Part shown: positions 1 through 48,689 of the stretch, piece after piece
Layout: every line of letters starts with the position of its first letter
Numbering within the stretch: the first letter of the stretch is position 1
Assembly (NCBI GenBank): GCA_028066245.1
Contig: JALCBR010000016.1
Coordinates: 1-48,689, forward strand
DNA length: 48,689 nt
Direction of reading: 5' to 3'
Source: Pirellulales bacterium
GTDB lineage: Bacteria > Planctomycetota > Planctomycetia > Pirellulales > S012-138
Translations under genes and position numbers: made by a program
The notes under the pieces: generated by a model
What the model saw: only the letters and a program-made list of their open reading frames with translations
Database searches by the model: none
What the model was told of the DNA's origin: nothing

Positions 1-93
1 TGAAGCGTTTGCGCCACTCCCCTGGAGGCGGGAAAAATTTGACCAATGTCAATTTTGCCTGTACGCGTGAGAGCAGAGCGTGGGGGCTATTCA
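1..93 (+). repeat. Dispersed repeat, copy A (cut by window start)
   Basis: This stretch aligns with the reverse complement of 5791-5868 over about 75 bp with one indel and roughly ten or more mismatches, and with 5997-6056. The shared core contains AAATTTGACCAATG followed by CAATTT, GTACGC and TGAGAGC. The copy continues past the core in the same way as copy C (GGGCTA then TTCA). No coding potential is visible. It may be longer to the left, outside the window. Confidence 0.7.
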
Positions 94-217
94 TCACCCG
101 CCCGCGATGCGATGGGAACTGCCGACAAACAGAACACCATCAGGAGACGTTCTAGCGAAGCGGAAGGCGCGGCCCGCTGATGAGTCTGGTCCAAGCCAAT
201 CCTCAATAAGCAGAACC

Positions 218-757
218 TTAGATTCCGCCGCCGTACTCGTACTCGGCGTTGACGGGATCGCTGAATTCTTCGATCGCCCCATCAGTCAGCGAGTACATGT
301 TCATCCGCAATAGCGGTGGAGAATAGATGTGCATCGTCACCAGATCCGCTTGGTCCGTCTGGAGGTTTGAGATCTGATGCTTATCGGCATCGAACGAACC
401 GCAAACGCTTCCTTCGTCCAAAGTCCGCGAGTGCACTGGGTAGACCATTCCGTTGGGAGCAAGATCAAACGTCGTCTCGATAGCACAACCGGAAAGCACC
501 TTCACGCCGCACGCAGAACCCAAGTGGTCATGGATGGGGCTGCGTTGTCCGTTTCGCCAGCAAAGGAGCAACGCTTGATAAGCAGGTCCGGCGTGAAGCA
601 AGTTTCGCTGGTAGCGTTCCGGATCATAGCGCAACCAGGGACCGAGATCCTTGATTTGAAACTCGTGGCAATTTAGCCAGGCCATGATCTCATCGAGCGG
701 AATCGCGTCTTGATGGCGGTCCAACTCAGAAAACACGTTTGCAGAATAGACTGACAT
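218..757 (-). CDS. Cysteine dioxygenase family protein
   Basis: A 179-residue cupin of the cysteine dioxygenase (CDO) family, which oxidises the thiol of L-cysteine to cysteine sulfinate with a mononuclear Fe(II) in the cytoplasm. Visible motifs are HDH at residues 76-78, a third candidate iron ligand His127 (KHQISN) and the family signature HIYSPP starting at His143, with Tyr145 at the position of the catalytic tyrosine. Cys83 aligns with rat Cys93, which forms the Cys-Tyr cofactor in mammalian enzymes; many bacterial homologues carry Gly there. I chose ATG at 757; an in-frame TTG one codon upstream is possible. Length is typical for bacterial CDOs. It is a single gene with no obvious operon partner. 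A mercaptopropionate dioxygenase activity cannot be excluded from sequence alone. Confidence 0.85.
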   Translation of the reverse strand: MSVYSANVFSELDRHQDAIPLDEIMAWLNCHEFQIKDLGPWLRYDPERYQRNLLHAGPAYQALLLCWRNGQRSPIHDHLGSACGVKVLSGCAIETTFDLAPNGMVYPVHSRTLDEGSVCGSFDADKHQISNLQTDQADLVTMHIYSPPLLRMNMYSLTDGAIEEFSDPVNAEYEYGGGI

Positions 758-1201
758 CAATCACGGATCAGGGGGTGAAAATAGCCCGAATGCGCGCTCG
801 CAGAGCATCCTTTGAGCTGGTGAAAACTCACTCTAAAAAGTAACGCGGTTAGTTTGGACTGGCAAGGTTTCGCATCATCGGCTGGCATAAAATTGCGGCC
901 AATGCGAACTTTGTTCATCATCATAGGCAAGGTCTTTTGCCGATACCTTGCACCTTGCTCTCCGTGCGCCTAGGCTAAATTCTCGTGCAGTGGGTGGAGT
1001 GCAGAGCTAAACTTGCAAAACATGCGGCTGCATGTGACTTGGGGCAGGCGCACAAGTTCCCATGCCGGTTCAGAGAGGCTCCTGGGGCAAGGCAAAGTTT
1101 CCCGACAACGGCTTGAAATTCTCTCCCGTTCCTGTGTTTCACATGTTGACCACCTTCGATCGGTTGATTTGGTCAACAAAGATAGACAAACAGAGATTCC
1201 C
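758..1201. other. Intergenic region between divergent genes
   Basis: This 444-bp gap separates the cysteine dioxygenase from the M28 peptidase and must hold the promoters of both. I see no convincing spaced -35/-10 pair, no RNA gene and no small ORF. The frame of the peptidase is open upstream to 1013, but the signal peptide begins at 1202, so the upstream 63 codons are treated as non-coding. Confidence 0.5.
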
Positions 1202-3358
1202 ATGACATCTGCATTCAATACCAACGCCGGCCGACGCCTGCTGGCCACCCTCTTGGTCTTCGCGAGCTTATTCTTGGCTGTCGGCGGGCAGGTTACAGGG
1301 CTTGCTGCCCAAGATGCCACGTCCGCTGTGGGAGACGATGCGCCCCAAGATAGCGCCGCCGCCATGCAGCGAATGACCTCAGATATCTTCGAGCTTGCCT
1401 CGGACAAGTATGAAGGTCGCGGGCCGGGAACTGCGGGCATTGATCTGGCGGCTGAGTACATCGCCAAACGATTTGGTGATCTAGGGCTGAAGATTGATTC
1501 CTACGATGACACGCCTTTTCAGCACTTTGAACTACCTGCCGGAGCGACCGTTGGGGAGACAAATCACGCCGTGATCTCTGGTCCCGGTGATGCCAGTATC
1601 GAGCTTGTGTTGTCCGAATCCTTCACGCCACTGGCACTGGGCGGCTCGGCAAAGTTTGACATGCCGATTGCGTTTGTCGGCTATGGAATTACCGCGCCTG
1701 ACTTGGAGTATGATGATTACGCTGGCATGGACGTTCGCGGGAAGGCCGTGATCATCTTGCAGGGCGAACCTCAGACCAACGACAACGACAGCAAATTCAA
1801 CGGCCGCCGAGACACAGTCCACGCGCGGGACAGCCGCAAGATCTCCAATGCCTATCAGCACGGCGCTGAAGCAGTGATCCTTATCCCCAACGCTGCAGGC
1901 ATTCAAAGTAACCTGACGCGGTCAACACGGACGTATGAGCGAGCTTTGGAACGAGTCACCAGCGCCAACGCCGCGTTTCAGGAGATCGAAAATCCCACAG
2001 TTGAACAGATCCGCGAATACCAGGAAGAGATTGAATCGCTGACAGGGCGCGCCGTGCGCGCGGCCGAAAGACTCGTTGGCATGGGCGATCCGCTGGTCCC
2101 CTTCTCAACTCGCCGGAGAGGGCGTGGCGGCAACGCGGAGGGCCGCAATTTGCCGATCATTTCAATCAAACGCAGCATTGCCAATCAATTGCTAACATCC
2201 GCAGGCAAGCCAAGCTTGGAAGCCTCGGAAACGAAGATTGACGAAACGCTCTCGCCCAACAGCTTTGTGTTGGAAGAATCAAACATCTCTGGCGAAGTCA
2301 GCGTCAAACGCGAGATTTATGACGTCAAGAACGTGGTGGGCGTGTTGCCAGCGACTGAAGATGGCCCGCTCGCCAAAGAAACGTTGATCATTGGAGCGCA
2401 TTATGACCACCTGGGCTACGGCCGCGGAGCAACCTCTGGCCGTGCGACGGAGATTCATAACGGAGCCGATGACAACGGTTCTGGAACAACGGGAGTGTTG
2501 GAACTTGCCCGGCGGTTCTCGCAGATGAAAACACGCCGCAGGCGAGTCGTCTTCATCTTGTTCAGCGCCGAAGAACGCGGCTTGATTGGCAGTGCTTTCC
2601 ATGCGAACAATCCATTGTTCCCGTTGGAAGATACCATTGCCATGATGAACTTAGACATGATTGGCCGACTGCGGGAAAACCAGCTCACCATCCGCGGGAC
2701 GGGCACTGCCAAGGAGTTTGACGAATTGATCGACGAACTCAATGCAACCTATCGCTTCGAGATCAACAAAGACCCTGCCGGGCAAGGCCCCAGTGACCAC
2801 GCGTCGTTCTATCGCAAGGACATGCCTGTCTTGGACATGTTCACCAACACGCATGACGATTATCACCGGCCCACGGACGAACCTGATACAGTCAACGTGG
2901 ATGGCATGTTGCGGATCGTCGCGATGACAGAAGAGCTTTGCGTCGGACTGATGAACCGGGAAACGCGCCTTACGTTCACATCTTCGGAGGCGCAAACGCA
3001 AGAGAGTTCGGCTCAGGCAAATGCTGGAACGTTGGGTGGAAACAACGGGAGGGCCACGACTAATGAGGCGACTGACGAATCTCGCCCTTGGTTTGGCGCC
3101 ATCCCCAATTTCGCGGGTCAGGTGGAAGGCGTAAAACTCACTGGCGCCAGCAAACATTCGCCAGCGGAAAAGGCCGGATTGAAGGAAGGTGATGTCATTG
3201 TTGAATTGGGTGGCAATCGCATCGGCACACTTGAGGATCTTGATGGTGCTCTCCGCAAGTTCAAAATCGGCGACAAGGTCCGAGTCGTTGCTATGCGCGG
3301 TGAGAGAAAACTCGTGTTGGAAGTTGAATTGGATATTAGGCCGGTTGATGGCCAATAG
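1202..3358 (+). CDS. Secreted M28 family metallopeptidase with PA and PDZ domains
   Basis: A 718-residue exported zinc aminopeptidase-like protein. The start at 1202 is chosen because it places a classical signal peptide at the N-terminus (RRLLATLLVFASLFLAVGG, then an AQD cleavage region); the frame is open for 63 codons more upstream. A PA-like domain lies in the first third (VRGKAVIILQGEP). The M28 core follows: HYDHLG near residue 400 (zinc His), GADDN near 421 (zinc Asp), the catalytic Glu in SAEERG near 457, NLDMIGR near 485 and HDDYH near 552 (zinc His). All ligands are present, so it should be active. Residues about 640-715 form a PDZ domain with the usual AEKAGLKEGDVI motif, probably for substrate or partner binding. 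The dihydroorotase gene starts 21 bp after the stop, so the two may be co-transcribed. Substrate is unknown. Confidence 0.9.
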   Translation: MTSAFNTNAGRRLLATLLVFASLFLAVGGQVTGLAAQDATSAVGDDAPQDSAAAMQRMTSDIFELASDKYEGRGPGTAGIDLAAEYIAKRFGDLGLKIDSYDDTPFQHFELPAGATVGETNHAVISGPGDASIELVLSESFTPLALGGSAKFDMPIAFVGYGITAPDLEYDDYAGMDVRGKAVIILQGEPQTNDNDSKFNGRRDTVHARDSRKISNAYQHGAEAVILIPNAAGIQSNLTRSTRTYERALERVTSANAAFQEIENPTVEQIREYQEEIESLTGRAVRAAERLVGMGDPLVPFSTRRRGRGGNAEGRNLPIISIKRSIANQLLTSAGKPSLEASETKIDETLSPNSFVLEESNISGEVSVKREIYDVKNVVGVLPATEDGPLAKETLIIGAHYDHLGYGRGATSGRATEIHNGADDNGSGTTGVLELARRFSQMKTRRRRVVFILFSAEERGLIGSAFHANNPLFPLEDTIAMMNLDMIGRLRENQLTIRGTGTAKEFDELIDELNATYRFEINKDPAGQGPSDHASFYRKDMPVLDMFTNTHDDYHRPTDEPDTVNVDGMLRIVAMTEELCVGLMNRETRLTFTSSEAQTQESSAQANAGTLGGNNGRATTNEATDESRPWFGAIPNFAGQVEGVKLTGASKHSPAEKAGLKEGDVIVELGGNRIGTLEDLDGALRKFKIGDKVRVVAMRGERKLVLEVELDIRPVDGQ

Positions 3359-3379
3359 GAAGTTGCCGCAAGAATTGGC

Positions 3380-4744
3380 ATGACGCGAACTCTGATACGG
3401 CATGCGCACGTCGCTTTTCCTGACGCGATCCAGCGCGCCAACATACTCGTTAAAGATGGCCGCATCGCCGCGGTGGATGCCGCTGAGCATACCCAAGCCG
3501 ACGAGGTGATCGACGCCGCAGGCTTGCATCTGCTGCCAGGCGTGGTGGATGACCAGGTCCACTTTCGAGAACCCGGTTTGACGCACAAGGAAGATCTGAG
3601 CCACGCCTCGCGCGCTTGCGCCAAAGGCGGCGTGACCACATTTCTGGAGATGCCCAACACCGTTCCTAACGCAACCACGTGTGAACGGCTGCATTCCAAA
3701 TTAGAGTTGGGCAAACAGCACAGCCTTGTCAACTACGGGTTTTACATCGGTGCAACGTGCGAAAACATCGATGAACTGCGCCAAGCCGAGCGAACGCCAG
3801 GTATCAAGATCTTCATCGGATCGAGCACGGGCGATCTTTTGGTTGACGAGCAGGACGCGCTCGAACGGATCTTTGCCGAGACCACTTTGCCCATCACCGC
3901 ACATTGCGAGGATGAGAGTACGATCCGTCGCAACACTGCCTCGATCGCGGAAATCACCAGCGTCGCTGATCACTCCCGCATTCGCGATCAGGAAGCGGCC
4001 TTGATTGCCACGCGGCGGAGTCTTGACTTGGCCTTTCGCCATCAGCACAGGTTCCACGTGCTACATGTCTCCACCGCAGCGGAGACTGATATTTTGGGCG
4101 ACCACCGCAACTTGATCACGGCGGAAGCTTGCCCACACCATTTGTTCTTCAACATCAATGATTACGGGCGATTGGGGACACGGATTCAGATGAACCCGTC
4201 CATCAAGACGGCGGATGACAACCAGGGGCTTTGGGACGCATTGCACCAAGGTCGGATTCAGGTCATCGCCACCGATCATGCCCCGCACACGTTGGAGGAA
4301 AAATCTCAGCCGTATCCACAGTCTCCTTCAGGATTGCCAGCGGTTGAAAACTCATTGGCGCTTCTGCTCAACGAAGTTCATCATGGTCGATGCACACTGG
4401 AAGAAGTTGTTCGTTGGATGTGCGATGCTCCCGCGCGTGTGTGGGACATCATCGGAAAGGGGCGAATTGCGCCTGGCTATGACGCGGACTTGGTCTTGGT
4501 TGACCTGAACTGCTCGCGCACAGTGCTCGATGAGCAGCAAGAAACCAAGTCCCGCTGGAGCCCTTGGCACGGTGAAGAACTCACCGGCTGGCCGACGACC
4601 ACGTGGGTGGGCGGGCGCCAGGTCTTTCGCTGGAACTCCAACACGGAAACCGCGGAGTTTGCGGCAGATGTTCGCGGCACCGAAGCAAGGTTCGATCATG
4701 CCCGCGGCGGTTTCTGGGCAACACCTGAGGGTATTGGAACCTGA
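3380..4744 (+). CDS. pyrC: Dihydroorotase
   Basis: A 454-residue amidohydrolase of the class I dihydroorotase type, catalysing reversible cyclisation of carbamoyl-aspartate to dihydroorotate in pyrimidine synthesis. The N-terminal metal motif reads [10 protein letters not shown] (residues 57-66), so Gln59 replaces the first His of the usual HxH pair. That subtype is familiar from Bacteroidetes and planctomycete proteins. Further motifs are the [12 protein letters not shown] loop, TAHCEDE, the HVLHVST strand and ATDHAPH near residues 297-303 with the catalytic/metal Asp. Length fits the family. It follows the M28 peptidase gene by 21 bp on the same strand. The Gln substitution leaves open whether this copy is a true PyrC or an inactive PyrC-like partner of aspartate carbamoyltransferase; I favour a functional enzyme because the other ligands are kept. 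Confidence 0.88.
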
Positions 4745-4752
4745 TGCAACAA

Positions 4753-4782
4753 GGCGTCGCTTGTGAATTCACAAGCGACGCC
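4753..4782. terminator. 30-bp perfect palindrome between convergent genes
   Basis: Nine bases after the pyrC stop lies a perfect 30-bp palindrome centred on GAATTC, with arms reading GGCGTCGCTTGTGAA. Transcribed from either strand it would form a 13-14 bp stem with a tiny loop. It sits between convergent genes, so a bidirectional terminator is likely. There is no clear U-tract on either side. Confidence 0.6.
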
Positions 4783-4813
4783 AAGCGACACAACACAAAC
4801 TCTGTTGATCTCC

Positions 4814-4835
4814 GGGGGGATGGTGACTCCCCCCC
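4814..4835. other. G6/C7 hairpin near the end of the secreted-protein gene
   Basis: GGGGGGA and TCCCCCC face each other across a 7-base loop (TGGTGAC), just downstream of the 3' end of the minus-strand gene ending at 4850. It may assist termination of that gene. A U-tract is not visible. Confidence 0.35.
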
Positions 4836-4849
4836 GCCCTCTCGTTGAA

Positions 4850-5401
4850 TTACTGCCCGTCTCCACCGGTCTGGGGCAACCGTGGCGGCGGAGCTGTGCT
4901 TTGGAACATAACGCGGGTCGAGTTGATTTCCTCGGCGGACCAGCCAGTCACTCGGGTGTTTGTGACCATGACTTGCACAGGCATTCCCTGAGGAACAAAT
5001 CTTTGCGCCGTGCCGCGAACGGAGGTCAGGCGACTCTCTGATTCCACGGCTGTGTTGGCGCTTTCCACATAAATCGTACGGAACTGCAAGGGAGCCTGCG
5101 TCATGATCCACTGAACGCGCAAGGCGCCTGCTTCCGTCAAAGTGGACGTTTTGGGATCAAAGTGATGTGCACCCAAGGTGTTTTGCAAGCTCCAGCCTTT
5201 TTGAACCATCATCGCAAACGGCTGGTAAACTGCCCGGCGATCATAATGCACAAAGGGCTCCGGCCAGGCGTTGTTGCGTTTGGCATCGCGCTTCATCGAG
5301 GCCCAAATGTCGCTGCACCAGTCGCCCGCCTGCGCCGGCCGAGCCGGACAGGTGGCTGCTGCCACGGCGGCCAGGAGGGCCAAGCCAAGAATTCGTCGCA
5401 T
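4850..5401 (-). CDS. Small secreted protein of unknown function
   Basis: A 183-residue protein with a clear Sec signal peptide (MRRILGLALLAAVAAATCPA, cleavage likely after PAQA near residue 25). The mature part starts with CSDIWASMKRDAKRNNAWPEPF, then a region about an uppermost YQPFAMMVQKGW segment and a Val-rich stretch (PVQVMVTNTRVTGW). I do not recognise a named domain. The mature part holds a single cysteine near residue 28. The start is supported by GGGAG six bases upstream of ATG. The C-terminal half resembles a small beta-rich domain, and the protein is probably periplasmic or exported. It is transcribed alone, convergent with pyrC. Function is unknown. Confidence 0.72.
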   Translation of the reverse strand: MRRILGLALLAAVAAATCPARPAQAGDWCSDIWASMKRDAKRNNAWPEPFVHYDRRAVYQPFAMMVQKGWSLQNTLGAHHFDPKTSTLTEAGALRVQWIMTQAPLQFRTIYVESANTAVESESRLTSVRGTAQRFVPQGMPVQVMVTNTRVTGWSAEEINSTRVMFQSTAPPPRLPQTGGDGQ

Positions 5402-5790
5402 GATATACTCCCGTTTTCGCTAGCATCAGGGGGACGGCAAAGGGGGGCGGACGTGAGGCATGATTCGCGAGCGGCAAGACTCGCCTGACTACGTCCATGG
5501 ATCGTTATCGGCGTGGTGGCCCATGCCGACCGCGAATCGAGATAGAATTGTCCGGTCAAACGGCCGAGAGAAACTTTGCGGACCCGGCAAGGTTGTCCTA
5601 ACCATCAAGGGCGACTTGATGACTAAGATTGCTGTCGGCTGCCAGCCCGCAGGAAGATCCAGAGGGGCGTCTACTCAAATACAGTGCGGACCGAAATGAC
5701 GCTGAACATCTCCTCGATCGATGTTCTGGTCATCGGCAGTTCCCGTCGCTTCACGGACGCGTGATGGAATCGCCACGGCGTTCCTCGCGC

Positions 5791-5868
5791 GGCCTGCTCT
5801 CAGGCGTACGAGCGAAATTATCATTGGTCAAATTTTTCAGTCTCCAGGGAGGTGGCGCGAACGCTTCA
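5791..5868 (-). repeat. Dispersed repeat, copy B (inverted)
   Basis: Read on the minus strand this copy starts TGAAGCGTT and matches the window start (copy A) through the AAATTTGACCAATG core to TGAGAGC. Bases 5796-5835 are the left arm of a 40-bp inverted repeat with 5997-6036, differing at about one position. The arms are separated by 161 bp. Confidence 0.75.
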
Positions 5869-5996
5869 CACCTATGCAATTGACCAGCAACGGCACCGCA
5901 AACATCACCGACAATCCCGACGTTAAGTTCAGCAGCATGTTAACCGTCAACCTCCTATGGTGCTCGGCAGCGCGCATATTGGCCAGAAACACCCCC

Positions 5997-6056
5997 AAAT
6001 TTGACCAATGACAATTTCGCTCGTACGCCTGAGAGCGTGCCGTGTGGGCTACTTCA
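5997..6056 (+). repeat. Dispersed repeat, copy C
   Basis: This copy holds the AAATTTGACCAATG core and continues through GTACGCCTGAGAGC to GGGCTACTTCA, matching copy A to its right end. It lacks the first half of the element (the TGAAGCG end). With copy B it forms an inverted pair. Confidence 0.75.
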
Positions 6057-6113
6057 GGGGAATGACTTGACAGCGTCCGCCCGGGCGAGCGAAACAGCAA
6101 TCAGGCAGGTGCT

Positions 6114-7163
6114 CTAAGAATTGGGCTTCGCTGAAGAAACTTGCACACGCGCGCCACCGCCGGAGCGTTTCTCAACAGTGAACCCAACATCGACAAACTT
6201 GCGGATGATCTCCATGTTTGTTGTCGTGTGCGACGTCAGTTCGCTGCAATCGAATGCGCCGCCGGAACCCATCGCCATCGGCAACAGCAACTGATCGGCC
6301 AAGTGCGGACCAACCGGTCCCCCCCCGCGCAAGTATTGATGCACTTCCACCCCCAACCTAGCAGCCACGTCTTCAGCAGGAACGCCCCGTTGTCCGCACA
6401 CAGAGAGCAGCTCCGTGACACGGCCGTCCGTGCATTCCACGTAGAGCACATTGCCGGGCGAAAGGCAGTTGTCAAACTCCACAACATGGCATTGCACTTG
6501 GGGAAGTCCCAACTGGCCGGCCAGGGTGTCGAGCTCGCGCTGAGCGATATGTCGCGGCAGTTTGGCCAAGACCGCCATTGCCGATGTCACGCGCGGTAGA
6601 CTCGTCTGCAGAATTTCAATCCGCCTCCATTTACTTGGTGGGTGAATGGTCGCGATGATTTGTCCGCCGCCCTTGGGATAGAAACCTGGCGTGATGAGTT
6701 CAACCTCAAGCTCTGCGCCCATTGCGGAAATCCGTGGCGCGAAGACGCGTTGCAGAAACTCGATCGGCGGAGCCATCGGATTGTGGGTTCCGCCACGGAT
6801 GGAGACTCGCGAGGAACCAGCACAGGCCAAGAGCGGCGGCAGGACTGTCTGCAACACAAGCGTCGTGCTTCCGGCCGTGCCGACGTCGAACTCGTAGTCT
6901 CCCGAGCTGACGCGACCGGGAAAGAACTCCAACTCTTGCGAGCGCAAGCTGGCTCCGTTGACCTTCCCGCCGCACAGTTGGCGGGCCGCTTCCACGGCGG
7001 TCACATGCTGTTTGGCAAGTCCCGGATTGGAACGATTGGCACGAATTCGTGAGACAGCAAATGGCCGCTGCGTGATGAGAGACAGGGCCAGCGCTGACCT
7101 CAGGATCTGTCCACCACCTTCGCCGCGGGATCCATCGATTCTAATTTTCCTGAGATTGGCCAT
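6114..7163 (-). CDS. rtcA: RNA 3'-terminal phosphate cyclase
   Basis: A 349-residue RtcA protein, which converts RNA 3'-phosphate ends to 2',3'-cyclic phosphate through an enzyme-AMP and RNA-adenylate intermediate, using ATP. The N-terminal motif GSRGEGGGQILRSALALS (residues 12-29), NPGLAKQH, the GGTHNPMAPP loop near the middle and the insert-domain KGGGQI motif are all present. HLADQLLLPMA near residue 295 carries the expected catalytic histidine, which is adenylated in the E. coli enzyme. Length matches the family, so it appears complete. No rtcB or rtcR neighbour is visible, unlike the proteobacterial rtc operon. The gene is on the minus strand upstream of the repeat-bearing gap. Confidence 0.93.
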   Translation of the reverse strand: MANLRKIRIDGSRGEGGGQILRSALALSLITQRPFAVSRIRANRSNPGLAKQHVTAVEAARQLCGGKVNGASLRSQELEFFPGRVSSGDYEFDVGTAGSTTLVLQTVLPPLLACAGSSRVSIRGGTHNPMAPPIEFLQRVFAPRISAMGAELEVELITPGFYPKGGGQIIATIHPPSKWRRIEILQTSLPRVTSAMAVLAKLPRHIAQRELDTLAGQLGLPQVQCHVVEFDNCLSPGNVLYVECTDGRVTELLSVCGQRGVPAEDVAARLGVEVHQYLRGGGPVGPHLADQLLLPMAMGSGGAFDCSELTSHTTTNMEIIRKFVDVGFTVEKRSGGGARVQVSSAKPNS

Positions 7164-7301
7164 CGCAATGTGCCCCGGACTGATCGGCCTATGAACGACC
7201 GTACGGAGGGCAGGTTAGGTCCTGCTATAGAATCTCACGGTCGACTGACGGTAGACAATGCGCAAACGGCGGAAGTTCGCGAATCTTCGAATCAACGGGG
7301 C

Positions 7302-7339
7302 AAAAGAAACGCCGCTCATCACGCGGACGAGCGGCGTTT
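7302..7339 (-). terminator. Intrinsic terminator of the POT transporter gene
   Basis: An 11-bp perfect stem (AAACGCCGCTC with GAGCGGCGTTT) around an 11-base loop lies 25 bp beyond the stop of the minus-strand transporter gene. On that strand the stem is followed by TTTCTTTTG, a fair U-tract. This is a standard Rho-independent terminator. Confidence 0.85.
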
Positions 7340-7363
7340 GAGTTTCTCAACAAGTTCCACAAA

Positions 7364-9646
7364 CTAACGGACACCATGCATCATGGCGTTAATCTTTCGA
7401 ACGGCGAAGAAACAAATCGCGGATGCTACCAATAGGACGATCGTGATGATCATGAAGTAGTTCCGCGGAGCCAGGTATTCCCAATTCTCACCAGCCAAAC
7501 CGGCGGCAAAGTTGCCGAAGAAACTGGTCAACAGCCAGACCCCCATCAGCATGGTGGCGAAGCGCCTCGGCGCCAGCTTGCTGACCATGGAAAGTCCCAC
7601 CGGAGATAGGCATAGCTCGCCCAATGTGCAGAGGATATAGAACCAAAACAGCCAAGCGGAACTCACACGATATTTCGACGAGTCCTGATAGAGCTGGTTG
7701 AGAGCCGAACGGAACTCGGGGTTGGCGCCGGCCACGAGCAGTTGCTTGTAGTCCTTGTCCGCCAACTCTTGCTGCACCGCAAACTCGACCGAGGTCGCAC
7801 CAACTACCGAGGGCGTATCCGCGGAGAACGAAACTCGCGTATTGTCAACATTGACTTCGAACTTCTCCGGATCGTAGCCGCGAAAATAGTTCGGATCGAA
7901 GCTAGCCGGTACATCGGCGACGTTCCACGTCGTGTTGAATTTCACATTCTCGTCGCCTTCCTTCTCTTCGTCTGATTGGTTGTCACGCGCGGCTTTTTTG
8001 TCTTCCTGAGATCTCAGCGCGAAATCTTGTGCCGACTTGATGTATGCCGGGTTTGCCGTCGCTCGCAAGATGCGGTCGCGGTGGTTTTGATCCAACACGC
8101 CGTCGATGATCAGTTTCCCATTGTCGAACGACATGCGGCCGCCGTGGGCAATCATCTTTTCCGGCTCTTCCGCTGATTCACTCTCGGTTGGACCGGGGCT
8201 CCAAAGCTTGTCAAAGTCGTCACGCGATTCCGGCAAGTCAGGTGCATCAAGAAAGTGGACAGAACCATCAATGATCTCAAAACCTTCAGGCAGTTGCTCA
8301 AGGTCGACCTCGCTTCTGCCGTTCTCGTACAGGGTTGCCCACATCATCAGCGCAAATGCCATCCCCTGCAGGAAGACGCCGATCGCCATCTTCCCGGCAA
8401 TCGAGAGTTTGACATTCCGCCTGGCAAGAAAGAGCCATAGCCAGGCGAACATGGGCGCACAGATGACGATTGCCAAGGCATTGATCGATTGGAATGACGT
8501 CGTCCCGACGGGATCCGTCGCGACCAGCTTCTTGACAACATTCTGAGCTGTCTTCCAATATCCCCCTTCCGCCGGATCCGTATGTACATCTGGGTAAACA
8601 GACGGTGTCGGGGGCACTTCCTGTCCCAGGTGGCGATTCGTCGTCTGATCCGCCCATACGTTCATCGCGTTTCCTGCCTGCTCAAACGCTCCCCAGAAGA
8701 AGACAACAAACATGAACAGGGCATAGATCGCCAACACGCGATCCCGCACCGCCATACTGAGTTGTGAGAGAATCCAAGCAGCGAAGAATAGCGACCCCGC
8801 CCCGAATAGGCAGGCAATCATGTTGTCGAAGGACAGGGCACCTGTTGCGGTAGCGATTGGTGCACCAATACCAACTACCACGCCCAGCAGCGTGAACACA
8901 GACGGCGACAGCCGAGAAAATGTGGGGATTGCCGACGGGGCCGTTTCGGCTTCCGCTTCCGTCATCACGTGTTCTTCATCAGACTCTTTCTCTTCGCCGC
9001 TCTTCTCTTTCTTGAAGACCACGTTGGCCGGTAACTCTTTGATCAGCGGCAATCCAATCACGTACGTAACCAGGCCGATGACCATTCCTACGCCGGCAGC
9101 CCCAAACCCCCAGTGATATCCCAGCCCTTCGGTGTCCTTAAGCGCGCCACAGACCAGTGGTGCAAGGAACGCGCCGAGGTTGATGCCCATGTAAAAGATT
9201 GTATACGCCCCATCTCGCCGCGGATCATTCTGCGGGTACAGCCGCCCGACTTGGACTGACATGTTGGGTTTAAAGAACCCATTCCCCATAATTAGAAAGC
9301 CCAGTGCGGCATAGAAAATCCATATGTCTTCAAAGGCCATGAGGAAATGGCCAACCGACATCAAGATTGCACCAATAATGATAGCCCACTTGTTGCCCAA
9401 GTATCGATCCGCCAGGAAACCACCCAAGATAGGAGTCAGGTAAACCAGCGACGTATACCATTTGTAAATGCCCGAAGCATCTTCTTGCGTCCATTTGAAA
9501 TAGTTCACCATGTACAGCACGAGCAAGGCACGCATGCCGTAGTAGCTGAATCGCTCCCACATCTCCGTAAAGAACAGAACGTACAACCCCGCGGGGTGAC
9601 CAAGGATAGTCCGTTGTTTGGGAACTTGAGAACTCGCTTCAGACAT
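7364..9646 (-). CDS. POT family proton-dependent peptide transporter
   Basis: A 760-residue inner-membrane symporter of the POT/PTR2 family, importing di- and tripeptides with protons. I place the start at 9646 (MSEASSQVPK), not the longer ORF, because the family begins with a short tail before the first helix. Signatures: EMWERFSYYG near residue 28 (the ExxERFxYYG motif) and FYMGINLGAFLAPL near 160 (the FxxxINxG motif). An acidic, charged cytoplasmic loop (GEEKESDEEH) follows helix 6. Between about residues 455 and 650 a soluble, charge-rich insertion of about 200 residues separates the last two predicted helices from the rest; typical bacterial POTs of about 500 residues lack it. The C-terminal pair (SSAWLFWFYILCTLGELCLSPVGL) restores the fold. 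The terminator follows at 7302-7339. Confidence 0.92.
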   Translation of the reverse strand: MSEASSQVPKQRTILGHPAGLYVLFFTEMWERFSYYGMRALLVLYMVNYFKWTQEDASGIYKWYTSLVYLTPILGGFLADRYLGNKWAIIIGAILMSVGHFLMAFEDIWIFYAALGFLIMGNGFFKPNMSVQVGRLYPQNDPRRDGAYTIFYMGINLGAFLAPLVCGALKDTEGLGYHWGFGAAGVGMVIGLVTYVIGLPLIKELPANVVFKKEKSGEEKESDEEHVMTEAEAETAPSAIPTFSRLSPSVFTLLGVVVGIGAPIATATGALSFDNMIACLFGAGSLFFAAWILSQLSMAVRDRVLAIYALFMFVVFFWGAFEQAGNAMNVWADQTTNRHLGQEVPPTPSVYPDVHTDPAEGGYWKTAQNVVKKLVATDPVGTTSFQSINALAIVICAPMFAWLWLFLARRNVKLSIAGKMAIGVFLQGMAFALMMWATLYENGRSEVDLEQLPEGFEIIDGSVHFLDAPDLPESRDDFDKLWSPGPTESESAEEPEKMIAHGGRMSFDNGKLIIDGVLDQNHRDRILRATANPAYIKSAQDFALRSQEDKKAARDNQSDEEKEGDENVKFNTTWNVADVPASFDPNYFRGYDPEKFEVNVDNTRVSFSADTPSVVGATSVEFAVQQELADKDYKQLLVAGANPEFRSALNQLYQDSSKYRVSSAWLFWFYILCTLGELCLSPVGLSMVSKLAPRRFATMLMGVWLLTSFFGNFAAGLAGENWEYLAPRNYFMIITIVLLVASAICFFAVRKINAMMHGVR

Positions 9647-9872
9647 AGTGACTCTCGACCCGAAGACGATGCCAGCGGATAGATCGCAGGCGGATGTGGA
9701 TGTTAGACATGAGACGTGGCCGCGCGCCCCTGACGCTCCACGCTCCCGTGCGTTGAACCTGGAGTCGTGGCTCGACGGTGAGAATTGCCACGAGCTGCGC
9801 CGCCGGCTCAACGTCGAGAAAGTCTAACGGCTTGATGCTTGGCGAGGCAACAAAGATTTGCCAATTCACTAC

Positions 9873-11930
9873 CTATCGCGAGCGTTCCTCGCGCGCCAGT
9901 TGTCCGAACGCGACCGCCCGCTCTGACGCGGCCTTCAGCAATTCCGCGTTTCCCAGCCCTCGAGCAGCCACCTGCGCTGTGCGAGCCAATTGGACGGATT
10001 CAGCATATCGCTCCCGTACCACAGCGTCATCCGCTAGATCGAGGGCGGACTGTGCGACCGTTGCGCGTGTTTCCGCCGAACCGCGTGCCAATTTCGTCAA
10101 CTCGGCGGATTTGAGTTTGAGGACATCGACCTCGAAATAGTCACCGATCACGTCCAACAGCAGCAGCGTTGCGTTAACATCGCCAGTGAAACTTGCCTGG
10201 TCGACGGCCAATTGTAGCAGGGCGTACCGCCGCGCCGTGTCTGGCTCTTTCTTGGCCGCATCGCGAAACGTGTTGGCAAGCTTCCTACGTTCGTTTGGCT
10301 CTTGCGCACTGCCCAAAGCCTGATCATGCTCTGATTTGAGCTTGAGCAATGCCTCCATCAACACTTCTCCCTCTGGGGGAGCGACTTTCGCACCAAAGCG
10401 AGGAACGTCCGCATTCACGGATTCCGACGGTGGTGAGACAGACTCTGTCGGAGGTGGTGTTGTGTCCGGCTGCGCGGCGTCTGTCAGTATGGCAAGCTGT
10501 AACTCAGTCCGCAGCAATTCCACGGATTGTGGATTTTCCGCCTCGGCCGCGGCGAGCATCTTCTCAGCTTGGGCATGGTTGGCGCGAGGGTCGGCAATCA
10601 GGAACGCAGCCAGCACAAGGTTCTTGCTCGTGGACTCCTCCTGATAGGCGTATTCCCCCAACGCATAGGCGAACCCTGAAGGCATCGTCGCGTAGTCGTA
10701 TCGTTCATTGGTGCCGTCGCGACGAATCCTCAAACCGTCGCCGTCCACTTCCACAATGCCAATGGGAACTCCCGCCACCTCGATTTGGTCGGCGGCCTGC
10801 AGCGTATCGACCGAATTTCTCACCGTTCCCCAGAAGGAGCCAACAAGCTGAGCGAGCAAGCGCGCCGCATCCCGTTCACGCGCGAACTCGCCTTCCGGGT
10901 CAAGAGCCGCAGCGGCGGCAATCTTTTGCTCAGCAAGCTCGAAGTTCCGGTCCCCCAGTGCTTGACGGGATTCTTGCAGTGTCGTCCGGAGTATCTCGAC
11001 TGTTGCGGCGTCAAGCGGATCGCTCCTTCGAACCGGCGACCGACCGTCCGTTGCTTCAGAACGACCTGACGAGGCGGAACTGTCTTTTTCGCCGATGTTC
11101 TCAATACTCTCAACTGGTTTGGCCTGCGGTATGTCTCCGTTGGCCGAGTTTTTGCCACTTTGACCGCTATTCGTTGGGCGGCCATTTTTCAAAGGAAGGT
11201 CACCTTTGGAACGAACGGCAGGCTCATTCTGCGAATTGTTCGGTGCAGGCGAATGATCGTCGCTCTCTGCGTTGTGGTTGGCAGCGAACTTCTCTGCAGC
11301 GAATGGCCCCCTTCCCGCCAAGTAAAAGCCAATGCCACCAAGCAACAGAAACATGGCCGCGGCCGTTCCCCAAATCAAAACAGGCGATGGGCCCGAGCGA
11401 CGTGGACGGCCTCCTGTCGAAGCGGTTCTCACCGTCCGCGGTTTGTCTGTCGAATCCGTCGTTGTTGACTGAGCAACCGCCGTTATCAGTGCTGACCTCG
11501 ACTGAGAGGCTTCTGCCCCCCGCTTTGCTGACGGTGTCACCAAGGTTGTTGGCGTCGCCCCTGGTGGCAAGAGATCAGCAGCTCGTTGATCAACAGGCGC
11601 GGCTTTTGCGCTGGGTGTCCCTTGAGCTGGGTCGGTTGGCGCGGCCAGAGCACTCCCAAGCGAAACTCGCAGTTGGCCGTCATAGTCCGCTCGTTGCGCC
11701 GGGTCCAGCAGGCAGCGGCGAGCTTCGTCAATTTCGCGCAGCAAACGCTGAACCAAAGCTTTGTCTTTGACGACATGTGGCTTGAGCATGGCAACTTGCC
11801 GTTGCGCGGCCTTATCAATCTTCGTCGCGCTCTGCTCGAACTTCGACAACCCCAGCAGCATATAGTGGTCTGGCCGAGCCCCGTCCGAGGGTAGATTCAA
11901 CCAATCTAAGTACGGATTTATCATGCTCAT
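9873..11930 (-). CDS. Membrane protein with N-terminal J-domain-like region
   Basis: A 685-residue protein of a type common in planctomycetes. Residues about 5-90 read like a divergent J-domain (YLDWLNLPSDGARPDHYMLL, then EIDEARRCLLDPAQRADYDG), but the HPD tripeptide is not obvious, so Hsp70 stimulation is doubtful. A Pro/Thr/Ser-rich linker follows. One transmembrane helix (VLIWGTAAAMFLLLGGIGFY) lies near residues 184-203, so the C-terminal ~480 residues should face the periplasm. That part has a low-complexity Asn/Ser/Asp linker and then Ala/Glu-rich helical segments resembling tetratricopeptide-type helical hairpins (ALGDRNFELAEQKIAAAAALDPEGEFARE). Start may be 11930 or the internal ATG at 11924. 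No clear Shine-Dalgarno sequence is seen. Role unknown; an envelope scaffold is a guess. Confidence 0.75.
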   Translation of the reverse strand: MSMINPYLDWLNLPSDGARPDHYMLLGLSKFEQSATKIDKAAQRQVAMLKPHVVKDKALVQRLLREIDEARRCLLDPAQRADYDGQLRVSLGSALAAPTDPAQGTPSAKAAPVDQRAADLLPPGATPTTLVTPSAKRGAEASQSRSALITAVAQSTTTDSTDKPRTVRTASTGGRPRRSGPSPVLIWGTAAAMFLLLGGIGFYLAGRGPFAAEKFAANHNAESDDHSPAPNNSQNEPAVRSKGDLPLKNGRPTNSGQSGKNSANGDIPQAKPVESIENIGEKDSSASSGRSEATDGRSPVRRSDPLDAATVEILRTTLQESRQALGDRNFELAEQKIAAAAALDPEGEFARERDAARLLAQLVGSFWGTVRNSVDTLQAADQIEVAGVPIGIVEVDGDGLRIRRDGTNERYDYATMPSGFAYALGEYAYQEESTSKNLVLAAFLIADPRANHAQAEKMLAAAEAENPQSVELLRTELQLAILTDAAQPDTTPPPTESVSPPSESVNADVPRFGAKVAPPEGEVLMEALLKLKSEHDQALGSAQEPNERRKLANTFRDAAKKEPDTARRYALLQLAVDQASFTGDVNATLLLLDVIGDYFEVDVLKLKSAELTKLARGSAETRATVAQSALDLADDAVVRERYAESVQLARTAQVAARGLGNAELLKAASERAVAFGQLAREERSR

Positions 11931-12367
11931 TCAAGGCGTATGAGTTTTTTCCACAGCCAAGAGCAGGCGCCAAACTGAATAAGAAAACGCACGGCGCAGG
12001 CAAAGGGCTCCACCGTATCGTCCTGCGCGGCCCGCTCACTCAGCACGACGCCACCTTCCCATACGATTCTTGTGGGTGAGTCGAGGGTAGTGACGAACAT
12101 TCGCCGCGCCGGGCAGCTCACCAACGCGGAATGGCCTGATCGACGCCCGGCAACAGCCCCACCCAAGAGAAGGCCCGCTCATGAGGACCTTTGTAGTATG
12201 TTCTAAAATGACCACCAAGGCAAAGGAAGCCGCCCAGCCTGGACTCGCCATGAAGCGAAGTCGCAACTTGAGTGAAGCAGCAAGCTCAGATAGAGTGAAT
12301 TCCGCGCCTGGAACATCTGGCTCCCAGTCGCGATGAAGCCCTGTCTGGAACCCGGTGATTGTACATC
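11931..12367. other. Divergent intergenic region
   Basis: This 437-bp gap lies between the J-domain-like gene and xdhC-like gene. I see no RNA gene, riboswitch fold or convincing promoter. Overlapping ORFs in it have no recognisable features. Confidence 0.45.
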
Positions 12368-13546
12368 ATGCGAGAGATTCTTCCGCAACTCGCGGCATAC
12401 TTGAAAGAGGATCGGCCGTTGGCTTATTGCCGCCTCGTGGAAACGCGTGGCAGTACACCACAAAAAGCCGGCGCGGCAATGCTGGTGTTCCCGGACGGCT
12501 CGCAAGCCGGCACGATAGGCGGCGGCTGTGTCGAAGCGGAAGTCAAGCGCAAGGCGCTGCGAATCATTAATGATGGCATCGCTGAAATCGTTTGTTTCCA
12601 GCTCGATAGCGACTACGGCTGGGACGATGGTCTGATTTGCGGCGGCCGGATGCAGGTCCTGATTGATCCCATTGTCGGCGCACAGGCGAAAGCTTACTAC
12701 GAGACTTTAGGCGTGCGGATCGCGGAGGGAAAGGATTGTCAGGAGGCGATCAGCCTCGACTTAGAAAAATCAGGACTGCCGGAGACAGCGTGTCTACTGC
12801 TTGACGAACACGCCAATGTTTTGCAAACGTTGCGGCTGGAGACAGCGAATTCGGCGTTGGTAGAACCAGACGGTCACGCCACACAACAGCTGCGCGCGCA
12901 ACTCTCCACGCTGAAAGATCGGCCGCGCCCTCAAGCCGCCGGCGGATTTGCCTATCTGTCAGTCTTGAAGCGCTGCCGCCTGGTGATCGTTGGCGGAGGA
13001 CATGTCGGCAAGGCGGTGGCCGCGATGGCCGCGGACATGGACTTTGACACTTGCGTCATCGACGATCGTCCTGAAGTCGTTTCCGCTGAACGTTTTCCCA
13101 GAGCAAACCAACGGCTAAGTGGCCCAATGGAAGATGTCCTGCGTAACGTCGAAATCACGCCGGACACCTATTGCTTGATCGTGACTCGCGGGCACAACCA
13201 TGACGAGCAAGCGCTGTATCATCTCTGTCAGCGCGGCGCGCGATACGTTGGCATGATTGGCAGCAAGCGAAAGATCAAGTTGATCTACGATGATCTGCTC
13301 CGCGAAGGCGTTCCTTCCGAAGTTCTGCAAGGAGTGCATGCGCCTGTCGGGATCGATATTGGTTCGCAGACGGTGCCTGAGATCGCCGTCAGTATCATGG
13401 CCGAGTTGATCGCGCATCGGAATCTGGGTGGTCGTGTGCCTGGAAGTGCATCGCGTCAGGGCCGGGATGGTGGACGAAGCGTGAAAGGCAATTCACCGGA
13501 CCAGGACTCCACCCGCCAATGCACCATTGATCAGGTCAATTCTTGA
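12368..13546 (+). CDS. XdhC/CoxI family molybdenum hydroxylase maturation protein
   Basis: A 392-residue XdhC/CoxI-type protein. Members bind molybdenum cofactor and insert the sulfurated form into xanthine dehydrogenase or related hydroxylases. The N-terminal XdhC_CoxI domain has VETRGSTPQKAGAAMLV and GTIGGGCVEAEV; the C-terminal Rossmann domain starts with RLVIVGGGHVGKAVAAMA near residue 205 and ends in VGMIGSKRKIKLIYDDL and PVGIDIGSQTVPEIAVSIMAE. Both domains are complete. ATG at 12368 is my start; a TTG at 12359 is an alternative. The MobA-like cytidylyltransferase gene follows 27 bp after the stop, matching the XdhC/MocA pair often seen beside molybdenum hydroxylases. No hydroxylase subunits are in the window, so the client enzyme is elsewhere or outside. 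Confidence 0.88.
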   Translation: MREILPQLAAYLKEDRPLAYCRLVETRGSTPQKAGAAMLVFPDGSQAGTIGGGCVEAEVKRKALRIINDGIAEIVCFQLDSDYGWDDGLICGGRMQVLIDPIVGAQAKAYYETLGVRIAEGKDCQEAISLDLEKSGLPETACLLLDEHANVLQTLRLETANSALVEPDGHATQQLRAQLSTLKDRPRPQAAGGFAYLSVLKRCRLVIVGGGHVGKAVAAMAADMDFDTCVIDDRPEVVSAERFPRANQRLSGPMEDVLRNVEITPDTYCLIVTRGHNHDEQALYHLCQRGARYVGMIGSKRKIKLIYDDLLREGVPSEVLQGVHAPVGIDIGSQTVPEIAVSIMAELIAHRNLGGRVPGSASRQGRDGGRSVKGNSPDQDSTRQCTIDQVNS

Positions 13547-13573
13547 ATCGCTCTTCTCCGGGACGAGTGCCAG

Positions 13574-14206
13574 ATGCGCAGCTTCGCGGTCATCCCAGGG
13601 GCAGGTGTCAGCCGGCGGATGGGCACATCCAAGCTGCTCCTTCCGTGGGGTGAGATCACGGTGATTGAACACCTGTTGCGGCAATGGCACGAGTCCTGTG
13701 TCGATCACATCGTGTTGGTGACGCGACCACAGACCCTAGCCGGTTTGGAACGCTCGCGTTGGTCGGCCTTTGAGCGATTGCAGGTCGTGACTCCAAAGCC
13801 GCCGCCTGAGGAGATGAAAGCTAGCGTGTCGCGAGCGCTCGATTTCATTTGCGATCAGTGGGTTCCGCAAACAGAAGACATCTGGCTGTTGGCGCCAGCA
13901 GACCTGGTGACTCTGACGTCCTCCATGATTAACAGCGTGGTCGAGGGGTTTAGAGGCTCTGGATCCGCCAAAGAGTTGGCCATCCCGCGATTCACTGACA
14001 AACGGGGCCACCCCGTGTTATTTCGATGGAAGCTGGCAAGCGAAGTCGCAAGTCTTGCCGACCACGAGAACCTTCGCTCGCTCGTGGACAAGACGTCTTC
14101 ACGACTTGAAATCTCGATGCCCGGGCAAGCTCCGCGGGACCTGGATACGTGGGCGGACTATGAATCACTGAGGCCGCCGAGAACGCCGGAAATTGCGAAA
14201 CCGTAG
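13574..14206 (+). CDS. MobA/MocA-like nucleotidyltransferase
   Basis: A 210-residue NTP-transferase of the MobA/MocA group, which attaches a nucleotide (CMP in MocA, GMP in MobA) to molybdopterin. The N-terminal nucleotide-binding loop reads IPGAGVSRRMGTSKLLLPWG (residues 7-26), with the expected Gly-rich turn, Arg-Met-Gly and Lys. The usual LAAGxSxRMG is changed at the first positions (PGAGVSRRMG). A DxxD-like metal site is present in LLAPADLVTLT, and the GHPVLF motif is present near residue 147. Following a XdhC gene by 27 bp suggests the CMP-transfer (MocA) version for xanthine-dehydrogenase-type enzymes. The C-terminal tail is short. The start is not backed by a clear Shine-Dalgarno sequence, but the N-terminal motif requires it. 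Confidence 0.82.
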   Translation: MRSFAVIPGAGVSRRMGTSKLLLPWGEITVIEHLLRQWHESCVDHIVLVTRPQTLAGLERSRWSAFERLQVVTPKPPPEEMKASVSRALDFICDQWVPQTEDIWLLAPADLVTLTSSMINSVVEGFRGSGSAKELAIPRFTDKRGHPVLFRWKLASEVASLADHENLRSLVDKTSSRLEISMPGQAPRDLDTWADYESLRPPRTPEIAKP

Positions 14207-14422
14207 AAGCCTAGCTGACAGTCACAGGTTTGTTGTCAGTTGGCGGCCACGAGAACTTGCCTGGATGAGCGTAGAGTCAATGACTTTTCTGTCACCGGGA
14301 GGTCACGTAAACTCGATGTTAATGCTCCTGCTGTGCAAGATCGTAGTAAGTAACGCGTGGGCAGGACGTTTCAGAGTCACGAATGCTTCGCTTCGCAGAA
14401 CTTCAATAGGAACGGAGGGAGC

Positions 14423-17023
14423 ATGAATCGGCCATGTCATGGTATGTGGAGCCAAGAACAGCCCAATCGACAGAGTTCGCTAGCGGTGCAACGCCCCTGG
14501 TATCGGATTTGGCTGTGGGCATTGGCGGCCATGGTGGCGTTCACCGCCCCCGGCTGTGGTGGTTGTGGCGGAAGTAACAAGAACGCCAACAAGACACCGG
14601 AAGAGCTCAAGGCCGAGGAAGAAGAAAGGAAACGCCAAGAGGAGATGCCCGACTTTACCGTCGGTGACCTGCGGACGCTCCCCTCCTCACAAAGCCGGAT
14701 CGGCGCATTCGTCAAGCCAGGGCACTGGTCAGTGGCATCCATTGATGTTACGGCCAACAAATTTGACCTTCCCAACGGTGAGCTTACAACGGAGCCGCTT
14801 AAGTTGGACGGGATGCCATTCCGGATGGGGTCCTCACGTGACGCGCTGCTCTCTAAGTCGCAGAAGAAATCATTGCCAATTGTCCTTTATGTTCCGCCGG
14901 GCAGGTCCAGTACCAGCATAGAGGCCAGAGTCTCACGCAGCGGTGGTGGCATCATTGAACAAAAGGCAACCGGCGTTTCACGAATGCCGGCCCATCAATT
15001 TCATATGGTGGTCCTGACAGACAAACCAGACTTGTACAACTTCCTGCCGCGAATGGCTTCCATTCGACCCTATGTCTGGAACGAATCCGTGCAGTTGCCA
15101 GCGTTCTACCGCGTGCATATTCCAGACCTCACCACGGAATCTTTGCCTTTGCCGGACAATTCCCTGTGCTGGACAAGCACCGCATTTTTGATCTGGGACG
15201 GGCTTGCTCCGGAAACGCTGGATCAACAGCAACAAACTGCACTGGTCGATTGGCTGCACTGGGGAGGGCAGTTAGTCGTGAGTGGTCCCGGTACACTTGA
15301 TTTGCTTAATCAGGGATTCTTGGCCGAGTTGCTACCGGCAAAGCCAGGGCGCGATATCACGCTCAATGAGCAGGAGCTTCAGGAATTCGCGGAGGAGTGG
15401 ACTCCGGACACGCTCGGGCGACGGGATCAACGCCTGCAGCTGGCAGAGGGGATTTCAGCCAAGGAATTGCTGGTTGATGAAGAGGACCCAAACGTGCGCG
15501 TGTTAGCGACAACGCGCTCCGATAACGGGGTCATTCCCATGACTGTGGAACGTCGCGTCGGTCGCGGTCGGTTTGTAGTCACTGCGTTCGGACTTTCTCA
15601 AAAACAGCTCGTGACGCCTGCTTGGAGCGCTTTTGATAGCTTCTTCAATGCCTGCGTATTGCTCCGACCGCCACGCACTTTTTTCCGCAGTGGTGTCTGG
15701 GAGGAATTGGGAGCGCGATGGGCGGGTGGCAACACTTCCTCGCCAACGGAGCCTTCACTGCAGTCCCGTGTCCGCTACTTCACGCGCGACGCTAGAGCAG
15801 AGCAAGGCGTCGTGAAGATTGATGGCCAGAGCATTGAATCCTTTGACGGTATCTTGATTGAAGACCAGAACAGCAGCAGTTTGCTGCAGCAATCATACGA
15901 AGAGGATGAAGTTGTGATTGGACCGGGCGTTGCCGGTTGGACAGACTTCAACATCGCGTCTGCAACAGCACGGGAAACTTTACGAAAAGCCGCTGGCATT
16001 GTGATTCCGGACGCATCCTTCGTGCTGCGGATGTTGGCGATTTATGTTGTCGTACTTGTGCCAGTCAACTGGATGATCTTTCGTTTGATTGGCCGTGTCG
16101 AGTGGGCTTGGATTGCCGCACCAGTGATCACCATTGCCTTTGCCTTGATTGTCATCAATCAGGCGGAGCTGGACATTGGCTTCGCGCGTGCGCGGGCTGA
16201 GCTCAATGTGATTGAGTTGCAAGGGGATTACTCGCGCGCTCATGTGACCCGGTTTACTTCTTTGTATACGTCACTGACAACTGCCTACGACACACGCTAC
16301 ACGGACTCAACTGCCATCGTGCAGCCTTTTGCACGGTTGGGCGCTCACGAGCGCCGGCAGACACTCATCGGAGACACGCCCACAACAATCAACTACCGCC
16401 GGACACCGACCCGGGTGACTCTCAGTGGGTTTGAAGTCTCATCCAATAGCACGGAGATGCTCCATTCCGAGCACATGCTCGATTTGGGAGGAGGCATCCA
16501 CCTGAAGTCCTTCAACGGCCAGTCCGGAGCAGTTGTCAATAATACGGACATGGACCTCAAAGGCGCGGCAATCTTGACGCAAGATAGCGTGGCCTGGATT
16601 GGAGATATCAATGCCGGAGCGGAAAGCTCATTTCAACTGCAAGATCGGTCGCCTGAATCCGGGGAAAACACTGGAGAACTTCTCATGGAGAACTATTGGT
16701 TCCCGGAACGGGAAGAATCTCCGTATACCGCCAAAGACAGTAGTTCGCTGCAGCTCGATCTACGCCCGCTGATCCAGCTTTTGGAAGCGCGCGGGTCCAA
16801 CGCGACGAGGAGCACGTTTCCGGAGCGAGAAATCCGCCTGGTCGCCTGGAATGTGGATCTGCTTCCTGGCATGGAGGTTGAGCCCGCGGCATCACAAGTG
16901 CGGGTTGGCAATGTAATTCTTGCTCATTTGCGGCATGAGCCACTTCCTGAGCCGAAGAAGAACGACAACACGCCGGGGGCAACGGGAGCCCGGGAGTTTG
17001 ATGGTATCGATGATCAAGAATAA
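14423..17023 (+). CDS. Large membrane protein with amidotransferase-like domain, ABC-transporter associated
   Basis: An 866-residue membrane protein. ATG at 14423 is chosen over the longer frame because it has an excellent ribosome-binding site (GGAACGGAGGGAGC). An N-terminal hydrophobic anchor (WLWALAAMVAFTAPGC) ends in a lipobox-like Cys, followed by a Gly/Cys-rich and a charged Lys/Glu stretch. Residues about 230-420 look like a class I glutamine amidotransferase-like fold (DGLAPETLDQQQQTALVDWL, GGQLVVSGPGTL), a fold also found in proteins partnering gliding or ABC-2 transporters, without an evident catalytic Cys. Two adjacent transmembrane helices lie near residues 532-583 (RMLAIYVVVLVPVNWMIF; WIAAPVITIAFALIVI), then a beta-rich C-terminal domain. 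The ABC ATPase gene follows 132 bp downstream, so a transport-linked role is likely but not shown. Confidence 0.75.
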   Translation: MNRPCHGMWSQEQPNRQSSLAVQRPWYRIWLWALAAMVAFTAPGCGGCGGSNKNANKTPEELKAEEEERKRQEEMPDFTVGDLRTLPSSQSRIGAFVKPGHWSVASIDVTANKFDLPNGELTTEPLKLDGMPFRMGSSRDALLSKSQKKSLPIVLYVPPGRSSTSIEARVSRSGGGIIEQKATGVSRMPAHQFHMVVLTDKPDLYNFLPRMASIRPYVWNESVQLPAFYRVHIPDLTTESLPLPDNSLCWTSTAFLIWDGLAPETLDQQQQTALVDWLHWGGQLVVSGPGTLDLLNQGFLAELLPAKPGRDITLNEQELQEFAEEWTPDTLGRRDQRLQLAEGISAKELLVDEEDPNVRVLATTRSDNGVIPMTVERRVGRGRFVVTAFGLSQKQLVTPAWSAFDSFFNACVLLRPPRTFFRSGVWEELGARWAGGNTSSPTEPSLQSRVRYFTRDARAEQGVVKIDGQSIESFDGILIEDQNSSSLLQQSYEEDEVVIGPGVAGWTDFNIASATARETLRKAAGIVIPDASFVLRMLAIYVVVLVPVNWMIFRLIGRVEWAWIAAPVITIAFALIVINQAELDIGFARARAELNVIELQGDYSRAHVTRFTSLYTSLTTAYDTRYTDSTAIVQPFARLGAHERRQTLIGDTPTTINYRRTPTRVTLSGFEVSSNSTEMLHSEHMLDLGGGIHLKSFNGQSGAVVNNTDMDLKGAAILTQDSVAWIGDINAGAESSFQLQDRSPESGENTGELLMENYWFPEREESPYTAKDSSSLQLDLRPLIQLLEARGSNATRSTFPEREIRLVAWNVDLLPGMEVEPAASQVRVGNVILAHLRHEPLPEPKKNDNTPGATGAREFDGIDDQE

Positions 17024-17159
17024 GCATGTCGAGCGTGCGAGAAAACAATCAACAACAGTCGCCAAGAGGGCGGTCGAACAACGACGAGACGTGTTAAGCA
17101 AAAGAATGACCGCAAGTGCGCCATACTGTCACCGCCTTCAACGGCAACCAAATCAATGA
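17010..17159 (+). CDS. Possible small basic peptide bridging two genes
   Basis: A 49-codon frame starts with ATG at 17010, inside the last codons of the preceding membrane-protein gene, and ends in TGA at 17157-17159, overlapping the ATG of the ABC ATPase as ATGA. The peptide is strongly basic (MIKNKHVERARKQSTTVAKR) and has no known motif. The ATPase start has no Shine-Dalgarno sequence, so translation of this frame could couple the two genes. Equally it may be a chance frame. The peptide itself may have no function. Confidence 0.3.
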   Translation: MIKNKHVERARKQSTTVAKRAVEQRRDVLSKRMTASAPYCHRLQRQPNQ

Positions 17160-18085
17160 TTGAGTTGATCAACTTCACCAAGGTGTACGGCGACCTGCTG
17201 GCCGTCGACAAGCTGAACTTGAACATCAAGGAAGGAGAGATGTTCGGCTTCATCGGCCCCAATGGCGCGGGGAAGAGCACCACAATTCGCTTTCTCGCTA
17301 CTTTGTTGAAGGCCACCGCCGGGGAAGGCATGGTCAACGGGTTCAGTGTCACCCGGGACCCGCTCAATGTGCGCCGCAGTGTGGGATATATGCCGGACAA
17401 CTTTGGCGTCTATGACGGCATGCGGGTTTGGGAGTTTTTGGATTTCTTTGCCGTGGCTTACCAAACGCCCAAGGCGCGGCGCAAGCAAGTGATCTCAGAC
17501 GTGCTGGAACTGCTCGATCTGACGCACAAGCGAGATGACTTTGTTAATGGCCTTTCACGCGGCATGAAGCAACGGCTTTGTCTAGCGAAGACATTGGTCC
17601 ATGACCCGCCAGTTTTGATTCTTGACGAGCCAGCCAGCGGGTTGGATCCCCGAGCTCGGTTGGAAGTGAAAGCACTGCTCAAAGAACTGCGGCGGATGGG
17701 CAAGACAATTATCATCTCCAGTCACATCCTCCATGAACTGGCTGACTGCTGCACATCCATTGGCATCATCGAGCGCGGCCAATTGCTGGCGTCTGGATCC
17801 ATCGACGAAGTCTATCGGCAGATTCGCGGCAACCGCGTGATCACTGTCAAATTTATTGAAAATATGGACAAGGGATTGCAAGTCATACGCAGCTATCCGG
17901 AAACGCGCGACGTGCAAACGCTCGATCACACGGCAACCATCGAACTGGGACAAGCCAGCGACGAGCAGATCTCGACCCTGCTGGATAAGTTGATCGACGC
18001 CGGAGTCAAAATCCGCTCTTATGCGGAAAACGACCCCACTCTGGAAGATGTTTTTATGACCGTCACCAAAGGCCTGGTGACGTAA
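17156..18085 (+). CDS. ABC transporter ATP-binding protein
   Basis: A 309-residue nucleotide-binding subunit of the ABC-2/drug-export type. Walker A GPNGAGKST is at residues 34-42, the Q-loop in YMPDNFGVYDGM (here Met-Pro-Asp rather than the usual Gln-rich form), the signature LSRGMKQRL near residue 132 in place of LSGGQ, Walker B LILDEPASGLDP near 157 and the switch His in IISSHILHELADC. The C-terminal ~80 residues form the usual extension of this subfamily (LEDVFMTVTKG). The membrane protein gene upstream is the likely partner in the same transcription unit. No permease gene follows: the next gene is tmRNA. The start ATG lacks a Shine-Dalgarno sequence and overlaps the TGA of the bridging frame. 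Confidence 0.92.
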   Translation: MIELINFTKVYGDLLAVDKLNLNIKEGEMFGFIGPNGAGKSTTIRFLATLLKATAGEGMVNGFSVTRDPLNVRRSVGYMPDNFGVYDGMRVWEFLDFFAVAYQTPKARRKQVISDVLELLDLTHKRDDFVNGLSRGMKQRLCLAKTLVHDPPVLILDEPASGLDPRARLEVKALLKELRRMGKTIIISSHILHELADCCTSIGIIERGQLLASGSIDEVYRQIRGNRVITVKFIENMDKGLQVIRSYPETRDVQTLDHTATIELGQASDEQISTLLDKLIDAGVKIRSYAENDPTLEDVFMTVTKGLVT

Positions 18086-18147
18086 TTCGACGGCTAGTTA
18101 CCGCCTTAAGAGTAACGGGGACGCGCAATCAACTCTGGCGATACGCC

Positions 18148-18174
18148 TTGATCGATCGTTGTTCGTGCTATAAT
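18148..18174 (+). promoter_or_regulatory. Extended -10 promoter of ssrA
   Basis: A consensus TATAAT lies at 18169-18174, preceded by TG at the extended -10 position (TGCTATAAT), with a TTGATC -35-like hexamer at 18148-18153 (15-bp spacing). Transcription would start around 18180, about 30 bp before the mature tmRNA 5' end, which fits RNase P processing of a short leader. Confidence 0.75.
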
Positions 18175-18210
18175 TATTGCAACGTTATGCACTCCAACGG
18201 GTCAATCACA

Positions 18211-18570
18211 GGGGGCGAACTGGTATCGACCGGATAACTGAAGCGTTTGGCTGCGTGCCGTGGTTGGTCAGCAGGCCACGTAAAAAAGCCGACCACTATC
18301 TTCAATTGCCGAAGATAACCTTGCTTTGGCTGCCTAATTAGGCTGCCCCGGCTGAGGGGTTTTGTCGGAGAGCCCTGAATGCCCGGTTGCCAATTCCGAC
18401 TCGTCGCGGGTCATTGCCAGGCACGCCCGAGATTAAACCCTGTTCCCGGCTGGTCGTTGACGCATCGGGTCGCTACGAGACGCCGACGGCGAGAACCAAA
18501 TAAGCGACTACGCACGTAGAGGCCGCCGTGGATTTATCGCGGGACGCGGGTTCGATTCCCGCCGCCTCCA
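18211..18570 (+). ncRNA. ssrA: tmRNA (transfer-messenger RNA)
   Basis: The 5' end reads GGGGGCGAACTGGTATCGAC, the standard tmRNA start, and the 3' end carries a T-arm (GGGTTCGATTCCCGCC) and acceptor strand. GGGGGCG at 18211 pairs with CGCCTCC at 18563-18569, with A18570 as discriminator base; CCA is not encoded. tmRNA rescues ribosomes stalled on broken mRNAs, with SmpB, by adding a degradation tag. A tag reading frame follows the first domain and ends in TAA at 18335-18337. The 360-base length is normal. The 3' end is a known preferred integration site for mobile elements, which matches the accessory genes beginning immediately after it. Confidence 0.97.
18308..18337 (+). other. tmRNA tag-peptide reading frame
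   Basis: In the frame ending at TAA 18335, GCC GAA GAT AAC CTT GCT TTG GCT GCC encodes AEDNLALAA. The ALAA end is the standard tail recognised by ClpXP-type proteases. The resume codon is inferred to be the GCC at 18308, by analogy with other tmRNAs whose tag starts after the alanine carried by tmRNA itself. Confidence 0.8.
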
Positions 18571-18819
18571 CTTTGTAACTCGTTTTCGGGTCACGACTTA
18601 CAGGAAATCGAAGAATCGCTTTCAGCGCCTGGGCAGCGCAGCACAGGCGCTGAAACGCAGTCTTTGACACCTTCTGTCACCGAACTGGATGGCATTCCGT
18701 CGGCCGTTCAGCGCATCGCCCAGGCGTGGCCGAGTCTCCCACCGCACATCCGCGACGCCGTCCTTACCTTGATTGATGCCGCCCTCGTCCAACACCAGTT
18801 GGAAGGAGGGCAATCATGA
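18571..18819 (+). pseudogene. 5'-truncated ORF abutting tmRNA, upstream of the methyltransferase
   Basis: The frame ending in TGA at 18817-18819 is open back through the tmRNA 3' end but has no good start; its first candidate is TTG at 18664 without a Shine-Dalgarno sequence. The last residues read AQAWPSLPPHIRDAVLTLID, a helical tail that I associate with the C-terminus of planctomycete recombinase-linked or hypothetical proteins. Its stop overlaps the next ATG as ATGA. The simplest reading is a gene decapitated when the element inserted or decayed next to the tmRNA. It could also be a short expressed leader for the methyltransferase. The family assignment is from memory and unproven. Confidence 0.5.
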
Positions 18820-19802
18820 CGGCAAACGACAGTCACCCTTCGTCCACCAGGTGCTGCTCAGAACTGGCCGCCCTCGTCCTCGCGATTCCACCAGCACGAC
18901 GGCCGGCGGTGATGCAATGCGTCGCGGCGTTCCGCCCGTGCCACACAATTGAAGAGTCGTTTGCGGTGGGGCCACTGCGAGCGAAGTTTGCGAAGACCTG
19001 GGAAAGCCTCTATCGAAAACCGCTTCCTGTCGAGCAACTCCGAGCTGCGCTGGAACCGCCGCTCCCTATCGGCACTGTCTTGTGCTTCAGCAACCTCCTG
19101 CTCGTCGCGGACGGACCCAGTATCGAAGCGACCCTCGAAGAACTCATTCGGCATCTATTTGAGCGAGTCCAAGAGCTCGTCGGTTCGCCACAGTTGAGCT
19201 TGTTCGATGCCGCTTATAACCCGCCGACTCGGCCTCCGGAGACGCTCGCGGTTGGCCATTCAGTAAGTGCGCTTCAGCAACTGATCGATTCGGGCCGCAA
19301 GTATCCCACCATCTACGCGGACCCGCCCTGGTCGTATACCAACGAAGCCTCGAGGGCTGCCGCTGTGAACCACTATCCCAAGATGTCAGTTGACGCGATT
19401 TGCGCCGAACCGGTCCGAGATCTTGCCGCAGACAACGCACACCTGCATCTCTGGACGACAAACGGCTTCCTTCGCGAATCCTTCGCCGTCATCGACGCTT
19501 GGGGATTCACATTCAAATCTTGCCTGGTTTGGGTCAAGGATGAAATCGGGATGGGCAACTACTGGCGCGTTTCTCACGAATTTCTGCTTCTAGGAGTTAG
19601 AGGGAGTCTGACGTTTCGAGACCGCACGCTTCCGAGTTGGATTCAGGCTCCGCGAACAATTCATAGCCGCAAACCAGCGATCGTGCGAACGCTGGTCGAG
19701 CGAGTCAGCCCCGGCCCCTACTTGGAACTGTACGGCCGCGAGGAACTGCCCCTGTCCGCTTGGACGGTCTACGGGAATCAAGTCGAACGACGGCTCTTCT
19801 GA
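18816..19802 (+). CDS. MT-A70 family adenine-N6 methyltransferase
   Basis: A 328-residue DNA (or RNA) adenine-N6 methyltransferase of the MT-A70 type. The catalytic motif is DPPW at residues 169-172 (YADPPWSY), followed by LHLWTTNGFL and GFTFKSCLVWVKDEIGMGNYW, and at the end an AdoMet-site region (HSRKPAIVRTLVERV; PYLELYGREE). Residues 1-160 are an N-terminal extension of mixed helical character (for example FERVQELVGSPQLSLFDAAY). The start is solid: AAGGAGGG six bases upstream and ATGA overlap with the preceding frame. No restriction endonuclease or specificity subunit is adjacent, so it is a solitary methyltransferase, common on mobile elements for host mimicry. Target site cannot be read from sequence. 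Confidence 0.85.
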   Translation: MTANDSHPSSTRCCSELAALVLAIPPARRPAVMQCVAAFRPCHTIEESFAVGPLRAKFAKTWESLYRKPLPVEQLRAALEPPLPIGTVLCFSNLLLVADGPSIEATLEELIRHLFERVQELVGSPQLSLFDAAYNPPTRPPETLAVGHSVSALQQLIDSGRKYPTIYADPPWSYTNEASRAAAVNHYPKMSVDAICAEPVRDLAADNAHLHLWTTNGFLRESFAVIDAWGFTFKSCLVWVKDEIGMGNYWRVSHEFLLLGVRGSLTFRDRTLPSWIQAPRTIHSRKPAIVRTLVERVSPGPYLELYGREELPLSAWTVYGNQVERRLF

Positions 19803-19983
19803 CTTATTACGTGGCAAGCGCTATCTTGCAACAGGTAGCTGCCACCTGCGCAAACACGGGACCTGCTTGGTTCCAGGGACCGAAAACTGAAACCCTTGAC
19901 GCGGTTTACTGTGATCGTGACCCAGCGATACAATGCTCTCGGCCAATACAGCGCCTCCATGACTTTGCTGTGAGGGACTATTC

Positions 19984-21213
19984 ATGAGCGCACAAGAGAT
20001 GGTGACTACCGGAGCACTGTACTACCCTTACATCCACATCCGCGACCTTGATTGGCTCAAGGCCAATCTGCTTATCTTTCCAAGTGTCACACGAATGATT
20101 CCGATGGATTTCATTCCAGACGACAGCGATGGTGTTCGCGAATTGGCACAGCGGCTTGATGATAAGCTGGCCCTGTTGCAGCCTGCTGATCTTTGGTCCG
20201 ACAGACCCATTCAGGCTCAGAGCATTCTTGCATCCAAGCTGCGACTGGATGCAGAGAATCGTGAGTTTGTGACGCACTATGGGCAGCAGGAGGCACGGAA
20301 GTTGGTGAACGACAGTGATCATGGTTTTCAGATTCACGCAATGAAGTTGTCCGAAGAGCTGAAGAGTGTTCTGGCGGAGTCTAGGTTAGCCTGGGACCCT
20401 TTGTCCCCAGAGCCGTACGATGGTCACTCCGAATACGTCGAAGTTCACCCACGCGTTGGCGAAGCTGTAATGTCCACGCTTGCGATCGCGTGTGCACAAG
20501 CCGGCGGATTAGATATCGTTGGCGACGAGCGCAGTGGCCCGCTGCATCGTTGCCTGCTGGAAAAGGACCTAGACGCGATATATGACACCTGGCTTGATTC
20601 AAGTCGTCAAATGAAGATGAGGGAACCAGACGCTGCAACGGGCGAAGAGCTGTTTGAGTTCATTTTGGGGATAACAGGTGATCTGTCGAGTCTTTCGTCG
20701 GAACAACTCCGTGGAATCGCCGAGGAGCGAGAGCCGATTCGCGACTTGATCAAAGCGTTAAGGATTCGGGCCGCTCAAATACCTGCGATGGACCCCGGAG
20801 AGAAGCGAGACGATGCGTTCAAGCAAGCTGCCAGTGAAATAATGAATAAGTGGAACAATGATCGCAACAACTTATCTGGCTTTCTGCGCGATTTCTTCAG
20901 CGTGGACGCAGCCAACCTAACGACGAGTTTCGCAAGCAAAGTCGCGGACAAGACCCTTACCGGGATGGCCGCAGGCGCGGCGGCAAAGGCTTCGGCGACA
21001 GCGGCCTCTGGTGCGGGCACCAGTTGGCTCGGGTCACTGGCCGCAGGAGGCGTAGTCGGCGCTGGTGCGGGATTGGTGATTGGCTTGGTTGCGCACGCCG
21101 GCAAGACCTACTACAAGCGTAGTCAGCTTGCAAAGAACAGTCCGTATCGATACTTAACGACACTGGAAGATGCCGGTGTTGTCCTGCGTTCGGAAGCCAT
21201 ATCACACGTGTGA
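19984..21213 (+). CDS. Protein of unknown function with glycine-zipper C-terminal membrane region
   Basis: A 409-residue protein starting with ALYYPYIHIRDLDWLKANLL, a motif I associate with the DUF6236-type family whose members often sit in genomic islands. The following ~300 residues are mostly helical and charged. Residues about 318-380 are Ala/Gly-rich (AGAAAKASATAASGAG, then SLAAGGVVGAGAGLVIGLVA) and look like a glycine-zipper membrane hairpin, followed by a basic tail (KTYYKRSQLAKN). ATG at 19984 has GAGGG nearby. It stands between a solitary methyltransferase and a convergent SLOG-family gene. A membrane-acting effector, for example in phage defence, is possible but rests only on the zipper and the island context. 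Confidence 0.6.
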   Translation: MSAQEMVTTGALYYPYIHIRDLDWLKANLLIFPSVTRMIPMDFIPDDSDGVRELAQRLDDKLALLQPADLWSDRPIQAQSILASKLRLDAENREFVTHYGQQEARKLVNDSDHGFQIHAMKLSEELKSVLAESRLAWDPLSPEPYDGHSEYVEVHPRVGEAVMSTLAIACAQAGGLDIVGDERSGPLHRCLLEKDLDAIYDTWLDSSRQMKMREPDAATGEELFEFILGITGDLSSLSSEQLRGIAEEREPIRDLIKALRIRAAQIPAMDPGEKRDDAFKQAASEIMNKWNNDRNNLSGFLRDFFSVDAANLTTSFASKVADKTLTGMAAGAAAKASATAASGAGTSWLGSLAAGGVVGAGAGLVIGLVAHAGKTYYKRSQLAKNSPYRYLTTLEDAGVVLRSEAISHV

Positions 21214-21485
21214 ACGACACGAACGGCAGGAATTGGACGCACGTGATGAACGCTGGCGTTACAGTCGGTGTTCCCGGATTGTTTGCCACGGGTGCAACTC
21301 TAACGTGCCGGCTCGATGTGCCCTTACCATCACACGCCCATTGCGTGGGAATATGGTTCGCTGCCTTTCTTGCATGGCACAGCGGACTCTGCGCTTCCGC
21401 GGATTCCAATTGCCACATCCCTTGACAAGTCCGGGCCCTCCATCCAACGCAAGACTCTCCACTGATTTGGCAGAAGGCCGGGGAT

Positions 21486-22022
21486 TCAGCAGACCGAAAG
21501 GACTTGCTTCAGGAACTCTTCAACGTCTGCAATCGACGGAACGACGCGAATGCGTGAATCGAGAGTCGGGATGGACGCTGTAGGTCCAAGGTAGGCGACG
21601 ATCGGCCGACCATACTCGAGAGCCAACGCACACTCGCTTGCGGTACCTGCCCCGCCAGGCAAAGCGACGACGGCGTTGGAAGAAAGCACATTGATGTGGT
21701 TTCTCGATTCTGTTTGCGTCCCTCCCGTTCCACTTAGCGGGAGATGTGTGTAAATCGGCAACTCGACCCATTTGTTGGGGTATTTGGATTTCGGCAGAGC
21801 ACGGTCATGCCTGCTGCTCGGAATGACCCCGATTGAGATTCCCTTCCGATCTCCCGCCTGCACAAAGGCCTTGCTGACTGACGCCATGACGCCACCTCCA
21901 CCGCCGGTCAAAAGGTGAACGCCGAGTGAGGCGATTACGCCGCCGACTTCTTGGGCGAACTCCTCATGAGAATCGCTACCAGAACCCACAACGCAAACGA
22001 CCGGCAGTCGTAGCATTTCCAT
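21486..22022 (-). CDS. SLOG/LOG-family Rossmann protein
   Basis: A 178-residue Rossmann-like protein of the SLOG superfamily, to which LOG phosphoribohydrolases and many nucleotide-sensing defence sensors belong. Motifs: VVCVVGSGSDSHEEFAQEVG at the N-terminus, the GGGGGVMASVSKAF loop and the ALPGGAGTASE motif (PGGxGT..E) near residue 115, with the Glu expected to act on the nucleotide ribose. Start at 22022 is preferred because GAGGA lies 6 bases upstream. LOG enzymes make free cytokinins by cleaving N6-modified AMP, while SLOG proteins in islands are often ligand sensors; I cannot decide between these. It is convergent with the preceding unknown membrane-tipped protein. Confidence 0.75.
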   Translation of the reverse strand: MEMLRLPVVCVVGSGSDSHEEFAQEVGGVIASLGVHLLTGGGGGVMASVSKAFVQAGDRKGISIGVIPSSRHDRALPKSKYPNKWVELPIYTHLPLSGTGGTQTESRNHINVLSSNAVVALPGGAGTASECALALEYGRPIVAYLGPTASIPTLDSRIRVVPSIADVEEFLKQVLSVC

Positions 22023-22487
22023 GATCGTCCTCGTTCGTCTTTCATCATCATGTACAGAATTGCGTCCATTCCGCACGGTTGGCGCTCAGCTCGCCGCTGC
22101 CCCAGCCTAACGCCACCCGATACCGCAGCCCGACCCCGCCCTTACTCCTGGGCGCTTACAAACATCATACAGGTTCGGTCTCCGCTTGCGCCCGCTACGA
22201 TATTGGAACACGACGGCAAGCGTCCTGTCCAAGCCGCCCCCCCCGGCAATCGGTCCCGGCGGACGTTCTGGAGGGCACCTTCCTGGCCGGACATTCCCAG
22301 TCGGTGCATGACGCGTACTCGGAATGGCTCGTGGCCAGTCTACCCCTAAGAATTCAAGATGGCGGCTGCGCGCTGGTTCGTTCCTCGTCGTCAGCGCACT
22401 CTTCGACTTTCAACTCGCTCGGTAGTTGACCCTGCGTCATGTAGCGAGTCGACAAGTTAACAAGTGCAACAGCATTCACATCGCTCG

Positions 22488-22507
22488 CGCCGGTGGCCGA
22501 ACCGGCG
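22488..22507. other. Perfect hairpin
   Basis: CGCCGGT and ACCGGCG form a 7-bp stem around a 6-base loop (GGCCGA). It lies about 50 bp left of the insertion sequence. No U-tract follows, so its role as terminator is unclear. Confidence 0.4.
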
Positions 22508-22547
22508 TAAAGCCACTCGCTCTTCGTTCAATCGTTGCGCACTTTCA

Positions 22548-22556
22548 GCCACCCTC
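22548..22556. repeat. Left target-site duplication of the IS
   Basis: GCCACCCTC directly precedes the left inverted repeat and is repeated exactly after the right inverted repeat at 23590-23598. Nine bases is the duplication length expected for the IS903 group of the IS5 family. Confidence 0.9.
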
Positions 22557-23589
22557 GGCCGTGCCGACTAACTCCACAAGAATGCAGGCATGCCGAGTGC
22601 CACGAACAGGTTGAGTATCTTGCAGCGTAGGGCCGCTTCGGTCCGTTGGTTTGCGAACTTGCGATTCTTAAGGGTGTCGCCGAACACGGTTTTCATTCGT
22701 CCCATCGCCGTTTCGGCGAGGCTGCGGCGATGATAGCCGATCGACTCTTTCCACTTCTTGCGGCCGTCGCGGCGGATCTGCCGCACGCACTCGTCACGCG
22801 GCAGCGGGTCAGCCGACGTGTTGCCATGTTGCCAAATCTTCGCGTTGCGGCGCGGCGGAATGATCACGTCGATACCGCGATCGGCCAACGTGTCGTACAC
22901 CTTCCGTTGGTCGTAGGCGCCGTCGCCATAGAATATTTCGACATCAATCGGCACTTGATCGAGCAACGGCACAACTTGGCCGCCATCGTCTGCGCTGTTC
23001 TCAGTCAGCGTCTCGGCAACAATCGCGTGCGTGGCCGGATCGACGGCCAGATGGAGCTTTCGCCAGGTGCGACGCTTCGACACGCCATGCTTACGCACCT
23101 TCCATTCACCCTCGCCGTAGACTTTCAGACCGGTGCTGTCGACCACTACATCGATCGGACCCTTAGCCTGAGCGACCTCAATCGCAATGTTCAACTTGGC
23201 CGCACGCTTTTGCATGCTCGTGTGATGGGGAATGGCGACGTCAACGTCCATCAGTTTTGCCAACGCGCGGCCAAAACCTTCTGTCTGCCGGTAGGGCAAG
23301 CCGAACAGTTCGCGCAGAGTGAGCATCGTTTCGATCGCCAGGTCGCTGTAAATAAACGGCCGGCCCACCTTCGTCGCGGCGTTCTCGTGCTCCCACTGGT
23401 CGATCACGTCCTCGTCAAACCACATCGTGATATCGCCACGCCGCACCAGCGACTCGTTATACTTTGCCCAGTTTGTGACCTTGTACGCCTTCCTCTTACT
23501 CTCGGCCATGTCGAGACTCCTTCCAACGTCAGGGAACATCCGTTCATGCCTTTCTAACGAAGCAAATGGAAGGATTGTTCAGCAAGGCC
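22557..23589 (-). mobile_element. Complete IS5-family insertion sequence (IS903 group)
   Basis: A 1033-bp insertion sequence, a normal length for the IS903 group. The right terminus read inward is GGCCTTGCTGAACAATCC, closely matching the IS903 end GGCTTTGTTGAATAAATC. The left terminus begins GGCCGTGCCGACTAA, sharing 11 of the first 15 bases with the right end. A single transposase gene fills the element and its stop codon lies inside the left inverted repeat. Exact 9-bp direct repeats (GCCACCCTC) flank it, so the insertion is recent enough to be unaltered. It lies between the SLOG gene and the amidase gene and does not visibly break an ORF. Confidence 0.93.
22568..23509 (-). CDS. IS5-family transposase
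   Basis: A 313-residue DDE transposase. The start at 23509 is chosen because GGAG lies 8 bases upstream and the sequence begins MAESKRKAYKVTNWAKYNES, as in other members. The N-terminal helical region (WFDEDVIDQWEHE, then PYRQTEGFGRAL) is followed by the catalytic core: first Asp in VVVDSTGLKVYGEG, second in FYGDGAYDQRKVY, and Glu in RRSLAETAMGRMKTVFG with the Y-R-E arrangement (ending ALRCKILNLFVALG). All three catalytic residues are present and there is no frameshift, so the element could be active. The protein runs on the minus strand and its stop lies within the left inverted repeat. Confidence 0.93.
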   Translation of the reverse strand: MAESKRKAYKVTNWAKYNESLVRRGDITMWFDEDVIDQWEHENAATKVGRPFIYSDLAIETMLTLRELFGLPYRQTEGFGRALAKLMDVDVAIPHHTSMQKRAAKLNIAIEVAQAKGPIDVVVDSTGLKVYGEGEWKVRKHGVSKRRTWRKLHLAVDPATHAIVAETLTENSADDGGQVVPLLDQVPIDVEIFYGDGAYDQRKVYDTLADRGIDVIIPPRRNAKIWQHGNTSADPLPRDECVRQIRRDGRKKWKESIGYHRRSLAETAMGRMKTVFGDTLKNRKFANQRTEAALRCKILNLFVALGMPAFLWS

Positions 23590-23598
23590 GCCACCCTC
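23590..23598. repeat. Right target-site duplication of the IS
   Basis: GCCACCCTC, an exact copy of 22548-22556, follows the right inverted repeat directly. Confidence 0.9.
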
Positions 23599-23825
23599 CA
23601 AGAGTCCCCGCGCTAAAACACCATTCGTCCGTTGTGAGATCTCGCAAACCCGACCCAACGTCTGATGGCAATCGTCGTGCGGAACTCGTAGAATCTTGGT
23701 CGTGTCCGGCGTGACGCGAGTGGCTGGGATAGCCTTGGTTATTTGGCGCTAACGATCTGCTCATCTTGGGCCCCTCTCGATCCAGGTCGCTACTCCTTGC
23801 TCAACGACAAAAGGAAGTGCAACAG

Positions 23826-24872
23826 ATGTCAACAAAAGCCACAAGTGCACTCATCACTTACAATCGTTCAGCCGCCCTTGCGTATGCGCGGGCCTACTGG
23901 ACGAAAGTTTGCACCGACGAATACGTCGCCGTCAAACAATCCCCGTACTTCAAGAAGGTCGATGCTGCAACCGTCTTCCTTCGCACAACTGCAAGCGACC
24001 CGAGTACAGAAGTGGCGAGACCGGGTACCGGCTCTGATATCCCGTTGGATGATCTTGAAGATTGTACACACTTCGTTTCTTGCTGTTTGGGAAGTCCTCC
24101 GGGTGGGACCGGCGGTGGTATCCCAATCACGCAAGACTTCAACACCATTTACGGCCGTCTTAGTGCCGACAGGTTGTACAACGACTTGGTGAGCCAGGGG
24201 CGCGTGGAACTTGTTGTAGAGAAAAAGACTTTTACTCAGGCAGCATCTTCGCTGAGTAGCCTGCAAGAAGGAGATCTGATCTTTTATTTCGACACGCCTC
24301 GCAACCGGTATGGACATTCGGCCATATACCTCGCAGGCGCTGGGAAACGAATTGCCTGCCACACCTATTGTCGAGGTGATGTCAACAACGACTATCCCCA
24401 GGCCTGGGACAGCGTCACCCTGCCGCTATGCACGCTCTTGAAGGTGAAGGCAAATCAGCCGAACGCCGAACCTGAATCCCTTCACAAACGGAGTGCATTG
24501 GGCTACGGCCAGCTCTCCAACAAGACTGGCGAGACACTGCTTGTTTATGGACCGAAGATTGATGGGACCTACGATAATTCCGTTTATCATCTCCCAAATG
24601 GACGCAAGACGGCTGACGACTGGGATTGCGACGGCTTCTTCGTCCCAAACGATCGCTACGCAGATCAGGCGACGAGCACAGATCAAGGCCCTCTGGCCAT
24701 CAAATACATTAACTTTCGCACGCCGGTCATCGAACGGTCAGGCGCGAATTACGAGTGCAGCCTAAACAACGGTGCCTACAAGGCCGGAGAGATCAACTGG
24801 GAGATCCCCAACATTGCGTATTCGGCTGTGCCAGGTTCATACCCAGTGGTACCTGGTCACGTTGCCGCATGA
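23826..24872 (+). CDS. Amidase_6-type putative amidase
   Basis: A 348-residue protein. The N-terminal half matches the Amidase_6 (NlpC/P60-related) pattern: RSAALAYARAYWTKVC, YFKKVDAAT, then DCTHFVSCCLG near residue 78-88 with the candidate catalytic Cys, a GDLIFYFDT segment, a candidate catalytic His in YGHSAIYL and a later CHTYC. The start at 23826 is preferred (AAGGAAG upstream); the longer frame has no support. The C-terminal half (GYGQLSNKTGETLLVYGPK; DDWDCDGFFVPND; CSLNNGAYKAGEINWEIP) is a second domain I do not recognise, perhaps binding. No signal peptide is visible. It opens the one-directional run of genes ending in the giants. A peptidoglycan or other amide-bond hydrolase is the likely activity. 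Confidence 0.7.
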   Translation: MSTKATSALITYNRSAALAYARAYWTKVCTDEYVAVKQSPYFKKVDAATVFLRTTASDPSTEVARPGTGSDIPLDDLEDCTHFVSCCLGSPPGGTGGGIPITQDFNTIYGRLSADRLYNDLVSQGRVELVVEKKTFTQAASSLSSLQEGDLIFYFDTPRNRYGHSAIYLAGAGKRIACHTYCRGDVNNDYPQAWDSVTLPLCTLLKVKANQPNAEPESLHKRSALGYGQLSNKTGETLLVYGPKIDGTYDNSVYHLPNGRKTADDWDCDGFFVPNDRYADQATSTDQGPLAIKYINFRTPVIERSGANYECSLNNGAYKAGEINWEIPNIAYSAVPGSYPVVPGHVAA

Positions 24873-24927
24873 ACTAATGGACTGCGCCGAGAAGCACTAC
24901 ATCTGTCTCTTAGCTGAAAGGGTTAGC

Positions 24928-26130
24928 ATGGATTTAACTGAGCTGAAACGATGGACCCTCCAGCACCTTGGTCAACAGGTCATGTTTTCATCGGCAGGAA
25001 AGACTGTGCTTGCTGGTGAATGGGGTGGCGATACTGTTGCCTGGAGTCTCGCAAGTGGCCGTGAAGTAATGCGATTGTCTCGAACGATGCCACTTTCTAT
25101 TAATCCGGCTGGCACACTCGTCGCCACTTCGGAAGGGGTGGTGAAGATTCCGAGTGGTGAGTTCGCGATCGAGCGCCCGCGCACTTCCTTGTACTGCGAG
25201 ACAGGCCCGTTTTCACGAGATGGAAGTGCGGTCGCCCTTCCAGGTCGCCACAATCCCGACCCGAATTCACCGCGACAGCCAAACGACTGGCATTCATTCA
25301 TGGACGTATTCAATGTCGGCACTGGACAATTCGTCGCTAGATTGGCCCACGGTCCTCATCCGATCGTGTCGGCGCAGTTTACACATGATCTACGAGCATT
25401 TGTCACAGCGGATGGAAACAGTGACGCAATTGTCTGGGAACTGAGTACTGGTAGGCAGGAGTTTAAGCTTCCACATGCAGAGGGTGCGTGGTGGATCTAT
25501 GTTGAGCCTAATGGGTCTCGCATGATGACTGTCGAACCTCGGACAGCATCCGCGCATCTTTGGAACCTACTAGACCAGACAAACATACGGTCGTTCTTAC
25601 ATGCTCAGCCAGACATTCCTTATGATCCTGCGGTATGGGCGAGTGACGTGAGTCGTGATTTCAAGCTTCTGGCTACTGCAGGCTACGACCAAACAGTGCG
25701 CATTTGGAACATCGACAGCGGAACGGAGGTGTCACGCTGCACTCACCAATCAATGTACATTGACAATGTTGTCTTCAGTCCTGACGGCCAACTTATCGCA
25801 ACGAGCGCGCGAGACGAAACGAGAGATGCGGGCGGAAAGACCTGGGACACGATCCGTCTTTTTGACGCATCAAATGGCACTGAGCTTGAAACAATGTTGT
25901 TTTCTACGGTTAAGGATTTGAGATTCGACTCCGAAGGTACGTGTATCGCCGCGACCGGTTTGGACACGGAATACGTTCCGAACGGCTCAGGTGAAGACCC
26001 TCTTCCTTGTGCAGCAGTTTGGCTTCTAAGTAGCGGTGAGTCGACAAAACGTATCGCTCCACCCGACTCTAACAAGCTTGAGTACGAGTATGACGAGTCA
26101 AGCGACCGATGGACACACAAGTCGTGTTGA
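24928..26130 (+). CDS. WD40-like beta-propeller protein
   Basis: A 400-residue protein made largely of WD40-type blades. Recognisable blades include FMDVFNVGTGQFVARLAHG, then SAQFTHDLRAFVTADG and AIVWELSTGRQEFKL; ARDFKLLATAGYDQTVRIWN and IDSGTEVSRCTH; and NVVFSPDGQLIATSARD with DTIRLFDASNGTELE. The GH-dipeptide of classical repeats is often missing. No signal peptide or extra domain is seen, so it is probably cytoplasmic, a scaffold for protein interactions. The start at 24928 sits 56 bp after the preceding amidase gene; an open frame upstream is likely a shadow of that gene. Its place between two amidase-type genes suggests a shared operon, with the giant genes further on. Confidence 0.75.
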   Translation: MDLTELKRWTLQHLGQQVMFSSAGKTVLAGEWGGDTVAWSLASGREVMRLSRTMPLSINPAGTLVATSEGVVKIPSGEFAIERPRTSLYCETGPFSRDGSAVALPGRHNPDPNSPRQPNDWHSFMDVFNVGTGQFVARLAHGPHPIVSAQFTHDLRAFVTADGNSDAIVWELSTGRQEFKLPHAEGAWWIYVEPNGSRMMTVEPRTASAHLWNLLDQTNIRSFLHAQPDIPYDPAVWASDVSRDFKLLATAGYDQTVRIWNIDSGTEVSRCTHQSMYIDNVVFSPDGQLIATSARDETRDAGGKTWDTIRLFDASNGTELETMLFSTVKDLRFDSEGTCIAATGLDTEYVPNGSGEDPLPCAAVWLLSSGESTKRIAPPDSNKLEYEYDESSDRWTHKSC

Positions 26131-26251
26131 ACAGGACCGTGGCGACCGGCTTTAACTGAACAGTAGCACAGCGACCACCGGGTCCGCGTAGTCCGATCCG
26201 TGGCCGAGCCGCAATGCACTTTGGAAGTCCCTAATATGTGAAGGAGATTGT

Positions 26252-26836
26252 ATGGCACTCATCGTAATCGACCCGGGACATGGCGGCAGTGACCCGGGCA
26301 AGGTTGGGCCCGCTGGCACGTTCGAAAAGACTTACGCTTTAGACGTGGGAAAACGTACGGCTGGTATTCTCAATCCAGATCACCGAGCGGAGATGACACG
26401 ACGCGATGATACCTTCGTTGAATTGGCAGATCGCCCAGCGACCGCGAAACGGTTGAAAGCAGATGTGTTTGTTTCGATCCACTTCAACAGTAATGGGCCT
26501 TCTGCCCAAGGCACGGAGACATACAAACATCCCGATAGCACGAGCGAGGACACGCGGTTGGCAGAGGCCGTGCAGGACCGCGTCGTGGCTGCGACAGGTC
26601 ACAACGATCGCGGTGTGAAGGAGGCCAACTTCGTTGTAATACGGCCCACTCTTCACTACGTGGACACACGTTCCTGTCTGGTTGAGGTGAGTTTCCTCTC
26701 GAATGCGGCGGAAGAGACGCGCCTTGGCGACCCTGACTACCGGCAAGAGATTGCACAGGCCATCGCCGACGGTGTCGAGGACTTTCTTGCTGAGGATCGG
26801 AAGGCAGGGCGGGCAGATCGCACAAGGAAGCCTTGA
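26252..26836 (+). CDS. N-acetylmuramoyl-L-alanine amidase (Amidase_3)
   Basis: A 194-residue zinc amidase that cleaves the bond between N-acetylmuramic acid and L-alanine in peptidoglycan. The catalytic set is complete: zinc ligands His10 (DPGHGG), Glu25 and His77 (SIHFNS), and catalytic Glu145 (LVEVSFLSN). A strong Shine-Dalgarno sequence (AAGGAG, spacing 6) defines ATG 26252. There is no signal peptide, so secretion must occur by another route or the enzyme acts as a released or cargo protein. The next frame starts with TTG overlapping its stop (TTGA). Together with the Amidase_6 protein it suggests a cell-wall role for the cluster. Confidence 0.9.
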   Translation: MALIVIDPGHGGSDPGKVGPAGTFEKTYALDVGKRTAGILNPDHRAEMTRRDDTFVELADRPATAKRLKADVFVSIHFNSNGPSAQGTETYKHPDSTSEDTRLAEAVQDRVVAATGHNDRGVKEANFVVIRPTLHYVDTRSCLVEVSFLSNAAEETRLGDPDYRQEIAQAIADGVEDFLAEDRKAGRADRTRKP

Positions 26837-27765
26837 TAGCCAATACTGGTTGTCAATCTACAGTCTACGCAAAGGAGAGAAATCTGAAAAGCAAGTGCAG
26901 CATCCTACTGTTGCAATTCGCAGTCGTTCTCCAATTGGACGCGGTCGGCAGCGGGCAACACACTCCGGACCGTAAGTACACCGCCGGGCAGAAGAGCATT
27001 TCCGGTCTCGTGGCCATCAAAGCCACAATCGAAACGCGTTATCGCAAACTGTGCGGAACAAGGTCGGTGGCTTCACAGTTCGGCCCGCCCTGCGTCCGTG
27101 CAACGGCGTCTGGACCGCTGATCCACGCTCCCGCGGCCAGCAGCGAAACTGAATGGCTGCCAATTGCCGAACCAGTGCAAATGAGGTCCGGCTTCGAAGT
27201 CAAGGAGATCAGCAATGTCCTGACCTATTCCTTCGCGCTTTGCCTACCGCCTGGGATCTTCGATCGGATTTCCCGGACGACCGTAACCCAGCTGCCGGAG
27301 TTCCTGGAGGAGATCGAAAGGCCGCTGTTCGAGCTGCCCGACGCCGCTTTGCCTCAGCTGCCCGAATTGCTCCCACTGCTGCTGGAGCGGATCATCGATC
27401 TGCGGCTGAGGATCAGCGCGGCCATCCGCCCCGCCCAGCCGGAATTTGATTTCGACTTTGACTTCTCGCTACCAGAGATTGGGCCGCCGACGCGTTTTCC
27501 CTGCTGCAAGGCCAAAGCTATAACGCTGCCTTTGGTAGGCAAGCTATCGAGTATCGAGTTTCATCTAGTGCGGTTGTTGACGGCGTGTCGCTGCTTGTCA
27601 ATCGAGTGTCTTCCCACGGGGTGGGCGGGGTGGGGGGGACGCTTCCGGGACGGCTATCATCCGGTGTTACCTCTCAGAACTGTGGCCAAGATGTGCGCAG
27701 CGTTATTGGCTCGGCGCACGGATCTCAACGACGAACACTCAGGAGACTTTTCGCGTGGCCAATAG
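26833..27765 (+). CDS. Degenerate-looking paralogue of a giant-protein module
   Basis: A 310-residue frame starting with TTG at 26833, which overlaps the amidase stop. A better ribosome-binding site (AAAGGAG) precedes an in-frame CTG at 26884, giving a signal-peptide-like start (LKSKCSILLLQFAVVLQLDA). Residues about 85-145 match giant gene 1 (nt 28717-28887): PCVRATASGPLIHA against PCVRVTIRGPMIHA, then EWL, EP and LTYSFALCLPPG against LTYNFDLCLPPP. The middle is Leu/Pro-rich and ends in FDFDFDF, like the giant's repeat region. The last ~100 residues (Cys/Arg/Trp-rich) have no coding character and the frame runs to a TAG 11 bp past the giant's GTG. I read it as a decaying module duplicate, perhaps still translated in part. 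Confidence 0.45.
   Translation: MIANTGCQSTVYAKERNLKSKCSILLLQFAVVLQLDAVGSGQHTPDRKYTAGQKSISGLVAIKATIETRYRKLCGTRSVASQFGPPCVRATASGPLIHAPAASSETEWLPIAEPVQMRSGFEVKEISNVLTYSFALCLPPGIFDRISRTTVTQLPEFLEEIERPLFELPDAALPQLPELLPLLLERIIDLRLRISAAIRPAQPEFDFDFDFSLPEIGPPTRFPCCKAKAITLPLVGKLSSIEFHLVRLLTACRCLSIECLPTGWAGWGGRFRDGYHPVLPLRTVAKMCAALLARRTDLNDEHSGDFSRGQ
27618..27638 (+). other. G-quadruplex motif upstream of giant gene 1
   Basis: Four guanine runs of 4, 3, 4 and 7 are separated by single bases (T, C, T) on the plus strand, ideal for a parallel quadruplex with one-base loops. It lies about 115 bp before the GTG start. It could influence transcription or the mRNA leader; a role is not shown. Confidence 0.6.
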
Positions 27766-30700
27766 TTTTTACGTCCAGCACACGAGAGACCAGCTGCCAA
27801 CTGAAACCGATTCCGAGCCGGACGAGGGGCAGATCTTCCCGCTGCTCCGCCGCTTCGGAACATCAGGAAACACGACGACTTGGGCGTATGCCGTCCCCAA
27901 GCGCCGAGAGTTAGGCGATCCGCCGGCATCGCGAAAGAACCTGTTGACTTGCGGCATCCTGCGGGCCATCGGCTTCGTGCCCGAGGGCAGCAACACCGCG
28001 CCCGTGGACAAGCCTTGGAATACGCGCACGGAACTGCTCGAGCGTTTCGATTTCTTCTATCTCAAAGACGAGATCCTGATCCCGAAATACGCCCCGAACG
28101 TCTTTGCTGGCGACACGCTGCCCGACATTCCCAACGACTCGGGACCGGGAGTCGAGGTGCTGAATCCAAAGGGAACGGCCGCCAGTCTTCTGCTGGCGGG
28201 TGATGAGTCGGCAGCCGGTCAGGACTCCACCTTCCTGGTCGACCAGTTCGAGATTCAGTCGTCGACATTCACACTTGGCCTGGCGGGGCAGGCGACGGCC
28301 CCTGAGTTCGACGCGACGGTGGCGCTCACCAGTTCGTCGCCGGTAAAGTGCCCTGCCGGCGCCGTGCCGACACTGTCGATTGAACAGCTTACGACGGGAT
28401 TCTTGCGCGTCAACGGCCAGAAAGCCGAGCCGAACAACGACAAGGCGACTCCGAGAATCGCGACCGATACTCGCCATGATCGACTGGCGCTTGACGTGGC
28501 CACACTTGTGTCTCTAGCCAGTGAGCTGGACCTGGACGCGACCGTAGAGCCGACTCGAATCAGCCTGGCAATTGAGGTGTTTCCCGCCTTCAGCTTCCGG
28601 CCCGATCCGAATCTGCCCATCTCGGTAGCGGTCGGCAATCGTGGGATCACCGCACGCCTGATGCCTTCTGATGGTGACTACCCGTTTCCAACGACAATCT
28701 CGGTGAATCGCCTTCAGCCGTGCGTGAGAGTGACGATCCGCGGCCCCATGATTCATGCAAAAGCAGAGGCGACAGGGCCATCCGAGTGGCTTTCGCTGCT
28801 GGAGCCCGCCAATCGGAAGCTTGGTGAAACAGTCGAGCAGATTAACGACCTGCTGACCTACAACTTCGACCTCTGCCTGCCTCCCCCCAAGATCCCTGCC
28901 CTTCCGCTTCCGGACCTGTTCAAACTGGAAGGGATGCGGGTCCGGGTCCCCAGCTTGAACGACTTCCCCCGGTTTCGACTGGGAGAGTTGCTGGACCGTT
29001 TCGTATTGCCGGCCGTCGACTTCGCACAATTCGAAATCTCCGGCCCCCAAGTCACGCTCAAGCTGCCGAGCTGGGTGACTCCGGACTGGGCGGCCATTCA
29101 CTTTCCGGCCCCAGCCGACGTCGACCTTTGGATGGAGCGACTTCGGATCAAGCGTCCTGGCGGGTTTCTGGAGTTTGGGGTCACCCCGCTGCCGGCGATC
29201 GATTCCGTCGTCCCCGACATCGGCGGGTTGGAGCTTACCCTCAATCTCACCGGCAACCTTCCGTCCCTCACTCTCGGCATCGACACTTTTGAACTCCGAG
29301 TTCCGGAACTGGAAGCGTTTGAATTCGAACTGCCGGATCTGGGTCTGCCGAGCTTGACGGACTTTGAGGCGCCTGATTTCTCGCTGGACCTCCCGAACAA
29401 GATCATTCGCTTCATGCTGCCGGAAGGCTTTCGCCTCGCGGACTTGCCAGCGCTCGACGTCCACTTGTGGACGATCCGGGTCCGGGGTCTCGATGGCCTC
29501 GCCATCAATCTCGACATCGATAAGCTAGAGCGAATCAACGATCTCGAGGTCAAGCTGACGCTGAAGGTCGTGCCTCCGGAATTGCCCAGTCTTTCGGGTC
29601 TGTTCAAGCTGGAGATCGCCTGGCGATTCGATTTCGATGCGCCGAATTTGAATTCGCCCGAATTGAAGCTGAAGACCAAGCTTCCGGAGGTGCTGCTGCC
29701 CAAGCTGGCAGCGCCGGACGCAAAATTCGGGGAGTTCGATTTTCGGCTGCTCAAGCTCCGGCTTCGCAAGCAGCTTCCGGATCTGCGGCTAGTAGACATT
29801 GGGACCTTCCCCCTGCTGGGGCTGTTGCCGTTCCAGACCCCTGACTTCCTGACCCTCAAGCTGGACATCCCCGAGGTCGACGGAGAGTATCCGGACCTCA
29901 AACTGTTTAAGGGCGGGCTAGGGCTTTCGGTCGAGATTTCACTGGACTTGAGTCTCTCCCTCGAAAAGTGCTATCTCACCGATTTGCTGGGCGAGTTGCC
30001 GTCCGTCGACTTCCGGATGTCACTGCCACCACTCAACGTTCCGACTCTGTCCATCGGCAAAATCAAATCGGAGTTCCACAGCCCCGAGCTGCCGGCACTG
30101 TTCGTGCCGTTTGCGCCCTTCGAACTAACCGTTCGCATTCCTCATCCGACGCTGCCCGAGCTCCAATGGAACGAGCTCCGATTGAATCTCGGCCTGCAGA
30201 TCGACCTGGACTCCTTCCGTCTGGCGGCGGGCCGAATCTACTTCTTTCTGCCTCAGCTCCGCAGCGGCGATCCGCTGGCCGACCGCGCACCGCGTCAGGT
30301 CATCGACTTCGACATTTTCACCATCACGTTTCCCACCCGTCCTGAGACGGACCGCTTTCCCACAGAGAAAAACCACGACGGATATCTCGATCTGCAGACG
30401 CGCGAGTTTGTCATCGACCTGGTGTATCCGAAGGAACCCGGTGCCCCGCCTGAAGACGAGGATCCGAAGGTCGCGATCAAACCGCGAATTCGCTGCTTCT
30501 TTCCAGGCGGCATGAATCCGAAGGCCGCTCGGCTGGGACGCGACGGTGTCGAGAACCTGAAAGGGACGGCGGACTACTCCGAGTTGCGAACCGAATATGC
30601 CAAGCGATTCGAACTGGAGCTGGACCTGGTCGAGCCGAGCCTGCTGGAGGACGCCCAGCGGCTGTTCTTCCGTCTGAACGGAAACGGACTCACGCTGGGC

Positions 30701-33700
30701 GCCAACCTGAGCAAGTCCGAGGTTGAAGTCGACAACTCGGGGTTCAACGACGACGGCGAAATGGCGGACGGCAAGGCCGGGCTGCTGAAGCCCTTCAAAT
30801 TCGATCCCCAGGAGAAGCAGGGCGAGCTGGAGAGCCGGCTGGTCGTCGTCGACAACGAACTGCGCGAGGCGGGAGTCTATGCCAAGACCGAAGTGCCCGG
30901 GGTCGACGACCTGATCGCGGAGGTCTCGGTCGTGCTGCGGCAGCCCGCCAAGGGCAAGCTGCCGGACGTGATCGCCTCGATGGAGCTCGAGCGTTCCGAC
31001 GAGGCCCCGCTGGCCGAGCTGTCCATCAAACTCTTGGAGCTGACTCTGGAACGGATCGAGATGGGGCTCACTTGGCGCGGAGAGGAGAAGGACTGGGACT
31101 ACTCGGTGATCGCTGACGGCACGCTGGCGTTCACCGGGGCCGCCGACCTGGTCGAAGATTTGGAGGATCTGCGGGCCCCGTCGATGCAGCTGATCGGACT
31201 TGATCTTCGCAGGCTCAATCTCCGTGAAATGCGAGTTCCGCTGGACCTTGTCGACCCCGTGCGGTTCGAAATTCTCGATGGCATGTTCGCAGTCGAACTC
31301 GGCGACCTCGAATTGGGCTGGGTGTTCGAGGGGCGAGTGCCCAAGCCGCGCCTGCTGGCGTGCGAATACGCGAAGATCGAGTACCTCAATCCCGGTGCGC
31401 TCGAAGTCGCAATCACCGTGGGCGGCCTGCACATTGAGTTCGACGAGGATCTCAAGGCGCACATCAAGCTGCCTTCATCGCTGGGATTCGAGATGGCGCT
31501 GGCCTCCACCGCCAAGTGCGCCGGCTCGGTCGGCTGGGTGGAAACGGAAGTCGAGAGGTACCTGTCTGTCACGGGCAAGATCCAGCTGCAGGGCCTTCCT
31601 GAGATCTCCGGACTGGTCAAGTTCGGCACGGGCGACAAAGACAGCGGCCGCCAGGAGATCAACCTGGTGCTCTACGGCGAGACCGAGCTCGACGAACAGC
31701 TGTATACGGGCGTGGTCGTCAAGTCTTTGGGGCTCGGAATCGGCCTCAACAACCGGCTCAAAGCCCTGCCTCCCAAACCTTCGGCCGACGCCATCATCGA
31801 GCGGATCGACACCGTCAAGCCGGGCGAGGTCGATCCCAAAGGCCAGCCGGTCGCCTGGGCATTCGTTCGCGAAGGCGGATTCTACGCGTCGATCATCGGG
31901 TCGACGATCATCGGTTCGAACCTCGGCGAATCGGACGTCCTGAATGCCTATCTGTGCCAGCTGGTGGTCAGTTTCGACAGCAACCTCGACTTGGTGGCGG
32001 CGGGAAAGTTGTGGTTGTCCTGCAGCCTCGATGGTCTCCGCGATCATCCCGACAATCCGGCCTTTGTGGGGGCCATGGTTTTGAGTCCGCGGCAGCAGAA
32101 ATTGGAGCTGGTGCTCCAGTCGCGACCGAACCCCTACATCGAAGAAAACGACCTGATGGAGAAGCTGCTGAGCAAGGTCCGCGTCCGGTTCGCCTTTCGC
32201 ATGACGCCGCAGCTGGTCGACTACCATCTCTCCGAGCTGTCCTACCGCGACCGCATGTTCGGCGCCGACGTGGCGATTATCGGCGAATACCGCTTTGCCG
32301 TTTTCAAGCGAGCCGTGCTGCTCAAGAGTGAGCTGTCGGCGACGGGCACGATCAAGGAGAATTTCTCGGCCGGGCCCGGCGGATTCGACATGGAGGGGCA
32401 GGCGCATCTGCACTACGGGTACGGCGGGCTGCTGACTACCAGCGGCGCGATGGCCTATGCGTTCATCGACGCCGGCCTGCGGTTCCGCGTTTCGGCCTGG
32501 ATCGAGATCGGATTCAGCATCTCGTTCAAGATCTGCGGAAAACGCAAGACAATCCGCTGGACGGTCGTGTTTCGGACTCGCATTCCCGAGCTCGAGCTGT
32601 CTTTCCGGGGCAACATTGGGCTCGCCGATCGCGACGGTCTGATCGGATTCGAGCTCCAGGTGGGAATCAACATTCCCATTTGCGGCTATCGCCTGCGAGC
32701 CAGCGGCCGCTGGGACGTCAACTCCGACCTGTACCATGACGTCCGCGCGCGTGTGGCCGCATTCGAGCGCGAGCTGGACGAGGCGGTGCGGAAGCTGAAT
32801 GCTGAAAATGCGGCGGCCAGGCAAGCCCAGCGCCGCTTCGAGGCGTTCCTGACGGATATGGGGCTGGCGACCCACCGGGACCGCTTCCTCGCTTTCGGAG
32901 ACCACGTCAGCGCGATTGAACGCGACCTGTTCGAAGCCCACCAGCAGTTTCTGAATCATCTCCGCTACGGGACGGATTTCCAGCAAGTCGAGGCCCCCAG
33001 CCAGTCGCTGAGGGCCGGCCTGAATGCCGTCAGCAGAATTAGCGCTCGAGGCGCCAGGGCCGCGCGAGCCCTGGTGCTGGAAAAGCACTTCCAGGAATGG
33101 GAGGCGGAACAGAAGGACTTCGCCCTTCGGTTCCGCAGGTCGCAGCCGCCAACGCCACTCGCCGTTTCACGCCGCCGAGATGCGTTCAGCAAGACGTTTC
33201 GGTCCGCGCAGGAGCCGCGGGAGCGGTGGCTGCTCTACCGACGCGAACAGGCCAGCGGCTCGCTCGTGTCCCTGCTGCACCCAGCGGAAGATTCCAAGTG
33301 GCTGACGCCGCGCATCCAGTCGGTGCGCAGCGTCACGGTGTTCCGCGTGGAAGATGTCAAGGTGCGGCGAGTCGTCATCGATGCGCCGGACCACTCGCTG
33401 AGCAACGGCAATCAAGTGCGGCTGTTAGGGATGCGCGGTCCCAACTTGCCGGGAGGCCTGGACGCCGCCTGGACCGTCACGTCCGCCGGCGCCGGCACCT
33501 TCGAAATCGACCTGTCCTCCGCCACCATTACCGCGCCCGCGATCCTCCAGAACTCCGGGTTCGAAGCCTGGCCGAATGGGCGACCGCAATCCTGGAATGT
33601 CGATTCAGGGACGATTGGCACTCACGTTGTCAAGGAAACGACGCTCACAGAATTGCACCAGGGACGCCACGCGTTGAAGCTGGTCGGCGACGGCAGCATC

Positions 33701-36700
33701 GAGTCGATTCGGATCAGCCAGAGCATCCCTCGAAATTCGTTCACGCCAGGTCAGCGTCACTGCGTATCCTGCTTCGTCAAGGGCGATGCGTCGATCACCC
33801 AGGGAAAGCTGACGATTCAATTTGAATCGGCCAGTGGCGAACCCGAGCGGGTTCCGAGCGGCAAGATTGAACTCGATCACACGACGCTGGCGACGCTCGC
33901 GGCCTACGAGGAACAGGAGTTTTGCTTCAGCGTTCCGACGAATGTTCCAGACGACCTCGAACTGGTGATCGAGGTGACGGAGACGTTGACCAGCGGCGCA
34001 GCCATTCGAATCGATGCGATCGCCGACACGTACGACGTGCCGATGTTCGGTGGAGTTTGGTATCCCGAAGTTGCCCCGAACCCGAATTTCAGAGGCCTCT
34101 CAGCCGAAGATCACGAGACCGTCTACTACTACGACGACGTCGAACGTGTCGCTCTGCGGACGGGCTCGTGGAAGACAGTGGCGAAGAACTTCGAGCCGCA
34201 GTCGGTGGGTTCCAATCAAGGCCTGCTCACGACCAGGGATGAACATGGATTTAAGGTGGGAACTCGCTTGATTGTGAAGAGCGACCAGCCAGCGGATGTA
34301 AAGGATTACGGGAGGTTCCGGCAATTCGGGAAGGAACTGGAGGGCAAGGACTATCCGCAACTGACCGCCGAAGTCCTGACAGTAGAGGACGCCCATCGCG
34401 TCAAGGTCTGGTTTCCGCCAGAACCGGACGACAAGAAGGACGATGCAGGTGATTTTCCGTCCTATCCGCTGGAGGATTGGCAAGTCGCCGCCGCGATCGA
34501 ACTGGCCCCGCACTGGAATGCGCGCAATCGGCTGGCCGAACTCGCCGTCCGCAAAGACCTGAACGACTACCGAACGGTCACGGGCGAGGCGGCTGGCTGG
34601 GCGGAGACAGCCGCTCGCGCCGGGCAAGCGAACGTCGACGCTCCGGACCATTCTGCCTTTGCCGTGGTGTTCGATGAGCGGTTTGAATCCGACGACCCGC
34701 GATTCTCCCCGCCGGAAGTTGCGGCCTCGCTGCCACCCGGCGTTCTATCGACTCGGTTCGAACGACTGGATGATGTGGAGATTGTCGGCGCGGATGAAGT
34801 GCTCGATTCGGCTCGCCGCTATCAGATCGCCAGCGCCGCGCTGGCTCGGCAAGAGCTGCACGACGCAGGCGACTTGAACACGGCCGAAGCGCTGCACCAG
34901 TCGCGAGCCCAGTTTTCCCAACAGCTGCTCCACAATCTCACCGATCCCCGTGGGGCCCAGGGAGACGATCGGACGCGTCTCGCGGACTTCACAACGGGCG
35001 TCGGATTCGGCTGGCTCTGGGACACCAGCATCACGCCGCCCGAAAGTACGAGTGACAACGACGTGCTGTTTGTCCGCCGGACAGGGGGATCCGCGACCGC
35101 CGCGAAGCTGGAGCAGCCCACCGGAGCGTCCGCGCAGCCGATCGACGTCAGCCTGCTGCCGATTCGCCAGGACTTCGCGGTCGACAAGGACTCGGAGCGC
35201 TCGCGGGAGGGACGGTTGGTTGTCCGGCTGCCCGTCCGGATTGACGACAACGCGTTGCGACGGCGCCTCTCAAAGGTCGGGTTGCTGCAGGTGTTCCGTC
35301 AAGTGGGCGAGCAACAGCCCGAGCCCCTGACAGCCGCGCCGTTCCGACCCGAGATCAGCTTCCTCAACTCGCCGCAGATCTACTCGCTCGAGGAACGCGC
35401 ATTTGTCGGCGATGAACACGAGGAATCGCGAGGGCCGCTGCATCCAATCTCCACGGCGGTCGTCGATGGAGACCAATTGGAAGCCTTTGAGGTGGCCGAG
35501 GACATCTGGCAGGCGCTGCCGGATCCGCCTGTGTCAAACGAACAGGATGTTTTGGAGGGCTTCGGCCTGCGAGTCTATTGGCAGCCGAATCCGCGGTCGG
35601 AGGAACATAAGTCGGAGTTGTTCCGCATTCGCGCGATCGAACGCCCAACGCGGACGAATGTCACCGTGACATTGGATCCGCCGATTGACTCCACCGTGCT
35701 TCCGGACGACACGTTGGTGTCCCTGGAACTCGTTGCCTACGGACTGATCGTACCTCGGCCGACCGCCATCTCTGATGAGTTCGAGGTTGCTGACGCCCAG
35801 TTCCTGGATCCGAAATTGGCCGCCGAGGCGGGGCCAGACGGACTCGTCCGAGTTCGCTACGGACTGCGGCTGGTAGATGAAGACGACGCCGGCAAGCCGT
35901 TCGACTTGGAGGCCGAACGGGCGACGGGCCGCTACCAGGAATGGGACCAGCCAGTGCCGCTGTTCATCCCACCCGAAAGCCCAACGCCGTTGCGGTTGGC
36001 GCTGGCGATGCCGGTGGACAGCCTGCTGCTGGATCCGAGCAATAAGGATGCCCCCGAGCCTCTGAAATTCCAACTGGTGAATCTGAGCGGCGAGACGCCA
36101 GCGCTCGCTGCCCAGGACGGCCGCCTCCTGGAGGCTGAGGACTTCGAGCTGTTCGTGGAGAAGTCGGAGTTGCAACAATCCGGATTCTACGCCGGAGAGG
36201 GCAGCGTAGCCGACGGGCCCCAGCAGCCTCGCGACAGCAGCCGCCTCACGCTGGACGACGTCGCCACCGCGTCCGAACTGCGATCGACCTTCGGTTTGCG
36301 GAAGATCGAGGTCAGACGTGTGGTACCCCGACGAGGTCCGATCTATTTCGAGACGGCTTCCGATGCGACCGGCTATTTCCAAGCCGGGTACGCCTACCGG
36401 CTGTTTGTTCGCGCTCGCGGCATGTCGGGCGTCGATCGGACATCCGAGATGCAGCTGCTGCTGGTTCGTGAGCTCCCGCTCCAATGGAGCGGCGACGTGC
36501 GGTTTCGTCAGTCGGAGCTTTTGGAGAGGATCCCTCAGGCCGATCTGGACGACTTGCTGAGCGAGAAAGCGGATCCCCTGACGCGAGACTTTTCAGCCGA
36601 CGAACTGTACGAGCATGGCCGCAACTCCATCCGTGCGGTCTGGCCATCGAGTACCGTCCAGGACGGCGGCGTGGAACTCCAGCTGAGAGACTTCGACGAC

Positions 36701-39700
36701 TCGTCCGTCCGAGGGCGAGTGCTGTGCGAAGTGGTTGAGGCGGGCGAATTCCAGAAGACACCGGGGGATTTTCGGGACGAGTCCCTTTGGGCGCCGCGGT
36801 CGCAGCAGCAATTCGAGCGGTTTGCGAGCCCAGTGCGGGCCTTGGCAACCAAGATTACGGGCTCGGAATTCAAGCCATTCTACATTCTGCTCACAGAGGG
36901 CGAGTCGCTACCTGCCGTCGTCCAAGCGATCAAGAACGAGGCGACCAAGTTGGTTGCCGCCGCCCAGGAGAGGGAAAGGTCCTGGGAAAAGATTGCGAAC
37001 GCTGCCGCTAATCTTCAAACGACCCTGCTGCAGTTCGAAAAATCGCCGCTCAATTTCGAAACCCCGGCCGCGAGGGCGTTGCTCGACATTGCCCGGATGT
37101 GCCTGCGGTCACTGCTGGTTGGAAACTTGCTCCCTGTCCGCGGCGCCGACGTGCCGCCGGGCACTTCCGCCGCCGAGCTTCGAAAACAGCTGGAGGCGAT
37201 TCGAACCGCCGATGCAGGGCTGGTCAACCTGGTGCGGGACATCGAACAGGCAAAGCCGGAAACGATTGGCCAGACAGCGAACGATGAAACTGCCTTTCTG
37301 GATCGGGACACGGCGACGCGGCTGGCGGGAATCGTGCGGCGTCGCTTGGCGCTGGCCAGCGACACCGTCGGACTCCGAGGGACTGCCTCGTCGCCTAGCA
37401 ATCAACAAGCCGCCCGATTGAGCCTGATCGCCGACACCGACGCTCCTCTCCCGCTCGTTCGACAGGAGGCCTGGTTGAGCCAGCTTCAAGACAGCAAGTC
37501 GATGAGCGCGTCCCTGCCCTTGACCGACAAGCTGGCGGCGTTGTTTGGAGCTGTTGCATGGGAAAACACCCGAGAGTTGAATGCGGCCGCGCTGCATGCA
37601 TTGCAGGGCGAACTCAACGACCAGCTCGACAAGAACCTCCCCAAAACAGTCTCTCAGGCGGCCGGTCTGACGGACTTCCTGAACCGACTCCAGGCGCGTC
37701 TGGACGGCGGCGTCGCCGATTCGCCGGCTGCCGTGCTCAAACGTCCCCATCATCAACTGACGACTACCAAACGAGAGGACGGCGAGATTGTGGCGCGCCC
37801 CCTGCCGTTGCGATCAATGCTGCCGGCGGACGCACGAGGCACGCAGCCCGGCACGGTGCCGCCGTTGCCGGACAATCGAACCTCGCGACTTGCAGCGCGT
37901 GTGGGCAGGCTCGCCATCTTGACCGCAGACGGCGACGTGACCATCTGGACTGCGCGAGGCAACGCGCTTGGCGAGCCGGCCGAACGGATGCAATTCTTTT
38001 CCGCCGCCAACCGCGGTCACGAAGACTTCGGCAGCGCTCGCATCCAGCTGTCCGAGGATCTGGATGGCCCGTTGGTCCTGATCGACGCTCGTGCCCGTCA
38101 GGGACAGGCTGAGCGAGCGGTCGATCTCTGGAACGCGGCGACGGGCACGTTCCTCCGGCAACTCAACGAGGGCGCAGCCGCCCCCGGCGCCAAGTTCGCC
38201 GATACGCCGCGAGGCCTGGAGGTGCTGCTCGTCGAAGCGGCGACTTCCGGTTCGCAGCCGCAGCCGCACGCTGTCGTTGCCCGTCCGGTCGATGCCTCGC
38301 GGGCCCCGACCCGGTTTCTCTCGTTCAATGACAACCAGGATGCGGACACCTATCCGGGGATCGTCGCGTACCATGACGAACTGAAGATGGTCGCCGCCAG
38401 GGCGACGCGTGAGATCAGCAGCGTGATGACACCCGTGCTCGTGCTGTGGCGCGATCTGGGCAGGCCGGAACACAGAACTCCCGCGCATGTCATTGCATTG
38501 TCGCTGGTTGCCCAATTGCAGGACATTCAACCGGTGACCCTCCCGACCGGGGCGAGGTTTGTGCTGGCAACTTCAGACACGATTCATCTGCTAGACCCGA
38601 TTAGCGGCGAGGTAGTCCTCAGCGAAGGGGCTGGAGCCGCAGTGAGTGGGATCGCTGTCGATCGCCGGGGCCTGACGGTCGCCGTACGGATGGCTGCGGG
38701 GGAGCTGCGAGTATTCGATCTTGCCGCTTCGACGTGGCGTGATGATCCGCAGCACAATGCACTGAGGACCAGTCGGGGTGTCGCACTGCTTCACAGCAAC
38801 GACGAGTCCTATGCGGCTGTCGCCGATGGGCCCGAGACTCGGTGCTTTGAGATACCCGTCGAGGGCCGCCCGCAGTCCGTGCAGACGCTGCCTCATGGCG
38901 TGCCGCTGTACTCGGCACCGACAGCGACGAGCGTGGTTTCCATCGCCACGGACCTTCAGGCGGCGCGTACTGCCAAGTCCGCCGCCGAGCTCGTCAACCT
39001 GTTTCATCTCTGGGAGCGGATGGGCTTTGCGCTGGACATCGCCGCCCAGGACTCGGCCGCCCGGCTGCTGCCACTGGCCGCGTTGCGAGGCGAAATCGAC
39101 CGTGTGCTCTACGACATGCGAAACGGCAGCGACCACGGATCGATCCCCGTCAACCGCAATGAACCCCATTACGCGTTCCTTGTCGAAGGTGAGGAACATG
39201 ACGCTCAGTTCAAGGACAGTGACACGGTCGGGTTCGCCCATGCCAAGGTTGCCATCGTGCCGGCGAAGTTCCTCGCCGCCGCGCACGACCTCCGCATCAA
39301 TGTCGTCGACTGCGGGTTTGACAAGAGCAGGCGACTGCTGGATGTCAGCCTCGAGGCGTGCCCACGGACCAGGGGGAACGCCCGCCATCTGGAAGTGGTC
39401 GTGCTCGCGCCCGCCATCGCCAATCCGGTTTGTGAGGTGGTGCTTCCCACCTGGCCCGACAAGTTGCAGCTCCCCGAAACACAGGCGGCAGAGCTGGGCG
39501 ATGCCACGCAGGTGCGAGTTGCGTTGGTGGCCAGAAACAGCACGACAGAGAAGTCGTGGGAGCCGCTCAGAGCCTGGCTGACTTATCGTTCGATCGTGCC
39601 AACGGAAACCGACAACCCAGCCGACGACGGCATCAACCCCGAGTCACTGGTCGAACTGCTGCATGTCGCGCAGCTGACGCGGTTGGCGGGCGTGCCCACG

Positions 39701-41785
39701 ACCAACCGTTTTGGAGAGCCGACTGAAGACGCACAGACAGCCGCAGTTCGAGAATCGTCCGTGCAGCGGCTGCAGCCGCGGTCCGAGCGGTTCTTGACGG
39801 TTCCCTCCTCCGCCGGCTTCTCGCATGCCAGCTGGGTGCTTCCCGATCGCAAGGGACATCGCATGCTGGCAGCGGCGAGGCGGGTCTCACGATACGAACC
39901 GCTGTTGCGCTGGGATCAGCTGCGGCACTTCCGACTCGATCTGCCCGAGGAGATTTCGCTATCGGGCGACATGACCAATGCGACGTTCAGCGACAACACC
40001 GTTCGCCTGCCGGCGCCCTTGCCGCTGGCGTCGGGCAGGCAGCCGTTGGTTCTGGAGATCATCCGGGGCCCCGGCGCCGGCCAGCGACGGGAGGTCGTGG
40101 TGGTCGACGAACACCGAACGCAGCTGGAGTTCGACGCCGGCGACCTGTGGCTCACGACGCCGACGACCGCGTCCAGGTTCCGAGTAATCGACGCGGCGCC
40201 TGGCTGGCGACAAGTGGACATCGACCCGGTTCATGACCCGGCGCTGGGCGAGGGCGCCCAGCCGTTGATGGTTTACCAATATCCGCACTCGCGGCAGCTT
40301 CAATTCAGCTTTCAGATTCCCCTGGACGGAATGCGGGCCACCTACAACCAGATTTCTCGCGTGCGGACGGGCTATCAAGGGGTGGACACGGCATACCGCT
40401 ACTTCCTACCCGAGAGGCCGCAGCCGAGCATGCCGGCTCTGACCCAGGTGCTCGGCGCGGTCGTTGCCGCTCAGGCCCCCGACCCCAATCTGGCGCCGAT
40501 TTTTTCGCTGACGACGCTTCCTGCCCTGCGGGAGTTGATCGTGCGCCTGTTTCGGCACGAGAAGATGGTTCGGCTGCCCGAGCTGCCCTATTTCTATCGC
40601 TACCGCTTGGACGCCCGCTCGGTGTACGCCGCGCGTCGCTTGGAGCACGATCGGATCACCGCGGCCGAGATGCTTCCCGAAGACGACAACCTCTCGCCGC
40701 CCGCCGAACGGAAGCCAACCAAGCTGGGGCTCGTACCGGCGCAAGTCCGACGAGCTTCGATCATCGACCAGGACGGCGATCTGGCGGCCGACTCTCCAGG
40801 CACGACATTGGAAGTGGGCTTCGACACCAGCGGCCTGTTCCACGACCAGGTGGGGCGGCGAGTCGAAGTGAGCCCTGATGGCGGGACGACCTGGCTTGCG
40901 TCCCGAGTAATCCTGGCTGGGTCCGAAAGCCAAACCGTCAGGCTCAACGAGCCGTTCGACGTCATGCCTCTGGCGGGCTGGCCATTTCGCATCCTGCTGG
41001 ACGCGTACGATGTGGCGCTGATCATCTCCGCCAATCGAGACCACCTGACCCAGGAGGAGAGCGAATCGGAGCCTGATCCCGTTCAGCGCGACTTCACAGC
41101 CAGCGTCGACACGGTTGGCGGCCGACAGCTCACGGTCAATGCCCGTGACTTGCCGGACTTCGTCTCCGATTATGGCATCTACTACCGCACACCAGCCGAT
41201 GTCGCCGATCCGCTGCCCAGTCAAAGCGACCTGTTTACTCGCGTGGCGACGGTTCGCCAGCCCTGGTCCGTCGAGTTCAAGCCTCCTGACGGCTTCCCGC
41301 TGCACATCCCGTTTGTCCAGATGGACACCGGGACGTGCGGACGCGACACGGCTGTCTTCCCCTTGCGCCCAGGCGACGGCAACTTGCAGCTCTCAACCGC
41401 GTCGCGGCTGACGGACCAGCTGGGCGACGGCTGGCCGACGGGGCTCGCCAGCATTCAAGTTCGCTCGCTCGACGAACCAATCCGACACGGCACCATGACG
41501 CTGGACGCTCACCGGTGGCACACCATTGCGTTCACCAATGACCTGGCCTTGAGCAGCACCGGATCAGAGGCGACTGTCCAGCTGAAGATTGCCACCGTTG
41601 CGCGGGGGAACGCATTGCCCGTGGTGATCGAACACGTGCTGGCCAGCGGGCGGGCCGAGCCCTACTGGCGGCTGCAATTCCAGATCCTGCGGCCGCCGGC
41701 CGACACCACGATTGTCGACCCGCAACAGTTCTTCATCCAAGGACTCCGGCAAGGACAGCCGGAACGAGCCGAGGCGGCACAGTGA
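27755..41785 (+). CDS. Giant multidomain protein 1 (4676 residues)
   Basis: A single uninterrupted 4676-residue frame (about 510 kDa) starting with GTG at 27755 (AGGAG nine bases upstream). It has no signal peptide or transmembrane segment that I can see. In order: residues 1-370, mixed; about 370-850, a Leu/Pro-rich beta-repeat region (ELPDLGLPSLTDFEAPDF and many like it); 850-1660, further beta strands; 1660-1705, a coiled coil (AFERELDEAVRKLNAENAA); about 1873-1925, a small module like those of phage tail proteins (APDHSLSNGNQVRLLG); 1930-2095, a carbohydrate-binding-like jelly roll (NSGFEAWPNGRPQSW); 2150-2222, a second small module (HGFKVGTRLIVKS); about 3380-3720, a beta-propeller-like region (RLAILTADGDVTIWTARG). 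Overall a long extended architecture. Function unknown; a fibre or adhesin-like giant is inferred. Confidence 0.85.
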   Translation: MANSFYVQHTRDQLPTETDSEPDEGQIFPLLRRFGTSGNTTTWAYAVPKRRELGDPPASRKNLLTCGILRAIGFVPEGSNTAPVDKPWNTRTELLERFDFFYLKDEILIPKYAPNVFAGDTLPDIPNDSGPGVEVLNPKGTAASLLLAGDESAAGQDSTFLVDQFEIQSSTFTLGLAGQATAPEFDATVALTSSSPVKCPAGAVPTLSIEQLTTGFLRVNGQKAEPNNDKATPRIATDTRHDRLALDVATLVSLASELDLDATVEPTRISLAIEVFPAFSFRPDPNLPISVAVGNRGITARLMPSDGDYPFPTTISVNRLQPCVRVTIRGPMIHAKAEATGPSEWLSLLEPANRKLGETVEQINDLLTYNFDLCLPPPKIPALPLPDLFKLEGMRVRVPSLNDFPRFRLGELLDRFVLPAVDFAQFEISGPQVTLKLPSWVTPDWAAIHFPAPADVDLWMERLRIKRPGGFLEFGVTPLPAIDSVVPDIGGLELTLNLTGNLPSLTLGIDTFELRVPELEAFEFELPDLGLPSLTDFEAPDFSLDLPNKIIRFMLPEGFRLADLPALDVHLWTIRVRGLDGLAINLDIDKLERINDLEVKLTLKVVPPELPSLSGLFKLEIAWRFDFDAPNLNSPELKLKTKLPEVLLPKLAAPDAKFGEFDFRLLKLRLRKQLPDLRLVDIGTFPLLGLLPFQTPDFLTLKLDIPEVDGEYPDLKLFKGGLGLSVEISLDLSLSLEKCYLTDLLGELPSVDFRMSLPPLNVPTLSIGKIKSEFHSPELPALFVPFAPFELTVRIPHPTLPELQWNELRLNLGLQIDLDSFRLAAGRIYFFLPQLRSGDPLADRAPRQVIDFDIFTITFPTRPETDRFPTEKNHDGYLDLQTREFVIDLVYPKEPGAPPEDEDPKVAIKPRIRCFFPGGMNPKAARLGRDGVENLKGTADYSELRTEYAKRFELELDLVEPSLLEDAQRLFFRLNGNGLTLGANLSKSEVEVDNSGFNDDGEMADGKAGLLKPFKFDPQEKQGELESRLVVVDNELREAGVYAKTEVPGVDDLIAEVSVVLRQPAKGKLPDVIASMELERSDEAPLAELSIKLLELTLERIEMGLTWRGEEKDWDYSVIADGTLAFTGAADLVEDLEDLRAPSMQLIGLDLRRLNLREMRVPLDLVDPVRFEILDGMFAVELGDLELGWVFEGRVPKPRLLACEYAKIEYLNPGALEVAITVGGLHIEFDEDLKAHIKLPSSLGFEMALASTAKCAGSVGWVETEVERYLSVTGKIQLQGLPEISGLVKFGTGDKDSGRQEINLVLYGETELDEQLYTGVVVKSLGLGIGLNNRLKALPPKPSADAIIERIDTVKPGEVDPKGQPVAWAFVREGGFYASIIGSTIIGSNLGESDVLNAYLCQLVVSFDSNLDLVAAGKLWLSCSLDGLRDHPDNPAFVGAMVLSPRQQKLELVLQSRPNPYIEENDLMEKLLSKVRVRFAFRMTPQLVDYHLSELSYRDRMFGADVAIIGEYRFAVFKRAVLLKSELSATGTIKENFSAGPGGFDMEGQAHLHYGYGGLLTTSGAMAYAFIDAGLRFRVSAWIEIGFSISFKICGKRKTIRWTVVFRTRIPELELSFRGNIGLADRDGLIGFELQVGINIPICGYRLRASGRWDVNSDLYHDVRARVAAFERELDEAVRKLNAENAAARQAQRRFEAFLTDMGLATHRDRFLAFGDHVSAIERDLFEAHQQFLNHLRYGTDFQQVEAPSQSLRAGLNAVSRISARGARAARALVLEKHFQEWEAEQKDFALRFRRSQPPTPLAVSRRRDAFSKTFRSAQEPRERWLLYRREQASGSLVSLLHPAEDSKWLTPRIQSVRSVTVFRVEDVKVRRVVIDAPDHSLSNGNQVRLLGMRGPNLPGGLDAAWTVTSAGAGTFEIDLSSATITAPAILQNSGFEAWPNGRPQSWNVDSGTIGTHVVKETTLTELHQGRHALKLVGDGSIESIRISQSIPRNSFTPGQRHCVSCFVKGDASITQGKLTIQFESASGEPERVPSGKIELDHTTLATLAAYEEQEFCFSVPTNVPDDLELVIEVTETLTSGAAIRIDAIADTYDVPMFGGVWYPEVAPNPNFRGLSAEDHETVYYYDDVERVALRTGSWKTVAKNFEPQSVGSNQGLLTTRDEHGFKVGTRLIVKSDQPADVKDYGRFRQFGKELEGKDYPQLTAEVLTVEDAHRVKVWFPPEPDDKKDDAGDFPSYPLEDWQVAAAIELAPHWNARNRLAELAVRKDLNDYRTVTGEAAGWAETAARAGQANVDAPDHSAFAVVFDERFESDDPRFSPPEVAASLPPGVLSTRFERLDDVEIVGADEVLDSARRYQIASAALARQELHDAGDLNTAEALHQSRAQFSQQLLHNLTDPRGAQGDDRTRLADFTTGVGFGWLWDTSITPPESTSDNDVLFVRRTGGSATAAKLEQPTGASAQPIDVSLLPIRQDFAVDKDSERSREGRLVVRLPVRIDDNALRRRLSKVGLLQVFRQVGEQQPEPLTAAPFRPEISFLNSPQIYSLEERAFVGDEHEESRGPLHPISTAVVDGDQLEAFEVAEDIWQALPDPPVSNEQDVLEGFGLRVYWQPNPRSEEHKSELFRIRAIERPTRTNVTVTLDPPIDSTVLPDDTLVSLELVAYGLIVPRPTAISDEFEVADAQFLDPKLAAEAGPDGLVRVRYGLRLVDEDDAGKPFDLEAERATGRYQEWDQPVPLFIPPESPTPLRLALAMPVDSLLLDPSNKDAPEPLKFQLVNLSGETPALAAQDGRLLEAEDFELFVEKSELQQSGFYAGEGSVADGPQQPRDSSRLTLDDVATASELRSTFGLRKIEVRRVVPRRGPIYFETASDATGYFQAGYAYRLFVRARGMSGVDRTSEMQLLLVRELPLQWSGDVRFRQSELLERIPQADLDDLLSEKADPLTRDFSADELYEHGRNSIRAVWPSSTVQDGGVELQLRDFDDSSVRGRVLCEVVEAGEFQKTPGDFRDESLWAPRSQQQFERFASPVRALATKITGSEFKPFYILLTEGESLPAVVQAIKNEATKLVAAAQERERSWEKIANAAANLQTTLLQFEKSPLNFETPAARALLDIARMCLRSLLVGNLLPVRGADVPPGTSAAELRKQLEAIRTADAGLVNLVRDIEQAKPETIGQTANDETAFLDRDTATRLAGIVRRRLALASDTVGLRGTASSPSNQQAARLSLIADTDAPLPLVRQEAWLSQLQDSKSMSASLPLTDKLAALFGAVAWENTRELNAAALHALQGELNDQLDKNLPKTVSQAAGLTDFLNRLQARLDGGVADSPAAVLKRPHHQLTTTKREDGEIVARPLPLRSMLPADARGTQPGTVPPLPDNRTSRLAARVGRLAILTADGDVTIWTARGNALGEPAERMQFFSAANRGHEDFGSARIQLSEDLDGPLVLIDARARQGQAERAVDLWNAATGTFLRQLNEGAAAPGAKFADTPRGLEVLLVEAATSGSQPQPHAVVARPVDASRAPTRFLSFNDNQDADTYPGIVAYHDELKMVAARATREISSVMTPVLVLWRDLGRPEHRTPAHVIALSLVAQLQDIQPVTLPTGARFVLATSDTIHLLDPISGEVVLSEGAGAAVSGIAVDRRGLTVAVRMAAGELRVFDLAASTWRDDPQHNALRTSRGVALLHSNDESYAAVADGPETRCFEIPVEGRPQSVQTLPHGVPLYSAPTATSVVSIATDLQAARTAKSAAELVNLFHLWERMGFALDIAAQDSAARLLPLAALRGEIDRVLYDMRNGSDHGSIPVNRNEPHYAFLVEGEEHDAQFKDSDTVGFAHAKVAIVPAKFLAAAHDLRINVVDCGFDKSRRLLDVSLEACPRTRGNARHLEVVVLAPAIANPVCEVVLPTWPDKLQLPETQAAELGDATQVRVALVARNSTTEKSWEPLRAWLTYRSIVPTETDNPADDGINPESLVELLHVAQLTRLAGVPTTNRFGEPTEDAQTAAVRESSVQRLQPRSERFLTVPSSAGFSHASWVLPDRKGHRMLAAARRVSRYEPLLRWDQLRHFRLDLPEEISLSGDMTNATFSDNTVRLPAPLPLASGRQPLVLEIIRGPGAGQRREVVVVDEHRTQLEFDAGDLWLTTPTTASRFRVIDAAPGWRQVDIDPVHDPALGEGAQPLMVYQYPHSRQLQFSFQIPLDGMRATYNQISRVRTGYQGVDTAYRYFLPERPQPSMPALTQVLGAVVAAQAPDPNLAPIFSLTTLPALRELIVRLFRHEKMVRLPELPYFYRYRLDARSVYAARRLEHDRITAAEMLPEDDNLSPPAERKPTKLGLVPAQVRRASIIDQDGDLAADSPGTTLEVGFDTSGLFHDQVGRRVEVSPDGGTTWLASRVILAGSESQTVRLNEPFDVMPLAGWPFRILLDAYDVALIISANRDHLTQEESESEPDPVQRDFTASVDTVGGRQLTVNARDLPDFVSDYGIYYRTPADVADPLPSQSDLFTRVATVRQPWSVEFKPPDGFPLHIPFVQMDTGTCGRDTAVFPLRPGDGNLQLSTASRLTDQLGDGWPTGLASIQVRSLDEPIRHGTMTLDAHRWHTIAFTNDLALSSTGSEATVQLKIATVARGNALPVVIEHVLASGRAEPYWRLQFQILRPPADTTIVDPQQFFIQGLRQGQPERAEAAQ

Positions 41786-41844
41786 GCCCGTCCCTCGCCC
41801 CGACACCATCGCAGCATGCAACTCGAATGAACTAGGATCCCACC

Positions 41845-44800
41845 ATGAGCACTGTGAATGCATCGAAGCGAAGCGCCTTGTCCCGGCCTTCGAAATATCG
41901 GCGTCGTTTTCAACAATACGTCGTTCTGCAACTTCAGCTCCCTCGTGATGCGCCCTTCGGCAGCGAGAGCTTCTTCTGCCAGCTGCTGATTCACAACCGT
42001 GTGTGGGAGGAAGAAGACGGGCTGTTCGAACAGCTCAATAGGAATGCCTCCCATATCACCATCGCGGTCTTCAACAACGCTCAACGCCTACACCCGATTC
42101 CTCACGCTCACCCCGACTTGGCAGTTGTCGAGGCGGTCAACTGGTCAGGACATCTTGACGTTCTGGATGGCGGCACCAACCACGTTCGGGTAGCGTTGAA
42201 TGCCCGACTGCATGTTGAGCACGTGGAGCGCGACCCAGCGCAGGGCGGGAAGATCTGGCTGGTGCGAGCCACGCTTCTTTCCGGCGGCATCAGTTTTCTC
42301 CGGGCCAGCAACGACCTGTCGGGCCCGGACATCACTGATACGATTTGGCCCGGCGGCGGCGGAGAACAGCTACAGGGCATTTTCGTGAGCGGGTCCGACT
42401 TGCAAATTGAAGTCAGGAGAAGAGTCAGCTCCTCGGGCTTTCCGCAATTTCTCGTGCGACGATTTCGGCTGCTCGGAGTCAAACGGGACGAAGAGGGCGT
42501 CGTCAGCGAGGCGATTTGGGAGCACACGCGGGCCCGCAAGGTCTTAAGCTACTTCTTCCCGCGTCGTATCGCGGAGATTGAACAGCCGGATCAGCGTGTC
42601 GCCGGACAACTGGGAAAGTTCCGCGCGCGGTGCCGTAGACTCGACCCGCCGATCGAAGTCGCGTTGGGCGACGTGCTCAAGAGCCTTCCCGCCGGATCCT
42701 TGGCGGATGAATTGGATCGGGAAAGGGTCCCTCAGGAGATTAAGGATGCGCTCGGTGTAAGCGGGGACGGCGAGGTCGCGATTCTTGAGCGGGGTCACGA
42801 ATGGCAGCTCGATATTCAAGACAGGCAGTTCATCATTCAGCTGGTCAGCAAGGAGAACAGTCGCGGGGTCAATGCCGCTTGGCTGGACATCTACGAAGCG
42901 CCCACGGGTGATTCGACACGCACGATCGCACGGGTCAGCATCAACGAGGAAGAGGCTCTCGAGCGTGAGGAGTTTCTGAAGACGGACCTCTCGCTGCGGA
43001 TTCGCACGGACTCATCTCCGGAGGCGCCGCGAGTTGCCTGGCGGCCGCAGACGTTGTTTGTGGTGGAAACATCGTCGGAAGACTACTCGTTCACACTTGT
43101 TGACACGGATGTGGCGGAACAACTGCTGCGAAGCGGCGTCACGACCGACACTTCAGCGCGGGCGGAAGTTTCGTTCCAATGGTCGACGAAGGCGAGCGAA
43201 CGGACACAGCGCCTTCCAGAAACCGAACTGGCAGGGACGTCCGTTGCGCCGAATGCGGCAGCCCAGGACCTGTGGTTCCAAGCCCGCTGCGCACCTGGGA
43301 ACAAGAGCCCCTATCCGCAGGCGCCCGCTGCCTTGGTGCACATCTCGGCCGCCGAACCGAACGGCACGCCAACCCGCGACGACGCGGCGGCCGCGCGACT
43401 GAGCGGTCCGCTGTTGTTCCAAACCGGCGATGCAGACACAAACAGTCGATGGCGATGCCAGGTCGTGCCGGCAGGGAGCATTTCGCGGGCCGTCACGACT
43501 TCCAGCAACCGGCCCCGGGTCCAGTTGGAACTCGAGGGCAGGCTTGCCGAGTTGACCGCAGAGCTCAAGTTTCACGCGCCCGATGTGACGGTCGATTCAC
43601 CAACCGTCGCATTCTACGACGTGCCGTTAAATGACCCTCAGTCGGCTCCTAACGAACGGCGCCTCCACAGCCCCCTCGTCAACCAAGACGGGTCACTTCG
43701 CTTCAACTGCCGGGCGGGCGACCCGCCCCGTCCAGGCACGGTGCGCTGCGTGTATGACCCAGGCCAACAGACGTTTGAGGTCAGCCGCCGGCCGGCCGGT
43801 CTCTCCCCCACGGCTGTTGCCGCTCCCCAAGCGGCCACGGTGCTGCTCCCTGCGACGCGGGCCTTGGTCGACCCAGTATCGGTGACCCGCGGCAATCTCG
43901 TGGCGCTTCAGACAGTGGCGTTTCCAGTCTATCGATTCCCCAGCCCTGGAGATGCGAACCGGCTGCGCGTCAGGGTCAAGGAGATTCGCCAGGTTTCGTC
44001 AGAGCCGCCCAAGGCGCAGTTGGATCTTGAATTCCTTGACACCGATGCCAATACCATCTTTGCGCGAGCCGATTTGCCCACCGACGGCGCCCTCAAGGGG
44101 TTTTTCGCCGAGTTCGTCGGGGAAGGGGAGGAGGCCGGGCCGGCGGTCGTGCTGCGAGTGCTGTTCGTCCATCAGGGGCTGCCCTCGGACACGATCTTGA
44201 CGATCGATGTCAAGCACGTCCCCGGCTTGGACCGACTGCGAACCGACGACTTCGAGTATCGGTTGTCGGTGGGTCCAACCCGCTTGGCGCTGCCCCGGGA
44301 TGTCAATCATGGCTTGATTCCACTCGGTATCGGCAAGTTCCGGTTCGCCCCAACCGCGACGAACGGCCCCTTCCCGGAGCTGGCATTCGTTGAGAAGGAT
44401 GTGCAAGGCGCCGAGAGCCAATCCGCGTTTGCCCTCCATCTCTGGAGCGAGCGGGGCCCGGACCCGCGATTCAAGGACGACAGCGACAATCCACAGGCCG
44501 CGTGGCTGGAAACAGGACGCGTGCGTCTGCATCACCGCAATCTCGTCCAGGAGCACGCGGAATTCGAATCGTCGTTCGAAGACCGGTTTCCACCCGAAGG
44601 ACCTCAGGTGGACCCGGAGACCGGCAACACGCCCAGCCCGCTGCTGCCGTTGCAGGACTTTCTGCGCTCTGTCCGCGACCGCTACACCGAGGCCAGCGGC
44701 AACTTGCTACAGAAAGGCACGAACGAAGAGCAAAAGAACGCGCGGCAACTCCGCAATTGGCTGCCCAAAGCGGAGCTGGAGGACGCGGGCGGAAACGACG

Positions 44801-47800
44801 CTCGCCCGGTACTCCAATACGCCGACAATCCGGCCACCGTCCCCGAAGTCGAATTGCCGGCTGGCCCGTTCGACGAGCAGAACCTGAAGTTGCGCAAGTC
44901 AACCGACGACGACTTGGATAGACATTGGCTGGACGTCGATCTGCGGCCGGAGGTAATTGATGTCGGCAAGCGTCCTGAAGTGCGGATCGAAACGACGGAT
45001 CCCCTCCAAACGGCCACACGCCGAGCTCTCGATTCGTCGACTCCGCTGCTGTTCGAGGAGCACGAGGTCACGGCGCTGGCCACCGCGAACCTGCCCGGCC
45101 TCGACGATCGGACACTCGTCGTCGTGGGTGGAGCGGGTGAGGTCGGGGCCGTGTATCGATACACGGCGGACGGCGAATTGGACGCCTCCGCCGACTTCAG
45201 TGGCGTCACCGTTTTGCCGCTGGTCGATGCCGCGCTGACAGAGAACGGACGCCAGGTTCTGGGCGTCGTGGTCGCCTCTGATGGAAAGGCATGGCGCTTC
45301 GTGATAAAGGCCGACCTGACGTTCGAGTCGATCGACGAGATCAACCGAGCCAGCCATACCGCGCAGGCGGTGGCGGCCACGCCGCCCGGCGCAGATCCGG
45401 CGTTTGCGATTCTCTGGCAACCAGAATCCGGAGACGACAAGCCCGTCGACGTCTACCAAAGCAGCGACTGGGAAACGCCCATCCAAGCGCTGGTCAGCTC
45501 AAAGACAACCGCGATCGCCATGGACTGGACGACGAAGGGGAACGCCTTGTTGGCGATCGGCTTCAGCACGGGCGGCGGTGAGTTGCGCGACGCTTCCAAT
45601 TGGGAGACAAGTGTCAGAACGCTCAACCCATTGAGCGGGAAGCACGACCTGCGTTCGATCGCGGTGGTGGCGGGAACTTATCAAAGAGTGGCGACCACCG
45701 GAGTCTTTGCCTGCAACATCAAGGGCCAGGCCTGCCATTGGTTCCTGACCGGCGGAAACGCGGCGGACGCGACCGAATGGCACTTGCCGGGCGACGTATT
45801 GAGCGTCTCCACAGGCAACGTGCGAAATCTGGAATCTCGCCGGGAGGCGGAAGGAGCGGCCGCCGCCGACCTGGTCGCCGCCGGGTTGCGGAGCGGCGTC
45901 ACGCGGGTTGCTGCGATCCGAGCGGCCAAGAGGCTAGCTCACGTACGATCTTTTGATGCGGCATCCGCTCCTGTTGCCCTCAACACGCTTCCTCGTCTGT
46001 CTCCACTGGACCGAGTGCCCCGAAGGGTGTTTCGCGGGATGCACAATCCCACGTCCGTCCCGAACGCGACGGCCAAGTTCGATTGGTGGATCGCCTCTGA
46101 TTCCGGAAACGTCGCCGGCGTCCCGGTGGCGAAAGGAGGCTTGATCGTCGGCCTCGACACGGGAGACCTAAGCGACGCCACAAAAGTGATGGTGGCGCCG
46201 GCTCCATTCGGCGCGTTCCGAGGTGCACACGACGCCAGCAGCAACACGAACCCGTCAGGCTCCCAGTCCGCGGGAGACTGGTGGGTGATCTCCGCCGGGG
46301 GCCAGCTGTACTCCAACAGCCTCGACGTGCTGGCAGGCGACCTCCTCGTTGTGTTGACGCATCCTCCCACCGACCAGAGCCACGTGGCGGTGGCGCGGCG
46401 TCATCAAGCCTCGTCGCCGATCGCAACGGGCGCCTCGTCCGGAAAGACCCAACTCGCCGACTTGCGGATTGGAACGGAATGGGTCAGCCCGCCCACGCGG
46501 GATTCGTCCACCTACGCCGACGCACTTTCCGTGATTCGGCAGGCCGGCGCCGCGGCGGTCAATGGCGCACCGGGCTTGAAGGTCTTTCGTCCGATCGCTG
46601 GCAACGACATCGTCAGTGGTTTGGAAGTCTCTGCAGTGAAGGCCGCTGGCGACGGGGCGACTCCATCTGTCGACCTGACATTAAAGTTCGTCGACAGCGG
46701 AGGCACGGAGGTGGCGGCGGCCGCTACGTCGGATGCCAACGGGAAATGGTCCGCTGCCGGGATCGATTTGAGTTCGCTCGGCAATGGAATGGTGACACTG
46801 ACGGTCACGGAAGACGCGATTCCTGCCAACAAGGCGTGGGCACGGTTCGCCCTCAACAAGGGATTTTCGGCACAGCCTCCCAAGCTGGAGCAGGTGCCTG
46901 GCGCCCACGCCCCGGACACCGTCCCGCGCCAGACGTTTGTCAACCCCGCCGCCCAGCGGCCCCGGCCGGGCGACATCGTCGTCATCCACTCCGATACGCA
47001 GGGGGAAGTCGGCAAGGGCAAAGTCCAGAGGGACGGACCAGATGAACAAAAGGGCAGCTTCGTCATTACCACCAAGCCACTTGACCCGGTCACTCACAAG
47101 CTCACCTATACGCTCGAAGATCCCGCCGGGAACGTGAGTGTCGCTTCCGAGGAGCTTGTGATTACCATCGCTGCAGCGTCACCCAACAATCTGGTCATCG
47201 ACTTGCCCGTCCGAGTTGGGGAGGTCGATCATCCGGACAATGTACTCAACGCCGGCCACACGTCGTCTGACGGCAGGCGAACGGTGACCCTTTCCGGCTC
47301 CGGAATGAACGGCCAGGTCGTCGAAGTCACCTTTACCCACCACGGAAACGGTGTGTCCGTGCCCACCGTCCAGGACACCGTCGTTGACGAGCGTTGGGAA
47401 GTCTCGACAGACATCGAGCCACTGGGCGATGGCCGCATCACTGCCGCCGTCGTGATGGGTGCACAGACTGCAGAGGCCGTGCTCATCGTGGACAGCCAGC
47501 CGCCCGTGGCCAAGCTCCCTGTCCAGCTTGATCCGACGACGAACTACGACGGCGGAGCTGTTTCGCTGCTGAACCGTTTTGGCGGGGGAGCGGCCACCTT
47601 CAGCCTGCCTCCGGAGGCCGGCGGACGAGGCGACACCATCAACTTGTACGTCGATGATCAGCAGCAAGACCCAGTCCCGGTCCAGGGCGATGGGAGCGCC
47701 TATCTGACTATCGACTTGGATGCGGGTGACCATCGCGTCACCTACCAATTTGTCGATACGGCAGGCAACCAAAGTAAGTTGTCACCGGCATGCCACATCG

Positions 47801-48689
47801 CGGGCTTGATCGTGGACGAGCTTTCGCCGACGCGTGACGAAGAAGCGGAGCAGCCTCGTTATTTTTCGATCTCAACAGGCGGGCTCAAGATCGTCAGTGA
47901 CGAGCCGGTCGCCGATGAGCTCGACAAGGCCAACCTGACCGACATCCGAATCTGGGCCGACTCGTTCAAGGTTCACCGTGAGTTCAAGGACAGCGAGGAC
48001 AACCTGATTCACGTGGAGGGCGCGATCGACGATTTGCAGTTCGCCGACGATGTCTTCGACCCCGGACGGATGTTGTTCTTTTCGGCAGTTCGCGCGGATC
48101 AGCAGCGACAACTGCCGCCGCATGAGCTGGCGCCTCTCGACTACCTGCCACGGCTGGGTGGCGTGCCGATCTATGTCACCAAAGTGACCAAGTGCCAATT
48201 GGACTACGACCCGGATTCCAAGTCGGCCGCCATTCGCGAGCTGGTCTTTACGGCGGTCCCGGTCAATCCGGATGAAGTGGCAGCCGGCGTCGATCCGGCG
48301 GATCTGACGACCACCGCCGGATTGGTGCGTCGCGCGGCAAGCCGCAACAGTTCTTTGAATGTCCGAGTCCGGCCTGGTGACGTCGCGCCCGTGACCGTCG
48401 ACGGGAAGGTTGACTGGCTGTTTTCGGTCAATCGCCAGATTGCGGCGCCGGACCCCCAGCCTGCCATCGGCGGGCAACTGGCGAGGCTGGTCAGCAGCAG
48501 CGTCTCATACGACAACGCCAAGAACATCCTCAGTTTTGTCGTAGACCTTGACGCATCCCGAGCCCTCGTGATGGGGCGGCTGTGGAAGCTCGAGGATCCG
48601 GGCGCCCCGTTGGTCGTGCGGGGGCATGGATCGTTTGTTCGTGCCGCGACAAGCGGCGATCCCAGTCCGTCGGCGGCGGATTCCGTAGC
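41845..48689 (+). CDS. Giant multidomain protein 2 (partial, at least 2281 residues)
   Basis: I read this frame codon by codon from ATG 41845 to the window end and found no stop, so at least 2281 residues are encoded and the 3' end is missing. A TAG in the same frame four codons upstream fixes the start; AGGAT precedes it. It follows giant 1 by 59 bp. No signal peptide is seen (MSTVNASKRSALSRPSKYRR). About residues 1073-1352 look like a beta propeller (GEVGAVYRYTADGELDA). Two tail-fibre-like modules lie near 1412-1452 (DWWIASDSGNVAGVPV) and 1471-1519 (GDWWVISAGGQLYSNSLDV). Four Ig-like repeats follow (SDANGKWSAAGIDLSSLGNG; YTLEDPAGNVSVAS; TVTLSGSGMNGQVVEV; VTYQFVDTAGNQSK). A surface protein or fibre role is inferred. 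Confidence 0.85.
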   Translation, partial: MSTVNASKRSALSRPSKYRRRFQQYVVLQLQLPRDAPFGSESFFCQLLIHNRVWEEEDGLFEQLNRNASHITIAVFNNAQRLHPIPHAHPDLAVVEAVNWSGHLDVLDGGTNHVRVALNARLHVEHVERDPAQGGKIWLVRATLLSGGISFLRASNDLSGPDITDTIWPGGGGEQLQGIFVSGSDLQIEVRRRVSSSGFPQFLVRRFRLLGVKRDEEGVVSEAIWEHTRARKVLSYFFPRRIAEIEQPDQRVAGQLGKFRARCRRLDPPIEVALGDVLKSLPAGSLADELDRERVPQEIKDALGVSGDGEVAILERGHEWQLDIQDRQFIIQLVSKENSRGVNAAWLDIYEAPTGDSTRTIARVSINEEEALEREEFLKTDLSLRIRTDSSPEAPRVAWRPQTLFVVETSSEDYSFTLVDTDVAEQLLRSGVTTDTSARAEVSFQWSTKASERTQRLPETELAGTSVAPNAAAQDLWFQARCAPGNKSPYPQAPAALVHISAAEPNGTPTRDDAAAARLSGPLLFQTGDADTNSRWRCQVVPAGSISRAVTTSSNRPRVQLELEGRLAELTAELKFHAPDVTVDSPTVAFYDVPLNDPQSAPNERRLHSPLVNQDGSLRFNCRAGDPPRPGTVRCVYDPGQQTFEVSRRPAGLSPTAVAAPQAATVLLPATRALVDPVSVTRGNLVALQTVAFPVYRFPSPGDANRLRVRVKEIRQVSSEPPKAQLDLEFLDTDANTIFARADLPTDGALKGFFAEFVGEGEEAGPAVVLRVLFVHQGLPSDTILTIDVKHVPGLDRLRTDDFEYRLSVGPTRLALPRDVNHGLIPLGIGKFRFAPTATNGPFPELAFVEKDVQGAESQSAFALHLWSERGPDPRFKDDSDNPQAAWLETGRVRLHHRNLVQEHAEFESSFEDRFPPEGPQVDPETGNTPSPLLPLQDFLRSVRDRYTEASGNLLQKGTNEEQKNARQLRNWLPKAELEDAGGNDARPVLQYADNPATVPEVELPAGPFDEQNLKLRKSTDDDLDRHWLDVDLRPEVIDVGKRPEVRIETTDPLQTATRRALDSSTPLLFEEHEVTALATANLPGLDDRTLVVVGGAGEVGAVYRYTADGELDASADFSGVTVLPLVDAALTENGRQVLGVVVASDGKAWRFVIKADLTFESIDEINRASHTAQAVAATPPGADPAFAILWQPESGDDKPVDVYQSSDWETPIQALVSSKTTAIAMDWTTKGNALLAIGFSTGGGELRDASNWETSVRTLNPLSGKHDLRSIAVVAGTYQRVATTGVFACNIKGQACHWFLTGGNAADATEWHLPGDVLSVSTGNVRNLESRREAEGAAAADLVAAGLRSGVTRVAAIRAAKRLAHVRSFDAASAPVALNTLPRLSPLDRVPRRVFRGMHNPTSVPNATAKFDWWIASDSGNVAGVPVAKGGLIVGLDTGDLSDATKVMVAPAPFGAFRGAHDASSNTNPSGSQSAGDWWVISAGGQLYSNSLDVLAGDLLVVLTHPPTDQSHVAVARRHQASSPIATGASSGKTQLADLRIGTEWVSPPTRDSSTYADALSVIRQAGAAAVNGAPGLKVFRPIAGNDIVSGLEVSAVKAAGDGATPSVDLTLKFVDSGGTEVAAAATSDANGKWSAAGIDLSSLGNGMVTLTVTEDAIPANKAWARFALNKGFSAQPPKLEQVPGAHAPDTVPRQTFVNPAAQRPRPGDIVVIHSDTQGEVGKGKVQRDGPDEQKGSFVITTKPLDPVTHKLTYTLEDPAGNVSVASEELVITIAAASPNNLVIDLPVRVGEVDHPDNVLNAGHTSSDGRRTVTLSGSGMNGQVVEVTFTHHGNGVSVPTVQDTVVDERWEVSTDIEPLGDGRITAAVVMGAQTAEAVLIVDSQPPVAKLPVQLDPTTNYDGGAVSLLNRFGGGAATFSLPPEAGGRGDTINLYVDDQQQDPVPVQGDGSAYLTIDLDAGDHRVTYQFVDTAGNQSKLSPACHIAGLIVDELSPTRDEEAEQPRYFSISTGGLKIVSDEPVADELDKANLTDIRIWADSFKVHREFKDSEDNLIHVEGAIDDLQFADDVFDPGRMLFFSAVRADQQRQLPPHELAPLDYLPRLGGVPIYVTKVTKCQLDYDPDSKSAAIRELVFTAVPVNPDEVAAGVDPADLTTTAGLVRRAASRNSSLNVRVRPGDVAPVTVDGKVDWLFSVNRQIAAPDPQPAIGGQLARLVSSSVSYDNAKNILSFVVDLDASRALVMGRLWKLEDPGAPLVVRGHGSFVRAATSGDPSPSAADSV

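Follow-up and report, generated by a model that had tools for sequence, protein, structure and literature searches.

A rare pair of adjacent giant genes, mostly accompanied by peptidoglycan- or papain-type enzymes, in planctomycetes, a cyanobacterium and proteobacterial plasmids

Wall effectors of the T6SS type and phage lysins typically belong to changing families, namely Sec-less amidases, M23 enzymes, L,D-transpeptidases and papain-type proteins, and are encoded beside a delivery locus. The missing signal peptide is unusual in housekeeping wall enzymes and usual in lysins and injected effectors. Giant genes, for their part, are often counted in papers on planctomycete genomes (e.g. PMC5177795). 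The window analysed here is a complete contig (48.7 kb) from a planctomycete genome of 4.94 Mb, and in it two adjacent giant genes lie downstream of two wall-type enzymes. The features concerned are as follows.

23766..24872, forward strand: wall enzyme of the Amidase_6 / NlpC-P60 type (Pfam, 1e-6), no signal peptide, likely inner start at ~23826
26252..26836, forward strand: Amidase_3 N-acetylmuramoyl-L-alanine amidase (Pfam, 6.4e-49), no signal peptide
26833..27765, forward strand: ORF with a 61-aa stretch (27085-27264) 48% identical to giant 1 residues ~321-381 (1.5e-11)
27755..41785, forward strand: giant 1 (G1), 4676 aa, GTG start, no Pfam, PHROG or NCBIfam match, homologue in Leptolyngbya
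30752..32914, forward strand: conserved core of G1, residues 1000-1720, the sole part recognisable across all 14 loci
33317..33979, forward strand: G1 residues 1855-2075, faintly indicated FCCH-like small barrel motif, then a probable carbohydrate-binding jelly-roll
41845..48687, forward strand: giant 2 (G2), at least 2281 aa, open at the contig end, Leptolyngbya homologue of 4692 aa
44254..45087, forward strand: best-conserved segment of G2, residues 804-1081, 44% identity to Leptolyngbya G2
46027..46404, forward strand: two copies of a ...DWW(V/I)xS..G module in G2, residues about 1395-1520, no phage or PDB match
46630..47799, forward strand: bacterial Ig-like repeats in G2, residues about 1596-1985 (Pfam Big_13)

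The initial annotation had proposed two adjacent giant ORFs, and these are indeed present, with 4676 and at least 2281 aa and a gap of 59 bp between them. Both read uninterrupted in the window sequence, and both can be taken as real genes because Leptolyngbya keeps the two of them. Giant 1 runs parallel to its homologue in Leptolyngbya sp. SIOISBB from residue 4 to residue 4526, with gaps between blocks of 38%, 55%, 31%, 33% and 36% identity, and its start at 27755 agrees with that of the homologue, residue 4 of the one being aligned to residue 4 of the other. It consists of a conserved beta-rich core with variable ends and returned zero matches in Pfam, PHROGs or NCBIfam, even at E values up to 10. 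An AlphaFold model of the core from two sequences reached a pLDDT of 31 with no usable fold, and the PDB held nothing convincing for the G1 core, the DWW module or Leptolyngbya giant 2. The jelly-roll suggested earlier is plausible and weakly supported, since the segment has a poor AlphaFold score (57) and its Foldseek matches, to a binary-toxin B-component domain and to CBM16, have low TM-scores of 0.25-0.44; on these models it may plausibly be read only as a 'beta-sandwich, CBM-like' segment. A simple hydropathy scan detected no signal-peptide-like hydrophobic run at the N-terminus of either giant, in agreement with the absence of Sec signals stated before.

Giant 2 aligns with Leptolyngbya G2 in four blocks of 28-44% identity. 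Given the 4692 aa of the latter, the window copy may run well past the contig end; a search of the genome with the known part found no second piece elsewhere. The Ig-like repeats claimed for the giants are real in giant 2 (Pfam Big_13, 1.6e-9) and fall outside the blocks alignable with Leptolyngbya. Other modules of the initial annotation fared less evenly. Propeller similarity is present but weak, consisting of faint DUF5122 (0.096) and tandem-repeat matches in the window copy and a weak THOC3 propeller match (0.033) in the Leptolyngbya copy. The repeated DWW module does occur in two copies, at residues 1413 and 1478, but matches no phage record. Similarly, tail-fibre-like modules are found in Leptolyngbya G2 as Pfam matches to E1_FCCH (five copies), DUF2793 and End_beta_barrel, a set that includes modules bearing phage-protein names in Pfam, but the window proteins themselves have no phage match.

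Relatives of the pair were difficult to reach with single queries. Window giant 1 found no relative except itself in 199 genomes of the phylum, window giant 2 found nothing beyond itself and two weak matches in 118 relatives, and the window proteins recovered only themselves from the contigs of the species. The first foothold was a 24.5%-identity stretch of a protein on the Neorhizobium plasmid NZ_CP147998.1 (1e-11), and a two-sequence alignment of the window with this faint match was the only query that opened up the family, retrieving Leptolyngbya at 3e-160. With the Neorhizobium protein as query, ten further plasmids were found, carried by Rhizobium (R. anhuiense, R. ruizarguesonis, R. leguminosarum and R. 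brockwellii), Sinorhizobium chiapasense, S. terangae, Mesorhizobium, Bradyrhizobium, Cupriavidus and Undibacterium. One more planctomycete, designated G866 (1.6e-36), emerged when 392 planctomycetes were searched with a G1-core profile built from 12 sequences. The 14 loci considered here are the window, Leptolyngbya, G866 and the 11 plasmids. The pair is rare and patchy, being present in 2 of 392 planctomycetes, with the window's genome counted, and convincingly in 1 of 386 cyanobacteria (Leptolyngbya). The remaining cyanobacterial profile matches were weak (E 1e-3 to 1e-5), spanned only ~75-110 of the 714 profile positions within short frames, and were discounted as probably due to chance. 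All annotated copies of the giants are labelled "hypothetical protein", and the literature searched for giant proteins associated with wall hydrolases or with injection systems had nothing on this pair. In the libraries searched the pair is undescribed, and no described system fits it.

The proposal that the two giants form a conserved unit is borne out, as a homologous G1 core with a neighbouring second giant occurs at 14 loci in three phyla. Wherever the reading frame permits, the second giant (2191-4692 aa) lies directly 3' of G1; it is in two pieces in Undibacterium and R. ruizarguesonis. The spacing of the two genes ranges from -29 to +59 bp and is mostly a few bases; in Leptolyngbya, G866 and R. 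brockwellii the genes overlap by 4 bp. Such spacing suggests translational coupling. Leptolyngbya G2 starts 4 bp within the end of giant 1, and giant 1 itself is divided there between two ORFs of 931 and 3614 aa, which lie 17 bp apart and differ in frame, indicating either a frameshift in this copy or an error in its sequence. The giants of the Neorhizobium plasmid are broken into several frames, either by decay or by long-read sequencing errors, and the second of them could be located solely by its resemblance to two further G2s from rhizobia. Among the proteobacteria, each giant is related from locus to locus to a varying extent (about 22-98% identity). Across the three groups (planctomycete/cyanobacterium, proteobacteria and G866) the G1 core alone is recognisable; the second giants share position, size and linkage across these groups, and a test for homology gave detectable matches within groups only.

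The modules described above bring to mind surface or extracellular adhesion or matrix proteins, whose wall enzymes would merely aid passage through the producer's own wall. The Ig-like, probable jelly-roll and propeller-like modules are in keeping with such a role. Conservation resides in the G1 core and not in modules suited to adhesion, the core is accompanied in every case by a closely linked second giant, and neither a Sec signal nor an anchor was found, which makes adhesion a distinctly unlikely explanation.

In the window's genome the giant pair is compositionally foreign, with a GC content of 62.8% in each giant vs about 56% in the flanks and a third-position GC of 0.74-0.76 vs 0.61-0.69 in four flanking genes. 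A transposase-like gene, read from the sequence, lies upstream at 22568-23539, and the 61-aa stretch that immediately precedes giant 1 is the probable remnant of a decayed partial G1 duplicate. Among the carrier plasmids, eight of 11 were typed conjugative and three non-mobilizable. The pair spreads horizontally, being found in a planctomycete, a cyanobacterium and plasmids of soil proteobacteria. The conjugative plasmids raise the possibility of a DNA-transfer helper, that is, a wall-opening, cell-binding surface apparatus of conjugative elements, and the Leptolyngbya pair comes after an array of transfer/partition-like genes, as judged from ORF N-termini only. Nevertheless, three carriers are non-mobilizable, the G866 pair sits within a single-contig 7.3-Mb genome and the giants of most plasmids do not adjoin transfer genes; we regard this explanation as very improbable.

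The initial annotation had further held that wall-acting proteins belong with the giants. As a class they do recur, since 12 of the 14 loci have an enzyme or domain of the peptidoglycan or papain type next to or within the pair, nine of them backed by Pfam matches, but the exact Amidase_3 partner is specific to the window. The partners come from several unrelated families, listed below for the other loci.

Leptolyngbya: HH_signal (hedgehog-domain) protein (5e-15), 32 bp downstream of G2
G866: PG_binding_1 (8.8e-9), fused N-terminally to giant 1
Neorhizobium: M23 (6e-6)
R. leguminosarum: M23 (2e-19)
R. ruizarguesonis: YkuD (2.6e-4)
Bradyrhizobium: YkuD (2e-8)
S. chiapasense and Undibacterium: Peptidase_C70
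R. anhuiense: C70-type gene, the same as in S. chiapasense and Undibacterium
R. brockwellii: membrane protein with an NlpC/CHAP-like end, judged by eye
Cupriavidus: Amidase_6-like gene, weakly similar (E 0.006) to the Amidase_6-type enzyme of the window

The hedgehog domain is related to bacterial peptidoglycan M15A metallopeptidases (PMC8052667, PMC6027127). Mesorhizobium and S. terangae have no wall enzyme close by, an M12 metallopeptidase being located farther away in S. terangae, and Peptidase_C70 may be an ordinary protease and not a wall enzyme. Wall-type genes make up 10 of 52 neighbours, for which a rough binomial estimate at an assumed base rate of 2% gives 8e-8, with the loci being non-independent. 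The stand-alone wall-type enzymes have no signal-peptide-like N-terminus in a simple scan, which did recover the signal peptide of a secreted control protein encoded at the R. leguminosarum locus. Of the pointers to what the pair does, the strongest is that a single function keeps reappearing while the enzyme family changes.

Two further neighbours were observed. A WD40-propeller gene (24772-26130) lies between the two wall enzymes of the window; its co-occurrence with the giants, suggested as a check, was not borne out, as no equivalent was seen at the other loci. On two Rhizobium plasmids (L036:12467-13420, reverse strand; L033:8685-9638, forward strand) giant 2 and the wall enzyme are separated by a gene for a protein of 317 aa that has a clear signal peptide, an Ig-like domain and membrane segments, and that could be an immunity or anchor protein.

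What is observed at these loci is a conserved and tightly linked pair in a mobility context, a recurrent wall-type enzyme of changing family without an obvious Sec signal, and no contractile sheath. We tentatively favour the explanation that G1 and G2 make up, as its two subunits, a so far undescribed apparatus that moves horizontally and works on bacterial envelopes by means of an exchangeable wall enzyme. G1 and its linked G2 would probably be co-produced and assemble into one large structure, in which variable surface-binding modules of the Ig-like, sugar-binding and FCCH/DUF2793 types could recognise the target, presumably another bacterium. The small, exchangeable, Sec-less enzyme (amidase, M23, L,D-transpeptidase, hedgehog/M15-type or papain-type) would be carried by this assembly as cargo or tip activity and would open or remodel peptidoglycan, much as tail lysins and injected wall effectors do, and the apparatus might leave its producer by lysis or some other route. 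Against this explanation stand the lack of a known export route, sheath, tube or ATPase linked to the giants, the failure to detect G2 homology between the three groups, and the loci of Mesorhizobium and S. terangae without a nearby wall enzyme, together with the possibly ordinary protease C70.

Defence-type genes are common among the neighbours of the pair, and with several loci beside such genes an intracellular defence role would fit too. The giants would then be a cytosolic sensor or scaffold against phages or plasmids, and the Sec-less wall enzyme an abortive effector or one acting during phage-induced lysis. By annotation, ThiF/multiubiquitin/WYL/UvrD and Avs1c genes lie near the Undibacterium pair, AbiEi/AbiEii adjoin that of S. 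chiapasense and AbiEii/DUF6088 that of R. brockwellii; AAA and HNH genes are near the S. terangae pair, and a lookalike of a BREX-like operon, read from sequence only, is directly upstream of the G866 pair (G866:C1:6842734-6858954). The missing Sec signals of the giants also agree with a cytosolic role. The G866 run comprises ATPases, a helicase, an HNH gene and a DUF262-like gene. Plasmid accessory regions are generally rich in defence genes, however, so that these neighbours may be hitch-hiking; they vary from locus to locus, and sugar-binding, Ig-like, tail-type and peptidoglycan-binding modules would be odd in a cytosolic sensor. On balance we consider a defence function unlikely.

That the window holds no ordinary injection system, as had been noted initially, can be extended to the whole of its genome, which has no sheath gene anywhere. 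Phage_sheath_1 gave matches in 0 of 11 searched (the window's genome, G866 and nine plasmids), excluding a contractile injection system as far as the sheath gene tells, and the three matches in Leptolyngbya are more than 1.7 Mb from the pair. Tube, baseplate and AAA ATPase genes were found neither among the main ORFs of the window (Pfam) nor among the annotated neighbours of the other loci. A viral origin, as a phage tail fibre or prophage remnant, was likewise rejected: the giants have no PHROG relatives, tblastn of G1, the DWW module and the R. brockwellii core against 50,697 phage records gave no match, and viral contigs contained no relatives of the giants.

A faint similarity, resting on sequence profiles, may point toward another family of unknown function, DUF6603 (PF20248). 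PF20248 searched against 12 G1 cores gave a best value of 0.0004 in one core, none in the window core and 0.011 on whole proteins; hhalign and hmmsearch placed a short local match of the G1 core to one cyanobacterial member around a GxGYR motif, with an hhalign probability of 6%. The literature searched held no mention of DUF6603. The cyanobacterial DUF6603 protein (1526 aa) is encoded in a cluster of large uncharacterised ORFs (G344:C92, about 63100-80100) of 1275, 872 (LamG-like), 1048 and 622 aa, possibly another undescribed multi-gene system.

The pair encodes roughly 5,500-9,000 residues without name, fold or function and, rare as it is, is common to planctomycetes, a cyanobacterium and symbiotic rhizobia. 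Beside wall-cutting-type enzymes, it may represent a new kind of envelope-acting machine; if delivery of wall enzymes is true, this would be an antibacterial or transfer machine without a phage sheath. Its carriers include culturable, manipulable strains (R. leguminosarum, Sinorhizobium, Bradyrhizobium), which renders the proposal directly testable.

Overall, the two-giant loci resemble several described systems in part. With the giant genes of planctomycetes they share size, which there is a mere size class, whereas here a specific homologous two-gene unit extends across phyla. DUF6603 is likewise a beta-rich domain, of ~500 aa, within large proteins, but 11 of 12 G1 cores have no match to it and the G344 gene lies in another kind of multi-gene cluster, in which no second giant is present. 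Extracellular contractile injection systems (eCIS) and phage tails have in common with the loci the tail-type modules (in Leptolyngbya G2), linked wall enzymes and Sec-less proteins, but the window's genome, G866 and the nine plasmids searched are without a sheath gene and the giants without a PHROG match. As with T6SS-type effectors and lysins, small Sec-less wall enzymes of varying family adjoin the giants, but the partners linked to them are two giants and not Hcp, VgrG or PAAR. The corresponding class, hitherto unrecognised and put forward here as a doubtful possibility, would be non-contractile: a mobile, two-protein apparatus that pierces or binds envelopes, made of two giant beta-rich proteins with swappable Sec-less peptidoglycan enzymes and borne on plasmids across phyla.
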